From contig JAFPTC010000025.1 in assembly GCA_017400455.1 (NCBI GenBank), positions 1 through 62,887 of the forward strand: a stretch of DNA of 62,887 bases, in the 5' to 3' direction. The DNA is from Prevotella sp. Lineage in GTDB: Bacteria; Bacteroidota; Bacteroidia; Bacteroidales; Bacteroidaceae. The notes under the pieces are model-generated. The model searched no databases, was not told where the DNA came from, and worked only from the letters and a program-made list of their open reading frames with translations. How positions within the stretch are numbered: the stretch's first letter is position 1; every line of letters begins with the position of its first letter. Of this stretch, positions 1-62,887 are shown piece by piece. The position numbers and the translations under genes are program-made.

Positions 1-2703
1 GATGCCCATGTGTCAATATGCAGAGCCGACAGCAGTGTGCTGGTCGATTCGGCAGCGATGTTCACGGCCTACAACCGCGACCTGAGACCGCTGTTTACCA
101 AATACTCGGCGAAGGTGACGACCGACGCGAAAGTGCTGCTGGTGCACGCCCAGCTGAAGGGCTACGACGACGTATGGCAGCGCGTGAACATCGGCAGCAA
201 AGAGACGGAGGTGGAGGTGCCGACGATGGAGATGCGCAAGATGCGGGAACTGAACTTAAACGAAGTTGTTGTGAAAGCCACCCGTGTAAAGATGTTCTAT
301 CGGGGCGACACCATCGTCTATGATGCCACGGCATTCCAACTGCCGCAAGGCTCGATGCTCGACGACTTGATACGGCAGATGCCGGGCGTGACGCTGAACG
401 AGGCGGGCGAGATATTCGTGAACGGACGCAAGGTGGATGAATTGCTGCTTGGTTCGCACTCGTTCATGCGGGGCAACAAGAAGGTGCTGATGGAGAACCT
501 TCCGTACTACACCGTGCAGAACATCAAGGTCTATGACAAGCAATCGGACATGAGCAAGGCACTGGGCTACGACGTGGATCCGAAAAAGTTTGTGATGGAC
601 GTGAACCTGAAGCAGGAGTACCAGCGCGGTTACATCGCCAATGTGGAGGGTGCCGTAGGTACGGAGAACAGATGGCTGGCCCGCGCCTTTGCCCTCGGCT
701 TTAGCGACCATTACCGCTTCACGCTATTAGGAAACCTGAACAATGTGAACGAGAGCCGCCACATCGGGCAGTCGGGCCAATGGACTCCAGCCTCAATGCC
801 AAAGAACCAGCTGACGACAAGAAGCGTGGCCGGAGAGATGGCCTACTACGCCAAGGAGGACAAGGTGAAGAACAAACTGACAGCCTCGTACACTTCGACT
901 ACGGACATCAGCGAATCGAGAAACCGCCATGAGCAGTTCTTGGCGTGGCCAAGCGGCATAGCCGAGCGCCTGCAGGGGCTTACGCCCACGTCGCTGACCG
1001 AAAGCAACAACCGCACGGGCAGCCGGACGTGGAATGCCCACGATGAGTTCACGCTGACCAAGCCTTTCTGGCTCTATGCGGTGGCCGACTTCCGATATTC
1101 CAAGAATCACGGCGCGTTCAGTTCCATGTTCGACCAGTGGAACGACACGCTGACGGCCTCACAGCTGAGTCGTGGCTTCAACGAGGGGACGGCATGGAGC
1201 GGAAGCATGGAGGCGCAGGGCGCATTCAACGTGGGAAAAAAACAGAAACGAATGAACTTCTACGTCAGGGCAGAGCAACGTGAGAACGAGTCGGAATCGG
1301 CCATGAGATACAGCACACGGCAATACGTGAACCCTCAACAGACCACCCAGCATAACGTGGACGACATCAGCAACCGCACGACATCGGGCAGTGGGTTTTT
1401 GAATTACATGATGCCACTGTCCAAGAGTGTAAATATGCGCCTGGGCGAAAATTTCAATCTGATACGCACCGATGCCCACGACTACCTGTACCATCCCGAC
1501 ACGCTGCTGTTGGCCTCTCAAATAGACGCATTGACGGCCATCACCGACTTCAACAACTCATACGACAGCCGGACAAACTTAGCAGAGAACTCGGTCAGCC
1601 TCTCGTTCTATGGCGATGGAAAATACAAGTTGGCTCCCAACAGCCCGTTCACCATCAACTATAAACGCTGGGAAGTGGGTGTCAGCGTCCCTATGCGCCA
1701 TGAGTCGCTCGACTATCAACGGGGCGGACTTGACACGCTGGCACGGCAGAACACGCTGTTCGTGAACACCTCGGCATCTTTCCGTCATGTCTCTGAAAGC
1801 GGCAAGCACGAGTTCGGAGTACACGCCAGCCACAAGCGCAGTGCTGCCTACATCTCCGACCGCATCACATATCGCGACGACAGCCAGCCTCTTGTTGTCA
1901 AGTTGGGTAATCCCAACCTCAAGAGCTCCGTCACGACGAATCTTGGCATTGACTATACGAACAAGGCAGGGCGCAACCAGCAGCAATGGCACGTGGGAGC
2001 GTCAGCCGACCTCTACCACCGGCAGACGGCACAGTCGGCGAGCTACGACCCCGTGAGCGGTGTCTATACCTATCAGCCCATGAACGTGAAGGGAGCCTAC
2101 CGCCTGAACGCGAAGTTCGACTTCAGCCGCACCATCGACAAGAACCGCTACTGGTCGTGGCAGACCAACGCCGACGCGGGCTATCACCACTCCGTTGACC
2201 ACGCCATGCTCACAGGCATGACGGCGAGCGAGGAGAACGTAGTCAACACCCTGACGCTGCACGACGGGGCCTACATACAATATAACAAAGGTACACTGAA
2301 CATCCGCGCCACGGGCGACATCCGCTGGCGGCACTCGGAGGGAAAGATGTACGATTTCGAGACCCTGAACGCCACCGACTTCCAGTACGGCCTCTCTGCA
2401 CGCTACACCCTGCCGCGCCTGAACACCACGCTGTCAGCCGACGGCAATATGTACTCGCGTCGCGGCTATGGCAGCAGCGAACTGAACACCGACGACTTCG
2501 TGCTGAACGCCTCCATCAGCCAGCCCTTCTTCAAGGGCAAACTTATCGCCCGCATCGAAGCCTTCGACCTGCTGCACCAGCTCAGCAACACCCAATACTC
2601 CGTGAACGCCCAGGGCCGCACCGAAACGTGGTACCGCTCCCTGCCGCACTATGTGATGGCGCATCTGGTGTATCACTGGAATAAGAATCCGAAGAAGAAA
2701 TGA
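1..2703 (+). CDS. TonB-receptor-like outer-membrane beta-barrel protein (5' end outside window)
   Basis: The reading frame is open from base 1 (Asp-Ala-His-Val...), so the signal peptide and most of an N-terminal carboxypeptidase-regulatory-like domain lie upstream; the GTG at 10 is only the first start-like codon. A plug-like segment follows (QMPGVTLNEAGEIFVNGRKV), then about 650 residues of alternating beta strands typical of Bacteroidetes outer-membrane barrels of the Omp_b-brl type. It ends HWNKNPKKK, nearly the same tail as the remnant at 3606-3836, so the two are paralogues. Likely outer-membrane; the ligand is unknown. No SusD partner is visible beside it. Family fairly sure, function unknown. 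Confidence 0.85.
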   Translation, partial: DAHVSICRADSSVLVDSAAMFTAYNRDLRPLFTKYSAKVTTDAKVLLVHAQLKGYDDVWQRVNIGSKETEVEVPTMEMRKMRELNLNEVVVKATRVKMFYRGDTIVYDATAFQLPQGSMLDDLIRQMPGVTLNEAGEIFVNGRKVDELLLGSHSFMRGNKKVLMENLPYYTVQNIKVYDKQSDMSKALGYDVDPKKFVMDVNLKQEYQRGYIANVEGAVGTENRWLARAFALGFSDHYRFTLLGNLNNVNESRHIGQSGQWTPASMPKNQLTTRSVAGEMAYYAKEDKVKNKLTASYTSTTDISESRNRHEQFLAWPSGIAERLQGLTPTSLTESNNRTGSRTWNAHDEFTLTKPFWLYAVADFRYSKNHGAFSSMFDQWNDTLTASQLSRGFNEGTAWSGSMEAQGAFNVGKKQKRMNFYVRAEQRENESESAMRYSTRQYVNPQQTTQHNVDDISNRTTSGSGFLNYMMPLSKSVNMRLGENFNLIRTDAHDYLYHPDTLLLASQIDALTAITDFNNSYDSRTNLAENSVSLSFYGDGKYKLAPNSPFTINYKRWEVGVSVPMRHESLDYQRGGLDTLARQNTLFVNTSASFRHVSESGKHEFGVHASHKRSAAYISDRITYRDDSQPLVVKLGNPNLKSSVTTNLGIDYTNKAGRNQQQWHVGASADLYHRQTAQSASYDPVSGVYTYQPMNVKGAYRLNAKFDFSRTIDKNRYWSWQTNADAGYHHSVDHAMLTGMTASEENVVNTLTLHDGAYIQYNKGTLNIRATGDIRWRHSEGKMYDFETLNATDFQYGLSARYTLPRLNTTLSADGNMYSRRGYGSSELNTDDFVLNASISQPFFKGKLIARIEAFDLLHQLSNTQYSVNAQGRTETWYRSLPHYVMAHLVYHWNKNPKKK

Positions 2704-2730
2704 TACAACTACGAGTAATAGAAACAAAAA

Positions 2731-2752
2731 TCCCGCTCGGTGGGGAGCGGGA
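2731..2752. terminator. Hairpin between convergent genes
   Basis: A 7-bp GC stem, CCCGCTC/GAGCGGG, lies between the stop codons of the barrel gene and the GNAT gene. An A-rich run precedes it on the + strand, so it suits the leftward transcript best. Inferred from structure only. Confidence 0.5.
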
Positions 2753-2763
2753 GGGGTGTGGGG

Positions 2764-3276
2764 CTATTCGACGTCCATCATGTCGAAGAACATGAGGCGT
2801 GTGTGGTCGTCTTCTTCTTTCTTGGTGAGTGGCTTGAAACCGTTCTTTTCGTAGAAAGGAATGGCAGAGAGGTAGGCATCGACGGTGATGAAACGGAAAG
2901 CAGAATAGTTTTGGTCTCTATTAAGCAGACTCTTTATCAATTTCATCATTTCCGTACCGATATTCTGCCCGCGATAGTCAAGCGAAACAGCAAATCGACC
3001 AATCTTGACTGTTGGATAGCTGCGGAACTTCTTACTGTCGGGAAAACTGTCCTTCACCTTCTTCCACTGGCTGTTAGTCACTTCCAAACGGCTGATCTTG
3101 TCGTTCAGCAGGCAGAAATAAGCAGCAATACGTCCATCGTCTTCAAGGATGAACGTATTGGCAATGCGCTTTTCGAGAAAATGCTTGGCATCCTCCAAAA
3201 GGAATCCGTTCAAATCATTGTCGCCACAATCAAAAGTGGCCAACTCCATGTCAAGGGTCAGGCGAATCAGTCTCAC
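2764..3276 (-). CDS. GNAT-family N-acetyltransferase, toxin-like
   Basis: 170 residues with the GNAT fold signature. The acetyl-CoA loop is visible as YRGQNIGTEMM, preceded by the strand VKIGRFAVSLD and followed by AIPFYEKNGF, the usual C-terminal alpha/beta motif. It lies 3 bp behind a small upstream gene, the arrangement of GNAT toxin-antitoxin pairs (TacT-like enzymes that acetylate aminoacyl-tRNA). An ordinary small-molecule or protein acetyltransferase is the alternative. Start at 3276 is assumed; an internal Met (MELATF) could also serve. The pair sits between two outer-membrane paralogues. Confidence 0.8.
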   Translation of the reverse strand: MRLIRLTLDMELATFDCGDNDLNGFLLEDAKHFLEKRIANTFILEDDGRIAAYFCLLNDKISRLEVTNSQWKKVKDSFPDSKKFRSYPTVKIGRFAVSLDYRGQNIGTEMMKLIKSLLNRDQNYSAFRFITVDAYLSAIPFYEKNGFKPLTKKEEDDHTRLMFFDMMDVE

Positions 3277-3279
3277 GGC

Positions 3280-3450
3280 CTATATACAAATATGTATTCG
3301 TTTGCTGATTTCCTGAAACTCGCGCTTCATCTTCTCCTGATAGGCGGCTCTCACTTCGGGGCTGATGGCCTCCACGCGCTGCATCTCCTTGACGAAACGC
3401 TCTGCGTCTTCACCCGTAAGAATGGGCGTTTCTTTAATCGGTCTTGCCAT
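3280..3450 (-). CDS. Small putative antitoxin-like protein
   Basis: 56 residues starting MARPIKETPIL, rich in charged helix (EDAERFVKEMQRVEAISPEV). An upstream in-frame ATG at 3483 would add 11 residues but falls on the -7 box at 3481-3488, so the start at 3450 is preferred. It is 3 bp upstream of the GNAT gene and certainly co-transcribed. It does not resemble the ribbon-helix-helix antitoxin TacA. Its antitoxin role is inferred from gene order only. Confidence 0.6.
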   Translation of the reverse strand: MARPIKETPILTGEDAERFVKEMQRVEAISPEVRAAYQEKMKREFQEISKRIHICI

Positions 3451-3480
3451 AATCAATATGCATTTATCGGTTTCACGGGG

Positions 3481-3488
3481 CAAAGGTA
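3481..3488 (-). promoter_or_regulatory. -7 promoter box, small protein/GNAT operon
   Basis: TACCTTTG on the minus strand matches the Bacteroidetes TAnnTTTG element and would give a leader of about 25 nt before the ATG at 3450. Confidence 0.6.
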
Positions 3489-3605
3489 CAAAAATAATTT
3501 CAAACTCAGTTCAAAACGAAGTAATTTATGAAGAATATGTGGGCAATTAGTGGCCGCTCGGCCCAAAGGGACGCTTGCCCAAGCAAGAATAAAACATTGA
3601 TTAGC

Positions 3606-3836
3606 ATGCGAAACTTGACAATGACCATGATGGCCCTTGCGCTGACAATAGCAGCGCAGGCACAGGAAACTGTCACCCTGACCGGTCAGATCAAGAATGC
3701 CTTTACCCGTCAGGCGATACCCGATGTGACAGTGACGCTGATGCGGGCCGACAGCACCATATAGCAACGCTCCAGGCCAAGCTATGCCATGCTGCGAGTG
3801 CAGTGGCGGTTCAACTATAATCCAAAGAAGAAATAA
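3606..3836 (+). pseudogene. Collapsed outer-membrane barrel gene remnant
   Basis: The N-terminal 52 codons encode a signal peptide (MRNLTMTMMALALTIAAQAQ) and the start of a carboxypeptidase-regulatory-like domain (TLTGQIKN, ending LMRADSTI). An in-frame TAG follows at 3762-3764. The same frame then encodes 23 residues ending FNYNPKKK and TAA. These match the two ends of the gene at 1-2703: LMRADSTI aligns with ICRADSSV, and RSRPSYAM...NPKKK with RSLPHYVM...NPKKK. The intervening 2.5 kb or so is missing. A nearly complete internal deletion of a paralogue is the simplest reading. Not expected to make a functional protein. Confidence 0.75.
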
Positions 3837-3840
3837 CGCA

Positions 3841-3926
3841 GGAGGCCTTCCCAGAAAAATTTCTCACGTGAGATTTTTTCACGGGAGGCCTTACCAGAAA
3901 AATTTCTCACGTGAGATTTTTTCACG
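3841..3926. repeat. 43-bp palindromic array, locus A
   Basis: Two TCTCACGTGAGA cores (3862-3873, 3905-3916), 43 bp apart, alternate with GGAGGCCTTCCC-type palindromes. The array starts 4 bp after the remnant's last stop codon and ends 20 bp before the GH2 stop codon, between convergent genes. Confidence 0.95.
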
Positions 3927-3946
3927 AGGGATGAACGGCGCTGGAA

Positions 3947-5791
3947 TCAGCGCTTCGTGGCGTACCAGTCGCGCAGGACATAGAAGGCTTTCTTCTTCTC
4001 GCCATTGTCGGAGAAGAGGCCCTTGCGGTTGTAGTAGTCCTGAATGCCGTTGAGGACGCGGCGGGGCGAGCGGAAGTCCTTCAGAATCCAGGGCGTGGTG
4101 CCGCAGAGACCCTCGATCTTGTCGAGCATGGCCACGTTCTGCTGGTAGAGGTTCTCCTGGAACTCCTCCGTCCAGCGCTGGTTCTTGGGCCCGTGGAGGC
4201 CGTAACGGGCGCCGCCGCCAAACTCGCTGACGATGACGGGCTTGTCGTAGGGTATCTCCCACTCCATCTTGGGGGCGTCGTTGACGTCGCGATACCAGCC
4301 GATGTACTGGTTGAAGCTGACCACGTCGACGTGCTGGTGCATGTTGTCGTGGAGGCGGTTCTTATAGTTCGAGGCCCCGGTGACCTCCATGGCCATGGAG
4401 ATGAGGCGGCTCTGGTCGAGGCTGCGGGCGTGCTGGGCCAGGCGGCCAAGGAACTGGTCGCGCTGGGGCGAGTGGGGCGTCTCGTTGGCAATGCTCCAGA
4501 TGATGACGTTGGCGCGGTTCTGGTCGCGACGAATCATGTCGGTGAGCTGCTGCTGGGCGTTGTCATAGGTGTGGGCATTCTGCCAGCTGATGGTCCAGTA
4601 GCAGGGAATCTCGCTCCATACCATGATGCCCATGCGCTCGGCCTGGCGCACGGCATGCTCGTTGTGGGGATAGTGGGCCAAGCGGACGAAGTTGCAGCCC
4701 AGCTCCTGGGCCCATGAAAGGAGCTCCTGAGCATCGGCGGCGGAGTTGGCCCGCCCGCCGCCACGGGGCTTTTCTTCGTGGATGCTGATGCCACGGAGGA
4801 AGATGGGCTGACCGTTGAGGAGGATTTGCTTGCCTCGGGCCTCAATGGTGCGGAAGCCGATGCTGTCGGCCAGGAAGTCACTCACCACGGTGCCGTCGGC
4901 CGTGGTGCCGTCGAGGCGCAGCTCCACCTGGTAGCGCTTGGGGTTGTCGGGGCTCCAGAGCGACAGCTTCTTCGAGGGCACGCTGACCAGGCCCGTGGCA
5001 CGGCCCTGGGCGTCGGTGGTGAACTGGCGGGTGATCTTCAGCTCGGGAATGTTGAGGGTGACGCGCTGGCTGGCCAGGGCCTTGTCGAGCTGGGCGCTGA
5101 AGGCTATCTGGCGCTGGCGGGCCTTGGCGTCGGCAGGCTCTAAATGGAGCTTGAAGTGCTCGATGTAGGTGGCGGGAACGCGCACCAGCATGACGTCGCG
5201 GGTGATGCCGCCATAGTTCCACCAGTCGAAAATCTGGGTGGGCACGGCGTCGGCATGACGCTTGTTGTCAACCTTGACAATGACGACGTTCTCGCCCGAA
5301 AGGAGGAGGTCGGTGACGTCGAGGTTGAAGGGAGTGAATCCGCCCTCGTGATGGCCGGCCTCGCGGCCGTTGACCCACACGCGACAGTCGTAGTTCACGG
5401 CGCCGAAGTAAAGCAGCGTGCGATAGCCGCCCTCGATGGGCACCTGGGCCTGGAAGCTGGTCTTGAACCAGACGGTGCCCTCGTAGAAGAAGAGACGCTC
5501 GTCCTGCGTGTTCCAGTCTCCGGGGATGTGCATGGTGGGTGCGAGGTCGAAGTCATACTCAATGAGGTCCTCGGGCTTCTGGGGCTTGGCATTCCGGAAG
5601 AAGCCCCAGCGCGTGGGGTTCATGCGATAGTCGTAGTAGCCCTCTTCCTGCACGTCGACGATGTAGTTCCACTCACCGTTCAGCGAAGCCGACTCGCGTG
5701 AAAGCACGCTGCCGATGAGCGGGAGCTCCTTTGCCTGAACGGTTAGGGCAAAGGCCGCCAAGATGAATAACGAGAATATTTTTTGTTTCAT
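3947..5791 (-). CDS. GH2 beta-glucuronidase, secreted
   Basis: 614 residues: signal peptide (MKQKIFSLFILAAFALTVQA), jelly-roll sugar-binding domain, Ig-like domain, then a TIM barrel. The acid/base Glu is in SIANETPHSPQ and the nucleophile Glu in VIVSEFGGGARYG. Near the C-terminus, YNRKGLF carries the N-x-K motif that in beta-glucuronidases contacts the uronic acid carboxylate, so glucuronide or galacturonide cleavage is preferred over beta-galactosidase. Likely periplasmic. The -7 box TAACTTTG ends only 4 nt before the ATG, so the mRNA may be leaderless. Stands alone, and convergent with the pseudogene across array A. Confidence 0.9.
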   Translation of the reverse strand: MKQKIFSLFILAAFALTVQAKELPLIGSVLSRESASLNGEWNYIVDVQEEGYYDYRMNPTRWGFFRNAKPQKPEDLIEYDFDLAPTMHIPGDWNTQDERLFFYEGTVWFKTSFQAQVPIEGGYRTLLYFGAVNYDCRVWVNGREAGHHEGGFTPFNLDVTDLLLSGENVVIVKVDNKRHADAVPTQIFDWWNYGGITRDVMLVRVPATYIEHFKLHLEPADAKARQRQIAFSAQLDKALASQRVTLNIPELKITRQFTTDAQGRATGLVSVPSKKLSLWSPDNPKRYQVELRLDGTTADGTVVSDFLADSIGFRTIEARGKQILLNGQPIFLRGISIHEEKPRGGGRANSAADAQELLSWAQELGCNFVRLAHYPHNEHAVRQAERMGIMVWSEIPCYWTISWQNAHTYDNAQQQLTDMIRRDQNRANVIIWSIANETPHSPQRDQFLGRLAQHARSLDQSRLISMAMEVTGASNYKNRLHDNMHQHVDVVSFNQYIGWYRDVNDAPKMEWEIPYDKPVIVSEFGGGARYGLHGPKNQRWTEEFQENLYQQNVAMLDKIEGLCGTTPWILKDFRSPRRVLNGIQDYYNRKGLFSDNGEKKKAFYVLRDWYATKR

Positions 5792-5794
5792 GCA

Positions 5795-5858
5795 GCAAAG
5801 TTACGAAAAAACGAGGGCAAAACAAAAGAAATTCATTTCTTTTTTTTTGCCGAGTGCC
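5795..5858 (-). promoter_or_regulatory. Hairpin-promoter module, copy 1
   Basis: A 36-bp near-perfect inverted repeat (5816-5851, GGC..GAAAT/ATTTC..GCC) sits directly upstream of a TAACTTTG -7 box (5796-5803, minus strand). Some 60 of 64 bases are identical to 32229-32292 ahead of the M3 peptidase gene. The -33 region would fall inside the hairpin. Confidence 0.75.
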
Positions 5859-5880
5859 AAGTAAGTTCGCCACGTAGTGG

Positions 5881-6068
5881 CATAGTTCTTGCCAGAGACA
5901 AGCGACGCTGGGCGTCGAGCGACGAAAAGTTGAGAGCAAAACAAAAGAATTTATTCATTATTTTTGCCGAGACGGAGAAGTTTCCTTGAACGGAGTGAAA
6001 AGCTTCGCGACTTTCCGTCGCATAGTTCTTGTCATAGACAAGCAACGCCGGGCGTCGAGCGACGAAAA
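5881..6068. repeat. Two 48-bp direct repeats in the GH2 upstream spacer
   Basis: 5881-5928 and 6021-6068 match at 44 of 48 positions and share GGCGTCGAGCGACGAAAA. Between them, 5934-5975 carries a decayed copy of the hairpin-promoter module (AAAACAAAAGAATT...TTTTTGCCGAG). This indicates local duplication of a promoter-sized segment. Confidence 0.8.
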
Positions 6069-6235
6069 AACTCAACCTGTGCGGTTGCAAATCGCATGCC
6101 CTGTTCTGCCCCCGCCATGCTTTTTCACTCAGAAGCCCCTGCCTGCTGAAACGGGAGCAAGGGATCAAGGGGAAAAGGCACGCGAGAAAAGGGGGAAAAG
6201 CACTGAGTAACAGGGAAAAAGGTACCGAGTTGTCC

Positions 6236-6322
6236 GATTCGGGCGCCCGCCCACAATGATAAGGGCGGCCGCCCTTATTACTCCGAGCGGGCGGCCTTAT
6301 AGGTGTGGGCGGCCGCTGAATC
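6236..6322. other. GC-rich nested inverted repeats
   Basis: Holds the perfect 20-bp palindrome ATAAGGGCGGCCGCCCTTAT (6259-6278), flanked by arms around CGCCCAC (near 6248-6254) and GTGGGCGGCC (near 6306-6315) that pair across it, extended by GATTC/GAATC. The result is a branched, very stable fold in otherwise AT-richer DNA. No reading frame explains it. Confidence 0.65.
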
Positions 6323-6329
6323 CCGAGTT

Positions 6330-6690
6330 TTATTCAGTCAGTCTTACGTGGCTCAAGCGAAATAAACACAGGGGTAATCTTGAATCAATAACTCGACATC
6401 TTTGTATCAGATGATACGCTTAACGCCCTATCATCTGCAATTATACAAATAAATTAGGAGAAAACCGATAGATGAGATACAAATCTTCTGTTTTTATGAA
6501 CTTTTTAGTAATTTCGCAAGATGAAACACCGACATCATTCCTTCTATCAGTTCATGTTGATAGGAGAAATGATGGCTTAAACTCATCTGCAGCAGAATAC
6601 TATCTCTAACAAACCTGAGCCAGCAAACAAATCGATTACACTATCGGGCAGTTTTTACCAAGAAAAGACGTAGAATCCGATAAAAAGTTG
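6330..6690. other. Non-coding spacer with one tiny ORF
   Basis: AT-rich sequence with no recognisable gene. One ATG-to-stop frame of 37 codons (6496-6609, plus strand, MNFLVISQDETPTSF...) has no recognised family and a poor ribosome-binding context, so I do not call it. A small hairpin, CTATCA/TGATAG, lies near 6543-6563. Confidence 0.4.
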
Positions 6691-6698
6691 TATCTTTG
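6691..6698 (+). promoter_or_regulatory. -7 promoter box, DUF1016 gene
   Basis: TATCTTTG fits TAnnTTTG. It would give a long leader of about 160 nt before the ATG at 6865. No other box lies closer. Confidence 0.45.
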
Positions 6699-6864
6699 TC
6701 GGCAAATAACTAAATATTACCTAGCATATGGATACGCATGCTTAAAGTATGGGTGGAAGCAAGCTAAAATCTGGCTGAGCGATAGCTGAGGTCGGATAAT
6801 AGAAGAAATAAGATGTAATACGGAACGGAAGAAAAAAGATATAGAAAAATAAAGAATACGAGAT

Positions 6865-8022
6865 ATGACGGAAAAGATTATTGACACAAAAGCTATTGAA
6901 CAGGTTAGTGACAACCTGTTTCAAGGCGTGGCTGAAATCATCGATGATGCCAGGCAGAGAGTTGTAGTATATGTTAACAAGCATGCCAATATGATGTTCT
7001 GGCAGATTGGCCATTTTATCAACGAGGACCTGGGCTACAAGCAGTATTCTTCTTATGGCGATAAGATTCTTGCGACACTGTCGCAAAGATTGACGGCCCG
7101 CTATGGCAAAGGATATACTTACTCTGCTGTTACGAGAATGATGAAAGTGGCCCGACTCTACCCTGAAGAGGAGATATTTGCAACGCTGTCGCAAACATTG
7201 ACATGGAGCCATTTCCTTGAACTTGTAACCATTGAAGATGGCACCAAGCGCTTGTTCTATCAACAGATGGGTATCGCTGAGCATTGGAGTGTAAGACAAT
7301 TACGAGACAAGCAAGATGCAATGACATATGAGCGTTCGCTGATTGCTGTTAAGCCTGAGGATGAGATTGTAAGGACATTGGAAAAAATTAGTCCCACGCA
7401 CATGGAGCCTGATGCTGTGCTACGTAATTCCTATGTGCTGGACTTCCTGGGGCTAAGCGGCTATTATACAGAAGAAGAGTTGGAGGACGCCATTGCCAGG
7501 CAGTTGGAGGAATTCATTCTGGAACTGGGACAAGGCTTCGCATTTCTCGAACGCCAAAAGCGCTTTACCATTGACGGAACGGATTATAAACTCGACTTGC
7601 TTTTCTACCACAGGAAGCTAAAATGTCTTGTGGCCATCGATTTGAAACTGGGGAAATTCAAACCACAATACAAGGGTCAGATGGAATTGTACCTCAAGTA
7701 TATGCAAAAATATGACATGCAGCCAGACGAGAATCCACCTATCGGGCTGCTGTTGTGCAGTGAGGGTAATACCGAGCATATTGAACTGATGATGCTGAAT
7801 GAGGACCGTATCAAGGTGGCGCAGTATCTTACTTGTCTGCCTGACAAGCAATGGTTTGTTGATAAACTGAACCGTTCCATACTCATAGCGAAGGAGTACA
7901 AGAACCAAAACGAGGATGGAAGAAGACAAGATGTGGCTCACGCAAATACAGATGTGCGAACTTTACCAAACAAGCAAATCGAACCGCACCATCATTCCCG
8001 CCATCACAGGAAGGGCCAATGA
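6865..8022 (+). CDS. DUF1016 (YhcG-type) PDDEXK nuclease-domain protein, run-on C-terminus
   Basis: 385 residues. The N-terminal half is the DUF1016 helical domain (FWQIGHFIN, YGDKILATLSQRL, RMMKVARLYP, TWSHFLEL). The C-terminal half is a PDDEXK nuclease-like fold with YKLDLLFYHRKLKCLVAIDLK holding the D...D-x-K residues. Such proteins occur next to restriction and toxin systems as putative DNA endonucleases. The conserved part ends near IAKEYKN (about residue 350). The last 35 or so residues (DGRRQDVAHANTD...HHHSRHHRKGQ) are a frame-shifted reading of an adjacent broken gene, so the natural stop has probably been lost. Confidence 0.85.
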   Translation: MTEKIIDTKAIEQVSDNLFQGVAEIIDDARQRVVVYVNKHANMMFWQIGHFINEDLGYKQYSSYGDKILATLSQRLTARYGKGYTYSAVTRMMKVARLYPEEEIFATLSQTLTWSHFLELVTIEDGTKRLFYQQMGIAEHWSVRQLRDKQDAMTYERSLIAVKPEDEIVRTLEKISPTHMEPDAVLRNSYVLDFLGLSGYYTEEELEDAIARQLEEFILELGQGFAFLERQKRFTIDGTDYKLDLLFYHRKLKCLVAIDLKLGKFKPQYKGQMELYLKYMQKYDMQPDENPPIGLLLCSEGNTEHIELMMLNEDRIKVAQYLTCLPDKQWFVDKLNRSILIAKEYKNQNEDGRRQDVAHANTDVRTLPNKQIEPHHHSRHHRKGQ

Positions 8023-8158
8023 AGCCGACCCGACATACACCACATCGATGATTGTCTTCGGCATCACGGCCCTCGGAGCCCTTGTCGTGGCCCTCGCCAT
8101 GCTCCACATTGACAGGAAGCAGGGCTACGGGCTGCAAAGGCCTAACATCAGAGGCTAA
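7916..8158 (+). pseudogene. Fused remnants: RhuM-like start joined to transporter C-terminus
   Basis: One 80-codon frame begins MEEDKMWLTQIQMCELYQTSKSN, the start typical of RhuM-family virulence proteins (usually above 300 residues). From about 7985 it continues as ITGRANEADPTYTTSMIVFG plus one membrane segment and ends DRKQGYGLQRPNI, the kind of tail seen on MFS transporters. The two halves do not belong together, which indicates a deletion joining two genes. The first 100 bases overlap the DUF1016 gene in another frame. Unlikely to make a useful protein. Confidence 0.65.
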
Positions 8159-8169
8159 CCGCCAGGCGG

Positions 8170-9714
8170 TCAGTCTTTCTTATAGCACTCAAAGATTCTG
8201 TTCACCGTCTCGCGCTCCAGCTTAGGAGTGACAAGGCTGGAGAGCCACACCACGGGGAAGCCTCCCAGCATGGCAATGGCACCGCAGTTGATGGGGTTGA
8301 TGGGGTTTCCCAGCATCATGTTCACCACCGTCAGTCCCACGCCCCACACGAAGCAGGCCCAGACGCTGAGGCGCGTCACGCCCCGCCAGTAGAGGCCCAT
8401 CATGAACGGAGCGAGGAAGGCTCCGGCCAAGGCTCCCCAGGAGATGCCCATGAGCTGGGCAATGAACGTGGGCGGGTTCAGCGCTATGAGCAGCGAGATG
8501 GCAATGAAGAACATGATGAGCACGCGCATCACCACCACCTTTCGGCGTTCTATCTTCTCGGCCACGATGTCGTCGATGGCGCCTTCTTCCACCTCGCCTG
8601 GCAGCGACTTCTTGTCGCGATAGATGAGGTCGAGGGTCATCGTGCTCGACGAGGTGAGCACCAGCGAGGCCAGCGTAGACATCGATGCCGACAGCACCAG
8701 CAGCACCACCAGGGCGATGAGCACATCGGGCAGGGTGACCAGCATGGCGGGCACGATGCTGTCGAAGGCTATCTTTCCATTGGCCATCACGGGTTCATAG
8801 AGGCGGCCGAAGCCTCCCAGGAAGTAGCAGCCGCCGGCCACCACGAGGGCGAAGACCGTCGAGATGATGGTGCCGCGACGGATGGCACTCTCATCGGTGA
8901 TGCTATAGAACTTGCCCACCATCTGCGGCAGGCCCCAGGTGCCTAACGAGGTGAGGATGACCACGCCCAGGAGGCCCCACGGGTCGGGACCGAAGAGCGA
9001 GGCGAAGACGCCCGTTCCGTCGGTTGCGTTGCCAACGGAACTTGCTGGACTGTCGGCGGGAATGGAGGCCAGCTTCTCAACGGCGGCCGAGAGTCCTCCC
9101 TGGCTGGCCAGCACGGCGGCAATGACGGCCACGATGCCGAACAGCATGATGATGCCCTGAATGAAATCGTTCATGGCCGTGGCCTTATAGCCGCCGAGGA
9201 TGACATAGACGGCCGTGAGGATGGCCATGATGATGACGCAATACTCGTATGGAATGCCGAAGCCCATCTCGAAAAGCGTGGAGATGCCTTTATAGACGCC
9301 TGCGGTATAGGGAATGAGGAAGACGAAAGCGATGACCGATGCCGCCACACGCAGCCCCTGATCCTGGAAACGAGTACCGAAGAAGTCGGGCATGGTGCGG
9401 CTTTCGATGTGCTGCGTCATCAGCTTTGTGCGCCGGCCCAGCACAAGCCAGGCCAGCAGCGAGCCAATGACGGCATTGCCAATGCCTATCCACGTGCTGG
9501 AAAGTCCATATTTCCAGCCAAACTGCCCGGCGTAGCCCACGAAGACCACGGCCGAGAAATAGCTCGTGCCATAGGCAAAGGCCGTCAGCCATGGGCCCAC
9601 GGCGCGACCGCCCAACACGAAACCGTCAACACTGCTGGCCTGCTTACGGGTGTAGACACCCACGCCAATCATCACGGCCAGGAAGATGATGGTAAGAAGA
9701 ACTTTGATAACCAT
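8170..9714 (-). CDS. Sodium:solute symporter (SSS/SLC5 family)
   Basis: 514 residues with about 13 hydrophobic helices. The N-terminus fits the family (VDGFVLGGRAVGPWLTAFAYGTSYFSAV), as does the later segment QMVGKFYSITDES. An insertion of about 30 polar residues (KLASIPADSPASSVGNATDG) sits in a loop. It moves a solute across the inner membrane with sodium; related proteins carry proline, sugars or sialic acid, and the substrate cannot be told here. It follows the porin gene by 14 bp, so the pair likely forms one outer- plus inner-membrane uptake route. Confidence 0.85.
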   Translation of the reverse strand: MVIKVLLTIIFLAVMIGVGVYTRKQASSVDGFVLGGRAVGPWLTAFAYGTSYFSAVVFVGYAGQFGWKYGLSSTWIGIGNAVIGSLLAWLVLGRRTKLMTQHIESRTMPDFFGTRFQDQGLRVAASVIAFVFLIPYTAGVYKGISTLFEMGFGIPYEYCVIIMAILTAVYVILGGYKATAMNDFIQGIIMLFGIVAVIAAVLASQGGLSAAVEKLASIPADSPASSVGNATDGTGVFASLFGPDPWGLLGVVILTSLGTWGLPQMVGKFYSITDESAIRRGTIISTVFALVVAGGCYFLGGFGRLYEPVMANGKIAFDSIVPAMLVTLPDVLIALVVLLVLSASMSTLASLVLTSSSTMTLDLIYRDKKSLPGEVEEGAIDDIVAEKIERRKVVVMRVLIMFFIAISLLIALNPPTFIAQLMGISWGALAGAFLAPFMMGLYWRGVTRLSVWACFVWGVGLTVVNMMLGNPINPINCGAIAMLGGFPVVWLSSLVTPKLERETVNRIFECYKKD

Positions 9715-9728
9715 AGCTGTAAACGCTT

Positions 9729-10802
9729 TTATTTTGCCCAGTCGAAGCGCACCTGCATCTGTGCCATGATGGCGTGGCAGGCCGTGTGATGGAAGCCGCC
9801 GGCCAGGGCAGCGTTCTTATAGACGTACTGAAGCTGGAAACGGTTTTTCTTGAAGAACCACCACTGCACGCCGAAGATGGCTTTATGCTGGTCGTAGTCC
9901 AAGTCGGTGTTGAAGTTGAAATAGTCGTAGCTGCCCACCAGGTCTACGCCCTTGCCCAGGGGCACGTTGCCCGTCAGGTAAGCGCCTCGGCTGGTGGTGT
10001 TCTTGTCCTTGCCCTCCAGATATTCACCATGAAGGTTCAGCGCAGCCGATTTATAGTCGAAGCCCACCGTCCAGCGGTTGCGCTTGTAGTTCTCGCCAGG
10101 CGTGATGTCGGGAATGTAGGGCGATGCCGCCACGGCGTGGCCTCGGCCTATTTGGCCCGTAGCCACCAGGTTCAGTCCCTTCACGGGGCGATATTCCAGG
10201 CGGCCGATGAAGTCCTTCTCGGCGTTCTGGTCTTTGCGGTTGATGCCCTGTCCGTTCATCACGTCAATCTCGTAGCGCAGCTTCTGGTCGTTGGTCTCGC
10301 CAAAGACCGCCAGGCCGAGGTCGCGGCCATACTGCACGCCCAGCAGCGGGTCGCTGCCGCAGCCTGTCAGGTAGGTCACGCCCTCTGAATAGACGTCGAT
10401 GGCCTCCATGGACGTGGGCGAAAGTGGATTTTCGTAGGAGAGACCGTTTTTAAACTGTCCCAGGCGAACGGTCAGCGCCTTGTTTTTGCTGAAGCGATAG
10501 TCCATGTAGTATTCTTGTACCACGCTGCTGAAATCGTGCATGAACAAGAACGACACACGGTCGGTGATTTGTGCGTTGGCCCAGAACAGCGTGCGCTTCA
10601 GCTCGAAGGTATTCACGTCCTTCGCGTCGCTGTGAGTGTAGTTCAGCCCGCCCTGTGCATAGCCGTGCAGCTGGATGCGGTCGGCCACGTCCTTCAGCCA
10701 ATCATTACCCGAGGAATTTTCCCGTTGCCCCATGGCGGCAACGCTACTGAACACTGCCAGCGTCACTGCCAGTGTTCTCGAAATGCAAGTTTTACGTTTC
10801 AT
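9729..10802 (-). CDS. Phosphate-selective-porin (OprP/OprO)-like outer-membrane porin
   Basis: 357 residues with signal peptide (cut near AAMGQ) and a 16-strand-porin-like pattern. Motifs include IQLHGYAQGGLNYTHSD, RLGQFKNGLSYENPLSP, MDYRFSKNKALTVRLGQ and a terminal aromatic strand (QMQVRFDWAK). Although named for phosphate, Bacteroidetes members carry many anions or small solutes. First gene of an operon with the sodium symporter 14 bp downstream. The minus-strand -7 box at 10842-10849 gives a leader of about 35 nt. Confidence 0.8.
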   Translation of the reverse strand: MKRKTCISRTLAVTLAVFSSVAAMGQRENSSGNDWLKDVADRIQLHGYAQGGLNYTHSDAKDVNTFELKRTLFWANAQITDRVSFLFMHDFSSVVQEYYMDYRFSKNKALTVRLGQFKNGLSYENPLSPTSMEAIDVYSEGVTYLTGCGSDPLLGVQYGRDLGLAVFGETNDQKLRYEIDVMNGQGINRKDQNAEKDFIGRLEYRPVKGLNLVATGQIGRGHAVAASPYIPDITPGENYKRNRWTVGFDYKSAALNLHGEYLEGKDKNTTSRGAYLTGNVPLGKGVDLVGSYDYFNFNTDLDYDQHKAIFGVQWWFFKKNRFQLQYVYKNAALAGGFHHTACHAIMAQMQVRFDWAK

Positions 10803-10841
10803 TATGTCATAAAATTAAAATGAATTTAGTTCTTGCGGCGG

Positions 10842-10849
10842 CAAAGGTA
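10842..10849 (-). promoter_or_regulatory. -7 promoter box, porin/symporter operon
   Basis: TACCTTTG on the minus strand, about 40 bp before the porin start codon. Confidence 0.6.
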
Positions 10850-10913
10850 ATAAGAAAGTGACAAAAAGCCAAAGAAAAATGCTGAATTCTTTCACCATAC
10901 GGATTTTTCTTGC

Positions 10914-10921
10914 TATCTTTG
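10914..10921 (+). promoter_or_regulatory. -7 promoter box, Cys/His-rich gene
   Basis: TATCTTTG on the plus strand, about 30 bp before the ATG at 10953. Divergent from the porin promoter. Confidence 0.6.
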
Positions 10922-10952
10922 CAGCCGAGAACTGAACAGGCTAAGAAAAAGA

Positions 10953-11306
10953 ATGGCATATCAGGAGACTCGACGAAGACGCTTTTCCGCCCGTTTGCTA
11001 TTGGCAGTGTTTCTGCCAATGCTACTGCTGTCGTCGCTCCACATCCACGAGCAGAACCTGGCCGGCGCTGACCGCTGCACCGAGTGCGTGGAGCACCACT
11101 GCGGCGGCCACTTCACCCAGCTGACGGTGCACCAGCACGACTGCGTGCTCTGCCAGTTCGTCAGCCTGCCCTTCCTTTGGGCTGCCAGCGTCGCCGTTGT
11201 TTTCTTTGCCCCCAAGGTTGTTGCTTGCCGCGAGCAGGGAGTATGGGCCTGCCCCATGGTTTGTGTGGGCAACAGCGCCTCGCGTGCCCCACCCCATACA
11301 TTCTGA
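10953..11306 (+). CDS. Small Cys/His-rich membrane protein
   Basis: 117 residues: a basic start (RRRRFSARL), a hydrophobic segment, then an extracytoplasmic stretch dense in metal-binding residues (LHIHEQN, CTECVEHHC, HQHDCVLC), then a second hydrophobic segment and two more Cys. Its layout recalls small DUF2946-like proteins found with metal-uptake genes, but I cannot assign a family firmly. It lies 47 bp upstream of the His-rich TonB receptor on the same strand, so metal sensing, chaperoning or assistance to the receptor is the natural inference. Confidence 0.7.
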   Translation: MAYQETRRRRFSARLLLAVFLPMLLLSSLHIHEQNLAGADRCTECVEHHCGGHFTQLTVHQHDCVLCQFVSLPFLWAASVAVVFFAPKVVACREQGVWACPMVCVGNSASRAPPHTF

Positions 11307-11353
11307 CTGAGAGCGCAATCACCACCTTTCTTTTATTATAAACCAGATTCAGA

Positions 11354-13699
11354 ATGAAACAACTATATTTTATTCTGTCATTGCTGTGCATGAGCATGGC
11401 ACTGACAGCCGCCCCACTGACCGATGCGGCCACGCTACGGGGGCGAGTGACCGACGCCGCCAGCGGCGAGCCCGTCATGGGTGCCAGCATCTACCTGCCC
11501 CAGCTGAAGCAGGGCACCGTCAGCAACGCCCAGGGCGAATATCTGCTGACCAATATTCCCGCCACGCGCACCACCGTTCAGGTGAGCTACGTGGGCCATC
11601 AGACCATTATCGAAACCATTGACCTGCGCACCACACGCGAGAAGAACTTCCAGCTGCACGAGAACAACGCCATGCTGAGCGAGGTGGTGGTGAGCGGCCT
11701 GACGGGCAGCTCGCTCATTGCCCGTTCGCCTTCGCCCGTGAGCGTGGTCACTCCTCGCGAGCTACAGGAGACGGCCTCGACCAACATCATCGACGCCGTG
11801 GCCCATCAGCCCGGCGTGAGCCAGCTCACCACGGGCAGCGGCATCTCGAAGCCCATTATCCGAGGCCTGGGCTACAACCGCATCGTCGTGGTCAACGATG
11901 GCATCCGCCAGGAGGGCCAGCAATGGGGCGACGAGCACGGCATAGAGATTGACCCCCAGGCCGTACACTCGGTCGAGATTCTGAAAGGCCCCGCCTCGCT
12001 ACTCTATGGCAGCGACGCCATGGCCGGCGTGCTGGTGATGCACGAGGACCCCATCATGCCCCAGGGCAAGATGAAGGCCACCGTGGGCGGCGAGTACCAA
12101 TCGAACCAGCACCTCTACGACTACACGGCCAACTTCGCCGGCAACCGTGGCGGCGTGGTGTGGAACTGGCGTTGGAGCGAGAAGGATGCCGACGAGATGA
12201 AGAACCGCCGCGACGGCCGCGTACCGGGCTCGCAGTTCCACGAGCAGGCGCTCACCAGCATGCTGGGCACCAATCAGGCCTGGGGCTACAGCCACCTGAA
12301 GCTCTCGGCCTACCACCTCAAGCCCGGCCTGGTCACGGGCGAACGCCACGACGGCGTGCTGGAGCCTTCGGAGGCTTTCCAGAAAATCTATCACTACAAG
12401 GTGGCACTTGACAACTCCTTCCTCATAGGCAACGGCACGCTGAAGGCCCTCGTGGGCTATCAGCAGAACCGCCGCAAGGAGTTTGGCCACCACCACGGCC
12501 ACGACGAGCACGAGCATGAAGGCGAACTGGAACACGACCACGACGGCGACGAGGACGAAGCCCACGAGCATGAAGACGAGCACGACGCCGACACGCCGGG
12601 GCTGGACTTCCGCCTGCACACGGTGAACTACACGGTGAACTACCAGTGGTCGTCAGCCAGCAACTGGAGCTACGCCGCCGGCGTGGCGGGCATGTGGCAG
12701 CACTCCGAGAACCTGGGCCACGAATATCTCATTCCCTCCTACAGCCTCATCGATGCCGGCGCCTTCGCCTCGGCCACCTGGGAGCTGGAGCGGCTGACGC
12801 TGAGCGGCGGCCTGCGCCTGGACCATCGCCATTTGCACAGCTATGAGCTGACCGACAACGGCCAGCTGTGTTTCACCGGCTTCAGCCGCAACTTCAACGG
12901 CTTCACCGGCAGCCTGGGGGCCATCTACAACCTCAGCAGCCACACCAACCTGCGCCTCAACCTGTCGAGAGGTTTCCGTGCACCAAACCTCAGCGAGCTG
13001 GGCAGCAACGGCCAGCACGAGGGCACCTTCCGCTACGAGCTGGGCAACCACCAGCTGGATCCGGAATACAGCTGGCAGGCCGACCTGGGCATCGACTTCA
13101 GCTCGGAAATCATCTCGGCCCAGCTGGCGCTCTTTGCCAACGACATCACGAACTACATCTTCCTGCAACGGCTGGGCTCCGACACCGACCGCTACCAGTA
13201 TCAGGCTGGCCATGCCCGCCTGTGGGGCGGCGAGGCCCTGCTCGACATCCACCCCGTGGAGCCGCTGCATTTCGAGAACACCTTTTCACTTGTCAATGCC
13301 CGCCAGCTGCACCAGCCGGACGACGCCCGCTACCTGCCCTTCACGCCCGCTCCCCGCTGGACCAGCGACCTGCGCTACGACATCATCCGCGACGGCCAGC
13401 AATGGCTGAACAACACCTACGTCAGCGCGGGGCTGGAGTGCTACCTGCGCCAGAGCCATGTTCACACGGCCAACCAGACCGAGACGGCCACGCCCTCCTA
13501 CACGCTGTTCAACCTTGCGGCAGGAACGGACATCCAGCATCGCGGCCGTAGGCTCTGCTCGCTGTTCATCACCGCCCAGAACCTTTTCGACCGCGCCTAC
13601 ACCTCGCACCTCAGCCGCCTGAAGTATGCCGAGGGCGGGCCCATCTGCAACATGGGGCGCAACGTCAGCGTGAAGCTGGTGGTTCCCATCGTGCTCTGA
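11354..13699 (+). CDS. TonB-dependent receptor with His-rich loop, probable zinc uptake
   Basis: 781 residues: signal peptide, carboxypeptidase-regulatory-like domain (RGRVTDAASGEPVMGASIYL), plug (VVSGLTGSS...PIIRGLGYNRIVVVNDGIRQ, VEILKGPASLLYGS) and a 22-strand barrel. Residues about 376-414 form a loop almost wholly His, Asp and Glu (EFGHHHGHDEHEHEGELEHD and on). Such a loop is the hallmark of ZnuD-type zinc receptors; nickel, cobalt or copper are alternatives. The plug and barrel fit that branch rather than SusC. Probably co-transcribed with the Cys/His protein upstream. Convergent with GH97 across array B. Confidence 0.85.
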   Translation: MKQLYFILSLLCMSMALTAAPLTDAATLRGRVTDAASGEPVMGASIYLPQLKQGTVSNAQGEYLLTNIPATRTTVQVSYVGHQTIIETIDLRTTREKNFQLHENNAMLSEVVVSGLTGSSLIARSPSPVSVVTPRELQETASTNIIDAVAHQPGVSQLTTGSGISKPIIRGLGYNRIVVVNDGIRQEGQQWGDEHGIEIDPQAVHSVEILKGPASLLYGSDAMAGVLVMHEDPIMPQGKMKATVGGEYQSNQHLYDYTANFAGNRGGVVWNWRWSEKDADEMKNRRDGRVPGSQFHEQALTSMLGTNQAWGYSHLKLSAYHLKPGLVTGERHDGVLEPSEAFQKIYHYKVALDNSFLIGNGTLKALVGYQQNRRKEFGHHHGHDEHEHEGELEHDHDGDEDEAHEHEDEHDADTPGLDFRLHTVNYTVNYQWSSASNWSYAAGVAGMWQHSENLGHEYLIPSYSLIDAGAFASATWELERLTLSGGLRLDHRHLHSYELTDNGQLCFTGFSRNFNGFTGSLGAIYNLSSHTNLRLNLSRGFRAPNLSELGSNGQHEGTFRYELGNHQLDPEYSWQADLGIDFSSEIISAQLALFANDITNYIFLQRLGSDTDRYQYQAGHARLWGGEALLDIHPVEPLHFENTFSLVNARQLHQPDDARYLPFTPAPRWTSDLRYDIIRDGQQWLNNTYVSAGLECYLRQSHVHTANQTETATPSYTLFNLAAGTDIQHRGRRLCSLFITAQNLFDRAYTSHLSRLKYAEGGPICNMGRNVSVKLVVPIVL

Positions 13700-13710
13700 T
13701 CAGCCCACGT

Positions 13711-13803
13711 TTTCATGGGGAGGCTTCCCATGAAAAAATCTCACGTGAGAAATTTTCACGGGAAGGCCTCCCAGAAAAATTTCTCACGTGAGATTTTTTC
13801 ACG
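13711..13803. repeat. 43-bp palindromic array, locus B
   Basis: Cores at 13739-13750 and 13782-13793, 43 bp apart, opened by a variant palindrome CATGGGGAGGCTTCCCATG. It lies between convergent stop codons, 11 bp after the receptor and 18 bp before GH97. Confidence 0.95.
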
Positions 13804-13821
13804 CCGTGGCGCGACAGGTTT

Positions 13822-15867
13822 CTATCGCTGCAGGATAAGCCCGCCGTTGGGCTGTATTTCCACTTTTGCCTTGCCCTTCTTGTCAACCTTCAAGGTGCTG
13901 AGCGTGGGCTGGCCCGTCTTGCGGTCGTCAACGTAGTATTTCAGCTGCGTGCCGGCAGGGAAGATGCCAACGAGGTCGAGCGTGAGCTTCAGCGGCTCTT
14001 TGAGTGCGCTGAGGCCTGCCACGTACCAGTCGTCGCCGTGGCGGCGGGCCAGGACGACGTAGCGGCCGGGATAGCCGTCGATGAAGCGGGTCTCGTCCCA
14101 AGTGGTGGGCAGCGCCTTCAGCCATTCCACCTCAAAGGGCGGCAGCTCGTTCTCCGTCAGGTTGTTGGGCTGCATGGCCACACACTGCACGGCAGCCTGC
14201 ATGGTGATGCCGCTGGCCATCTCGAAGATGTCGGTGGTCTTGCGGGTGTGGCGGCTCTTGTTGTCCTTCGACAGGTATTTGTTCATGATGATGCCGCCCC
14301 AGTCCATCGAGGCCGACGCGTTGCGGCAGAAGGGGTGCATGGTCAGGTCGAAGGGCTGGCGCTTGGCAGCATCCTCGCCGAAGAACACGTTCTCCGAGGC
14401 CAGTACGGCTTCTGACGACACGTAGTTGGGATACATCCGTTCCCAGCCGCGTGGCAGGGTGCAGCCGTGGAAGATGCAGAGCAGGCCGTAGCGGTTGGCG
14501 TCGTAGAGAATGTCCTCGTAGAGCTTCATCGTCTCCTGCTTGTCGCCGCCGAAGAAATCGACCTTGATGCCCTTCACGCCTATCGACTTGAGCCATGCCA
14601 TCTCGCGGTCGCGGGCCATGGCGGTGTTCATGCACTGGCGCGGCGTCTGCGGGGCGTCGTTCTCAAAGCCGTTGCTGTTGTACCACAGCATCAGGCTGAC
14701 GCCCTTCTGCTGAGCATATTTCGAGAGCTGGGCCATGCGCTCGCGACCAATGTTGTTGTCCCACCAGTTGTCCACGAGGCACAGCTCGTAGCCCATGCTC
14801 GATGCCAAGTCGATGAACTTCACCTGGTCGTCGTAGTTGATGCTGTTGTCCTGCCAGATGAGCCAGCTCCAGGTGTAGCGGCCGTAGGGATTGACGCTGG
14901 CCAGCTGGGGGTTGAGCTGGTAGAGGGGCTCCACCACGTCGTACTGCACGGTGGTTTCAACAATGGGCTTCAGCGTCTCGCCCACGGTGATGGTGCGCCA
15001 GGGTGTCTCGCCGGGCAGGGCAATGCCGGGGGCCACCGAGCCCACGCCGTTGTTCTCGCCCTCCATGGGGTAAGCGATCTGATAGGAAGCCCCCCCTACG
15101 GCCCCCAAGGGGGCTTCTATAGATTTGCAGTCGGAGAGGCGGCTACCGCAATAGGCACTGCTGACGCCGGTTTCAGAGATGAGCACCCATCCGCCGTGCT
15201 CGGCATTTGCAGTTCCCCTTCCTTGGGAGGGGGTTGGGGGAAGGCCGAACAGACAGGGAAAGGTGAATCCATGGCCATACTGCGAGCGCTGGGTCATGGG
15301 GGCGTCGGCCTGATAGACCTCCTCGTAGCTGGGCTTCGTGCGCTCCCAGCCAATCATCGGGTCGCTCTGCGGCGTGAGGAAGGTGGTGGTGCCTTCGGGC
15401 AGGCTGAAGCTGGTTTGCTCTGAGAGGATGACGGCACTCTTGGGATTGTCGCCTCGCTGGCGGGGAATGAGGTAGCGGAAGGCCACGTCGTGGTCGCCCA
15501 CACTGAACTGCATGCTCATCTTCTGCTTCTGCCCGTTCTCGAAGTCCACGGTCAGCAGGGTGGCCACATAGTGCACATGGCTCTGCTTGGCCTGGCGCAT
15601 CTCGTAGCATTTATCCACCTGTTCGGCCTTCGTACCCGTAATCTTCAGGCCTTGGGTGAAGTCGCCGAAGTTGGCCTTGAAGCCCAGTGCCGACGGCAGC
15701 ATCACCTGCCGGCCGTCGAAGGTCACGGCATAGGTGGGCCGTCCGCCCTCGTCGGTCACGGCCACTACCAGTTTTCCACTTGGCGAGGCCACCTGAGCCT
15801 CGCGCCCCAGCATTGATGCGGGCAGAGAAGTGAGCAGTGCCAGCATCAGCATCACAGTTTTTTTCAT
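13822..15867 (-). CDS. GH97 glycosidase, retaining type
   Basis: 681 residues: signal peptide, N-terminal beta-sandwich (ASPSGKLVVAVTDEGGRPTY), then a TIM barrel and a C-terminal beta domain. KGIKVDFFGGDKQ supplies the Asp nucleophile and YVSSEAVLASE the downstream Glu seen in retaining GH97 enzymes (alpha-galactosidase-like), not the inverting SusB layout. Likely periplasmic. Two short GC-rich palindromic elements are inserted in frame near the join between domains (15087-15116 and 15211-15244), adding residues such as APLGAVGGA and PPTPSQGRG. Single gene with its own -7 box. Confidence 0.88.
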   Translation of the reverse strand: MKKTVMLMLALLTSLPASMLGREAQVASPSGKLVVAVTDEGGRPTYAVTFDGRQVMLPSALGFKANFGDFTQGLKITGTKAEQVDKCYEMRQAKQSHVHYVATLLTVDFENGQKQKMSMQFSVGDHDVAFRYLIPRQRGDNPKSAVILSEQTSFSLPEGTTTFLTPQSDPMIGWERTKPSYEEVYQADAPMTQRSQYGHGFTFPCLFGLPPTPSQGRGTANAEHGGWVLISETGVSSAYCGSRLSDCKSIEAPLGAVGGASYQIAYPMEGENNGVGSVAPGIALPGETPWRTITVGETLKPIVETTVQYDVVEPLYQLNPQLASVNPYGRYTWSWLIWQDNSINYDDQVKFIDLASSMGYELCLVDNWWDNNIGRERMAQLSKYAQQKGVSLMLWYNSNGFENDAPQTPRQCMNTAMARDREMAWLKSIGVKGIKVDFFGGDKQETMKLYEDILYDANRYGLLCIFHGCTLPRGWERMYPNYVSSEAVLASENVFFGEDAAKRQPFDLTMHPFCRNASASMDWGGIIMNKYLSKDNKSRHTRKTTDIFEMASGITMQAAVQCVAMQPNNLTENELPPFEVEWLKALPTTWDETRFIDGYPGRYVVLARRHGDDWYVAGLSALKEPLKLTLDLVGIFPAGTQLKYYVDDRKTGQPTLSTLKVDKKGKAKVEIQPNGGLILQR
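15087..15116. repeat. In-frame GC-rich palindrome inside GH97
   Basis: Arms AAGCCCCC/GGGGGCTT enclose a C-rich centre (TACGGCCCCCAA). The element keeps the frame and encodes EAPLGAVGGAS. It resembles GC-rich mobile micro-repeats common between Bacteroidetes genes. Confidence 0.65.
15211..15244. repeat. In-frame G/C-rich repeat inside GH97
   Basis: CCCCTTCCTTGGGAGGGGG followed by TTGGGGGAA. Nearly the same element occurs at 56429-56460 inside the GH3 gene. Here it encodes PPTPSQGRG. Confidence 0.7.
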
Positions 15868-15898
15868 ACGTTTTTTACGCTTAAATAGTTTCTGACGG

Positions 15899-15906
15899 CA
15901 AAATTA
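15899..15906 (-). promoter_or_regulatory. -7 promoter box, GH97
   Basis: TAATTTTG on the minus strand, about 30 bp before the GH97 ATG. Confidence 0.5.
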
Positions 15907-15949
15907 CGAAAAATTTCCGCATTTTGTTGCGATATTGTCAGAAAATTTA

Positions 15950-15957
15950 TACCTTTG
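15950..15957 (+). promoter_or_regulatory. -7 promoter box, three-gene GH9 operon
   Basis: TACCTTTG on the plus strand, giving a leader of about 40 nt before the ATG at 16004. Confidence 0.6.
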
Positions 15958-16003
15958 TCTTCGTAAATTATTTTTCAACGCACAAAATGACATCATTTAA
16001 GGT

Positions 16004-16954
16004 ATGAAGAAAGCACTCAGCATCTTTTTCTTTTTAGTGGCAGCGGCCACCAGTTTCAACGCTCATGGCCAGACGGTGACCGACGATGACATCTGGCGCG
16101 AGGTGGGCCTCAGCGAGGTGGACTTCCAGAAGTCAAAGAACTACTGCCTGCGCATCTATGGTTACTATCGCTTTGAGGACGACGGCGTAAGCTACTTCAA
16201 AGACCGCGAATTGAAACTTTATCGCGTGGACGAAGGCATCGTAGAGCTGGATGTCCGCTACAGCAAAGACGAGGATGACGGAGCTAAGGTCATCAAAGCC
16301 CGCAACCTGGTGCACCCCGAGAAGAAAGGCAGCTACATGGACTTCTACGAGCTGAAGCCCTACACCTTCCTGGAAAAGGCCCGAAGAGTGCCCAAGGTGT
16401 TCACCATTAAAAACAGCGGCGATACCACTGTCGTCTACTCAAAGAACGGGCAGGAGGGCTACGCCGTGAGGGACGCCAAGCGCAAGGAGCTGCGCATGAG
16501 CTACAATGCGCTGGCCCCCGACACCGCCCTTACCCTCAACGTCCTACTCGTCAAGGGTCACGTCAACCGGGCCCATGCTGAAGCAACCTACCGCTCCGAG
16601 GACGAGGACGTGCTTTATGTTCCGCAAGGCGACTTGAAGCACATCGTCTTTGAAGGCGACTTGGACATCAGCCTCTTTGGCAAAACCGTGCGTGACGTCT
16701 TCCATGAGCGCACCGAGTTCTACGTTGACAGCGTGGTTTATCTGACCAAGGACGAATACAAGGCAGCCAACCGCACACCCCTGAAAGAGCGCGCCAAGCG
16801 CTATGTGGACATGGACATCGACCAGCTGAAAAAGAAGCTGGGCGTGCCCCCGCTCTCGGCTGAAGTGCAGAACCGCATTGAGGCCCAGCGCGACTGGGAA
16901 GAGCAGCTTGAACAATGGATGGAGACCGAGAAAAAGAAAGTAGAGACAAGATAA
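16004..16954 (+). CDS. Unknown secreted protein, first gene of GH9 operon
   Basis: 316 residues with a clear signal peptide (cut near NAHGQ). No family recognised. The middle is beta-rich (KNYCLRIYGYYRFEDDGVSY, ELKLYRVDEGIVELDV). The C-terminal 60 residues are highly charged helix (ERAKRYVDMDIDQLKKKLGV to EEQLEQWMETEKKKVETR) and could be a coiled coil. Probably periplasmic or surface. 24 bp upstream of the barrel gene at 16979 and co-directional with GH9, so a role linked to envelope or beta-glucan handling is possible but unproven. Confidence 0.75.
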   Translation: MKKALSIFFFLVAAATSFNAHGQTVTDDDIWREVGLSEVDFQKSKNYCLRIYGYYRFEDDGVSYFKDRELKLYRVDEGIVELDVRYSKDEDDGAKVIKARNLVHPEKKGSYMDFYELKPYTFLEKARRVPKVFTIKNSGDTTVVYSKNGQEGYAVRDAKRKELRMSYNALAPDTALTLNVLLVKGHVNRAHAEATYRSEDEDVLYVPQGDLKHIVFEGDLDISLFGKTVRDVFHERTEFYVDSVVYLTKDEYKAANRTPLKERAKRYVDMDIDQLKKKLGVPPLSAEVQNRIEAQRDWEEQLEQWMETEKKKVETR

Positions 16955-16978
16955 TAATCATCATTAACAAATAAAACT

Positions 16979-17857
16979 ATGAACAGAACAAAGAAAACCG
17001 TTGCAGCCATTCTTTTCGGATGCCTCGCAACATCTGCCTCGGCCGTGGAGGCGCAGGACACGCTGGTGATTGAAGAAGCCAACAAGGTGAAGATTGAGAC
17101 CCGCGACACCGTGCAGCGCATCGTCATCAGCGGCATGAAGAACGACCCGGAGTTTCACTACGTGCAGCGCATCAGCATTCCCGACTCGTCGGCCGTGCGC
17201 CGCAGCATAGTGAGCGTGCGCGACTTCAACAAGACCAACATCTTGAAGAAAAAGAACGAGAACAGCAAGTGGGACACCTCGGGCCGGCTGAGCCTTGGAC
17301 TGAACACCATGGTCGACGCGCCCGACGACTACGACTTCAAGCTCTGGCCCGCCCTTGAGATTGGCATTGGCATGAACCACAACTGGCATCCCTTCGGCAA
17401 GCAGAACGAATGGAGCATAGGATGGGGCATCAACTGGCACCACTACTGCCTCGACGACGACAAATACTTCACCAAGGATGCACAGAACATGATAACGCTG
17501 ACGCCCTACCCCGCCGGCCCCGAAGACCGTCGCACCTCGATGAACACCTTCAGCCTGCAGCTGCCGCTGGGCTACACCCACTATTTCGACAAGAAGCACA
17601 AATGGTCGCTGGGCCTGGGCGTCATTGTCAACTGGAACGTCTACGGCAAGGCCAACCGCAACTACACGCTGAACGACGAGGACTACGACATCGGCACGCG
17701 CCACATTGGCCAGATGCCCTTCACCTTCGACGGCGTCATCTATGTCGACGTGCCCTATCTGCCCAAGCTCTACTGCAAATACAGCCCCTCGAAGTTCTTC
17801 CGCGAAAGCCGTGGCCCCGAGATGCACCAGCTCAGCTTCGGCATCTGCTTAGAATAA
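16979..17857 (+). CDS. Outer-membrane beta-barrel-like protein
   Basis: 292 residues: signal peptide (SASAVEAQ), an 80-residue periplasmic N-terminal part (VIEEANKVKIETRDTVQRIV), then eight to ten amphipathic strands (SGRLSLGLNTM, WPALEIGIGMNHNW, WSIGWGINWHHY, WSLGLGVIVNWNVYG). The last strand, HQLSFGICLE, is typical of small outer-membrane barrels. Start fixed by the 24-bp spacing from the previous gene; the GH9 gene begins 29 bp after it. Function unknown. Being sandwiched between an unknown secreted protein and a cellulase hints at a shared envelope complex. Confidence 0.75.
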   Translation: MNRTKKTVAAILFGCLATSASAVEAQDTLVIEEANKVKIETRDTVQRIVISGMKNDPEFHYVQRISIPDSSAVRRSIVSVRDFNKTNILKKKNENSKWDTSGRLSLGLNTMVDAPDDYDFKLWPALEIGIGMNHNWHPFGKQNEWSIGWGINWHHYCLDDDKYFTKDAQNMITLTPYPAGPEDRRTSMNTFSLQLPLGYTHYFDKKHKWSLGLGVIVNWNVYGKANRNYTLNDEDYDIGTRHIGQMPFTFDGVIYVDVPYLPKLYCKYSPSKFFRESRGPEMHQLSFGICLE

Positions 17858-17886
17858 GGAACACCGACCACCAATAGCTGAAGACC

Positions 17887-19602
17887 ATGAACGCGAAAAA
17901 AACATTTGCAGGCCTGGCTTTGCTTTGCGCCACCACCGGCATGCAAGCGGGCGACGGCGCCGTGCAGCTGCGCCGCAACCAGGTGGGCTACGGCCCCCAG
18001 CAGGAGAAAATCATTGTTGTTGAGGGCACCAACCCCAAGGGAAAGCTGCGGCTGACGGCGCCCGATGGACGGGTGAGCAAGCCGAAGACGGTGCGCAAGG
18101 CCGTTTCGCCCTGGTCGGGCAAGACGCGCTACGTGGTGGACCTGGGCCAGCTCACGGAAGTGGGCCAATATCAGCTCAGCCTGGGCAAGGAAAAATGCAC
18201 AGTGAGCGTGGCCGAGCATCCGCTGCGCGAGGTGTCGAAGGCTTCGCTGCGCCTGTTCTACCTCATCCGCTCGGGCGTGCCCATCAGCATGGGCGGCGAC
18301 TACAACCGACCCCTGGGCCATGCCGACACGAAGGTGCTGGTTCACCCCTCGGCCGCCTCGCCCCTGCGCCCCGCCGGAACGGTCATCAGCTCGCCTCTGG
18401 GCTGGTATGACGCGGGCGACTATAATAAATATGTGGTCAACTCGGCCTTCAGCATCGGCCTGATGCTGGCCGCCTACGAGCAGCAGCCCCAATACTTTGC
18501 CGCCCTGAACACCAACATACCCGAGAGCCAGAACCAGACGCCCGACCTGCTCGACGAGATGATGTTCAACCTTGCATGGCTCTTCACCATGCAGGATCCC
18601 TACGACGGCGGCGTCTACCACAAGCTGACCACGCCCAACTTCGAGGGCTTCATCATGCCCACAGCGTGCAAGCAGCCGCGCTATGTGGTGGCCAAGAGCG
18701 TCACCGCCACGCTCGACTTTGCAGCCGTGATGGCCGATGCCGCCCGCCTCTTCGAGCCGTTCCAGCAGGACTATCCGGGTTTCTGCGCCCAGGCTGCTGC
18801 CGTGGCCGAAAGGGCCTACCAGTGGGCCAAGGCCAACCCCACGGCCTTCTACCGCCAGGAGCGGCTGAAGGACCCAGCCGTGAGCACCGGAACGTATGGC
18901 GACATGAACGCCCGCGACGAGTTCTTCTGGGCCGCATCAGCCCTCTACCGCCTGACGGGCAAGCAGACCTATCTTGACGATGCCCTCCAGCACCAGCCCA
19001 AGGCCTTCACCGCCCCCACCTGGGGCAACGTGGCCTCATTAGGAGCCTACGAGTGGCTGGCCGCCAAGGACGGCGCCGCCCTGTTCCAGCCCATGAAGGA
19101 GCAGCTCATGGCCTATTGCGACGATCTGGTGAAGAAGGCTGAAGGCTCCTGCTTCCAGTCGCCCTTCGGCAACAACGCCCGCGACTTTGGTTGGGGCTGC
19201 CTGGCCGAAAACTGCTGCTGTCCAGCCATGGCCCTGCTCTATGCCGACCAGCTCCTGGGCACGCAGAAGTATCGTCCCTACGCGCTGCAGAACGCCGACT
19301 ACCTGTTGGGCCGCAACGCCACGGGCTATTGCTTCGTGACGGGCTTCGGCGACCAAAGCCCCATGCAGCCTCACCACCGCCCGTCGGCTGCCGACGGCAT
19401 CGATGCTCCCTTCCCGGGCATGCTCGTGGGCGGGCCGAACCCTGGCCAGCAGGACAAGAACGACGGCCAGTTCAGCTATCCCTCGAACCAGCCAGACGAG
19501 TCGTACATCGACCACAGTGCCAGCTACGCCTCGAACGAGATTGCCATCAACTGGAACGCCTCGCTCGTAGCGCTGTTCTGCTGGCTCGACGCCACGGAAT
19601 GA
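17887..19602 (+). CDS. GH9 endoglucanase with N-terminal Ig-like domain
   Basis: 571 residues: signal peptide (MNAKKTFAGLALLCATTGMQ), cellulase N-terminal Ig-like domain (VQLRRNQVGYGPQQEKIIVV), then the (alpha/alpha)6 catalytic domain. The catalytic base Asp pair is in GWYDAGDYNKYVVNS and the acid Glu in YASNEIAINWNASLV. Family activity is cleavage of beta-1,4-glucan, including mixed-linkage glucan and xyloglucan backbones. Likely periplasmic or surface; no dockerin or CBM seen. Third gene of the 16004 operon, followed by a strong terminator. Confidence 0.92.
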   Translation: MNAKKTFAGLALLCATTGMQAGDGAVQLRRNQVGYGPQQEKIIVVEGTNPKGKLRLTAPDGRVSKPKTVRKAVSPWSGKTRYVVDLGQLTEVGQYQLSLGKEKCTVSVAEHPLREVSKASLRLFYLIRSGVPISMGGDYNRPLGHADTKVLVHPSAASPLRPAGTVISSPLGWYDAGDYNKYVVNSAFSIGLMLAAYEQQPQYFAALNTNIPESQNQTPDLLDEMMFNLAWLFTMQDPYDGGVYHKLTTPNFEGFIMPTACKQPRYVVAKSVTATLDFAAVMADAARLFEPFQQDYPGFCAQAAAVAERAYQWAKANPTAFYRQERLKDPAVSTGTYGDMNARDEFFWAASALYRLTGKQTYLDDALQHQPKAFTAPTWGNVASLGAYEWLAAKDGAALFQPMKEQLMAYCDDLVKKAEGSCFQSPFGNNARDFGWGCLAENCCCPAMALLYADQLLGTQKYRPYALQNADYLLGRNATGYCFVTGFGDQSPMQPHHRPSAADGIDAPFPGMLVGGPNPGQQDKNDGQFSYPSNQPDESYIDHSASYASNEIAINWNASLVALFCWLDATE

Positions 19603-19629
19603 TGGTTGCTGGCAGCTGGTTTTAACCAA

Positions 19630-19668
19630 AAGTCGTTGAGCTTTTTTCAAGGCTCAACGACTTTTTTT
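19630..19668 (+). terminator. Intrinsic terminator of GH9 operon
   Basis: Stem AGTCGTTGAGC (19631-19641) pairs with GCTCAACGACT (19652-19662) around a T-rich loop, followed by a run of T. Confidence 0.9.
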
Positions 19669-19741
19669 AATGATAATCCGTATGTACCCGATAGATGGCC
19701 TGCGCTCGAAAAAGTGCACTGGATAATTACTAAATATTCAA

Positions 19742-19828
19742 CAAAGATTTAAAGATTTTAAAGATTCCATGCGGACCGGAGCGCAATACACATCGCGTTA
19801 GCCCATCTTTTAAATCTTTTAATCTTTG
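19742..19828. repeat. Inverted AAAGATT-type heptamer repeat
   Basis: Left arm 19742-19765 (CAAAGATTTAAAGATTTT..) and right arm 19805-19828 are near reverse complements, each made of imperfect 7-8 bp repeats around a 39-bp non-repetitive centre. Not coding. Confidence 0.75.
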
Positions 19829-19894
19829 TAAAATAGTACCCAGCCCAATGTATCGTCCCTTGGGGTACTGTCGGATAATTGCGGATAATCATAC

Positions 19895-20016
19895 TTTTTT
19901 TCTGGGAGGCCTCCGCAGAAAAAAATCTCACGTGAGATTTTTTCACGGGAAGGCCTCCCAGAAAATTTTCTCACGTGAGATTTTTTCACGGGAAGCCTCC
20001 GCAGAAAATTTTCACG
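19895..20016. repeat. 43-bp palindromic array, locus C
   Basis: Cores at 19926-19937 and 19969-19980, 43 bp apart, with GC palindromes before, between and after. It lies between the convergent GH9 and sensor-kinase genes. Confidence 0.95.
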
Positions 20017-20054
20017 CTCAAATTAGTGAAAATCTCGGGTTCAATTCGTTTTAT

Positions 20055-20129
20055 CAACACAGAGACACAGAGGTACAGAGGTTGTACGTCTTGAGAAAAA
20101 AAACTCTGTGTCTCTGTATCTCTGTGTTT
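20055..20129. repeat. Inverted ACACAGAG-type octamer repeat
   Basis: Arms 20055-20080 and 20104-20129 match at 22 of 26 positions when one is reversed. Each is built of 8-bp units such as ACACAGAG, with a 23-bp loop. Same architecture as the element at 19742-19828 but unrelated sequence. Confidence 0.8.
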
Positions 20130-20171
20130 AGATCGTCATACAAAGACCCCACCCAAAAAGTGCAGTAGCCG

Positions 20172-22142
20172 CTAAGCAATTCCCTTGACAACGAAACAAA
20201 TGCCGTGATCGACGCTGCGGTCGCGCTCGACATCATAGCCCAGACAGCGGGCCAGCTTGCGAGCCAAGGGCAGACCAAGACCCATGCCGGGCTGGCTGTT
20301 GTCGATGCGCCAGAAGGGCAGGAAAAGCTGCTCGTCATCGACATCGGCGGGCAAGGAGCCTTCGTTGGCCACGGCCACGGTGTACGTACCGTCAGCCTCC
20401 TGTCGGCAACTGACGTCGATGCTGGTGCCACTGCCGTGCTTGTCGGCATTCGAGAGCAGGCAGTTGATGATGGTCTGGAAGGGACGCTGACTGGTGAGGA
20501 TGACCACGTCGTCGGCCACGCTGGTGGTGAACTGCTTTTGCAGCGAGAGGTTGCGCAAGCCATAGTCGCCCAGCGTAGACTGCGCCAGCTCGTTCAGGCC
20601 CACGGAGTCGGTCATGGGGAAAGTGGTGTCGGCATCGGTGACGCTGAAGAAGAGGAACTCGTGAGTAGCCTCGGCCACCTGGCTGGCGCAGGAGGCAATC
20701 TCCTTGCGCATCTGCATCAGCTCGTCGGGCGCTATCAGGTGGTCCTTGTCCTCGGCTATCATCTCGGCCATGCCAATGAGAGCATTCAGCGGCGAGCGCA
20801 AGGCCCCTTCGTAGAGGCGCTGCCGCCTGCCGTCCACATCGTCGGTTTCGTGCATATAGGAGGCGAGCACCGGCGCAATGAGGGCTTCCACGCTCTTGGC
20901 AGCGGCCACGATATCAGGATAGGACTTGTCGTTCTGGGCATCAGTGAGCGTGAAGTTGGGGTTGTTGAAGATGCGGGCATAGCCACGCAGCACGTTCACC
21001 GGCGACTTCAGGCGGTCGTCCATCGACATGACGAAGGCGCGGCGGATGGCCTGGGCGGCACGCGTCTGCTGGCGCGACTCTTCGAGCAGCTTGTACTGAT
21101 GTATCAGCTCGCGGTGCTTGCGGTGGCGATAGATGAGCACGGCCACCAGCAAGGCCAGCAGGATCATGGTGGCCAGCGCCAGTATGGCAATGTTCTTCAC
21201 GCGGCTGCGGCTGCGTTCCTTTTCCATCTCCAGCACCTCGATGTCGTGTACCAGGCCTTCGATGTCTTCCTCCAGCACCTCGTTGCGCTTAGCCTGGTCG
21301 ATGCTGTCGCGGCGAAGCACCTCCCGGTAGGCACGCTGCCAGTCGCCCATATAGGCGTAGACCGTAGTACGCTGATGGGAAGCGCTTGTCTCGGCGCCCA
21401 GGCTGTCGCACCAGGCCAGCGCGCCCTCATAGTCGCCCTGGCGCAGGCAGCGATAGACCATCACATTGTTATAGTTGGTGGAGCCGACGTAGTCGGGATG
21501 CAGGGTCAGCAGGCTGTCGTACTGGCGGTAACTGTCGTCGAAGGCCTCCATGTCGCCGCGCTCGAAATGGATGAGGCAGCGATAGCTGAGCGCGCCGCTC
21601 TGAGCCCTCACGTTATCTGACGAGACGGGTAGGCTGTCCAGATAGGCCAGTGCACGGTCGGGATCGGTGTTGCTCAGGGCAAGGGTCAGCAGAAAATAGA
21701 TGTTGGCCTGAGCCAGCTTGTTGTTAACGGTGTCGATGGCCTGCAGGGCCTTCATGAAGTAGCGCTCACCCATCTGGTGGTGGCCACGTTTCACGTAGTA
21801 GAGGCCCAGGCCCTGATGGGGAATGTAGGCGTACTGGCTCATGCCGCGCTGCTGAATGTCGTCGGTGATGCGGCCAATCTCGGTGTAGCTGCGATAGAAA
21901 TGGTCGTTGTTTATCTGGTATACAACCTTGTTCAGCCAAACATTGTAGAACCTGGCCCAGTCTTTCTTCTCGGCCAGATAGTCCATATACTCCTGCTCAG
22001 CCTGATAGAAAGCTTCTTCGTCGTCGCCATCCTCCAACTCGTAGATGCGTGCGATGAAATCCAGCTCCTCATCCGAAAGCTGCTGCTGAGCTAAAGCCGG
22101 AGCTCCTACTAATATAAAAAGGAATAGCAGGAATTTCTTCAT
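20172..22142 (-). CDS. TPR-containing sensor kinase lacking the phospho-acceptor His
   Basis: 656 residues: signal peptide, periplasmic TPR-like helices (about 25-300), coiled coil (EVLEEDIEGLVHDIEVLEME), one membrane helix (about 316-337), then a cytoplasmic kinase core. In the place of the H-box, FVMSMDDRLKSPVNV has Asp376 where His is expected. A second H-box-like stretch, LYEGALRSPLNALIGM, has Gly446 there. The ATP-binding half looks intact: N box LLSNADKH (Asn565), LFLPFWRID and GMGLGLPLARKL. It may act as a pseudokinase or ATP-dependent partner. No response regulator adjoins it. Confidence 0.85.
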   Translation of the reverse strand: MKKFLLFLFILVGAPALAQQQLSDEELDFIARIYELEDGDDEEAFYQAEQEYMDYLAEKKDWARFYNVWLNKVVYQINNDHFYRSYTEIGRITDDIQQRGMSQYAYIPHQGLGLYYVKRGHHQMGERYFMKALQAIDTVNNKLAQANIYFLLTLALSNTDPDRALAYLDSLPVSSDNVRAQSGALSYRCLIHFERGDMEAFDDSYRQYDSLLTLHPDYVGSTNYNNVMVYRCLRQGDYEGALAWCDSLGAETSASHQRTTVYAYMGDWQRAYREVLRRDSIDQAKRNEVLEEDIEGLVHDIEVLEMEKERSRSRVKNIAILALATMILLALLVAVLIYRHRKHRELIHQYKLLEESRQQTRAAQAIRRAFVMSMDDRLKSPVNVLRGYARIFNNPNFTLTDAQNDKSYPDIVAAAKSVEALIAPVLASYMHETDDVDGRRQRLYEGALRSPLNALIGMAEMIAEDKDHLIAPDELMQMRKEIASCASQVAEATHEFLFFSVTDADTTFPMTDSVGLNELAQSTLGDYGLRNLSLQKQFTTSVADDVVILTSQRPFQTIINCLLSNADKHGSGTSIDVSCRQEADGTYTVAVANEGSLPADVDDEQLFLPFWRIDNSQPGMGLGLPLARKLARCLGYDVERDRSVDHGICFVVKGIA

Positions 22143-22172
22143 CTTTTACCTTAAAAAATTACAATTAGGTTA

Positions 22173-22180
22173 CAAAATTA
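22173..22180 (-). promoter_or_regulatory. -7 promoter box, sensor-kinase gene
   Basis: TAATTTTG on the minus strand, about 30 bp before the start codon at 22142. Confidence 0.5.
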
Positions 22181-22239
22181 CAAAAAAAAGTTTTAATTTA
22201 CAAGCTTTTTCGTTCTTTTTTTTGTAATTCAGCATAAAA

Positions 22240-22273
22240 AAATAACACGGACTATCATTTCAGATAGTCCGTG
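22240..22273 (-). terminator. Intrinsic terminator overlapping the lyase stop codon
   Basis: An 11-bp perfect stem (22246-22256 with 22263-22273, CACGGACTATC/GATAGTCCGTG) is followed on the minus strand by a T-rich run. The stop codon (22255-22257) lies within the hairpin, so the last codons double as terminator. Confidence 0.9.
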
Positions 22274-24198
22274 CGGTCAGAACCGAGGTAGAAGCCTGGC
22301 TCAGGCGGTTGGTTGTAGCCAGCGTTCTGATAGGCCACGCTGAGCCGGTAGGGCACGTCCTGCATCAGGCAGTTGATGCGGTACTCGGTAGGGATGGTGG
22401 TGGTGTAGATGCGCAGCTCGGTTGACTCGCGGTCGCGGGCAATGACCTCCTCGCGCCAGTCGCCCAGCATGTCGGCCTGCAGGCAGGGGTTCGACTTCGA
22501 GCCGTTGTTGAACACGGCACCATCGAATTTCTGCACGTCCACCACGGCCTTGTTCGTCCAGTCGTACTTGCTCACGGTGGCGCGGTCGAGCAGCTCGCGC
22601 AGCAGGTCGCCGTCCCACCAGATGCCGAAGTTGATGCTCAGGTGGCGGCCGCCCATGCGCAGCGTCTGCTGATGCTGCGGGTCGTCGGCGTCTTGCAGCA
22701 GGTTGAGCACCTCGCCCTTGATGTTGCGGATGCCATGGCTGTCGCTGCTCCACATCTCCAGGCCGGGATTGGTGGGGTCTATGTCGGCGGCCATGCAGCG
22801 GCCCACGTCGCTCTTCGAGGGAATCTGGAAGATGACCTTGCCCGTGGCGGCGTCGCGGAAGTCGCTGCCATCGCGCCGGTTCTCATGGCAGTCCCACACC
22901 TGCAGGCGGTCGCTCTCGGGGTCGAAAGCCATCAGGTGCATGGCGTCGCCATGGCCCATGCCGGTGTTGTAGAGTCCGCGCCCGTCGTGGTCAACGGCCA
23001 TTGAGCCGTAGGTTATCTCGTCCAGGCCGTCGCCATCCACATCGGCCACGCGCAGGTTGTGGTTGCCCTGGCCGGCATAGCTTCGCCACTCATCATTGTT
23101 GGTGTCGAAGACCCACTGCTGGCTCAGTTCCTTTCCGTCCCAGTTCCAGGCGGCCAGCACCGAGCGGGTGTAGTAGCCTCGGCAGAACACGGCGCTGGGC
23201 ACCAGGCGCCCGTTGTGCTTGGCTCCGAAATAGCCCACGGCGGCCAGATAGCGGTCGCTTCGGTTGGCGTAGGCATCGCCCCAGTCGCGCAGGTTGCCGC
23301 GCTCGGGCACGTAGGGCTTGGTGTCAAGCACTTGGCCCGTCAGGCCGTCGAACACCGAGATATACTCTGGCCCCGTGAGGATGCGGCCCGTCATGGAGCG
23401 CTGCCCACGGTTGTAACGGGACCACTCCTCGCGGCGATCGAAGTCGCCCTCTACGCCCTTGTGGCGCCAGTCGGCGGCGGAATCGCCAATCACTTTTCCG
23501 CAGGCGTCGCGGGTTCCGTCGGCCGTCTTCACCATCAGCTCGGCGCGGCCGTCGCCGTCCAAGTCGTAGACAATGAAGGGCACGTAGTGGGCGCCGCTGC
23601 GGATGTTGCGCCCCAGGTCGATGCGCCAGAGCAGAAGGCCGTTCTGGCGGTAGCAGTCGAATATGGTGGAACCGGTGAAGCCGTCGTGGGCGTTGTCGTG
23701 GGCGTTGGACGGATCCCACTTCAGGATAATCTCATACTGGCCGTCGCCATCGACATCGGCCACGGTGGCATCGTTGGCGCTGTAGGAGTAGGTACGCCCG
23801 TCGGGCGTGGTACCGTCGGCGGGCTTCTGCAGCTTCACGGGCAGATAGCCTACAGGAGCATCGGAACAAAGGGTGAAGCTGCCGTCGGCCTGGCCTCCTT
23901 TCACTTCGTAGACGACGTCACCAGCCAGAGGCTGCTCGTCAACAAAACAGGTGCCTCCCGAAGTGAGGGGCTGGCCGTTCAGTTTCTCGCCGTTGCGATA
24001 GACGTCGAAGGGCTGGCCCTTGGCATCGTCGCGCAGCACGCGCCAGCTGACGAAGACCTTCCCGTCGGCCTGACGCACAGCCACCACGCCACGATCGAGC
24101 CGCTCCATCGACAGCTGCGTGTGGTCGTAACGAGGCTGAGAAAGGGCTGCCGCAGAACTCAGCAGCAGCCCTAAACAAATGTACTTACATATCTTCAT
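22255..24198 (-). CDS. PL11 rhamnogalacturonan lyase
   Basis: About 647 residues. The start at 24198 (MKICKYICLGLLLSSAAALS) gives a signal peptide; upstream in-frame codons overlap the previous gene and look like noise. Family features: N-terminal beta domain (VFVSWRVLRDDAKGQPFDVY) and an eight-bladed propeller with repeated Asp-rich calcium loops (DVDGDGQYEIILKWDP, YDLDGDGRAELMVKTADG, RVADVDGDGLDEITYGSM). It cuts the rhamnose-galacturonate bond of rhamnogalacturonan I by beta-elimination. The start overlaps the aldA end by 14 bp, so the two are translationally coupled. Confidence 0.92.
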   Translation of the reverse strand: MKICKYICLGLLLSSAAALSQPRYDHTQLSMERLDRGVVAVRQADGKVFVSWRVLRDDAKGQPFDVYRNGEKLNGQPLTSGGTCFVDEQPLAGDVVYEVKGGQADGSFTLCSDAPVGYLPVKLQKPADGTTPDGRTYSYSANDATVADVDGDGQYEIILKWDPSNAHDNAHDGFTGSTIFDCYRQNGLLLWRIDLGRNIRSGAHYVPFIVYDLDGDGRAELMVKTADGTRDACGKVIGDSAADWRHKGVEGDFDRREEWSRYNRGQRSMTGRILTGPEYISVFDGLTGQVLDTKPYVPERGNLRDWGDAYANRSDRYLAAVGYFGAKHNGRLVPSAVFCRGYYTRSVLAAWNWDGKELSQQWVFDTNNDEWRSYAGQGNHNLRVADVDGDGLDEITYGSMAVDHDGRGLYNTGMGHGDAMHLMAFDPESDRLQVWDCHENRRDGSDFRDAATGKVIFQIPSKSDVGRCMAADIDPTNPGLEMWSSDSHGIRNIKGEVLNLLQDADDPQHQQTLRMGGRHLSINFGIWWDGDLLRELLDRATVSKYDWTNKAVVDVQKFDGAVFNNGSKSNPCLQADMLGDWREEVIARDRESTELRIYTTTIPTEYRINCLMQDVPYRLSVAYQNAGYNQPPEPGFYLGSDRTDYLK

Positions 24199-25627
24199 AG
24201 GTATCGAGATAGGTGACGTGGGTGACGAGGTACTCATCAACGCCATGCTTGCCGTCAGCACCGCCAATGCCGCTCTTCTTCACGCCAGCGTGGAAGCCCT
24301 GAATGGCTTCGAAGTGTTCGCGGTTGATGTAGGTCTCGCCAAACTCCAGCTCGCGGCAGGCCTTCACGGCCACGTTCAGGTCCTTGGTAAAGATGCTGCT
24401 GGCCAAGCCGTACTCGCAGTCGTTGGCCATCTCAATGGCTTCGTCAATGGTGGAGAACGTTACCAGCGGAATGACGGGGCCGAAGGTCTCTTCGTGAATG
24501 ATATCCATGTCCTGGCGGCAGTCGTCCAGCACGGTGGCGGCGTAGAAATAGCCTTTCTCGCCCACTCGGTGACCGCCGCAGAGCAGTTTTGCTCCCTGCT
24601 TCAGGGCGCGTTCCACCTTCTCGGTGACGCTTTCCAAGGCGCGAGCCTCCACCAGCGGTCCCATGTCCACGGTTTCGTCGGCGCAGGGGTCGCCCACCTT
24701 CACGGCCTTCATCTTCTCTACCAGTATCTTGGTAAAGTCGTCCTTCACCTCCTCCTGCACATACACGCGCTCGGCGTTGTTGCAAATCTGGCCGTTGTTG
24801 CCGATACGGCTATCGACAATCCACTGAGCGGCGCGCTCCAGGTCGGCGTCCTTCATGACAATGGCCGGTGCCTTGCCTCCCAGCTCCAAGCTGACCTTGG
24901 TAATGTTCTTCGAGGCGGCGGCCATGATGCTCTCGCCGGCACCCACGCTGCCCGTCACGCTGACGATGTCAATCTTGGGGCTTCCGGCCATCTCGTTGCC
25001 AATGACGCTGCCCTTGCCAGTAACGATGTTGATCACGCCGGCGGGCAGTCCCACCTCGTCGACCACCTTGGCAAACTCGGTGCAGTTCTCGGGCGTCAGC
25101 TGCGAGGGCTTGATGACGATGGTGCAGCCTGCAATCAGGGCGGCGCCAGCCTTACGTGCTATGAGGAAGAAGGGGAAGTTCCAGGGCAGGATGCCTGCCA
25201 CGACGCCAATGGGCTTCTTCGTCAGCAGGATGGTCTCGTTTGGACGGTCGCTGGGTATAATCTCGCCCTCGATGTGGCGGGCGAACGTTGCCATATACTC
25301 AAAGTAGCTGATGGTGGCTCCCACCTCTATCGAGGCCCAGTTGCGCGTCTTTCCCTGCTCGCGCATAATAATCTCGGTGAACTCCTGTTCGCGGGCCTTA
25401 ATGCCTGCGGCAATTTTCAGCAGATACTGTGCCCGCTCGATGGCGGGTTTCTTGGCCCATGCCTTCTGCGCGGCGCGTGCGGCGTCGAGTGCGCGGTTTA
25501 CGTCTTCGATGGTTCCTTCAGGCTGACGCGAGATGACTTCCTCGGTCGAGGGGTTCAACACATCAATCCACTTGCCGTTCGAGCTGTCGCAGAACTGGCC
25601 GTCAATGTACATTTGAAGATTTTTCAT
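24185..25627 (-). CDS. aldA: Lactaldehyde dehydrogenase (AldA-type, NAD-dependent)
   Basis: 480 residues, collinear with E. coli AldA throughout (MYIDGQF, EGEIIPSDRPNETILL, GILPWNFPFFLIARK, ETYINREHFEAIQGFHAG). Catalytic Cys is in NNGQICNNAERV and the general-base Glu in VSLELGGKAP. It oxidises L-lactaldehyde, made from rhamnose or fucose, to lactate. Being coupled with a rhamnogalacturonan lyase fits pectin-rhamnose catabolism, although no rhamnose isomerase, kinase or aldolase is in the window. Promoter box at 25673-25680. Confidence 0.9.
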   Translation of the reverse strand: MKNLQMYIDGQFCDSSNGKWIDVLNPSTEEVISRQPEGTIEDVNRALDAARAAQKAWAKKPAIERAQYLLKIAAGIKAREQEFTEIIMREQGKTRNWASIEVGATISYFEYMATFARHIEGEIIPSDRPNETILLTKKPIGVVAGILPWNFPFFLIARKAGAALIAGCTIVIKPSQLTPENCTEFAKVVDEVGLPAGVINIVTGKGSVIGNEMAGSPKIDIVSVTGSVGAGESIMAAASKNITKVSLELGGKAPAIVMKDADLERAAQWIVDSRIGNNGQICNNAERVYVQEEVKDDFTKILVEKMKAVKVGDPCADETVDMGPLVEARALESVTEKVERALKQGAKLLCGGHRVGEKGYFYAATVLDDCRQDMDIIHEETFGPVIPLVTFSTIDEAIEMANDCEYGLASSIFTKDLNVAVKACRELEFGETYINREHFEAIQGFHAGVKKSGIGGADGKHGVDEYLVTHVTYLDTYEDM

Positions 25628-25672
25628 GCTCGTAGTAGTTTTTGGTAGTTAGTAAAATAAAAATATCGAAGG

Positions 25673-25680
25673 CAAAGATA
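25673..25680 (-). promoter_or_regulatory. -7 promoter box, aldA/PL11 operon
   Basis: TATCTTTG on the minus strand, with a leader of about 40 nt. Confidence 0.6.
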
Positions 25681-25746
25681 CGAAAAAAAAGCGAAACAGC
25701 AATCGTCTGTCTCACTTTTTAGTTTATTTAATAATTAATGGTTGGA

Positions 25747-26835
25747 CTACAGTTTGATGAACACCTTGCGCCGCCAGAGCACATAGCCGATGGCATAGTT
25801 GATGGCTACGAAGGTTAGCGCATAGGCCAGCGAGGCCCACTTGTCCCAGGGAATGGCTGAGTGAAGCAGTTCGTAGAGGGCGGAGCTGATGCCGAAGCGT
25901 CCGAAGAGGATGGCCAGCAGCTCGCTGCACACGTAGAGGGCCAGCGCGTTCATGCCGAAGATTTGCATACTGCGAAAGAAGCGCGGCATACGGGACTGGA
26001 CGTCGATGACGTAGGTGAACAGCGCCAGCAGCAGCGAACAGAGTCCGCAGCTGACGAGCACGTAGCTGGGGCTCCAAATGCGTTTGTTCAGCGGCAGGCC
26101 GTAGCTCAGCAAATAGCCGCCGACGAGGCAGACGGTTCCCACGACGAAGAGGGCGATGACTTTCTGCTGCATAGCGGGCTTCTCCACCAGTTGCCGGCCG
26201 CAGTAGAAGCCCAGCAGCACATGGGCCACGCCGCTGATGGTGCCCACCAGTCCTTCGGGATCAACAGGACTCTTCGTATAGAGATGGTCGGGGCCGAAGA
26301 GGCTCAAGTCCACCTGCGCCAGCACGTTCACCGAGGCATCCTCGGCATAGCCGTGGCCCACTAATAATATAATGGTATAGAGCGCCAGCAGGCCCACGAT
26401 GGTATGGAGCAGATACTTGTGGTTACAGCAGAGGGCGAAGAGCGAGGCCAGCAGATAGCACAGGGCAATGCGTTGCAGCACGGCCCAGATGCGCAGGTGG
26501 GCAAAGTCCCAGGGATTGCCCCACACGGCCATGTCTACCCAGTGGATGGCCAGGCCGATGGCAAAGAGCAGCACGGTGCGCTTGAGCACCTTGCGCAGGG
26601 TGGACTGCGTGGGCTGGAAGCCTCGCCGCGACATGGACACATACATTGACACGCCCATGATGAACAGGAAGAAGGGGAAGACAAGGTCGCAGGGCGTCAT
26701 GCCGTTCCACCGCGAGTGCTGCAACATCTCGAACGACTCGCCATAGCCGTTGTTCACCAAAATCATGCCTGCCACGGTGAGTCCGCGCAGCACGTCGAGG
26801 GATATGAGACGCTGAGAGGAAGTTGGTTGGTTCAT
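25747..26835 (-). CDS. HGSNAT-like membrane acyltransferase (DUF1624/DUF5009)
   Basis: 362 residues with about ten membrane helices. The N-terminal signature SLDVLRGLTVAGMILVNNGY, followed by QHSRWNGMTPCDLVFPFFLF, matches human heparan-alpha-glucosaminide N-acetyltransferase, including the His of the HxxWNG motif taken as its acetyl-transfer residue. Human HGSNAT acetylates terminal glucosamine of heparan sulfate across a membrane. Here it is the last gene of an operon whose first gene encodes alpha-N-acetylglucosaminidase, the next human step. Whether it acetylates GlcN or another sugar is inference. Confidence 0.85.
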   Translation of the reverse strand: MNQPTSSQRLISLDVLRGLTVAGMILVNNGYGESFEMLQHSRWNGMTPCDLVFPFFLFIMGVSMYVSMSRRGFQPTQSTLRKVLKRTVLLFAIGLAIHWVDMAVWGNPWDFAHLRIWAVLQRIALCYLLASLFALCCNHKYLLHTIVGLLALYTIILLVGHGYAEDASVNVLAQVDLSLFGPDHLYTKSPVDPEGLVGTISGVAHVLLGFYCGRQLVEKPAMQQKVIALFVVGTVCLVGGYLLSYGLPLNKRIWSPSYVLVSCGLCSLLLALFTYVIDVQSRMPRFFRSMQIFGMNALALYVCSELLAILFGRFGISSALYELLHSAIPWDKWASLAYALTFVAINYAIGYVLWRRKVFIKL

Positions 26836-26853
26836 GGTGTTGAAAGGAATGGA

Positions 26854-27456
26854 TTAAAAGGGGTTGGACTTGATGCTGTTGAACTGACGGCGGATGCGCT
26901 CCCCACCATCCTTCAGCATATCACTCTTCTCACGGAACTTCTCGGGAATGGCAGTGCCGGTGTAGACATTGCGGAAGACAGGGTGACTAAAGTCTTCTGA
27001 GGTATTCTCCTTCGCCATGACCTGCAACAGCCGCTTGCCGTTGAACCAAAGGCGCAGCTCGTAGATGTTGTCCATCTCCTCGCCCACGTAGCGGGAATAG
27101 GCGAACATCAGCTGGCCCTTGGCATCGAAGAGATACTCCTCGTAATACTCCCGCGCAGCATAGTTATACTTTGTGGTGGCGAAGCGCAGGTAGTGCTCGG
27201 GGTAGATGACGTTCTCCGCCTGTCCGGGCTTCTCGTCGTAGTACATGTAGATGTTTACGTCGTGTGGCCCTGTGGCGGGCAGGTTCTGCTTCACGTGCAG
27301 GTTGTAGTATTCGGCGGGCATCTCTTCGTTAGCCATGCGGCGGATGTCTTCCTGCACCTCGCCGTACAGCTGGCGTATGCTCTCCACCGTGTGCTGTGCC
27401 GAGGCCGTCATGCCGCCAGCCAGCAGCACGAACAGCGAAACAATTAATCTGTTCAT
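26854..27456 (-). CDS. Unknown secreted protein in GH89 operon
   Basis: About 200 residues. Start at 27456 (MNRLIVSLFVLLAGGMTASA) gives a normal signal peptide; an ATG at 27468 adds four residues. Beta-rich body (NIYMYYDEKPGQAENVIYPE, YNYAAREYYEEYLFDAKGQL, YELRLWFNGKRLLQV) recalls small periplasmic proteins of unknown function. It lies 22 bp after the GH89 stop codon and 18 bp before the acyltransferase gene, hence the middle gene of a three-gene operon. Function not recognised. Confidence 0.75.
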   Translation of the reverse strand: MNRLIVSLFVLLAGGMTASAQHTVESIRQLYGEVQEDIRRMANEEMPAEYYNLHVKQNLPATGPHDVNIYMYYDEKPGQAENVIYPEHYLRFATTKYNYAAREYYEEYLFDAKGQLMFAYSRYVGEEMDNIYELRLWFNGKRLLQVMAKENTSEDFSHPVFRNVYTGTAIPEKFREKSDMLKDGGERIRRQFNSIKSNPF

Positions 27457-27463
27457 ATCATTT

Positions 27464-27489
27464 TTCATTCTTCATTCTTCATTCTTCAT
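27464..27489. repeat. CATTCTT heptamer tract between GH89 and the next gene
   Basis: Roughly three and a half tandem copies of CATTCTT fill the space between the GH89 stop codon and the next start codon. On the mRNA it offers several AUGA steps. Copy number could change by slippage. Confidence 0.8.
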
Positions 27490-29812
27490 TTAAAAACCTC
27501 ATCACCCGGCGGGCCATGTCCAAGGCGTCGCCCTCAGGCTCGGCCGTGTAGGGATTCTGCTTCAGCGTCCACGGTTCTTCCATGGCATACCAGTCTATTT
27601 TCACTTCCTGAGGCAACGCCATGGCGAAGAGCTCCGACGAGGTTTTGTTGGCATTGGGCCCCGTGGCCAGCAGTTCGGGCTGGGGCCGCTGCCAGGCCTC
27701 CATCTGTGCGAGCAGGGAGGCGAAGTAGGCCTTCCAGCGAGGGAAATAAAAATCCTTCAGCAGACCCTGCCACTCCTTGTGGGCATAGTCGCGCAGACCG
27801 CCCGTGTCGGCGCAGTAGCGATTGCCCCAAGTGGTTATCTGCACGCGGGCGTTCCATTCATAAAGCTTCCGTTCCTCCGGCGTGGTGCCACAGCTGATGG
27901 CCTGCTGCGTCCAATGGCCCAGGCGGAACTCGGAGCGCGTGGCCAACAGCGAATCCTGCAGCAGGAGCATGCGCAGGAAACGGTTGGCATTGCTGCGGAA
28001 GCCCTCGACGTTGAAGGCTTTGTAGTCGGCAATGGTGTGCTGATACTGCACGCGAGCCTGGTCGGCCAGCGCCTGACGGACGATGTCCACGAGGTCGTAC
28101 TCCAGGTTGTTGTTCAGAGGGGCGAGGGTCTCAGCCCCTTTCAGAAAGAGCTGGGCGGCGCTGAGCGTCGACTGCGGGTCGTAGTAGTTCTTCATCTTCG
28201 ACCAGCTGCTGGCCTGGAAGTTGTTCAGCGAGGGCCGTCCGCAGAAGATGCTCTCGTGAGGGCCCTGCTGGTTGTTGCCCGGCGGGCAGTTGTAGATGCT
28301 CTGAGCCAGCAGCTGCCAAGCCTGCTGCAAGGCGGCGTTGTCGGCTCCATAGCGGGCCTTCACATAGTGGCGCAGCCACTCCTCCTTGGTGAACTTCTCG
28401 GGTCGCCAGGGCAGCTCGCTCATCAGCTCGAACATCACGGGGTTGTTTTCCGACCCCTCCATGGTGAAGCCGATGCCCTTTCTTAATGAGTAATTAGTAG
28501 TGAGTAATGAGTAATTATGATTAGTTGAGTCGCCCAATGATTCCCCGTGGTGCTGGACCCCGCCTTGAGTGTAATCATAATTACTCATTACTAATTGCTC
28601 ATTACTAATTAAGTAGAAATTGTCGAGCAGCTGGTCCATGCGGCCGTGGAGGCCCACGTTGGCCCCGAAGTTCTGGAGCAGGCAGAAGAGCCACTGGTGC
28701 TTGCCGTAGCCCTGCGGACGGTGCCAGATGCTGGGAGCGCCGAACATGGGGCGGCACTCAGAGAAGAGGTCGAGAATGAGCAGGTCGCCCGCCTTCAGGG
28801 CGTCGGCCATCTGGGGACGCGGGTTCTCCGTCCATCCCTGCACCACCCACACGGCCCGTGGGTTGGCACGCTTCATGGCGGCCATGAGCTTGCGGCCAGC
28901 GGCGGCATAGTCCACCGAGGCATCGTCGGCGCTCTCGTGGAAGGGGTCCATGGAATAGTAGTCGGCGCGTCCGAAGAGGCGCGTCAGCTCCTCATAATAG
29001 ACGTTGGCTATCTCGTCGAACCGCTCGTCGGTGGGCGAGAGGTTGGCTGGCCGCTGGAAACCGTTCCACAGGCCGGCATCGCTGACGTTTAGCGAGAGCC
29101 GCTCCTTGGCGTCGTGGGGCACCATGCCGCAATAGCCCGGCAGCACGGGGTGCATGCCCAGCTGCCTCATGCGGCCGAGGATTTGCTTCTGCAGCTGCTC
29201 CTGGCGGGCATACCACGACTGAGGCAGGGGGCCGCCCCACCCCTCCAGGTTGTTCATGGCCCACCAGGCCAGGAAGGCGGGGCCGGCAATGAAACGGCCT
29301 ATCTCGTCGTCGCTATAGCCCAGGCGCAGCAGCATGTTACGCCAAACGCACTCCTCGCCCACCACGGCCAGCGGCATGTTCACGCCGTGGAGCACCATCC
29401 AGTCAATTTCCTGCTGCCAGCGCGGCCAGTCCCAGAAGGCCATGGAGTATGAGAAGGTGCAGTAGTTGAAGTCGTAGCGCAGCGCCAGGTCGGTTTCGTG
29501 GCGCTCCTTCTGCTTCACGGGGGGCATCACCTGGGGCAGGCGGACCTTCATCTGGTTCCAGCTGAGGTGTATGCCGGCATGATACTTCAAGTACCAGTTC
29601 AGGCCCACGCCAATGCTCACCCACGAGTTGCCCCTCACCACGGGCCGGTTGCCCTGCTGGTCCAGCTCGAAGAAGTCGCGGTCGGCCTTCTTCAGCTCAA
29701 TCTTGAACTTGCGCGAGGCGCCCTTGTCGATGCGCTCCAGCAGGTCGTCGATGGGGGTGGCCATCAGGGGTAGGGCCACCGCTGCCATCAGTAGGAAAAG
29801 GAGTCTTTTCAT
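27479..29812 (-). CDS. GH89 alpha-N-acetylglucosaminidase (NAGLU-like)
   Basis: About 777 residues. Start at 29812 (MKRLLFLLMAAVALPLMA) gives a signal peptide. NAGLU features follow: N-terminal domain, NYCTFSYSMAFWDWPRWQQE, EIDWMVLHGVNMPLAVVGEE (first catalytic Glu), LPGYCGMVPHD, then RKGIGFTMEGSENNPVMFEL with the second Glu. It removes terminal alpha-GlcNAc, as on heparan sulfate or gastric mucin. An insertion of about 44 residues (LISNEQLVMSNYDYTQ... to SLLTTNYSL) between the catalytic elements comes from a 132-bp inverted-repeat element inserted in frame. Confidence 0.9.
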   Translation of the reverse strand: MKRLLFLLMAAVALPLMATPIDDLLERIDKGASRKFKIELKKADRDFFELDQQGNRPVVRGNSWVSIGVGLNWYLKYHAGIHLSWNQMKVRLPQVMPPVKQKERHETDLALRYDFNYCTFSYSMAFWDWPRWQQEIDWMVLHGVNMPLAVVGEECVWRNMLLRLGYSDDEIGRFIAGPAFLAWWAMNNLEGWGGPLPQSWYARQEQLQKQILGRMRQLGMHPVLPGYCGMVPHDAKERLSLNVSDAGLWNGFQRPANLSPTDERFDEIANVYYEELTRLFGRADYYSMDPFHESADDASVDYAAAGRKLMAAMKRANPRAVWVVQGWTENPRPQMADALKAGDLLILDLFSECRPMFGAPSIWHRPQGYGKHQWLFCLLQNFGANVGLHGRMDQLLDNFYLISNEQLVMSNYDYTQGGVQHHGESLGDSTNHNYSLLTTNYSLRKGIGFTMEGSENNPVMFELMSELPWRPEKFTKEEWLRHYVKARYGADNAALQQAWQLLAQSIYNCPPGNNQQGPHESIFCGRPSLNNFQASSWSKMKNYYDPQSTLSAAQLFLKGAETLAPLNNNLEYDLVDIVRQALADQARVQYQHTIADYKAFNVEGFRSNANRFLRMLLLQDSLLATRSEFRLGHWTQQAISCGTTPEERKLYEWNARVQITTWGNRYCADTGGLRDYAHKEWQGLLKDFYFPRWKAYFASLLAQMEAWQRPQPELLATGPNANKTSSELFAMALPQEVKIDWYAMEEPWTLKQNPYTAEPEGDALDMARRVMRFLNEE
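28482..28613. repeat. 132-bp inverted-repeat element inserted in frame in GH89
   Basis: Arms 28482-28523 and 28572-28613 agree at 37 of 42 positions when one is reversed, including the inner 21 bp. They are made of degenerate TAATGAG/TAATTAG units around a 48-bp loop. At 132 bp the length is 44 codons, so the frame is kept and no stop is created in the coding direction. Confidence 0.85.
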
Positions 29813-29833
29813 GTTGCCAATATATTTTTGGTG

Positions 29834-29841
29834 CAAAGTTA
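29834..29841 (-). promoter_or_regulatory. -7 promoter box, GH89 operon
   Basis: TAACTTTG on the minus strand, 21 bp before the ATG at 29812, so a leader of about 15 nt. Divergent from the EamA promoter. Confidence 0.6.
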
Positions 29842-29863
29842 CAAATTATTTTGGAAAATGTCG

Positions 29864-29871
29864 TACCTTTG
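29864..29871 (+). promoter_or_regulatory. -7 promoter box, EamA gene
   Basis: TACCTTTG ends only 9 bp before the ATG at 29881. With usual spacing, transcription would start within a few bases of the start codon. Confidence 0.6.
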
Positions 29872-29880
29872 CACCCCGAA

Positions 29881-30831
29881 ATGAACTATCTGGGCGAACT
29901 AATATCCCTTGGCGTGGCCTTTTCGTGGACCATAGCCGCGCTGGCCAGCGAAGTGGGCAGCAAGCGACTGGGCGTTTTTGTGATGAACGTGTGGCGCATG
30001 GGCGTCACGCTACTGCTATCGGCCGTGCTGCTGTGGTTGACGATGGGTGCCCCCTACCCCGTGGGCGCCGGCAACGCCACGTGGGGCTGGCTGCTGGCTT
30101 CGGGCGTGGTGGGCTATTTCTTTGGCGACTGGTGCCTGTTCAACAGCTACCTGACCATTGGCTCGCGCATGGGCCAGCTGTTCATGACGCTCGCACCCAT
30201 GTTCACGGCCCTCTCGGCCTGGGTGATGATTGGGCAGACGCTGGCGTGGACGTCGCTGCTGGCCATGACGGTCACGCTGCTGGGCATCGCCATCTCCGTG
30301 CTGGGCCAAGACAAGCAGCACCACGTCACGCTGGACCTGCCGCTGAAGGGCATTCTCTACGGCATCGGCGCCGGACTGGGCCAGGGCGTGGGACTGGTGC
30401 TCAGCAAGATTGGGCTGGACCACTACACCCAGGACCTGCTCGCGTCGGAGGCCTATTCCTCGCTGGCCACCCAGCAGGAGGCCGTTCTTCCCTTTGCCTC
30501 TAACACCATTCGCTGCGTGGCGGGCCTGACCTGCTTCGCCGCATGGCTCATAGCCAGCGGAAACGCCGGACGCATGGTCACCAGCCTGCACGAGCGCAAG
30601 GGCCTGGCAGCCATGCTCATAGCCGTTTTCTCGGGGCCCTTCATCGGTGTGGGCTTCTCGCTCATGGCCGTGCAGTACACGGCCGCCGGCATAGCCAGCA
30701 CCATCATGGCCATGACGCCCATCATCATCCTGCTGCCGTCGAAATGGCTCTTCCATCAGCCCATCACCACGCGCAACGTTTTGGGTGCCGTCATCTCGGT
30801 CGTGGGCGTGTCGCTGTTCTTCCTTTTATAG
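29881..30831 (+). CDS. EamA/DMT-family inner-membrane transporter
   Basis: 316 residues with ten hydrophobic helices in two EamA repeats (first: ELISLGVAFSWTIAALASEV; second opens LKGILYGIGAGLGQGVGLVL). The start at 29881 is set by the first helix; an earlier ATG at 29851 lies upstream of the promoter box. Family members export amino acids or other small metabolites; the substrate is unknown. Single gene, convergent with the PIG-L gene across array D. Confidence 0.85.
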   Translation: MNYLGELISLGVAFSWTIAALASEVGSKRLGVFVMNVWRMGVTLLLSAVLLWLTMGAPYPVGAGNATWGWLLASGVVGYFFGDWCLFNSYLTIGSRMGQLFMTLAPMFTALSAWVMIGQTLAWTSLLAMTVTLLGIAISVLGQDKQHHVTLDLPLKGILYGIGAGLGQGVGLVLSKIGLDHYTQDLLASEAYSSLATQQEAVLPFASNTIRCVAGLTCFAAWLIASGNAGRMVTSLHERKGLAAMLIAVFSGPFIGVGFSLMAVQYTAAGIASTIMAMTPIIILLPSKWLFHQPITTRNVLGAVISVVGVSLFFLL

Positions 30832-30834
30832 GCC

Positions 30835-30975
30835 TTTTTCACAGGGGGAGCCTCCCCGTGAAAATTTCTCACGTGAGATTTTTTTCTGGGAGGCCTTCCC
30901 GTAAAAATTTCTCACGTGAGATTTTTTTCTGGGAAGCCTCCACGTGAAATTTTCTCACGTGAGAAATTTTCACGG
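30835..30975. repeat. 43-bp palindromic array, locus D (three units)
   Basis: Cores at 30867-30878, 30910-30921 and 30953-30964, exactly 43 bp apart, with GC palindromes in between. It starts 3 bp after the EamA stop codon and ends 15 bp before the PIG-L stop codon. Confidence 0.95.
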
Positions 30976-30990
30976 GGCGCCGCCCGCCCG

Positions 30991-32127
30991 TCAGAACCGG
31001 TACTCCACGAAAGCCTCCATGGCCTCGTAGCAGGCCAGGCCGAGGTCGTCGTAGCGGCGGGCCGTGTCGCGATTGCGATCCTCGGCACGCTGCCAGAACA
31101 GACGCTCGTCGTTGCCCATGAAGGGGGCACTCTCCATCTGGCTCTGATGGCGGAGGATGGCGTTGCGCTTCTCGCGCAGCTCCTCAGGACTCATGGGCAC
31201 ACACATCTCGATGTCGGCCACGTCCCACTCGGCCCATGCTCCGCGATACATCCACACACGGCAGTCGCTGACCCACGCTGCGCCGGCGCGCCGCTCCTCG
31301 TCGATGGCGGCCAGCACAGCGTCGGTACACTTGCGGTGGGTGCCGTGGGGATCGGCCAGGTCGGCTGCCACATAGACCTGATGGGGACGGATGTCGGCCA
31401 GCAACTGCTGGACCAGCCGCACGTCGCGCTCGCCCATGGGCAGCTTCTCGATGCGGCCGCTCTCGTAGAAAGGAAGGTCGAGGAAGTGGATGTGCGAGCT
31501 GTCGATGCCGTTGTAGGCACAGGCCAGACGGGCCTCACCCCTGCGGATGAGCCCCTTCAGGCGCAGGATGGTGGCATTGTCAAGGTCACCCTCCTGCTTG
31601 CTTTTCAGGAAGTGTTTCACGCTCTGGTAGCTGTGCTTGATCACCTCGTCCGAGCCATTGGCGAAAATCTTGTTGAAGCCGTTGATGAAGTGCATGAAGC
31701 GGCTCACCTCCTCGTCGCCCACGGCAATGTTTCCGCTCGTCTCGTAGGCAATGTGCACGTCGTGGTGCTGCTGCATCAGTCGGCGGATGGTGCCACCCAT
31801 GGAGATGACGTCGTCGTCGGGATGGGGCGAGAAGACGACGACGCGCTTGGGAAAGGGCTTGGCGCGCTCGGGGCGCGTAGAGTCGTCCACGTCGGGCTTG
31901 CCGCCAGGCCATCCCGTAATGGTGTGCTGCAACTCGTTGAACACCTCAATGTTCACCAGTCCGGCCTGGCCCTGGAACTGCTTCACCAGGTGGCCCAGCC
32001 CGTTGTCCATATAGTCCTTGGTAGAAAGCTTCAGCAGGGGCTTTCCCGTCTTGTTGCACAAGTCGATGACCTGTCGCCGCAGGGCGTGCTCAGGCATCTT
32101 GATCGTAGAAGTAAGGTTCAGGTTCAT
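30991..32127 (-). CDS. PIG-L (LmbE) family deacetylase, NagB-linker type
   Basis: 378 residues. The first 90 or so (LRRQVIDLCNKTGKPLLKLS, FNELQHTITGWPGGKPDVDD) match the linker of Bacteroidetes proteins that fuse glucosamine-6-phosphate deaminase to a PIG-L domain. The PIG-L part follows, with zinc ligands in SPHPDDDVISMGG and ADLADPHGTHRKC. The NagB domain itself is absent, and a promoter lies directly upstream, so this is a stand-alone version rather than a fresh truncation. Predicted cytoplasmic zinc N-deacetylase of an amino-sugar compound; substrate unknown. Confidence 0.85.
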   Translation of the reverse strand: MNLNLTSTIKMPEHALRRQVIDLCNKTGKPLLKLSTKDYMDNGLGHLVKQFQGQAGLVNIEVFNELQHTITGWPGGKPDVDDSTRPERAKPFPKRVVVFSPHPDDDVISMGGTIRRLMQQHHDVHIAYETSGNIAVGDEEVSRFMHFINGFNKIFANGSDEVIKHSYQSVKHFLKSKQEGDLDNATILRLKGLIRRGEARLACAYNGIDSSHIHFLDLPFYESGRIEKLPMGERDVRLVQQLLADIRPHQVYVAADLADPHGTHRKCTDAVLAAIDEERRAGAAWVSDCRVWMYRGAWAEWDVADIEMCVPMSPEELREKRNAILRHQSQMESAPFMGNDERLFWQRAEDRNRDTARRYDDLGLACYEAMEAFVEYRF

Positions 32128-32159
32128 AACGGCAGGTGTTGTTAGTCATACTTTGCATG

Positions 32160-32167
32160 CAAAGTTA
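32160..32167 (-). promoter_or_regulatory. -7 promoter box, PIG-L gene
   Basis: TAACTTTG on the minus strand, inside a 16-bp palindrome ACTTTGCATGCAAAGT (32150-32165) that a regulator might bind. Leader about 25 nt. Confidence 0.55.
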
Positions 32168-32228
32168 CAACTTTTCTGCGACCCACCATCATTTTCCGCC
32201 AACTTTTTAGTATAGTTCCATCATACTC

Positions 32229-32292
32229 GGCACTCGGCAAAAAAAAAGAAACATGTTTCTTTTGTTTTGCCCTCGTTTTTTCGTAACTTTGC
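32229..32292 (+). promoter_or_regulatory. Hairpin-promoter module, copy 2
   Basis: A 36-bp inverted repeat (32236-32271) with AAAGAAACATGTTTCTTT as its perfect centre, then TAACTTTG (32284-32291). Matches copy 1 (5795-5858) except at the hairpin tip. Confidence 0.75.
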
Positions 32293-32304
32293 ACCCTCAA
32301 AGAA

Positions 32305-34401
32305 ATGAGAAGTATCATGAACGAAGTAACTGAAAAGAGAAAGAACCCGTTTTTTGAACCTTATAACACACTGCACGACACGGCGCCCTTCGACCGCATC
32401 AGCATGGAGGACTACGAGGAGGCGATGATGGAGGGCATACGCCGCGACAAGGAGTATCTGGAGAAAACCATCAACAACCCTGAGCGGCCCACTTTCGACA
32501 ACACAATCATCAACAAGGACGACGACCAGGAGGGCTACTACGACCTGCTGGACCGCGTGACGACTGTGTTCTTCAACCTGCTCTCGGCCGAGACGAACGA
32601 CGAGATGGACGCCCTGGCGCAGAAGATGAGCCCCATACTGACACAGCACGCCAACGACATGAGGCTGAACGAGCAGCTGTTTGAGCGGGTGAAATACGTG
32701 CACCGCCACCACCGGCGCCTGACGCCTGAGGAGAAGCGGCTGCTGGACGACTGCTACGAGGGATTCGTGCGCAGCGGCGCCCTGCTCTCGAAGGAGGATA
32801 AGGACCGGCTGCGCCAACTGACGGAGGAGGCTTCGCTGCTGGGGCTGCAGTTCTCGCAGAACCTGCTGAAGGAGAACAAGGCGTTTATGCTCCACCTCAC
32901 CGACAGCCAGCAGCTTGACGGTCTGCCTCAGTCGGCCATCGATGCAGCCGCCGAGGAGGCCCGTCAGCGCGAGCTCGAAGGATGGGTATTCACACTTGAT
33001 GCACCCAGCTACTCGCCCTTCATGACCTACAGCACCCAGCGCGAGCTGCGCCGGCAGATGTATATGGCCTACAACACGAAGGGCATTCACGACAACGACT
33101 GCAACAACCTGGAGATTTGCAAGCGGCTGGTGAACCTGCGCCGCGAGATTGCCCAGCTGCTGGGCTACAAGACCTATGCCGACTATGTGCTGAAGCGCCG
33201 CATGGCGAAGAACGTGCGCGGCGTCTATCACCTGCTGAACCAGCTGGTGGACGCCTACCGTCCCGCCGCAGAGAAGGAGCTGGAGGAACTGAAGCACTTT
33301 GCCAACAAAGGTGCCAAGCGCCCGGCCAAGGAGGCCCAGCAGCGTCTTGAGCCGTGGGACACTGGCTTCTACTCGCACAAGCTGAAGCTGAAGAAATATA
33401 ACATCGATGCCGAGATGCTGCGCCCCTACTTCCAGCTGGACAAGGTCATCGAGGGCGTCTTCGGCCTGGCCACGCGCCTCTATGGCATCACCTTCCGCGA
33501 GAACAAGGACATTCCCGTCTACCACCCCGACGTGAAGGCTTACGAGGTCATCGACCGCGACGGCAGTTACCTGGCCGTGCTCTACGCCGACTTCCACCCC
33601 CGCAAGGGCAAACAGGGCGGCGCCTGGATGACGCAGTATCAGGGCCAGTGGATTGACAGGAAGGGTGAGAACATCCGCCCGCACGTCAGCGTGGTGATGA
33701 ACCTGACGAAGCCCACGCCCGACAAGCCAGCACTGCTGACGCTGGGCGAGGTGGAAACGTTCCTCCACGAGTTTGGCCATGCACTGCACGGCATCTTCTC
33801 GAATTGTCGCTTCGAGAGCCTATCGGGCACCAACGTGCTGTGGGACTTTGTCGAGCTGCCTTCGCAGTTCATGGAAAACTTCGCCATTGAGAAGGAGTTC
33901 CTCAGCACCTTTGCCTTCCACTATGAGACGGGCGAGCCGCTGCCCGACGAGCTGATACGCCGCATCGTGCGCAGCCGCAACTTCATGGCTGCCACGGCCT
34001 GCATGCGCCAGGTCAGCTTCGGCCTGCTCGACATGGCCTACTACACGCGGAAGGACGCCTTCACCGACGACATCATCAGCTTTGAGAAGCGGGCCTGGGC
34101 CAAGGCCATCATCGGCCGCCAGCGTCACGACACCTGCATGACCACCCAGTTCAGCCACATCATGGCGGGAGGCTATGCCGCCGGCTACTACAGCTACAAA
34201 TGGGCCGAGGTGCTCGACGCCGACGCCTTTGCCGTGTTCAAGCGCGAGGGCATCTTCAACCAGCACACGGCCCAGCGTTTCCGCGACTGCATCCTCTCGC
34301 GTGGCGCCACCGACGACCCGATGACGCTCTACAAGAACTTCCGTGGCGGCGAGCCCACCATCGACGCCCTGCTGAAGAGAAATGGAATAAAGGAGAAATA
34401 A
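32305..34401 (+). CDS. dcp: M3 family oligopeptidase (dipeptidyl carboxypeptidase-like)
   Basis: 698 residues, no signal peptide, so cytoplasmic. Zinc site VETFLHEFGHALHGIFSN (HExxH), with the downstream third-ligand Glu region LPSQFMENFAIEKEFL. The length and SGTNVLWDFVELPSQ fit the Dcp/oligopeptidase A branch. It degrades short peptides, removing C-terminal dipeptides in Dcp. The start at 32305 lies 13 bp after the -7 box; MNEVTEKRKNP at 32317 is an alternative. Single gene, convergent with the vapC pair across array E. Confidence 0.9.
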   Translation: MRSIMNEVTEKRKNPFFEPYNTLHDTAPFDRISMEDYEEAMMEGIRRDKEYLEKTINNPERPTFDNTIINKDDDQEGYYDLLDRVTTVFFNLLSAETNDEMDALAQKMSPILTQHANDMRLNEQLFERVKYVHRHHRRLTPEEKRLLDDCYEGFVRSGALLSKEDKDRLRQLTEEASLLGLQFSQNLLKENKAFMLHLTDSQQLDGLPQSAIDAAAEEARQRELEGWVFTLDAPSYSPFMTYSTQRELRRQMYMAYNTKGIHDNDCNNLEICKRLVNLRREIAQLLGYKTYADYVLKRRMAKNVRGVYHLLNQLVDAYRPAAEKELEELKHFANKGAKRPAKEAQQRLEPWDTGFYSHKLKLKKYNIDAEMLRPYFQLDKVIEGVFGLATRLYGITFRENKDIPVYHPDVKAYEVIDRDGSYLAVLYADFHPRKGKQGGAWMTQYQGQWIDRKGENIRPHVSVVMNLTKPTPDKPALLTLGEVETFLHEFGHALHGIFSNCRFESLSGTNVLWDFVELPSQFMENFAIEKEFLSTFAFHYETGEPLPDELIRRIVRSRNFMAATACMRQVSFGLLDMAYYTRKDAFTDDIISFEKRAWAKAIIGRQRHDTCMTTQFSHIMAGGYAAGYYSYKWAEVLDADAFAVFKREGIFNQHTAQRFRDCILSRGATDDPMTLYKNFRGGEPTIDALLKRNGIKEK

Positions 34402-34453
34402 CTCGGGTGGCATGACGTTCTGATTCGGAACGTGGCAGCGGCATCATTAGAAG

Positions 34454-34488
34454 CCCCTTTTTGCTGCAACGATGTTGCAGCAGAGGGG
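34454..34488. terminator. Strong hairpin after the M3 peptidase gene
   Basis: TGCTGCAAC (34462-34470) pairs with GTTGCAGCA (34474-34482), extended by CCCCT/AGGGG. No long T-run follows on either strand, so it may protect the 3' end or pause polymerase rather than terminate. Confidence 0.55.
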
Positions 34489-34505
34489 GACGGCAGCAGG
34501 ATATA

Positions 34506-34585
34506 AAAAAATCTCACGTGAGAAATTTTTCTGGGAGGCCTTCCCGTGAAAAAATCTCACGTGAGAAATTTTTATGGGAAGCCTT
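34506..34585. repeat. 43-bp palindromic array, locus E
   Basis: Cores at 34512-34523 and 34555-34566, 43 bp apart, and a partial GC palindrome at the right end. Between convergent genes, about 105 bp from each stop codon. Confidence 0.95.
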
Positions 34586-34692
34586 GTCCTTTTCACTTAG
34601 AATGTTGGCGGTATTCTGCTACAAAGAACAAGAGCAAAAGCTCAAATCTATAAAATAAGTACGAACAGGAACAATATTAACTTGTTACGTTA

Positions 34693-35109
34693 TTATACTT
34701 TGGGTTCGTCTGTTTTCCAGTTCTCTATCTCAATCCCACGGAGGCGACCGAGGTGGTCGGTATTGTCGGAAACCATCACCATTTTATGCTGCAGTGCGGT
34801 AGCCCCGATAGCCATGTCAAAGTTCTCAATCTTGCGACCAATGGACTTTAGATAAGCCATCTCACGCCCAAATGTGTGGAGAGACTCCCCGAATGGGATA
34901 ATGCTGAACAGACTGATAAAGTCTTCAGTCTGACGCATTGTCTTCTGGGGATTATCACTGTTTTCGGCACCGTAATATAATTCGGCTACGGTGATTTCCG
35001 ATAGGTAGCAGTTCTCTAAACCTGCAAGAGCAATCTTACGGTTCATCTCAAACATGCCACGCATGAAGAATACGCAGATGTTGGTATCGAGCAGATATTT
35101 CCTCTTCAT
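34693..35109 (-). CDS. PIN-domain toxin (VapC-like ribonuclease)
   Basis: 138 residues with the PIN acidic residues: LLDTNICVFF (Asp at the N-terminus), EITVAELYYG (Glu), and NFDMAIGATALQHKMVMVSDNTDH (C-terminal Asp pair). VapC enzymes cut tRNA or rRNA, dependent on Mg2+. The start lies 3 bp after the stop codon of a small upstream gene, the usual antitoxin-toxin order. Confidence 0.9.
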   Translation of the reverse strand: MKRKYLLDTNICVFFMRGMFEMNRKIALAGLENCYLSEITVAELYYGAENSDNPQKTMRQTEDFISLFSIIPFGESLHTFGREMAYLKSIGRKIENFDMAIGATALQHKMVMVSDNTDHLGRLRGIEIENWKTDEPKV

Positions 35110-35112
35110 TGG

Positions 35113-35370
35113 CTACTCGTCCAAAGATACAAGTTCCCGTTGGTATTCAGCGTGGCGAGACTCTTTGATGGCATTCTCCATCCGCTCTCCGTCCGAACCA
35201 CTCCAAGCTCCAAACAGCGCATTCAGTTTTTGCAATTTATCATCTTCTTCTGTTATTGATTTGGCTGCCGAAGCCTCCATGAGTCGCTCGCCCAGCCATC
35301 TTTGGTTGCTGGCAGAGAGCGACAGGCCTTGCAGGTAGCTCCAAAGGTTATTAAGAGATATTGCATTCAT
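35113..35370 (-). CDS. VapB-position antitoxin
   Basis: 85 residues from MNAISLNNLWSYLQGLSLSA; codons upstream of 35370 lie inside the leader. It is helical and acidic (KSITEEDDKLQKLNALFGAW) and ends with a charged tail (AIKESRHAEYQRELVSLDE) like those that block toxin active sites. No MraZ/AbrB or RHH motif is obvious, so the DNA-binding class is uncertain. Assigned from its position immediately before vapC. Confidence 0.75.
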   Translation of the reverse strand: MNAISLNNLWSYLQGLSLSASNQRWLGERLMEASAAKSITEEDDKLQKLNALFGAWSGSDGERMENAIKESRHAEYQRELVSLDE

Positions 35371-35397
35371 ATTTGCTTCATTATATATAACACGCTG

Positions 35398-35405
35398 CAA
35401 ATATA
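35398..35405 (-). promoter_or_regulatory. -7 promoter box, vapBC-like operon
   Basis: TATATTTG on the minus strand, with a leader of about 25 nt. Confidence 0.55.
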
Positions 35406-35469
35406 CAAAAAATTATCTAATAAGGAACAAAGACTGACAAAAAAATTTCTTTATTTCAAAGAAAAGGCG

Positions 35470-35477
35470 TAACTTTG
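35470..35477 (+). promoter_or_regulatory. -7 promoter box, dCMP deaminase operon
   Basis: TAACTTTG on the plus strand, 20 bp before the ATG at 35498. Confidence 0.65.
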
Positions 35478-35497
35478 CATGCTGATATAAAGAAAGC

Positions 35498-35935
35498 ATG
35501 GAGAAAGCGATGACAGACAAACAGCAGAAACTGGATGAACGCTACCTGCGCATGGCCCGCATCTGGGCTGAGAACAGCTACTGCAAACGCAGGCAGGTGG
35601 GCGCGCTGGTGGTGAAGGACAAGATGATCATCAGCGACGGATACAACGGCACGCCCACTGGCTTCGAGAACGTGTGCGAGGACGAGAACAACGTGTCGAA
35701 GACCTACGTGCTGCATGCCGAGGCCAATGCCATTACGAAGCTGGCCCGCTCGTCGAACAACAGCGACGGTGCCACCATCTACATCACCGCCTCACCCTGC
35801 ATCGAATGTGCCAAGCTCATCATCCAGGCAGGCATCAAGCGCGTGGTCTATGGCGAGAAGTACCGCCTGACCGACGGTATCGAGCTGCTGGAGCGCGCAG
35901 GAATAGAAGTAAAGCTGATGGAAGTGGAGAAGTGA
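35498..35935 (+). CDS. Deoxycytidylate (dCMP) deaminase family protein
   Basis: 145 residues. Zinc site: VLHAEANAI (His and catalytic Glu) and ASPCIECAK (two Cys). The extra motif GYNGTPTGFENVCED is typical of dCMP deaminases, which make dUMP for thymidylate synthesis; ComEB-like proteins share it. Start at 35498, or at 35510 (MTDKQQKL). First gene of an operon with the S41 peptidase (30 bp) and the acyl-CoA synthetase. Confidence 0.88.
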   Translation: MEKAMTDKQQKLDERYLRMARIWAENSYCKRRQVGALVVKDKMIISDGYNGTPTGFENVCEDENNVSKTYVLHAEANAITKLARSSNNSDGATIYITASPCIECAKLIIQAGIKRVVYGEKYRLTDGIELLERAGIEVKLMEVEK

Positions 35936-35965
35936 TGAGTGATAAGTGTTAAGTGACAAGAAGAA

Positions 35966-37681
35966 ATGAGTAGCAACAAGACCAATAGATTCATACCGCT
36001 CTGGCTGGCCGTTGCGGCCATCGTGGGCATCGTCGTGGGCACATTCTACGGCAACCACTTCCAGGGCAACCGCCTGAACATTATCAATGCCGGCTCGAAC
36101 AAGCTGACGAACCTGCTCTACATGCTCGACGACCAGTATGTAGACTCTGTCGACGTGCCCAGCCTGGTGGAGAAAGCCATCCCCCTCATCCTGGGCGAGC
36201 TGGACCCCCACTCCGTCTATATCTCGGCCAACGACGTGGAAATGGCCAATGACGACCTGCGCGGCTCGTTCAGCGGCGTAGGCATCGAGTTCATCATCCG
36301 CAACGACACGCTGCGCGTGCAGAACGTCATCAGCGACGGTCCGGCTGAGCGTGCCGGTCTCATCGCAGGCGACAAGATTGTGACCGTTGACGACTCGGCG
36401 TTCACCGGCAAGGACCTGACCAACGAGCTGGCCATGCACAAGCTGAAGGGGCCACAGGGCACGAAGGTGAAGCTGGGCGTGGTGCGCTACGGCGAGCAGG
36501 ACATTCGCGACTTCACCGTAACCCGCGACCAGATACTGACCCACAGCGTCACCGCCGCCTACATGCTCGACGAGACAACGGGCTACATTCGCATCAAGAG
36601 CTTCAGCGACAATACCTACGAGGAAATGGTCATCGCCCTGGCCCAGCTGTCGATGGAAGGCTTCAGCCAGCTTGTCGTCGACCTGCGAGGCAACACGGGC
36701 GGCTATCTGCACTCGGCCGTTGACATTGCCAACCAGTTCCTGCCTCGCGACAGGCTCATCGTCTACACCGAGGGTCGCCGCTCGCCACGTGAGGAATATC
36801 GCAGCAACGGCCACGGCTCGTATAAGTACATGCCGCTGGTGGTGCTCATCGACGAGGGATCGGCCTCGGCCAGCGAGATTCTGGCGGGAGCCATCCAGGA
36901 CAACGACCGTGGCACCATCATCGGCCGACGTTCCTTCGGCAAGGGACTGGTGCAGCAGCCCATACCCTTCACCGACAACTCGATGATGCGCCTCACCATT
37001 GCCCGCTACTACACCCCCTCGGGCCGCTGCATCCAGAAGCCCTATACCAGCGGCATAGACCGCGACTACGAGGAAGATCTGCTCATGCGCTATCAGCACG
37101 GCGAGTTTTTCTCGCAGGACAGCATCAAGCACACTGGTCCTGAATATCACACCACCGGCGGACGCACCGTCTATGGTGGTGGCGGCATCACGCCCGACAT
37201 CTTTGTGCCCGAGGACACCACCGACTACACCACCTACTACAAGGAGGCCACCTACTCGGGCCTCATCATCCAGTTCGGCTATGACTACACCGACCAGAAC
37301 CGCCAGAAGCTGGCGGAGTATGAGGACGAGGAGTCGCTGGTGAAATACCTGAAGAAGCAAAACCTAGTGGAGAAATTCGCCCACTATGCCGAAGGCAAGG
37401 GGCTGAAGCGCCGCAACCTGATGATTCAGCGCTCGCGCAAGCTGCTCGAAGAATACATCCTGAGCCGAATTGTCTATAACATGCTCGACGAGCAGTCATG
37501 GCTGAAATATCTCAACGAGGAAGATCCCGCCGTGAAGGAGGCCCTGCGCGTGCTGAACGCCGGAGAAGCCTTCCCCAAGGCCACGGAGCCCGAAAAGGAG
37601 GAGAAGCAGCCCGACAAAGTGGCTCAGGCCTACGACTATCGGGCGACTCATCAACGCTATACGTTGATAGTTAGGAGTTGA
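35966..37681 (+). CDS. C-terminal processing peptidase, S41 family with PDZ domain
   Basis: 571 residues: N-terminal membrane anchor (PLWLAVAAIVGIVVGTFYG), PDZ domain (about 85-175, GSFSGVGIEFIIRND), then the S41 core with catalytic Ser in LIDEGSASASEILAGA and Lys in GRRSFGKGLVQQ. Periplasmic protease that trims protein C-termini. The last ten or so residues (YTLIVRS) are translated from the start of a GAGTTAA-type intergenic repeat, suggesting the original stop was lost and the protein runs slightly long. Confidence 0.9.
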   Translation: MSSNKTNRFIPLWLAVAAIVGIVVGTFYGNHFQGNRLNIINAGSNKLTNLLYMLDDQYVDSVDVPSLVEKAIPLILGELDPHSVYISANDVEMANDDLRGSFSGVGIEFIIRNDTLRVQNVISDGPAERAGLIAGDKIVTVDDSAFTGKDLTNELAMHKLKGPQGTKVKLGVVRYGEQDIRDFTVTRDQILTHSVTAAYMLDETTGYIRIKSFSDNTYEEMVIALAQLSMEGFSQLVVDLRGNTGGYLHSAVDIANQFLPRDRLIVYTEGRRSPREEYRSNGHGSYKYMPLVVLIDEGSASASEILAGAIQDNDRGTIIGRRSFGKGLVQQPIPFTDNSMMRLTIARYYTPSGRCIQKPYTSGIDRDYEEDLLMRYQHGEFFSQDSIKHTGPEYHTTGGRTVYGGGGITPDIFVPEDTTDYTTYYKEATYSGLIIQFGYDYTDQNRQKLAEYEDEESLVKYLKKQNLVEKFAHYAEGKGLKRRNLMIQRSRKLLEEYILSRIVYNMLDEQSWLKYLNEEDPAVKEALRVLNAGEAFPKATEPEKEEKQPDKVAQAYDYRATHQRYTLIVRS

Positions 37682-37722
37682 GAGTTGAGAGTTAAGAGTT
37701 AAGAATTAAGAGTTACCAATAA
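37676..37722. repeat. GAGTTAA-type tandem repeat between S41 and acyl-CoA synthetase
   Basis: Imperfect 7-bp units (GAGTTGA, GAGTTAA, GAATTAA) fill the spacer and include the S41 stop codon. Related units occur in the opposite sense at 39811-39848. Confidence 0.75.
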
Positions 37723-37736
37723 ACAGACCTGAAGCT

Positions 37737-39815
37737 ATGATAAACCGACAACTACTGGAACCGGAAAGCATCGTCGTCATCGGCGGTAGTAACAACATCC
37801 ATAAGCCTGGTGGCGCCGTGGTGCGCAATCTGCTCAGCGGCGGCTACCAGGGCGTGCTGCGCATCGTCAACCCCAAGGAGGACGAGGTGCAGGGCATCAA
37901 GGCCTTCCACGACGCCAAGGAGGTGCCGCCCACCGACCTGGCCATCCTGGTGGTGGCCGCCAAGTTCTGTCCGCAATATGTGGAGTATCTGGCAGCAGAA
38001 AAGAATGTACGCGCATTCATTATTATATCAGCCGGCTTCAGCGAAGAGACCCACGAGGGCGCTCTACTGGAGCAGCAGATTCTGGACAGCTGCGAGAAGT
38101 ATGGCTGCGCCCTCATAGGCCCCAACTGCATCGGCCTGCTCACGCGCACCCACCACTCGGTGTTCACCAAGCCCATTCCCCAGCTCAACCCCAAGGGCGT
38201 TGACTTCATCAGCGGCAGCGGTGCCACGGCCGTGTTCATCCTCGAAAGCGCCGTCACCAAGGGCCTGCCCTTCAACTCTGTGTGGAGCGTGGGCAACGGC
38301 AAGCAGATTGGCATCGAGGCCGTGCTGGAATATATGGACGAGCACTTCGACGCCGAGCGCGACTCATTAGTAAAACTGCTCTACATCGAGAACATTGCCG
38401 ACCCCGACAAGCTTCTTTTCCACGCCACCAGCCTCATCCGCAAGGGCTGCCGCATCGCCGCCATCAAGGCCGGCTCGTCGCAGGCCGGCAGCCGTGCTGC
38501 CAGCAGCCACACCGGCGCCATGGCCAGCAGCGACTCGGCCGTGGAAGCCCTCTTCCGCAAGGCAGGCATCGTGCGCTGCTTCAGCCGCGAGGAGCTGACC
38601 ACCGTGGGCTGCATCTTCACCCTGCCGCGCTTCAACGGCAAGAACTTCGCCATCATCACCCATGCCGGAGGCCCCGGCGTGATGCTCACCGACGCCCTAT
38701 CGAAGGGTGGCATGAACGTGCCGGCCCTGACGGGCGAGGCGGCCGAACAGCTGAAAGCACAGCTCTTGCCTGGCAGCAGCGTGGCCAACCCCATCGACAT
38801 CCTGGCCACCGGCACTGCTCAGCATCTGGGAATTGCCATCGACTTCTGCGAACACCACATGCCCGACATCGACGCTATCATGGTCATCTTCGGCACACCC
38901 GGACTGGTGAAACTCTTCGAGGTCTACGACGTGCTTGACAAGAAGATCAAGGAGTGTCGCAAGCCCATCTTCCCCATCCTGCCCAGCGTGAGCACTGCCG
39001 GGCCTGAGGTGCAGGAGTTTCTCAAGCGCGGCCACGTGAACTTCAGCGACGAGGTGACGCTGGCCACCGCCCTGACCCAGATCATGAAGACGCCCGCCCC
39101 GGCCGACCAGAACGTGGTCATCAACGGAGTGGACGTACCCCGCATCAGAAAGATTATCGACGGAATAAACCCCGAGGGAGCCGAGGGAGCCTACATCACG
39201 CCCGACCTGGTTCACCAGCTGCTCGCCGCCGCCGGCATCCCCACCGTGCCCGAATTTGTCAGCAGCCAGAAGGAAGAGGTGCTGGCCTTTGCCGAGAAGA
39301 CAGGCTTCCCCGTGGTGGCCAAGGTGGTAGGACCAGTACACAAAAGCGACGTGGGCGGCGTGGCCCTGAACATCCGTTCACGCGAGGTGCTCAGTGCCGA
39401 GTTCGACCGCATGATGCAGATTCCCGATGCCACGGCCGTGATGGTTCAGAAGATGATTCGCGGCACCGAGCTTTTCATCGGCGCCAAGTACGAGGAGCGC
39501 TTCGGCCACGTGGTGCTCTGCGGACTGGGCGGCATCTTCGTCGAGGTGCTCAAGGACGTGTCGTCGGGCCTGGCACCGCTGAGCTACGAAGAGGCTTACA
39601 GCATGATCCACTCGCTGCGCGGCTACAAGATCCTGAAAGGCACGCGAGGCCAGCGCGGCATCAACGAGCGCAAATATGCCGAGATCATCGTCCGGCTGAG
39701 CACCCTGCTGCGCTTTGCCACCGAGATAAAGGAAATGGACATCAACCCCCTGTTGGCCGACGAGCAGGACGTCATTGCCGTCGACGCTCGCATCAGGGTG
39801 GAGAAAAGGAGTTAA
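37737..39815 (+). CDS. ADP-forming acetate/acyl-CoA synthetase (fused alpha-beta)
   Basis: 692 residues. Alpha part: CoA-binding Rossmann domain (IVVIGGSNNIHKPGGAVVRN) and ligase domains with the phospho-His motif AASSHTGAMA. Beta part (about 470-692): ATP-grasp fold (FPVVAKVVGPVHKSDVGGVA, EMDINPLLADEQ). It interconverts acyl-CoA, ADP and Pi with acid, CoA and ATP, yielding ATP in fermentation. Third gene of its operon; convergent with the MerR gene. Confidence 0.9.
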   Translation: MINRQLLEPESIVVIGGSNNIHKPGGAVVRNLLSGGYQGVLRIVNPKEDEVQGIKAFHDAKEVPPTDLAILVVAAKFCPQYVEYLAAEKNVRAFIIISAGFSEETHEGALLEQQILDSCEKYGCALIGPNCIGLLTRTHHSVFTKPIPQLNPKGVDFISGSGATAVFILESAVTKGLPFNSVWSVGNGKQIGIEAVLEYMDEHFDAERDSLVKLLYIENIADPDKLLFHATSLIRKGCRIAAIKAGSSQAGSRAASSHTGAMASSDSAVEALFRKAGIVRCFSREELTTVGCIFTLPRFNGKNFAIITHAGGPGVMLTDALSKGGMNVPALTGEAAEQLKAQLLPGSSVANPIDILATGTAQHLGIAIDFCEHHMPDIDAIMVIFGTPGLVKLFEVYDVLDKKIKECRKPIFPILPSVSTAGPEVQEFLKRGHVNFSDEVTLATALTQIMKTPAPADQNVVINGVDVPRIRKIIDGINPEGAEGAYITPDLVHQLLAAAGIPTVPEFVSSQKEEVLAFAEKTGFPVVAKVVGPVHKSDVGGVALNIRSREVLSAEFDRMMQIPDATAVMVQKMIRGTELFIGAKYEERFGHVVLCGLGGIFVEVLKDVSSGLAPLSYEEAYSMIHSLRGYKILKGTRGQRGINERKYAEIIVRLSTLLRFATEIKEMDINPLLADEQDVIAVDARIRVEKRS

Positions 39816-39848
39816 GAACTCTTCACTCTTAATTCTTAATTCTTCACT
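39811..39848. repeat. CTTAATT-type tandem repeat after the acyl-CoA synthetase
   Basis: Imperfect 7-bp units (CTTAATT, CTTCACT) that are the reverse complement of the family at 37676-37722, so the synthetase gene is flanked by related repeats in inverted orientation. Confidence 0.7.
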
Positions 39849-39855
39849 CAAAAGC

Positions 39856-40206
39856 CTAACGCAACCCGTCGAGCTGCGACTTCAGTGTCTGCAGCTCGTT
39901 TTTTATGTCGATGAGCCTCGTCAGCACCTCCGCCTTGCGGTCGCTGCCGTCGCGGTTGGCATTGATTATCTTGCGGGCAGCAGCCAGCTTGAAGCCGCGC
40001 ACCTTCACCAGATTGTGGATGAGGCGAATCTGATCAATGTCCTTCTGGGCATACTGGCGCACCTTGTTGGGGCCGGTGGTCTTCGGCTTCAGGTGAGGGA
40101 ACTCCGTTTCCCAATAGCGCAGGGTGCTCTCGTTCAGGCCAAACATGTCGGCCACCTCCTTGATGGAGTAGTACAGCTTCAGATTCTTGTTCAGATTTAA
40201 TGCCAT
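39856..40206 (-). CDS. MerR-family transcriptional regulator
   Basis: 116 residues. Winged helix-turn-helix: YYSIKEVADMFGLNESTLRY, WETEFPHLKPKTT, RQYAQKDIDQIRLIHNLVK. Then a short C-terminal coiled coil (RLIDIKNELQTLKSQLDGL), with no effector domain. A compact Bacteroidetes MerR type; target genes unknown. Own -7 box at 40250-40257. Confidence 0.9.
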   Translation of the reverse strand: MALNLNKNLKLYYSIKEVADMFGLNESTLRYWETEFPHLKPKTTGPNKVRQYAQKDIDQIRLIHNLVKVRGFKLAAARKIINANRDGSDRKAEVLTRLIDIKNELQTLKSQLDGLR

Positions 40207-40249
40207 GGTGATGGGTGCGTTAATTTGTAGCAGTATTTGTTTCCAGCTG

Positions 40250-40257
40250 CAAACTTA
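40250..40257 (-). promoter_or_regulatory. -7 promoter box, MerR gene
   Basis: TAAGTTTG on the minus strand, with a leader of about 35-40 nt. Confidence 0.5.
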
Positions 40258-40434
40258 CGAATTTTTTTTCAATTACGCGTCGTTTTCTGTAAAAAAAGTA
40301 TTTGGCGACTTCATTTTGTCTGAAAATGAGCAATGCCGCGCCATCGCAGCGCAGCATCGCTCACAATAAAGAAAATGTTAACCAAATACATATACGAGAA
40401 AACCCAAAAAAGTATTCTCAGGTTTAGCCTCAGC

Positions 40435-42249
40435 CTATTCCCAGCCCGGATTCTGCTTCAGATTGGGGTTCTGCTCAAGCACCGTCGTGGGATAGGGGAA
40501 GAGACGGCACTTGTCGGTGAAGCCGACTTCGAATCCGGCGTCCTTGGCCTCGTGGGTGTGGACGATGTAGAAGCGGCTGTTGGCCTCGTCGCCATGCTCC
40601 CAGACAATGTTCTCGTCGCCGGCCTGCGGGGCGCGGAAGAGCTTGTCGAAGAGATGAGGCACTGCCGAGCCCTGCTTCTGCAGGTGAGCGATGCACTCCT
40701 TGTCGTAGTCTGAGTTGTCGAGCTTGCTCCAGCGCAGGATGTCCTGGAAGCGGCAGCCCTCGAACCACAGCTCGAAGCTCTTCTCCTTCTTCAGCACGGT
40801 CAGGTCTACGTCGGCGCTGACGGTCTTCGAGCCAGCGCGCTGCTGAATCTGGTTGACGATGGTCTTAGCCGTGGCTTTGTCGCCCGTGCGCAGGCAGCAC
40901 TCAGCATAGTTGAGCAGCACCTCGGCATAGCGCATCACGATAATGTTGTTCAGTCGGCCGTTGTCGCCGTGCGTACCACCGTCGGTGCAGTCGCTGGCAC
41001 GGAGGATGTGCTTGAAGGGCAGATAGAACGACTGGCCATAAAGTCCCTGGCTGGCGTCGCTGATACCAATCTCGGTTGACTTCTTCTTCTCTTCGAGCGG
41101 CATGTTCTGCAGGGCCTCGTCGGCATAGTACATACCCTCAATGCCCGATGTCTGGTAGACGGCATCGTCAATGTGCATCAGTGTGGCCTTGAAGCGCGGT
41201 GAGTCGCCGTCGTTCTCGTGGAAGGCTACGCCATACCACTCAGGAATACCGATGGAGCCCCATCCGTCGATGCCGCAATACTTGTTGACGGGGTTCACCT
41301 TGAAGTTGCCGGCGCGCCAGTTGAAGCAGTTGGCCTCCATCCAAGTGGAGTGGATGCCTACGCCTGCCCACCAGTCGGCGGCGGGATTGTACTTGAAGTT
41401 CACCTCAAACACCTTCTCGGGGCAGCCGTCGCCCTCGACGTGGAAGAGGTTGGCAAACTCTTCGCCGGGAACCAGGGCGTACTTGTCCGAGTCGACCACC
41501 TTCTTCAGGGCAGCCTTGGCCTTCTCAAAGTCGCCAGCAAACATGTATGCCTTGCCGGCCAGTGCATTGGCAAAGCCCTTCGTCACGCGCCACGAGCCTT
41601 CCTTGTCGCTGGTGCTCGAACGCTCGATGAGGTCGGGCAGGGCTTCCTCACACTGCTGAGCCACCCAGACGAAGTATTCCTGCTGGGTCATCTCGCTGTT
41701 GGTGGGAATGGCGTCGGGAGCCAGCAGATGGTCTACCAATGGGGGCTGGCCCCAGTAGCATGCCAGGAGGAAGTGGTTGTAGGCGCGCAGCACCTTGGCT
41801 TCGGCCACTGCCTGCTTCTGGAAGGCGCTGGTGCCATCCTTGAAGTAGTCGATGACGAGGTTGTCCTTGTAGATGGAGAGGTAGAGGAACTTATAGTGCC
41901 AGTCGATGGCCTCGGGAGTATGCTTATAGCGGAACTCGTCGACGCTGCCACCAAACTCATGGTCACCATAGTTTCCACCACCGTAGTTGACATCGTCGCC
42001 CGGGTGGTTGGCCAGCACCTTGGCAGGGGTGTAGATGCCGGGAGCACCCACCTCGCCATTGCCTCGGCTCTCGGTGTAGAGTGCGAAGCCTTCGTAGGCC
42101 GATGCCAGAGCCTTCAGGCAGTCGGCGTCGCTCTGATAGAAGTTCTCGGTCGTTATTGAACCCTTCTGCGGGATGTCGAGCTGATCCTCGCAGGATGTGA
42201 ATGCTACGCCTGCAGTGAGCGCCAGCATGGGAATGATTATCTTTTTCAT
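40435..42249 (-). CDS. SusD/RagB-family surface glycan-binding lipoprotein
   Basis: About 604 residues. Lipoprotein signal MKKIIIPMLALTAGVAFTSC with the lipobox Cys, then DQLDIPQKGSITTENFYQSD, the standard SusD start. TPR-like helices follow (AEAKVLRAYNHFLLACYWGQ) and the C-terminal motif SFELWFEGCRFQDILRW. It caps the SusC pore and binds oligosaccharide at the cell surface. 49 bp downstream of SusC in one operon. Substrate inferred as xylan-derived from the neighbouring enzymes. Confidence 0.95.
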   Translation of the reverse strand: MKKIIIPMLALTAGVAFTSCEDQLDIPQKGSITTENFYQSDADCLKALASAYEGFALYTESRGNGEVGAPGIYTPAKVLANHPGDDVNYGGGNYGDHEFGGSVDEFRYKHTPEAIDWHYKFLYLSIYKDNLVIDYFKDGTSAFQKQAVAEAKVLRAYNHFLLACYWGQPPLVDHLLAPDAIPTNSEMTQQEYFVWVAQQCEEALPDLIERSSTSDKEGSWRVTKGFANALAGKAYMFAGDFEKAKAALKKVVDSDKYALVPGEEFANLFHVEGDGCPEKVFEVNFKYNPAADWWAGVGIHSTWMEANCFNWRAGNFKVNPVNKYCGIDGWGSIGIPEWYGVAFHENDGDSPRFKATLMHIDDAVYQTSGIEGMYYADEALQNMPLEEKKKSTEIGISDASQGLYGQSFYLPFKHILRASDCTDGGTHGDNGRLNNIIVMRYAEVLLNYAECCLRTGDKATAKTIVNQIQQRAGSKTVSADVDLTVLKKEKSFELWFEGCRFQDILRWSKLDNSDYDKECIAHLQKQGSAVPHLFDKLFRAPQAGDENIVWEHGDEANSRFYIVHTHEAKDAGFEVGFTDKCRLFPYPTTVLEQNPNLKQNPGWE

Positions 42250-42273
42250 ATTCATTATCTGTTTTCAGTTTGT

Positions 42274-42300
42274 AATCTTCAATCTTCAATTTTCAATCTT
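42274..42300. repeat. TCAATCT heptamer tract between susC and susD
   Basis: About four imperfect 7-bp units (AATCTTC, AATTTTC) fill most of the intercistronic spacer and touch the susC stop codon. Parallels the CATTCTT tract at 27464-27489. Confidence 0.7.
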
Positions 42301-45300
42301 AGAATGTCACGTTCAGACCGAAGACAATCTTCTTCGAGGTGGGATAGTTACCATTATCGAAGCCACGCGAGGCACCGCTGTTGAGCGACGAAGTCTCGGG
42401 GTCGGCACCAGGATAGCTGGTGATAGTGAAGAAGTCATCGAGCGAGACAGAGAGGCGCAGGGCGTTGATGAGGGCCTTCTTCGTGATGGAGGCGGGGATG
42501 GTGTAGCCCAGCTGAATCTGCTTGAACTTGAAGTAAGAACCGTTGAAGATGGCTGCGCTGGAGCTGTAGAACGTCCAGTCGGTAGCAGCGTACTTCAGGT
42601 CGGGGTACTTGCCCTTGACGGTGTAGTTGCCGTTGGCATCCTGACGCCAAGAGTCCTTCCAGTAGGTGTTGATGCCGTTCAGGTCGGAACGGTCGGCCGA
42701 AACCATCAGGTTGTAAATCTTGTTGCCGGCAGCACCAGTACCGAAGACGGTGAAGTCGAAGCCTTTGTATTCCAGATTCAGCGTGATGCCGTAGGTAAAC
42801 TTAGGAATGGCACTGCCCAGGTCCTTCTTGTCATCATCGGTGGGAGCACCGGTCAGCTTGCCATTCTTGTCATAATACTGAGCACGTCCCGTTTCGGGGT
42901 TAACACCAGCATATTCCCAGCCACGGAAGTACCAGATGGTGTGACCAGCCTCGAAGGTGGGCTGCAGCTTGTTGTTGAAGCCGCTGATGCCCGTCTCACT
43001 GTAGCGTGGCATGACGGAGTTCACGGCCTTCACCTCGTTCTTCAGGGTCGAGAAGTTGGCGTTGATGCCATATACCAGCTCGCCGATGTGGTCGCGCCAG
43101 CCCAGTTCAAACTCCAGGCCCTGGTTGAGCACCTCACCCGAGTTGACCGTTGCCGAGCTGAATCCGATTTCGGGCAGCGGGCTGATGTTGATGAGCAGGT
43201 CCTTGGTCATCTTGCGATACCAGTCGATGCCCAGCGAGAGGCGGTTGCTCAGGAAGCGTGCGTCCAGACCGAAGTCCAGCTGCTCGGAGGTTTCCCACGT
43301 CAGGTCGGGGTTGGCAAAGCCGCTGATGGCACCGCCCTCGGTGGCCACGTCGCTGAAGGGATAGTAGCCGCCGATGTTGATGGTTGAGTTGTACTTATAG
43401 CCGTTGAGCACGTTGATGTTACCATTGCGGCCCCACGAGGCACGGAGTTTCAGGAAGCTGACGGCGTCGGTGCTCACGGCATCCTTGAAGAACTTCTCGT
43501 TGCTCAGTGTCCAGCCTGCCGAGACCGAGGGGAAGGTGCCCCAGCGCTTATCCTTCGAGAGCTTCGAGGCGTCGAAGGCGTCGCGGCGGATGTTGAACTG
43601 GAAGAAGTAGCGGTTGTCGTAAGCATAGCTCACGCGGCCGAAGTAAGCCAGCTCGGTGGCATCGGTAGGCTGGTTGCCCACGGAGAGGTGAGCCTTGCCG
43701 TTATCGTTCAGGAAGTCGATGTAACGATAATTGGGAGCAGCGTCGCCCTTCAGAATCTGCTGAGTGTCAGACGAGGTGACCCTGGTGTCGTCATTGTGGT
43801 TCTTGGTGAACGACATACCGGCCATGGCACCCACGTTGTGCTTGCCAAAGTTCTTGTTGAAGTTAATGAAGTTCTCCCACTGATAGTACAGTCCGGCATT
43901 GGTGTTGGCAGCCAGCGAGTAGCTGTCGCCATGAGCCATTGACGAGAGGTACCAGGGCTGGCTGTAGCTGTGGCCGTTGCCCTGGGTGATGCGATAACCC
44001 AGGCGCGAGGTATAGGTAAGCCAGCTCACGGGAGTGATGTCGGCCTGCAACGTACCACGCACGTTGATGCCGCTGTTCTTCTGGTCCACGCGGTCGCGCT
44101 GGGCCAGCGGGTTGGCGGTGGCATCTTCCTTATATTTTGAAGTACCATACCATACGGGGTTGGCATCGGTATAATCCGGCGGCAGCAGGATGTCGCCGTG
44201 GTTGGCCAGGGTGGGATCGTTCCAGCGCGTCTTCAGGCCAATGCCCATGTCGTCCTGGTTGTAGACGTAGGCGGGCGTCAGCGGGTCGATGCTCACCACG
44301 GAGTTGAGGAACGACTGGTAGCCGTTGCCCACGGCCGTGCGCTTCCACTTCTCCACGCTGGTGTTGCTCGTCACCTTCAACCACTTATAGAGCTGATAGT
44401 CGGCATTCACCTGAGCGGTGAAACGCTTGTACACGTCCTTGTCGCCCTTCACCATACCGTCGTTGTCCACGATGCCCAGTCCGGCCAGGAAGTGGCCCTT
44501 CTGGTTGCCGCCCTGAACGGTGAGGTTGTGGCGCCAGCTGGTGCTGTGGCCAAACACTTCGTCATACCAGTTGGTGTCTACGTCGCCAAATGAATATTTG
44601 TTGGCAGCGAGCTGGTCATCGGTCAGATTGCCGATGTATTTCTGATACTCCTTATAGTCGGCAGCATTGAAGAGGTCGGCCTTCTTGCCAAGCGAGTGGC
44701 TGGCCAGCTGCAGGTTATAGGTCACCATGGCCTTGCCGCCGCTGTTGGCACCGCTCTTGGTGGTGATGAGCACTACGCCGTTACCGGCCTGAGCACCATA
44801 GATGGCTGCCGAGGCAGCGTCCTTCAGAATCTCCATCGACTGAATCATCTGGGGGTCGAGATATTGGATGTTATCCACCTTCAAACCGTCGACGATGAGC
44901 AGCGGGCCGAGGTTACCACTATTAGAGGAGTAACCGCGCACGCGAATCTCTGCGCCAGCACCAGGCGAACCGCTGTTGATGATTTGCACGCCCGTCACCT
45001 TACCTTGCAGGGCGGCACCGGCGTCCTCGGTGGCCAGGTTCTTGATGGCATCGCCACTGACCGAAGCCACGGCACCCGAGAGGTCGCTCTTCTTCTGCAC
45101 GCCATAGCCAATGACCACGACGTCGTCCAGCGAATTCACGTCTTCAAGCAGTGTCACCTGCACGTTCTGGCGACCGCTCACATTCACCTTCTGCGTGGTG
45201 TAGCCCACGTAGCTGATTTCCAACTGGGCGTTGCCGGCAGCCTGTACGGTGAAATGACCATTAGCGTCGGTCACACCACCTCCACGGCTACCCACCACTT

Positions 45301-45442
45301 TCACTGATGCGCCAATAACAGGCTCACCCGATTCATCAAGCACCGTTCCCTTTACTTGGCTCTGAGCCAGCATTCCCATGGGGAACAAACAGAGCAGGAA
45401 CAGCAGCATTAACGGCTTTTGCAGTGATTTAAAATTCCACAT
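42299..45442 (-). CDS. SusC/RagA-family TonB-linked outer-membrane transporter
   Basis: 1047 residues: signal peptide ending MLAQSQ, carboxypeptidase-regulatory-like domain (VKGTVLDESGEPVIGASVKV), TonB box region (LDDVVVIGYGVQKKSDLSGA), plug (PLLIVDGLKVDNIQYLDPQM, EILKDAASAAIYGAQAGNGV) and a 22-strand barrel ending KIVFGLNVTF. Imports oligosaccharides with SusD. No N-terminal STN anti-sigma-binding domain, so control is more likely by a sensor outside the window. Promoter box at 45524-45531. Confidence 0.96.
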   Translation of the reverse strand: MWNFKSLQKPLMLLFLLCLFPMGMLAQSQVKGTVLDESGEPVIGASVKVVGSRGGGVTDANGHFTVQAAGNAQLEISYVGYTTQKVNVSGRQNVQVTLLEDVNSLDDVVVIGYGVQKKSDLSGAVASVSGDAIKNLATEDAGAALQGKVTGVQIINSGSPGAGAEIRVRGYSSNSGNLGPLLIVDGLKVDNIQYLDPQMIQSMEILKDAASAAIYGAQAGNGVVLITTKSGANSGGKAMVTYNLQLASHSLGKKADLFNAADYKEYQKYIGNLTDDQLAANKYSFGDVDTNWYDEVFGHSTSWRHNLTVQGGNQKGHFLAGLGIVDNDGMVKGDKDVYKRFTAQVNADYQLYKWLKVTSNTSVEKWKRTAVGNGYQSFLNSVVSIDPLTPAYVYNQDDMGIGLKTRWNDPTLANHGDILLPPDYTDANPVWYGTSKYKEDATANPLAQRDRVDQKNSGINVRGTLQADITPVSWLTYTSRLGYRITQGNGHSYSQPWYLSSMAHGDSYSLAANTNAGLYYQWENFINFNKNFGKHNVGAMAGMSFTKNHNDDTRVTSSDTQQILKGDAAPNYRYIDFLNDNGKAHLSVGNQPTDATELAYFGRVSYAYDNRYFFQFNIRRDAFDASKLSKDKRWGTFPSVSAGWTLSNEKFFKDAVSTDAVSFLKLRASWGRNGNINVLNGYKYNSTINIGGYYPFSDVATEGGAISGFANPDLTWETSEQLDFGLDARFLSNRLSLGIDWYRKMTKDLLINISPLPEIGFSSATVNSGEVLNQGLEFELGWRDHIGELVYGINANFSTLKNEVKAVNSVMPRYSETGISGFNNKLQPTFEAGHTIWYFRGWEYAGVNPETGRAQYYDKNGKLTGAPTDDDKKDLGSAIPKFTYGITLNLEYKGFDFTVFGTGAAGNKIYNLMVSADRSDLNGINTYWKDSWRQDANGNYTVKGKYPDLKYAATDWTFYSSSAAIFNGSYFKFKQIQLGYTIPASITKKALINALRLSVSLDDFFTITSYPGADPETSSLNSGASRGFDNGNYPTSKKIVFGLNVTF

Positions 45443-45523
45443 ACTTCAATAATTTTGTTAAGATTGTTTGATTAATATGGTTGTTTCTGTCAAAAATCAT
45501 AGTTTTGCAATCAAAATTCGTTG

Positions 45524-45531
45524 CAAATTTA
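45524..45531 (-). promoter_or_regulatory. -7 promoter box, susCD
   Basis: TAAATTTG on the minus strand, with a leader of about 75 nt before the susC ATG. The rest of 45443-45804 is AT-rich and non-coding, with one hairpin (GTTCCA/TGGAAC near 45583-45606) that could be an operator. Confidence 0.45.
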
Positions 45532-45804
45532 TCCCAATATTTTACAAAATCATTTCATTTTTGTTCCATTTGTTTTGTCAATGTTCCATTTCAAGCCCTT
45601 TGGAACAAAACGAAAAGCCCAATGGCCATTTTGAAAAGAAATGTTAAACGCCGACTATTTGGTGTCACGTAAAAGGGGCATCAGCACCCTTCCCCACCCG
45701 CTCATCATCTGCCAAATTTGTGTATCCTTGGAGTTTTGAAGTATTCTTTTTCCTGCGAAACGTCATAACGTCATATTCGTCAGAAAAGGTCTAAGAATCA
45801 AAAA

Positions 45805-45843
45805 GTTTCGCATGACGTTTACTTCCAAAACGTCATGCGAAAC
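45805..45843 (-). terminator. Intrinsic terminator of the GH8-GH97 operon
   Basis: A perfect 16-bp stem (45805-45820 with 45828-45843, GTTTCGCATGACGTTT and its reverse complement) with a 7-nt loop, followed on the minus strand by TTTTTG. It lies beyond array F, 150 bp after the GH97 stop codon. Confidence 0.85.
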
Positions 45844-45862
45844 ATCATGGGCCATCGCCCAC

Positions 45863-45994
45863 AAAAAAAATCTCACGTGAGATTTTTTCACGGGAGGCCT
45901 TCCCAGAAAAATTTCTCACGTGAGATTTTTTCACGGGAGGCCTTCCCAGAAAATTTTCTCACGTGAGTTTTTTTCACGAGAGGCCTCCGCAGAA
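45863..45994. repeat. 43-bp palindromic array, locus F (three units)
   Basis: Cores at 45871-45882, 45914-45925 and 45957-45968 (the last decayed to TCTCACGTGAGT), 43 bp apart. It ends 1 bp before the GH97 stop codon. The other side faces the susC promoter region, so this locus is tandem rather than convergent. Confidence 0.95.
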
Positions 45995-45995
45995 T

Positions 45996-47825
45996 TTACC
46001 CCCTTGGCTTGACAACCAGCAGGAAGCCTCCCCTGGGCTGGCAGCTGAGGGCTGAGGGCAGCTGGGCAGGACGAGTGATGAGCCAGGGGCTGGCGGCATC
46101 GCCACTGTCGGCAAACAGGGTGACGGACTGACGGACACGGCCGGTGGCGAGGAAGCTTAGGTCGAGAGGAATAGTCAGGGGCTGATCGGTGCCATTGATG
46201 CCGGCCACATACCAGGTGTCACCGCTGCGACGGGCCACCACGGCATGGTGGGCGGGATGGCCGCTCACGAGGCGGGTGTCATCCCACGCTGCGGGCAACT
46301 GTCCGAAGAACCGCCTCACCTCCTCGGGCTGGGCCAACAGGCTCTCGGGACGGTCGGCCAGATGCTGCAGACCACTCTCGAAGAGCACGGTCAGGGCCAG
46401 CTCATGGGCGTGGGTTGTGATGTGGGGGTGCTGCGAGTCGCTGAAGGCGCAGGGGGTATAGTCCATGGAGCCTACCACGTTGCGGGTGAAGGGCAGCGTG
46501 GCGTTGTGAGCGGCGGCCTTGGCAGTGAAGGTGGGCACGTTGTTGTACCACTCGGCGCCATAGACGCCCTCGGTGGAGAGGAGGTTCGGCCATGTGCGCT
46601 GCCAGCCACGCGGAATGGTGGCTCCGTGGAAGTTGACTAACAGGTGGTGGCGGGCGGCACTCTCCAGGAGGTCGAGGCAGTAGTCCATGTTGCGCTGGTC
46701 GTCGCCGCTGAAGAAGTCGATCTTCACGCCAGCCACGCCCAGCTGCTCGCACCAGGCAAACTCGCGCTCGCGGTCTTCGGCCTTGTTCAAGCGGTACTTC
46801 GGCGTGGGGGCACCGTCCACCCAGCCCACGCTGCTGTTATACCAGATCATGGGTTTCACACCCTTGGAGCGGGCGTAGGCAATGGCGTCCTCGATGGTCT
46901 TGCCGTTCTTCATCGTGTCCCACTCGGCATCGATGAGCACATAAGGCAGACGCAGGCTGACGGCCAGGTCGACATAGCGCTTGATGATGTCGAAGTCGTT
47001 GGAGCCGTGGTTGTAAGCCCAGTAGACCCACGACACCACGCCAGGCTGAATCCAACTGGTATCAGCCACTTGGCAAGGCTGGCTGACGTCGGTGACCAAG
47101 GTCGACTGCACCACGTCGGCCAGTCGGCCCACGATGACCAAACGCCAGGGCGAGTGGCTGGCAAGGGGGCCGTCGAGCGTCTTGTCGGGCACCACACGGA
47201 AGCGCTCGCCCTCGTTGTAGAGGCACGAGGCGCTCTGTCCCCGCTGGATGTCGGCCTCGGTGATGAGGGCGTACACGCTGTCGGCGGGCTGAAGCAAGGC
47301 AGGATAGCCCCATCGGCAGTTCCACCCCTCGGCCGACTTGAAGGTGCCGCTGTAGGAACGCACGGGCGGCACCTTGTAGGTGGTGGACAGGGGGAAGAAG
47401 CCTTCGTAGCTGTCGGTCCACTGCTGCATCCAGCGGCGCGTTCCTTCGGGAATGACGTAGGTGGTGGGCTCCTGCTGGGGCTGCCAGCTGGGCGACTGCT
47501 CGTAGCGGAAGGCCAGGCCGTCGTTATAGAGGCGCACCACCAGCCCGCTGTCGAGCCTGTACTCGTTGGCCTCGTTGGTGCAGTGGCGCCGCTTGCCCGA
47601 GTGCATGGTGTAGTCCTCGGCAAGGTGGCGGCTAAACGTCATGCTCATGGGCGCCGCACGATGGAAATCGAGGTCGATGACCGGCTGGTGCTCATAGTAG
47701 AGCGTCAGTCCCCCACCCTTCTGCCTGAGTGAGAGTTTGCCATTGGGCGACGATGCTTTTTCCTGGGCCGAAAGGCCAGTAGAGATGGCCAAGAGCAGGA
47801 ATACGGCAAGAGAAATGTTTTTCAT
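45996..47825 (-). CDS. GH97 glycosidase of the xylan-type locus
   Basis: 609 residues. Start at 47825 (MKNISLAVFLLLAISTGLSA) gives a signal peptide; the longer open frame up to 48209 is GH8 sequence read in another frame. N-terminal beta-sandwich (SSPNGKLSLRQKGGGLTLYY), TIM barrel with GVKIDFFSGDDQRNM (Asp nucleophile) and LLSTEGVYGAEWY (Glu), so retaining type with alpha-galactosidase-like chemistry expected. It follows GH8 by 7 bp. On xylan it could remove alpha-linked side sugars. Confidence 0.88.
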   Translation of the reverse strand: MKNISLAVFLLLAISTGLSAQEKASSPNGKLSLRQKGGGLTLYYEHQPVIDLDFHRAAPMSMTFSRHLAEDYTMHSGKRRHCTNEANEYRLDSGLVVRLYNDGLAFRYEQSPSWQPQQEPTTYVIPEGTRRWMQQWTDSYEGFFPLSTTYKVPPVRSYSGTFKSAEGWNCRWGYPALLQPADSVYALITEADIQRGQSASCLYNEGERFRVVPDKTLDGPLASHSPWRLVIVGRLADVVQSTLVTDVSQPCQVADTSWIQPGVVSWVYWAYNHGSNDFDIIKRYVDLAVSLRLPYVLIDAEWDTMKNGKTIEDAIAYARSKGVKPMIWYNSSVGWVDGAPTPKYRLNKAEDREREFAWCEQLGVAGVKIDFFSGDDQRNMDYCLDLLESAARHHLLVNFHGATIPRGWQRTWPNLLSTEGVYGAEWYNNVPTFTAKAAAHNATLPFTRNVVGSMDYTPCAFSDSQHPHITTHAHELALTVLFESGLQHLADRPESLLAQPEEVRRFFGQLPAAWDDTRLVSGHPAHHAVVARRSGDTWYVAGINGTDQPLTIPLDLSFLATGRVRQSVTLFADSGDAASPWLITRPAQLPSALSCQPRGGFLLVVKPRG

Positions 47826-47832
47826 AGTAAGC

Positions 47833-49176
47833 TTAATTGTGTTCGGGGAAGATGATGCGATAGTTTCCACTGAGGTGCATGAAGGCGAAGAGGCGCAGCA
47901 GTCCGTCGTAGTAGGCGTCGAAATAGCCGTCGTCGAAGGGCACGTGGCGGGCGTTCCAGAGGGCATCGACGAACTCCTTGGCCTTGTCGTGCGAGCACAT
48001 GACCGAGGCGGCGGCCACCGTGGCCACCAGCCCGATGCTGTGGCGCAGCTTGCGGAAGCCTCCGGCGCCCAGAATCTCGCCTCCCTCGGGCAGCGTGCCG
48101 TCGACGCGGTACTGGTCCATGAACGTGTCGACGCCCTGCGAGTAGAAGAAGTTCTGTATGCGCTCGCCATACTGCCGCTGCCACTCGCCGTCGGCGCAGC
48201 TCCACTCATAGTCCAGCGCGATGTTCATGGGCACGCGCCAGGAGTCGTAGCGGAAGCAGTTGCTGCCGTTGGGGCGATTGCCCCAGCCGGGACGCAGCGA
48301 GCCGTCGTAGTTGCTCTGGTCGGGGTTCAGTCCTGTCACGGGGTGCGTGGCCTTGTGCAGATACTCGCGGCTGGCCTGGGCACACTGCTGCCAGAAGTCC
48401 GAGCGGCCGTCGTCGCCCCACCGCGCCCATACCTCATAGAAGGCGGGTATGTGATAGGAAGGATCGGTGAACTGGTTGCCCCAGCCGTCGGGGGTGAAGG
48501 TGATGAGCTTCGTCTCGGGATCAATGAGGAACATCCGCTCCTTCCTGGGCTGCTGATCCTGCTGAGCGTTCTGCTGACCGCCGCCAAAGGCGCCCCAGGG
48601 ACCGGGCCGGCGCTGGGCCTCATACTCCTTGGGCTGGATGCAGTTGAGAATATTCTGGGCCTCAGCCTTATAGTCAATTCCGGTGTCGTTGCCCCAGCGA
48701 TTGCTGGCAAAGAGCAGCGAGGTAATGAAATAGAGCTCACCGTCGGAGGCGGCACCGTCGCTGTTACGTGTGCCGTCAGTCTTGCAGCTCCAGGCGAAAT
48801 AGCCCTTGCGCAGGCCGTCCTGGTGCTGCATGTACTTCTTGGTCCATCGCCACAGGCGGTCGAAGATGTCCTTCTCGCCCATCTGCACGGCCACCATCAG
48901 TCCGTAGGACATGCCTTCAGTGCGGGCGTCGTGGTTCTTGATGTCAGAGACGTAGCCCATCGAGTCGCCCACCTCGAAATACACCTTGTTGGGCCCGTGG
49001 AACACGTCGTTGAACACTTCCTTCAGCTTCGCGTCGACGTCGGCCTGCTTGTAGCCCATCTCCACGAACACATTGCGGTACTTCTTTGTCTCAAACGCTC
49101 CCTTCTTCCAAGGGGTGAGCGCCCATGTGCCGGCTACCATGAGCAGCATCAGCACGGTCATCATACCTTTCCTCAT
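47833..49176 (-). CDS. GH8 xylanase-type enzyme (reducing-end exo-oligoxylanase-like)
   Basis: 447 residues: signal peptide (MRKGMMTVLMLLMVAGTWAL) and an (alpha/alpha)6 barrel. The acid Glu is in NHDARTEGMSYGLMVAVQMG and the family Asp in GAASDGELYFITSLL. RYDSWRVPMNIALDYEWSC and YFDAYYDGLLRLFAFMHLSG match Rex-type GH8 enzymes that release xylose from the reducing end of xylo-oligosaccharides. A Gln-rich loop (GGGQQNAQQDQQPRKERM) is unusual. First gene of a two-gene operon with GH97; -7 box at 49202-49209. Confidence 0.88.
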   Translation of the reverse strand: MRKGMMTVLMLLMVAGTWALTPWKKGAFETKKYRNVFVEMGYKQADVDAKLKEVFNDVFHGPNKVYFEVGDSMGYVSDIKNHDARTEGMSYGLMVAVQMGEKDIFDRLWRWTKKYMQHQDGLRKGYFAWSCKTDGTRNSDGAASDGELYFITSLLFASNRWGNDTGIDYKAEAQNILNCIQPKEYEAQRRPGPWGAFGGGQQNAQQDQQPRKERMFLIDPETKLITFTPDGWGNQFTDPSYHIPAFYEVWARWGDDGRSDFWQQCAQASREYLHKATHPVTGLNPDQSNYDGSLRPGWGNRPNGSNCFRYDSWRVPMNIALDYEWSCADGEWQRQYGERIQNFFYSQGVDTFMDQYRVDGTLPEGGEILGAGGFRKLRHSIGLVATVAAASVMCSHDKAKEFVDALWNARHVPFDDGYFDAYYDGLLRLFAFMHLSGNYRIIFPEHN

Positions 49177-49201
49177 TTCCGTGTCTTGCTTAATAACCCT
49201 G

Positions 49202-49209
49202 CAAAGTTA
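49202..49209 (-). promoter_or_regulatory. -7 promoter box, GH8-GH97 operon
   Basis: TAACTTTG on the minus strand, with a leader of about 20 nt. Confidence 0.6.
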
Positions 49210-49357
49210 CAAAGAAAACACGAATGCCACCCCCGCCGTTTGTACCATATACTTTTGAAAATGTAACGTCAGCAGGAAAACTGGGGCCACAGCATTCGGA
49301 AACGCCCCACCCCACCAAGAGCAGACGGCGAGGCGGGGCGTTAGGAGAAAGGGGCGA

Positions 49358-49615
49358 TTAGCCGATGAGGACAAAGCGGTTGGCAGACGGGTCGTAGCCG
49401 ACGGGATGGGCAAAGGAGGTCGTTTTGCCGTCGCTGACGGCAGAGACATCGATTCCCCGCTGACGGAACTCATCCATCAGGGCGGCATCGTGAAAGGCAC
49501 GCATCGACGACCATGCGCGACTGCCTACCTGGGAATTGAACGTGTTGACTAACTCGGTGACTGGCATGTCTGCGAAACGCAGAGCATACTTGATGTAATA
49601 AACGTGCTGTTTCAT
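49358..49615 (-). CDS. Small unknown protein with structured leader
   Basis: 85 residues, no signal peptide or membrane segment (MKQHVYYIKYALRFADMPVT, FNSQVGSRAWSSMRAF, GKTTSFAHPVGYDPSANRFV). It looks like a compact cytosolic alpha/beta protein; no family recognised. It has its own promoter box (49765-49772) and an unusually long, hairpin-rich leader of about 140 nt, and lies between the two enzyme operons on the same strand. Probably a real gene from its start context and codon use. Confidence 0.65.
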   Translation of the reverse strand: MKQHVYYIKYALRFADMPVTELVNTFNSQVGSRAWSSMRAFHDAALMDEFRQRGIDVSAVSDGKTTSFAHPVGYDPSANRFVLIG

Positions 49616-49639
49616 AACTTTTTTGTTTTGAAGTGAATA

Positions 49640-49759
49640 CTGGCTTCCGCATCGTACTGACCACCGTGGCTAAGTTATTCAGTCGACGTTCCTTTCGGTC
49701 ATCAACCTAAAGCTCGGTTGGCGAGTCCGCCCTTGCGGGCGACTACTCTTGATGCTTTC
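49640..49759 (-). ncRNA. Candidate structured 5' leader RNA
   Basis: Read on the minus strand, the leader starts about 5 nt after TACCTTTG (49765-49772). It holds AGUC-GCCC-GCAA-GGGC-G-GACU (a GCAA-tetraloop hairpin), CAACC..GGUUG, and a small CC-GAAA-GG hairpin, then a further weaker stem before the ATG at 49615. It matches no riboswitch class I can name. A cis-regulatory RNA or a processed small RNA are both possible. Confidence 0.4.
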
Positions 49760-49866
49760 GGTTGCAAAGGTATGAAAAAAGACGGAAACGGCCAAAGGAT
49801 TTGCCGGGAAAAAGACGAAAAAAACGAATACGACCAGGCCTGAAAAAACTGGGGCACGCAAGACAG

Positions 49867-49934
49867 ATTTCTGGGAGGCCTTCCCGTGAAAAAATCTCAC
49901 GTGAGATTTTTTCACGGGAAGGCCTCCCAGAAAT
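49867..49934. repeat. Palindromic array, locus G: perfect 68-bp palindrome
   Basis: Single core TCTCACGTGAGA (49895-49906) flanked on both sides by GGGAGGCCTTCCC-type elements. All 34 bases of one arm pair with the other, with no loop. It ends 18 bp before the stop codon of the type-B esterase. Confidence 0.97.
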
Positions 49935-49952
49935 ATAAGTCGATGCTGTGTG

Positions 49953-51443
49953 TTACGGAAGGATGGGCTCGCCCATCTGCGATGCCTCGGCGTCGTTGGC
50001 ATCGAGCTTGAAAAGCATGAACTGAGGAGCCTCCTCGGTGCAGGGTGTCCAGCCCAGGCCCGCGCCCTCAGCGTTGCCATTGGGATCGCCATACTTCGCA
50101 AAGTTGGTCCAGGCGGTGAGCATCTTCTCAGACAGGTCCCAGTCGCCCTGGGTCCAAGGACGCCAGCAGTGCTTCAGGCTCTTGAACACAAACCAAAGAT
50201 CGGACGAGTGGAAGGCGCCCTTCAGGCGGTCGGTAATCTCGGGATGATGGCCGTCATCGGGCAGCGGACGGGCAAACTCGTAGGCCCAGGCCTTGTTGCC
50301 CTGCTGAGCACGCACCTTGCAGAACTCGGCAATGCCGGGTGCCATGGCCCCCATGTCGTTCAGGGTGTAGCCAATCATGTAGGGCACGTCGGCAATGGTG
50401 CCCTCGCGGGTGGCTGCGTCGAAGGACTTCAACGACACGTAGCCGTCGACTATGGGGCGCTGCATCAGGAAGACGTCGTTATGGGTCACCATGTTGTAGA
50501 TTTGCGGCAGGGTGTAGAGTACCTCGGTTGAGGCCTGGCGCAGCTTCTGCAAATCGGTCAGGCCGGCCCAGTCCATCACCTTCTTGGTCTCGGCCTCGCT
50601 CTCAGCCAGCGAGGGGTTATAGGTGAAGAAGCGGTTGACAGGCGTGGCGGGCTTGGCTTCCTCGCCCTCCTTGGCCGGCACGTTGATGCCGCCGCCGCTC
50701 ATGATGATGGCCTTGTGGAAGAGGCCTCGGGTGAGCGGACTCTCGCAGAGCGTGCGCACGCTGCCTGCTCCGGCACTCTGGCCGAAGATGGTGACATTAG
50801 ACGGGTCGCCGCCAAACTGGGCAATGTTCTGCCTGATCCACTTCAGGGCCTGAATCTGGTCGAGAATGCCGTAGTTGCCACTGACGTGGTTCTCGCTCTC
50901 GGCCGACAGCTCGGGATAGGTCATGAAGCCGAAGATGCCCAGACGATAGTTGATGCTGACCAGCACCACATCCTTCGAGGCCCACTCCTGACCGTCGAAC
51001 TCGGGCTCGGAGCCCCAGCCCTCGCGATAGCCACCACCGTGGATCCAAAGGGCCACGGGCAGTTTCTTATCGGGCTGGCCGGCGGCCTTGGTCCACACGT
51101 TCAGGTAGAGGCAGTCCTCGCTGTAGGGAGCCTCGTCGCCATAGCCCCACTCAGAGGCATAGAAGCCCGGATAGTGAACGGCCTGATAGCCGGGATGGCC
51201 AAACTTGTCGCAGAGGCGCACGCTGTCCCAGGCCACCACGGGCTGGGGTGCCTTCCAACGCAACTGACCAATAGGAGGCGCGGCGTAGGGGATGCCACGA
51301 TAGACACTGACGCCAGGGTTCTCGGCCCAGACGCCCTGAATCTGACCGCCCTCGACGGTGAGCACAGGCACTTCCGCCTTCTGCTCGCCAGACGTGCAAC
51401 TCAGCACGGCCAGCAACGGCAACATGAACAATAGCTTTCTCAT
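49953..51443 (-). CDS. Type-B carboxylesterase, secreted
   Basis: 496 residues. N-terminus MRKLLFMLPLLAVLSCTSG carries a lipobox-like Cys, so probably a lipoprotein. Alpha/beta hydrolase of the carboxylesterase type B family: YRGIPYAAPPIGQLRWKAP, EDCLYLNVW, oxyanion WIHGGGY, nucleophile Ser in IFGQSAGAGSVRTL, and catalytic His in GAFHSSDLWFVF. Such enzymes in xylan loci remove acyl or feruloyl-type esters, but specificity cannot be read. Last gene of the six-gene enzyme operon, 8 bp after CE6. Confidence 0.88.
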   Translation of the reverse strand: MRKLLFMLPLLAVLSCTSGEQKAEVPVLTVEGGQIQGVWAENPGVSVYRGIPYAAPPIGQLRWKAPQPVVAWDSVRLCDKFGHPGYQAVHYPGFYASEWGYGDEAPYSEDCLYLNVWTKAAGQPDKKLPVALWIHGGGYREGWGSEPEFDGQEWASKDVVLVSINYRLGIFGFMTYPELSAESENHVSGNYGILDQIQALKWIRQNIAQFGGDPSNVTIFGQSAGAGSVRTLCESPLTRGLFHKAIIMSGGGINVPAKEGEEAKPATPVNRFFTYNPSLAESEAETKKVMDWAGLTDLQKLRQASTEVLYTLPQIYNMVTHNDVFLMQRPIVDGYVSLKSFDAATREGTIADVPYMIGYTLNDMGAMAPGIAEFCKVRAQQGNKAWAYEFARPLPDDGHHPEITDRLKGAFHSSDLWFVFKSLKHCWRPWTQGDWDLSEKMLTAWTNFAKYGDPNGNAEGAGLGWTPCTEEAPQFMLFKLDANDAEASQMGEPILP

Positions 51444-51451
51444 GATGTGAC

Positions 51452-52759
51452 TTATTTTTTAACGTATTTCTTTCCGTTTACAACGTAGATGCCGCTGGGC
51501 AGCGAGGGCCAGTCCTGACCGGTGGCCACCTTCACGCCTTGCAGCGAATAGATTTTGCGGCTGGCAAAGTCGGCATCGGTCTCGATGCTCTCTACGCCGC
51601 GCATGGTACCCACGGCCACGGTGACATCCTGGCTCCAGGGTTGCCCCATGAAGTCGGTGTAGGCAATGTTGACGGTGCCGATGATGTCGTCCTTGGTCAT
51701 CACTTTATTGCCGGCCAGCTGGAAGTCGTTGCTGGTGAAGACGGCCTCGTTGGTGAGGTTCTCGCGGTGGCCGTCCTCAAAGGTGCCCTTCACGGTGAGT
51801 GCCTTGGTGTAGCCGGCGGCAATCTTCTGGTCGCCCAGCTCGTCGAGCGATTTCAGGGCATAGAACTTACGCAGCGAGGCCGACATCTGGTAGTCGGCAT
51901 CCACCTGCGTGGGCAGTCCCATGAGCTGCAGCGCGGCGTAGGCATAACGCTTGCCCATGACCCGATAGCCCACATTGTTGAAATGCCAAGGGTCCTGGCC
52001 GTTGCCGGGACAGCCCAGCGACGAGATGACATGGGCCGTGGGAATGACCTTGGGCAGGCGGGCCACCTGCGTGTTGTGGGCATAGCAGCTGCCACCCTCT
52101 TCCTTGCGCAGCGTCTCGCCGGCAAAGAGGGGCACCGTGTCGGCACTGAGTCCCAGGTCGGAGAGCAAGTTGTCGTAGATCTTCTTCACGTTGCCGGGCC
52201 AGTTGGGGTCGCCATTGTTTGAGCAGCCCTGATGGAGCAGCACGCCCTTGATGATGCCCGACTGCTGGGCAATCTTGCCCATATCGACCAGGCGCTGGTA
52301 GGGGTCGCCGCCATAGGCCAGGATGCGTTGCTTCTGCCAGTCCTCGGCCTTGGCCAGGATGCCGGCAATCTTGTCGGGCATGAAGCCCTCGATGGCAATG
52401 CCGCCAATGGCCACGTCAACCACTCCTATCCTGACATTGCCGGGCAGGGCTGCCACCATGGTACGCCCGAAGTAGTCGGCCATGCCCACGCCGCCCCAGG
52501 GGTTGACGATGGGAGGCGCTGCGGAGTACCACTGACCCATCTGGCGCTTGGGCGACGAGAAGTCGCACGTGGCCAGCATGCGGAAGCGGGTGCCCACGTT
52601 CTGCTTGTCGAAGCTCTCGGGCATGGCGTTGCCCTCCATGTTCGACTGTCCGAAGCAGAGGTAGATATAGAAGTTGGGATCGGCATCGGCGCTGGACTGG
52701 GCCAGGCACCATGCTCCATGACACAAAAGGAATGACAAAGAGAGTAGGATTCGTTTCAT
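51452..52759 (-). CDS. CE6-like acetyl xylan esterase with C-terminal sorting tail
   Basis: 435 residues: signal peptide, SGNH-type esterase domain with YLCFGQSNMEGNAM (Ser), VAIGGIAIEGF, and DPWHFNNVGYR (Asp-x-x-His), as in CE6/sialate-esterase enzymes. The C-terminal 90 residues form a beta domain ending KIYSLQGVKVATG...YVVNGKKYVKK, similar to short type IX secretion sorting tails in Prevotella. Expected to remove acetyl groups from xylan at the cell surface. Its start overlaps the GH31 stop by 4 bp (ATGA), so the two are coupled. Confidence 0.88.
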   Translation of the reverse strand: MKRILLSLSFLLCHGAWCLAQSSADADPNFYIYLCFGQSNMEGNAMPESFDKQNVGTRFRMLATCDFSSPKRQMGQWYSAAPPIVNPWGGVGMADYFGRTMVAALPGNVRIGVVDVAIGGIAIEGFMPDKIAGILAKAEDWQKQRILAYGGDPYQRLVDMGKIAQQSGIIKGVLLHQGCSNNGDPNWPGNVKKIYDNLLSDLGLSADTVPLFAGETLRKEEGGSCYAHNTQVARLPKVIPTAHVISSLGCPGNGQDPWHFNNVGYRVMGKRYAYAALQLMGLPTQVDADYQMSASLRKFYALKSLDELGDQKIAAGYTKALTVKGTFEDGHRENLTNEAVFTSNDFQLAGNKVMTKDDIIGTVNIAYTDFMGQPWSQDVTVAVGTMRGVESIETDADFASRKIYSLQGVKVATGQDWPSLPSGIYVVNGKKYVKK

Positions 52760-54981
52760 CGCTTAACGGTATTTGTTAGTTGTTCCTTGGTCTTTTCGCG
52801 AACGAAAACGGGGATGCGGGCCTTGGTGACAGCGGTGGTGACGGTCTGGCCGCCCTCGTAGTGCTGGCCCGTGTGATAGTCCGTCCAGCCGCCCTGGCTC
52901 TTCGGCAGATAGGTGTCCCACTGGGTGACGCCGGGCTGGGTGACAGGGCTGACGAGCAGCGACGGGCCGAACATGTATTCATACTGGTGGGCAAGGGCCT
53001 GGCTGTCGTCGGGGAAGTCGAACACCAAGGGGCGCATCAGCGTGTAGCCCTCGGTGGCAATGCGGCGGGCACAGGCCTCGATGTAGGGCAGCAGGCGGTA
53101 GCGCTCCTTCAGGCAGTCGGCAATGATGGTCTGCGCCTCGGGGCCATAGTTCCACGGCTCGGTGTTGCTCATGTAGCCATGGACGCGCATCAGGGGCAGA
53201 TAGACCGAGGTCTCAATCCAGCGCAGCATGCGCTCAATGTAGTCCTGGTTGGTGTACTGATCGCCTGGGCGGAAGAAGCCTCCGGCATCGTAGGTCCACC
53301 AAGGCACGCCGGCAGCCTGAACGCCCAAGCCGGCCACAATCTGGCGGCGGAAGGTTTCCCAGTCGTTGCCCACGTCGCCGCTCCACAGGGCCGAGCCATA
53401 GCGCTGGATGCCGGGGAAGCCGCAACGGGTCAAGATCATCGGCAACTGGGCGGGGTCTGCGTCCTTCAATCCCTCATAAACGGTTTTGTTCACCAGCAGG
53501 GGATAGACGTTGCGCACGCGCTCGCCCGACCACTTGCCACGGTTGACGCGGCGTCCGGCCAGGTCGTCGTTCTCGGGCTCGGTGGCGTCCTGCCACCAGG
53601 CATCGATGCCCAGAGGCACGAGCCGCTCGCGGAAGTTCTTCCAGTAGGCGGCTGCGGCATCAGGATTAAAGAAGTCTATCCAGTCTGTCCCAGGGATGTA
53701 ATAGTTCTGAGCCTGCATCTGGCGGCCCACGTCGCTGTTCTTGTCAATCTTCGACCATACGCTCAGCATCAGGCGTATGCCCATGTGGTGAAGGCTGTCG
53801 GTGAGCGCCTTCGGATCAGGATAATACTGCTCGTCGAAGCGCATGCTGTTCCATCCGTACTTGCCCCAATACTGCCAGTCCTGCACCAGCACGCTCACGG
53901 GCAGCTGCTCCTGCTGGAAGCGGTTGGCCGTCTGAAGAATTTCCTCGCTGCTGTGGTAGCGCTCGCGGCAGTGGATGTAGCCCAGTGCCCACGAGGGCAT
54001 GAGGGGGCTGGGGCCAGTGAGCTGGCGATAGGCGGCAATGACTTCGTCGGCCGTGCCGATGAACACGGTGTAGTCCACGCAAGGAGCTACGGGCGAGCGG
54101 AACACGGTCTGATTGTCCACCTTCTTATAATAGAGCACGGGATGGTCGTTGTTCGTCAGCTCCGACGAAAGCTGGTGCTGACCAGCCTTCAAGGTGACGA
54201 TGGCTGATGCGGTTGGGGGCAGCCACGTGTTCTGCATCTCTATGACCGTCTGGCCGTCGATGCTGAGGTTGTGGCGGCGAGCCATCTTCTGGCCCACATC
54301 GAGCAGCAGGGCGTACTGGCCGTCCTGCGGGATATTGAGCGTGGCCTGGAAAATATTCCTGCGGCGCAGCTCCACCTTGCCGCCCTCGGTCGACGTGACG
54401 TTCACACGCTCTTGCTGGCCTTCACCATCGCCCTTCGTCAGGCTGACGCTGTTGTCGGCGGGATTGAAGTCGGTCAGTCCGTAGTTATTCCACAGCACGC
54501 CGTAGCCTTTATTAGACAGCAGCATGGGCAGGGCTATCTGTGTGTTCACCTGCGTCAGGCGGCGGGTCAGTCCGCGCACGTCGGAGTAGCCGTCCTGAAA
54601 CTGTCCCAGTCCGTAGAGGTGCTCGTCGGACGGCGTGAGGAAGGCCATGGAGGCTTCATAGAGGCCGGGCTCCGAGGCCGAGGGGCGCAGCTGGTGACTG
54701 GTAGCGGTGAAGAGGACGTGCCCCTGACGGTCGCTGAGCGTCAGCTGCTGGCGGTCGGAGTCGATATTGATCTTTACGTCGCATTTCTTCACCTGGTCGT
54801 GCCGCACGTAGAGCCAGTCGGGCAGGTCGTCCTTCACCTCGCCCTCGGCATACTGCACGCGAACGGCATTGCGGGCCACGGGCGTCACCGTCAGGCGGCC
54901 TTTGCCAAAGGGCACAGACTCTGCCTGGGCGGTGATTGCACCCAGGCAGAGCGTCATTGCAAAAAGCAGTTTTCTCATCAT
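52756..54981 (-). CDS. GH31 alpha-xylosidase-like enzyme with PA14-like insert
   Basis: 741 residues: signal peptide, N-terminal GH31 beta domain (PFGKGRLTVTPVARNAVRVQ, HLYGLGQFQDGYSDVRG), a PA14-like insert at about 215-290 (GKVELRRRNIFQATLNIPQ), then the TIM barrel. The nucleophile Asp is in DAWWQDATEPENDD, and SWALGYIHCRERYHSSEEIL is family-typical. The PA14 insert is known from alpha-xylosidases that act on long oligosaccharides. Alpha-glucosidase remains possible. Start at 54981 or 54978; overlaps the GH3 stop by 1 bp. Confidence 0.88.
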   Translation of the reverse strand: MMRKLLFAMTLCLGAITAQAESVPFGKGRLTVTPVARNAVRVQYAEGEVKDDLPDWLYVRHDQVKKCDVKINIDSDRQQLTLSDRQGHVLFTATSHQLRPSASEPGLYEASMAFLTPSDEHLYGLGQFQDGYSDVRGLTRRLTQVNTQIALPMLLSNKGYGVLWNNYGLTDFNPADNSVSLTKGDGEGQQERVNVTSTEGGKVELRRRNIFQATLNIPQDGQYALLLDVGQKMARRHNLSIDGQTVIEMQNTWLPPTASAIVTLKAGQHQLSSELTNNDHPVLYYKKVDNQTVFRSPVAPCVDYTVFIGTADEVIAAYRQLTGPSPLMPSWALGYIHCRERYHSSEEILQTANRFQQEQLPVSVLVQDWQYWGKYGWNSMRFDEQYYPDPKALTDSLHHMGIRLMLSVWSKIDKNSDVGRQMQAQNYYIPGTDWIDFFNPDAAAAYWKNFRERLVPLGIDAWWQDATEPENDDLAGRRVNRGKWSGERVRNVYPLLVNKTVYEGLKDADPAQLPMILTRCGFPGIQRYGSALWSGDVGNDWETFRRQIVAGLGVQAAGVPWWTYDAGGFFRPGDQYTNQDYIERMLRWIETSVYLPLMRVHGYMSNTEPWNYGPEAQTIIADCLKERYRLLPYIEACARRIATEGYTLMRPLVFDFPDDSQALAHQYEYMFGPSLLVSPVTQPGVTQWDTYLPKSQGGWTDYHTGQHYEGGQTVTTAVTKARIPVFVREKTKEQLTNTVKR

Positions 54982-57617
54982 TACTTCACTTCAAAGGGCA
55001 ATATCTGCAAATCCTTGTCCAGCGAGCTGGTGCCACAGAGCAACTGGTAACTGCCACTGCGTGTGCTCAGCTCGTCAATGCTTTCGTCGTAGTATTCAAA
55101 AGCCTCGCCATCGAGGGTGATGATGGCCGTCTTGGTCTCGCCAGGCTTCAGGCTCAGCTTCTGGAATCCTTTGAGCGCCTTGATGGGAGCGCCGGCATCG
55201 CCCAGAGCCTTGACATAGACCTGAACGGTTTCTGTGCCTTCGCACTTGCCGGTGTTCGTCACAGGCACGCTGACGCTGACTTTTCCGTCCTTGGTCATCT
55301 GTGGCGCCGTCAGCTTGGCCTTACCCAAAGCGAACGTGGTGTAGCTCAGGCCGTAGCCGAAGGCATACTGTGGCTGACCGGTGAAATAGCGATAGGTACG
55401 GTTTTTCATGGAATAGTCGAGGAAATCGGGCAGATCGGCCGTGGAACGATAGAACGTGACGGGCAGCTTGCCACCGGGGCAGTAGTCGCCGAAGATGACA
55501 TCGGCCAAGGCACGCGAACCGCCCTGTCCAGGATACCAAGCCTGCAGGAGGGCATCATACTGTCCCTCCAACGAGCCGAAGGCGATGGCCGAGCCGCTGC
55601 AGTTGACGAAGATGACGGGACGGCCAGTCTGGTGCATGGCACGCACCAGGCGCTGCTGCACATTGGGCAACTCGATGTCCTGCTTGTCGCCGCCTTCACC
55701 TTCCATGCGGGCCGAGATGCCGCCAATGATGATGATGGCGTCGGCCTTCGACACCTGCTTGGCTAAATCGGTGAAATCGACCTGCTTGCGCTCGCAGATG
55801 TCGCCACGGAGCATGGCGAAGTTGCCATTGCCACGACGATACTCAATGACCACGTCGTAGGTCTTGCCCTTCACCACGGGGAACGACTTGTACTCCACCT
55901 GACGCCCGAAGCCGAAGCCACGGCGCCGGCCGCCGGCCTTGCTCTCTTCCACCACCTGGCCGTTGACCTTCAACAGATAGCCATTGTCGGTGGTAAGCGT
56001 GTACTTCATGTCGCCAGTGAAGGAGGCCTTGTACTTGCCACTGATGCGCACGGATAGATTGTCGTTGTTGATGCCCTCGGCAAAGCCCCAGGCTCCGAAG
56101 GTAGAGAAGTTCAGCTCCTTGTAGTAGCCGGTCTTGTCGGCCTTGCCACTCAGCTCTTTATTATTCCAAAACTCTACCAGCACGCCCTTGCCTGCATTGA
56201 AATCCTTCAGGTGGGGGATGGTTTGATAGTCGTCGTTCAGGGCGCACGCCTTATCATATATAATATTAGCGCCAGGGACGGCGGCCTTGATGCCGTCGAG
56301 CAGCGAATGCTGGTGGGCCTTGGTGGGCGTGCCGCCATAGTTGCCGTTGAGCAACTCAATATCGGCCGCATTTGGTCCCACAACGGCCAGTGTCTTGATG
56401 CTCTTCGACAAAGGAAGAACTGGCAACAAAGCCCCTCCTTGGGAGGGGTTGGGGAGGCTTTTGTTCTCCAGGAGCACCATCGACTCTCGGGCGGCCTGGG
56501 TGGCCAGGGCGTCGTGTTCCTCGCTGCTGATTACATCCTCGCCCAGCTTGGCCCAAGGCAGACGGTCGGCGGGGTCGAACATACCCAGCTCGAAGCGGCC
56601 CATCAGTGTGCGACGCAGGTGCTCGTCCAAGTCGCTCTCCTTGATGAGGCCCTTTTGCAAGCCCTCGGTCAGCGACATAAAGACCTTTCCGCACTCCAGG
56701 TCAGTGCCATTGAGCACAGCATCGACCGAGGCCGACAGTCCATCCTTATGGGTTTCGTGCTGGCCGCGATTGAAGAAGTTGTTGATGGCGTCGCAGTCGG
56801 TGACAACCAGTCCGTCGTAGCCCCACTTGTTGCGCAGGATGTCGATGAGCAGACGGTCGCTGGTGCAGCAGGGCCGTCCCTCGAAACGCTGGTAGGCGCA
56901 CATCACCTCGCGCACATGGCCCTTCTTCACCAAGGTCTTGAAGGCTGGCAGATAGGTCTCCCAGAGATCGCGGTTGGTAGGCTCCACGTTCATGGAGTGG
57001 CGCAGTGGCTCCGGGCCGCTATGCACGGCATAGTGCTTGGCACATGCATGTGTTTTCAGATAGTTGGGATCATTTCCCTGCATGCCCAAGACGGTCTGGA
57101 GGCCGAGGATGGAATTCATATAGGGGTCTTCGCCGCAGGTTTCCTGGCCACGTCCCCAGCGCGGATCGCGGAAGATATTCACATTGGGGCACCAGAACGT
57201 CAGCTCCGGATTGCCGGGATAGTAGGTCTCGCCCATGCCTACGTGCTTCACGCTATGGTCCGAGCGGTTCCAGTTGGCGCGGGCCTCGTCGCTCACCTGC
57301 GAAAACACGTTGTACACCAGCTCCGGGCTGAAGGCGGCAGCCATGCCGATGGGCTGCGGATAGACGGTGTAATTGTCCTGGCGCACACCGTGACAGGCCT
57401 CGCTCCACCAGTTGTAGCTGGGAATGCCCAGGCGGTCGACGCTGATGCTCTTGTTCATCATCAGGCCCACCTTCTCCTCGGGCGTGAGCATCTGAAGCAG
57501 GTTTTCTACACGTTCCGTCCGCGACAGGCTGGTGTCCTGCCACGGATATTTCTCTTGCGCTGAGGCCACCATGGTGCCTGCAACAACGGCAATAGCCGTC
57601 AGTAAAGTCTTTCTCAT
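54981..57617 (-). CDS. GH3 beta-xylosidase/beta-glucosidase with PA14-like domain
   Basis: 878 residues: signal peptide, N-terminal TIM barrel (CGEDPYMNSILG, THACAKHYAVHSGPE), nucleophile Asp in YDGLVVTDCDAINN, alpha/beta sandwich split by a PA14-like insert (about 470-590, VLVEFWNNKELSGKADKTGY), and a fibronectin-like tail. The WWSEACHGV and acid-loop pattern fits the beta-xylosidase branch, though beta-glucosidase activity is common in it. One in-frame repeat (56429-56460) inserts SLPNPSQGGALL in a loop. Follows CE15 by 67 bp. Confidence 0.9.
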   Translation of the reverse strand: MRKTLLTAIAVVAGTMVASAQEKYPWQDTSLSRTERVENLLQMLTPEEKVGLMMNKSISVDRLGIPSYNWWSEACHGVRQDNYTVYPQPIGMAAAFSPELVYNVFSQVSDEARANWNRSDHSVKHVGMGETYYPGNPELTFWCPNVNIFRDPRWGRGQETCGEDPYMNSILGLQTVLGMQGNDPNYLKTHACAKHYAVHSGPEPLRHSMNVEPTNRDLWETYLPAFKTLVKKGHVREVMCAYQRFEGRPCCTSDRLLIDILRNKWGYDGLVVTDCDAINNFFNRGQHETHKDGLSASVDAVLNGTDLECGKVFMSLTEGLQKGLIKESDLDEHLRRTLMGRFELGMFDPADRLPWAKLGEDVISSEEHDALATQAARESMVLLENKSLPNPSQGGALLPVLPLSKSIKTLAVVGPNAADIELLNGNYGGTPTKAHQHSLLDGIKAAVPGANIIYDKACALNDDYQTIPHLKDFNAGKGVLVEFWNNKELSGKADKTGYYKELNFSTFGAWGFAEGINNDNLSVRISGKYKASFTGDMKYTLTTDNGYLLKVNGQVVEESKAGGRRRGFGFGRQVEYKSFPVVKGKTYDVVIEYRRGNGNFAMLRGDICERKQVDFTDLAKQVSKADAIIIIGGISARMEGEGGDKQDIELPNVQQRLVRAMHQTGRPVIFVNCSGSAIAFGSLEGQYDALLQAWYPGQGGSRALADVIFGDYCPGGKLPVTFYRSTADLPDFLDYSMKNRTYRYFTGQPQYAFGYGLSYTTFALGKAKLTAPQMTKDGKVSVSVPVTNTGKCEGTETVQVYVKALGDAGAPIKALKGFQKLSLKPGETKTAIITLDGEAFEYYDESIDELSTRSGSYQLLCGTSSLDKDLQILPFEVK
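56429..56460. repeat. In-frame G/C-rich repeat inside GH3
   Basis: CCCCTCCTTGGGAGGGG followed by TTGGGGAGGCTT, with outer arms AAGCC/GGCTT. Matches the element at 15211-15244 in GH97, in the same reading phase (P-x-PSQG). Confidence 0.75.
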
Positions 57618-57684
57618 TCTTAGGATTAATTATCAGTATTACCTCTCCACTCCCTTTTGCTTTTCTGCCTGCAAGGGGGAGGAG

Positions 57685-58818
57685 TTATTTATCGTAAAGC
57701 AGGAAGCGATCGATGAACGACTGGGTGACGGCATACTGCGTCATGGGCAGTTGGCAGTGGCCATGGCCGCCAATGATGTCGCAGCCGAAGCGGTCGGCGA
57801 TGCCAAAGCGCTCCCACACCTTGACAGCCGCATCGGCCGAGACGCGCATCGACGGATCGGCCAGCCATGTGTAGTCGGGATTGCCCAACAGCAACAGGGC
57901 ACGCGGGCACACCATGGCACACAGCTCGTGCTGGTCGTAGGGCAAGCGATAGACGTTTTCGCCGCCGAAGTATTCCTTCTGGCTTTCGAGGAACCAGTGA
58001 TAGTCGGTCTTGTCGAGGCTTTCCACGTTTTCCGTGCTCTCGTAACTGGCTCGCCAGGCAGCAGCGCCGCCGCCACCGGGCTCCTGGGCGATGACCAGGG
58101 CGATGCGCTCGTCGAAAGCGCCGCAATAGAGGGCCATCTTGCCGGCATACGAACAGCCGGTGACGCCAATGCGACGGGTGTCGATCTTGGTCTTCTCGGC
58201 TCCCAGCTGCTGCAAACCGTCGATGAGGCGGCTCATGCCCCAGGCCCACTCAATGTAAGCTCCGTTCTGCTGCAGCTCCGGATAGAGACGGTCGAAGTGA
58301 TGACCACCACGGTCGTGGTGCTGGCCAAACTGCTTGTAGTCGTTCACCTGGGCCGAGTGGAACGTCATCATGGCCACGGGGCGTCCTTGGAACAACTGGC
58401 GGGGCAGCGAAATCATGTCGGTGCCAATCATCAGGGCGTAAGGAGGCTGGCCCACCTGCGGATAGCGGATGTGCGACTGCAGGGTGAGCACTTCACCGTT
58501 CACGGTGACGTCGACCACCAGCATGGTGTCGCCCTGCATGCGGGCTTTCACCTGTCCGGGCTCCACGGCTGGCTTCTGGCCAAGGCCGTAGTGTTGGATG
58601 AGCGAGCCAATCTCATTTCGGCGACGCTCCCAGTCGGCAAAGGTGTTCACGCCCTCCAAGGCATCAGGCAACTGGCGCACCACGGGCAGTTCGGCTGCTG
58701 GGAGGAACTGCTTCAGGGCATACTGAGCACCGGTGTTCTCTTTGTCATAAACACGCGGCTGCGCGGCAGCTCCCACGAAGGAAGCCGCCGCGACCGCAAG
58801 GATTAATAGTTTCTTCAT
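57685..58818 (-). CDS. CE15 glucuronoyl esterase-like enzyme
   Basis: 377 residues: signal peptide (cut near GAAAQ) and alpha/beta hydrolase. RRIGVTGCSYAGKMALYCGA holds the nucleophile Ser223, AQEPGGGGAAAWR the acidic Glu246, and GGHGHCQLP the His. These match CE15 order and spacing, but the Arg usual after the Ser (GCSR) is Tyr224. CE15 enzymes cut the ester between lignin alcohols and glucuronic acid on xylan. It is 6 bp after the CBM gene. Confidence 0.85.
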   Translation of the reverse strand: MKKLLILAVAAASFVGAAAQPRVYDKENTGAQYALKQFLPAAELPVVRQLPDALEGVNTFADWERRRNEIGSLIQHYGLGQKPAVEPGQVKARMQGDTMLVVDVTVNGEVLTLQSHIRYPQVGQPPYALMIGTDMISLPRQLFQGRPVAMMTFHSAQVNDYKQFGQHHDRGGHHFDRLYPELQQNGAYIEWAWGMSRLIDGLQQLGAEKTKIDTRRIGVTGCSYAGKMALYCGAFDERIALVIAQEPGGGGAAAWRASYESTENVESLDKTDYHWFLESQKEYFGGENVYRLPYDQHELCAMVCPRALLLLGNPDYTWLADPSMRVSADAAVKVWERFGIADRFGCDIIGGHGHCQLPMTQYAVTQSFIDRFLLYDK

Positions 58819-58824
58819 ATATTC

Positions 58825-60723
58825 TTATTTAACAACATACTTCTTGCCGTTGATGATGTAGAGACCCTTGGTGGCCTGCTGCACACGACGTCCCGAGAGG
58901 TCGAACACGACGTTCTGCGCGGGCTGGCTCTTCACCTCGCTGATGCCGGTGTAGGTAGTCTCGGGCACCATGCCGACATTGAAGACGTAGAACCAGTCGT
59001 TGAACTCGAAGCGGAACTTGGTGTCGAGCTGCTTTCCGGCAAAGGACTCACCGTCGTTGTAGACGTAGAATTCGAGCTTAGTATTGTCGTTGCTGGGTTC
59101 CTGTACCTCGACGGTGATGGGTGCCTCGCTTTCAGCCAGCCAGCCTTTTTCCGTCAGGAAGAAACCAGCCGATGGATCTACAGCGCCAAACGTATCTTCA
59201 CCATTCTGCACGGTCATGTTCTCGTTGACCAGGTTCTCGAACGAGTTGGACTCCAGCTTGTCCATACAGGCTGCGAAGTCGATGGTGCCGGTAGCGCTCT
59301 GCTGGGTACCGGGCTCGGGCACGGGCAGCATGGTTGTCTCGCTGGCCAGCGTGCGCTCCTCAGCAGACACATCGGCCAAATTGGCCGAGAAGTCCTCGAA
59401 GCGGAAGTAATAATTGTTCTCCTCCTTCAGCTTGTTGCAGTTGAAGGCGATGGTCTGGAACGTGCCACTGCCACTCTGTTCGCTGCTGACAGTCTGATCG
59501 CCGAACTCAAACTCCTGCCATTCCGGCGTCAGATCCAGGCTTCCCAGTATGCCATGCGACAGATAGGTGCCGGGAACTGAATGGGCCTGCGTATCAATCT
59601 GGGCATTCTTGTCTGCACGGGCCCAGAACTTAATGCGATACTTAGCATTGGCAGCAAACTTGTGAGGAACGGTGACAAAGAACTGGGTGCGATAGTCGTC
59701 AATGGTAGTAAGACGCTCGCCCGTCTCAGCATTCTCGTAGTAGTTCACAACTTCCTCCTCGTAAGTGGGATTGCCTTCCTCGTCGAGCACGGGATTACCC
59801 TCTTCGTCAACAATTTCCTTTTTGTTCACCTCCTGTCCAGTCCAGCCAATAGAAGTAACCATTAGGGCAGGCTCACCGTCAACGGCATCGTTCACCACGA
59901 TAGCCTGGCGGTCGATATTGTCAGCGCCCATACGACCGGTGAAGTTCGTGCGTCCGCCACCCACCTGGTCGTCCGACAGGGTTCCGTGGCGCAGCATGTT
60001 GAACCAACGGTCGAACTCCTCGGGCCCCTTCGGGTCGCGCATCTCCAGCTTGATGTCGTCAAAGTAGAAGACGTTGCCGTCTTTACCCGTGCTCAGGTTG
60101 AAGGCCACTGAGTACATACCCTTGTTGGGAAGACCCGTCTCCTCGTTAATGCCGCCCACCATGTCGTTGCTGATGGTAGCGGTGACTTGAATTTTCGTCC
60201 ACTCAGCAGGGATGTTGATGTTGCCAAAGAGCTGATAATGGTTGTAGTCACCGGGCTTGGCATGAGCCTGTGTTTCTACGCTCCATGCCTTTTCGGCCAT
60301 GGCACGCATAGTCAGGCGCAGCTCCTTGCCCACGGGAATCTCTTCATTGGAATAGACAAAGAACTGGCAGTCCCACGAGGCCAAGGCATCACCGTTCTTC
60401 ACCTTGTTGCCAGCCTCATCGGCTTCAGCCTCGGAACGTACAATCACGCGTGCGCAGTGATTATTAGGGTCGGTGGGGTCTGTCACTATCTCGGCAAATC
60501 CCTGGAACTGTCCGTTCTCGGGGTCACCGCCGTCATACTGCTGCTCGCTGTCGGGGTCAAAGTCGCCAAGTCCCCTGCGCCAGTCATGGCACCAGAAGCT
60601 CGACCATTTCGGATCCTGCTCGCCTTCCATGTTTCCATTAACCACGAGGTCTTTCCATTCCGTCTGTGCGAAAGCACCACTGCTGAGCAATGCTGCAGCA
60701 AAAAGCGTAAAGATTTTTTTCAT
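58825..60723 (-). CDS. Secreted carbohydrate-binding protein, tandem CBM4/9-like modules
   Basis: 632 residues: signal peptide (cut near GAFAQ), two CBM4/9-like jelly-roll modules (about 25-230, opening LVVNGNMEGEQDPKWSSFWC, and about 235-450, opening FNMLRHGTLSDDQVGGG), then a third beta-rich part. It ends VVFDLSGRRVQQATKGLYI...GKKYVVK, a short sorting tail like that of CE6. No catalytic domain is seen, so probably a surface glycan-binding protein. First gene of the six-gene operon. Confidence 0.8.
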   Translation of the reverse strand: MKKIFTLFAAALLSSGAFAQTEWKDLVVNGNMEGEQDPKWSSFWCHDWRRGLGDFDPDSEQQYDGGDPENGQFQGFAEIVTDPTDPNNHCARVIVRSEAEADEAGNKVKNGDALASWDCQFFVYSNEEIPVGKELRLTMRAMAEKAWSVETQAHAKPGDYNHYQLFGNINIPAEWTKIQVTATISNDMVGGINEETGLPNKGMYSVAFNLSTGKDGNVFYFDDIKLEMRDPKGPEEFDRWFNMLRHGTLSDDQVGGGRTNFTGRMGADNIDRQAIVVNDAVDGEPALMVTSIGWTGQEVNKKEIVDEEGNPVLDEEGNPTYEEEVVNYYENAETGERLTTIDDYRTQFFVTVPHKFAANAKYRIKFWARADKNAQIDTQAHSVPGTYLSHGILGSLDLTPEWQEFEFGDQTVSSEQSGSGTFQTIAFNCNKLKEENNYYFRFEDFSANLADVSAEERTLASETTMLPVPEPGTQQSATGTIDFAACMDKLESNSFENLVNENMTVQNGEDTFGAVDPSAGFFLTEKGWLAESEAPITVEVQEPSNDNTKLEFYVYNDGESFAGKQLDTKFRFEFNDWFYVFNVGMVPETTYTGISEVKSQPAQNVVFDLSGRRVQQATKGLYIINGKKYVVK

Positions 60724-60766
60724 AACAACTACTGACTATTTTGTTAATAATAAAAATTGGCTGCTG

Positions 60767-60774
60767 CAAAGTTA
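60767..60774 (-). promoter_or_regulatory. -7 promoter box, six-gene xylan enzyme operon
   Basis: TAACTTTG on the minus strand, with a leader of about 38 nt before the ATG at 60723. Confidence 0.65.
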
Positions 60775-60899
60775 GCGTAAAAAAGCGCAACAGTATTTAA
60801 CGTATGTTTCAGATTGTTTCAAAAATGTATCAGCTGTTCTAATTGTCTGCAATTAAGAAAAACATAGCGCATTTAAGCACAGTTTCACGCGGGGCCGAC

Positions 60900-60972
60900 T
60901 TTTTTTTCTGGGAGGCCTTCCCGTGAAAAAATCTCACGTGAGATTTTTTCACGCGGAGCCTCCCCAGAAAAA
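60900..60972. repeat. Palindromic array, locus H
   Basis: One core at 60932-60943 with GC palindromes on both sides. The same 68-bp layout as locus G but with several mismatches in the right arm. It lies downstream of tRNA-Gln and upstream of the CBM operon promoter. Confidence 0.95.
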
Positions 60973-61049
60973 CGGGGTGGCGCCCCGTCGAACGGCACAG
61001 CAGCCGAAATGTTAAAAAGTGCAACAAAACGGCTGCGTGGCGGGTGCTA

Positions 61050-61089
61050 AAAAAGAAAACCGCCAAGCTGTTGATTTCAACATCTTGGC
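61050..61089 (-). terminator. Intrinsic terminator of tRNA-Gln
   Basis: GCCAAG (61062-61067) pairs with CTTGGC (61084-61089), with an inner GTTGA/TCAAC stem, followed on the minus strand by a T-rich run. Confidence 0.85.
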
Positions 61090-61100
61090 GACTTCTTTTG

Positions 61101-61171
61101 TTGGGGTACCCGGACTCGAACCAGGAAAGGCAGGACCAGAATCTGCAGTGTTACCATTACACCATACCCCA
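61101..61171 (-). tRNA. tRNA-Gln (anticodon CUG)
   Basis: 71 nt on the minus strand with a full cloverleaf: acceptor UGGGGUA/UACCCCA, anticodon loop UUCUGGU giving CUG (reads CAG), and T arm with GGUUCGAGUCC. U1-A72 resembles E. coli tRNA-Gln. CCA is not encoded. The anticodon stem has one A-C mismatch next to the loop. Confidence 0.95.
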
Positions 61172-61316
61172 ATCAGATGATTGCAACCTCCGTTGTATTT
61201 CTGAATTGCGGGTGCAAAGGTACTACTTTTTCTTGAACCAACAAAATTTTTCGGCACTTTTTTATAAAAAAATCAAATTTTCTCTGATTTTGTACGCTTA
61301 TCAGACAAAAAAGCCG

Positions 61317-61324
61317 TAACTTTG
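61317..61324 (+). promoter_or_regulatory. -7 promoter box, rsfS-ftsH
   Basis: TAACTTTG on the plus strand, with a leader of about 22 nt before the rsfS ATG. Confidence 0.65.
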
Positions 61325-61351
61325 TGGCCTAAATACACATTATTATATTTA

Positions 61352-61711
61352 ATGGAGCAAACGGAAACTTTAGTAAAGACCATTGTCAAGGGAATACAGG
61401 AAAAGAAAGGAAGCAACATCGTGATTGCCGACCTGAGCGGCATCGACGGCACCATCTGCCGCAACTTCGTCATCTGTCAGGGTGGTTCGCCTGCCCAGGT
61501 GGAGGCCATCACCGAGTCGATAGGCGACATGGCGCGAATGGAGCTGCAAGAGCGTCCGGCGCGGGTGGCCGGTTTGGAAAACGCCCAGTGGGTGGCCATG
61601 GACTATGGCGACGTGCTGGTGCACATCTTCCTGCCCGACGTGCGCCAGTTCTACGACCTGGAACATCTGTGGGCCGACGCCCCGCTGACGCGCATCCCCG
61701 ATTTGGACTGA
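61352..61711 (+). CDS. rsfS: Ribosome silencing factor RsfS
   Basis: 119 residues from MEQTETLVKTIVKGIQEKKG; an ATG at 61322 falls on the promoter box and is rejected. Family motifs: IVIADLSGIDGTICRNFVIC, VAMDYGDVLVHIFLPDVRQF and YDLEHLWADAP. It binds ribosomal protein L14 and blocks subunit joining when nutrients are low. 61 bp upstream of ftsH on the same strand, a common pairing in Bacteroidetes. Confidence 0.95.
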   Translation: MEQTETLVKTIVKGIQEKKGSNIVIADLSGIDGTICRNFVICQGGSPAQVEAITESIGDMARMELQERPARVAGLENAQWVAMDYGDVLVHIFLPDVRQFYDLEHLWADAPLTRIPDLD

Positions 61712-61772
61712 GCAGTGGCGCAAGTGAGATGATCATCCGACATATCGTTAAATCGTAAATTTTCATATCAAG

Positions 61773-62887
<1,115 letters not shown>

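Follow-up and report, generated by a model that had tools for sequence, protein, structure and literature searches.

What are the short palindromic arrays that recur at eight loci of one Prevotella contig, and what do they do there? The stretch of DNA analysed, hereafter the window, comprises positions 1-62,887 of JAFPTC010000025.1 (Prevotella sp. GCA_017400455.1). As shown below, the repeat family to which these arrays belong is real, is REP-like in kind and is unusual in its anatomy, and we weigh what it may have become within its genome.

Arrays in the window

A search at ≤2 mismatches returned 16 matches to the palindromic core TCTCACGTGAGA, 15 of them exact, distributed over eight loci (A to H), against a mean of 2.61 and a maximum of 10 in 100 shuffled versions of the window. 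The number of cores per locus, from A to H, is 2, 2, 2, 3, 2, 3, 1 and 1, and the variant core, at 45957-45968, has T as its final base. Within arrays, the step from core to core is 43 bp without exception in the window. Between the cores lies a GC-rich palindrome, GGGAGGCCTTCCC or variants of it, with 16 matches at ≤2 mismatches in the window (shuffle control: mean 2.43, maximum 7); 13 of the 16 fall within arrays, and those outside are at 8254, 24355 and 37563. The copy numbers and loci, the exact spacing and the accompaniment of the cores by a second palindrome had all been claimed in an earlier note on this DNA, and all three claims hold.

Array A (3840..3926; cores at 3862-3873 and 3905-3916) precedes the stop of a GH2 gene (3947-5791, minus strand) and has on its other side a short OMP-like 3' remnant of 23 residues, ending at 3836. 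Array B (13713..13803; cores at 13739-13750 and 13782-13793) is flanked by the stops of two genes, for a TonB-dependent receptor (11354-13699, plus strand) and for a GH97 protein (13822-15867, minus strand). Array C (19896..20013), with two cores (19926-19937 and 19969-19980) and three GC-rich palindromes, occupies the convergent gap between a GH9 gene (17887-19602, plus strand) and a histidine kinase gene (20172-22142, minus strand). Array D (30844..30980; three cores, at 30867, 30910 and 30953) is likewise flanked by two stops, its neighbours being EamA (29851-30831, plus strand) and PIG-L (30991-32127, minus strand) genes, while array E (34502..34590; cores at 34512-34523 and 34555-34566) lies downstream of a Peptidase_M3 gene (32305-34401, plus strand). 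Array F (45864..45994; three cores, at 45871, 45914 and 45957, the third being the one that ends in T) adjoins the stop of a second GH97 gene (45996-48209, minus strand). The two remaining loci have one core each: element G (49870..49931; core at 49895-49906), downstream of an ORF at 49953-51443 (minus strand), is a perfect palindrome of 62 bases that contains two GC-rich palindromes, and element H (60908..60971; core at 60932-60943), with a GC-rich palindrome on either side, is downstream of a tRNA-Gln gene (61100..61171, minus strand) whose 3' side faces it. An Rfam scan of the window at the gathering score returned tRNA and SAM-I-IV only, the arrays being without a match.

Copy number and anatomy of the repeat unit

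The earlier note had also proposed searching the whole genome. This search, run with the core, gave 323 exact copies of TCTCACGTGAGA against 0 for the reversed control. For finer analysis, we used a sample of 775 kb (31% of the 2.54 Mb of this assembly; 44 contigs or parts), which holds 119 exact cores, 132 when near ones are included, in 61 arrays. As no sampled contig or part of 10 kb or more (n = 20) was without an array, a contaminant is unlikely. Eleven arrays have one core, 33 have two, 14 three, 2 four and 1 five, and the core-to-core step is 43 bp in 68 of 71 cases, 42 bp in two and 44 bp in one.

The GC-rich spacers carry one CAC-type and one TCT-type arm in 66 of 68 cases, so that the unit is directional, and this direction is constant in all 16 arrays having at least two 43-bp spacers. 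Spacers are also more similar within arrays than between them (0.890 vs 0.839; a difference matched in 2 of 2000 permutations). Both the within-array similarity and the constant direction are what local head-to-tail duplication would produce. In the outer flanks, comparison showed the array ends to be diffuse: hairpin scores of at least 6 were reached by 13 of 122 outer flanks against 1 of 122 shuffled ones, a minority being cleanly hairpin.

In order to compare core and spacer, we took each exact core and examined the positions one 43-bp step away, wherever the intervening 31-mer was spacer-like (n = 159; paired exact cores are counted from both sides, and the positions are not independent). 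Of these, 110 were exact cores; one mismatch was seen at 10, two at 2 and three at 1, and the 36 positions having at least five mismatches are the outer ends of arrays. The 123 core-like positions (0-3 mismatches) hold 17 mismatches in 1476 bases (1.2%), while the GC part of the spacer diverges from its consensus by a mean of 10.9%, or 5.1% without the three most variable positions, which toggle and account for much of the spacer divergence. Core divergence (~1%) is thus below that of the GC-rich spacer (~11%, or 5% minus these three positions) in arrays that were themselves located via their cores, and we counted this in favour of sequence recognition; core conservation could alternatively stem from recent copying that requires the core. 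Avoidance of CACGTG is mild (181 observed vs 273 expected).

Placement relative to genes

Genes were called with a custom gene caller, whose start codons are poorly chosen and whose stops are more reliable. With tRNAs added, the 61 arrays divide into 31 tandem, 17 convergent and 8 divergent (56 classifiable), 4 by contig ends, and 1 overlapping an ORF; this sole overlap involves a weak called ORF. Among gaps no shorter than 60 bp, and without tRNAs taken into account, an array was present in 16 of the 43 that are convergent, 30 of the 203 tandem ones and 9 of the 61 divergent ones. The smallest distance from a called start codon to the nearest core is 84 bp. The tandem arrays (n = 30) lie on average at 17% of the stop-to-start distance, and they are nearer the stop than uniform placement would have them even if the 100 bp adjoining the start are left out (which gives a mean of 33%; P = 0.0007); in 11 of the 30 the array edge is ≤20 bp from the stop. 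Scoring positions against stop codons, a check proposed in the earlier note, therefore places tandem arrays closer to stops than expected and away from starts. Its statement that arrays are always downstream of a gene end stands for the eight window loci (H by virtue of its tRNA-Gln) and fails genome-wide, where the 8 divergent arrays among the 56 sampled and classifiable ones make the gene-end rule a strong bias and no law. No tRNA was found beside the divergent arrays, element H alone having one. The direction of arrays relative to that of genes was looked at by eye.

Occurrence in related genomes

This genome contains the string CTCACGTGAG 350 times, and none of 397 other genomes of the genus, themselves drawn from a larger group, has more than 8 copies. 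WWWWTCTCNNNNGAGAWWWW is present in 335 copies in this genome and in 98 in a single relative (G248); the remaining 396 have no more than 8 copies each, and the reversed control reached 12 in one of them. G248, which appears to be the water-buffalo rumen Prevotella MAG RGIG8062, has a median protein identity of 81% to our genome (37 hits of ≥60%). In 375 kb of G248, the 12-mer TCTCGTACGAGA, with a GTAC centre, was found 6 times against 0.01 expected; it emerged as over-represented without use of the half-site pattern. Eight sites in the same 375 kb fit the A/T-flanked pattern, with the centre GTAC in 6, GTAT in 1 and ACGT in 1, their TCTC/GAGA half-sites being fixed by the search pattern and hence conserved partly by construction.

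The A/T flanks and arms of the G248 repeat partly resemble those of our genome. Its extra modules (GGTAACGA and others) follow each other at 8 steps of 20-23 bp (duplicates at 0-1 bp excluded) and gave 25 overlapping matches in the 375 kb of G248 and 0 in the 775 kb of our genome. The 12 clusters comprise four in divergent gaps, four in convergent and three in tandem ones, plus one at an end, and the sampled repeats lie 68-575 bp from stops. Given these stop distances and the differing modules, a common origin of the two families is possible rather than established.

Elsewhere, over-representation of perfect palindromes revealed no comparable family in eight relatives other than G248, each sampled over 100 kb, and a hairpin-arm scan gave other, rarer hairpins. 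A pattern search of contigs returned at least 9 stretches; among the matches listed, only one, from a Prevotella (L022), has matching arms by eye, the remaining 8 listed sharing the core and, in part, the A/T tract. One to three core copies are present in 26 of 199 other genus genomes (31 sites). By eye, 18 of the 20 sites inspected look like chance, without an extended dyad, while the other two, L155 and L156, both from G128, do show such a dyad or else a second core. A/T-flanked core-like sites occur in 10 other genomes, G248 and G128 included (control 0); outside G248 we judged them to be chance or ordinary hairpins. A phage link was sought with one 22-base pattern against viral contigs, with 0 hits. 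Among the genomes searched, the sequence matches place the family in a single genome and, in part, in one relative.

Folding, termination and mobility

That the core, between its A- and T-tracts, would form a terminator-like hairpin in either direction, as previously suggested, proved too simple. At the two positions flanking the core, 36% and 33% of the 132 cores have complementary arms against an expected 53%, values reached or exceeded by 1000 of 1000 shuffles, so that the A/T tracts are less complementary than shuffled ones. AA and TT stand on opposite sides of 82 of these 132 cores, in which the A/T part of the stem therefore pairs incompletely; TT is on both sides of 38 and AA on both of 3, with 9 others. 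The perfect 24-mer does fold, at -7.9 kcal/mol, against -4.4 for one mixed (mismatched) form.

These flanks bear directly on the account in which the arrays are bidirectional intrinsic terminators amplified genome-wide, the core hairpin stopping RNA polymerase either way and replacing ordinary terminators. Stops and convergent gaps are favoured by the arrays, as this would have it, and a hairpin followed by a T-run, scoring -6 kcal/mol or lower, is found at 58% of 53 array-bearing gene ends, falling to 13% with the array masked, as compared with 24% of 222 array-free ends and 10% of 275 stretches upstream of starts (at the stricter -9 kcal/mol score, 32% of the 53 array-bearing ends retain a signal). 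Of 15 homologues of the GH97 gene that neighbours array B, at least three (L029, L031 and L032) end, by eye, in plain hairpin-plus-T terminators. TT follows at least one core in 26 of 30 tandem arrays and the last core in 21 of 30. However, TT also precedes at least one core in 29 of 30 and the first core in 24 of 30, and of the 32 mixed cores in tandem arrays 21 have AA downstream and 11 have TT; the A/T tracts are without polarity relative to transcription, though a correctly directed T-run is usually present. The GC-rich palindrome is preceded by a T-run and followed by an A-run on both strands. Together with the divergent placement of 8 of 56 arrays and of 4 of 11 classifiable G248 clusters, the commoner flank mismatches and the weaker mismatched fold, this makes the account somewhat unlikely. 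Bidirectional termination, one of the roles put forward in the earlier note, is weakened as the main role by the divergent sites, the lack of polarity and the often mismatched stem, while terminator-like signals are indeed added by the arrays at many gene ends; these signals and the correctly directed T-runs make some termination plausible. Outer T-runs are common on both sides of arrays.

If the arrays acted instead on the message, as stabilisers of 3' ends like REP in E. coli mRNAs, with hairpins blocking 3' exonucleases, the very stable predicted RNA folds (-56.7 kcal/mol for G, z -14.25; -33.4 for A; -61.3 for F on the minus strand) and the array edges found within 20 bp of the stop would be accounted for, but the near-invariant core, its self-complementary centre in both genomes and the divergent placements would be left unexplained, and we regard this as quite unlikely.

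A spread of classical REP/REPIN type, by a Y1 (RAYT-type) transposase, would suit the high copy number and the extragenic, palindromic and clustered nature of the repeat. The search for such a transposase proposed in the earlier note gave 0 Y1 matches in our assembly, which is 71% complete, so that a Y1 gene could be missing from it; among 12 relatives, 6 have matches at E≤0.001, 5 of them over the cut-off, and Bacteroidetes subclasses of Y1 transposase are described in PMC6006769. Against this, the RAYT-like ORF of G248 (141 aa, with an NHLH motif) lies, by eye, amid a different repeat, with no TCTC-N4-GAGA site in 12 kb, and the GTAG and CGTC tags of REP elements are absent from all 71 inner spacers. 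This route is very unlikely in our view. Comparison of 55 arrays against 9 partial genomes yielded two cases with both neighbours adjacent in a relative (G248 and G034), the array being absent in both; the relatives are too divergent (81% median identity to G248) for clean empty sites to be shown.

The parS site is a 16-bp sequence, TGTTTCACGTGAAACA. The core shares TCACGTGA with this consensus, and could on that ground be a ParB or Noc-like binding site; the core nevertheless differs from TGTTTCACGTGAAACA, of which the genome has one exact copy (G000:C112:9498) and one with two mismatches elsewhere, there is a single ParB_N match in the genome, and the usual GTAC centre in G248 breaks the CACGTG match. 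We rejected the core as parS, and a ParB-type site is extremely improbable.

Discussion

Of the readings considered, a protein site is the best supported by the sequence evidence, at just under one half. More fully, with a chance that falls a little short of even, the family would be a young, lineage-confined, REP/BIME-like dispersed extragenic repeat whose core is a putative site for a dimeric protein, terminator or mRNA-stabilising activity being possible and probably secondary. In G248, the centre differs as a whole while the half-sites stay, which would fit a dimeric DNA-binding protein, a hairpin loop needing no self-complementary centre. The suggestion that the core is a binding site for an architectural protein thus survives in its first part, which best fits the G248 centres and the core conservation, and is not borne out as to the architectural protein.

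Under this protein-site reading, the unit is a directional 43-bp module (core TCTCACGTGAGA, A/T tract, GC-rich imperfect palindrome, A/T tract), and the core would be recognised by a dimeric protein reading TCTC...GAGA half-sites, successive cores being some four helical turns apart and so presumably on the same face of the DNA. Arrays would grow locally through head-to-tail duplication and would persist mainly where promoters are undisturbed, which may account for the bias towards gene 3' ends; once transcribed, they are predicted to form strong folds, which may in addition halt RNA polymerase or shield 3' ends. The putative protein would either copy the element, which would then be selfish, or organise DNA at the borders of transcription units as a host function. 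We hold a copying or cleaving protein to be slightly more likely than one with a host function, because the family looks young. A bolder version, in which an undescribed dimeric protein reads TCTC-N4-GAGA between A/T tracts, its centre specificity having changed between species (ACGT to GTAC) along with the sites, and in which hundreds of sites phased on one face would mark transcription-unit borders as a chromosome-wide boundary or supercoil-control system, we consider unlikely.

Comparison with known systems

In the literature on palindromic, intergenic or miniature inverted repeats of Prevotella we did not find this family, which may still be published, and the core string was met with in one unrelated paper only. 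The available portions of the RepRanger paper (PMC12306157) do not mention Prevotella, nor do those of PMC2267715 mention Bacteroides, Porphyromonas or Prevotella. Going by published descriptions, three kinds of element are comparable. The palindromic candidate structured RNAs of PMC8040213, some of them from Bacteroidetes and most predicted to be terminators, sit by particular genes, whereas our family is spread through one genome. BOX of Streptococcus pneumoniae (PMC3049150) is likewise a small interspersed repeat with a variable number of tandem modules (boxB) between end parts; unlike it, our units each carry a palindromic core, and boxA- or boxC-like ends are undefined. Within the Bacteroidales, the BrickBuilt MITE of Porphyromonas gingivalis (PMC4596501) has intergenic tandem repeats with 23-nt units, close to the 20-23 bp steps of G248. 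BrickBuilt is described as having 19 copies with a leader and a tail whose terminal inverted repeats resemble those of the IS5-family ISPg1; none were recognised in our repeat by a search that was not systematic.

There is also a likeness to REP/BIME and REPINs, as portrayed in the consulted sections of PMC3733652 and PMC2817692: these too are extragenic, high-copy, palindromic, clustered and found in few lineages, and many REP families prefer heterodimers, as our repeat prefers mixed arm types. Our family is palindromic, present in well over 100 copies (323) and extragenic save for the one overlap among 61 arrays. The REP superfamilies, according to the same sections, carry a GTAG or CGTC tag at one hairpin end, whereas our spacers lack both, the outer 35-mers having GTAG in 5 and CGTC in 8 of 122, and Y1 transposase matches are lacking in our 71% complete assembly. 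Ours further differs in its near-invariant 12-bp core and in its direct, head-to-tail 43-bp units in place of alternating orientation: regular spacing is present as in BIMEs, and 16 of 16 arrays run in one direction. The REP/BIME resemblance noted earlier is thus sound as to extragenic position, high copy number, palindromy, clustering and restriction to few genomes, and does not extend to membership of a REP superfamily (0 of 71 spacers with GTAG or CGTC). What this Prevotella adds to such systems looks like a young palindromic family of high copy number that lacks the usual REP tag, with no Y1 transposase in the assembly, and for which a second genome offers a site with a different centre and its symmetry kept. 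With two natural versions of a sharply defined candidate binder site, the question of whether REP-like repeats are parasites, terminators or protein sites becomes testable.

Sequences adjoining the repeats in the window

Directly 5' of array A, a two-core array of the repeat family, the window contains a 23-residue open frame (3765-3836, + strand) whose last residues, MLRVQWRFNYNPKKK, are followed by a stop codon. The C-terminus of this frame resembles the end of an outer-membrane barrel, and the frame, which looks like a gene remnant, is similar to the terminal part of the window ORF at 10-2703. Near the single-core element G, a SAM-I/IV riboswitch (49613-49760, - strand) lies between the element and its left-hand neighbour gene.

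Palindromes in this and other Prevotella genomes

In the sample of the same genome (44 contigs or parts), CTCGAG (11 observed vs 221 expected), CCGCGG, CGCGCG and AGTACT were strongly avoided, a pattern suggestive of restriction-modification. Hairpins of the CCCTCC...GGAGGG type are dispersed in this sample and in two other Prevotella genomes, G034 and G248. The stretches from G144 (L096-L100) and G022 (L071-L075) bear repeated palindromes with AAAGGT/ACCTTT arms, at 4-5 per 100 kb.

Outside this genome, the 12-bp core of the repeat family was found inside long palindromes of G128 (stretch L155), G367 (L171) and G248 (L182), and three A/T-flanked TCTC-N4-GAGA-like motifs, spaced 22 and 44 bp, occur in G324 (contig C5, 74280-74365). 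G248 also harbors a RAYT-like Y1 transposase ORF (stretch L266, 1905-2327, - strand), with its own repeat, including GGATTGCAAATCCG, on the surrounding DNA.
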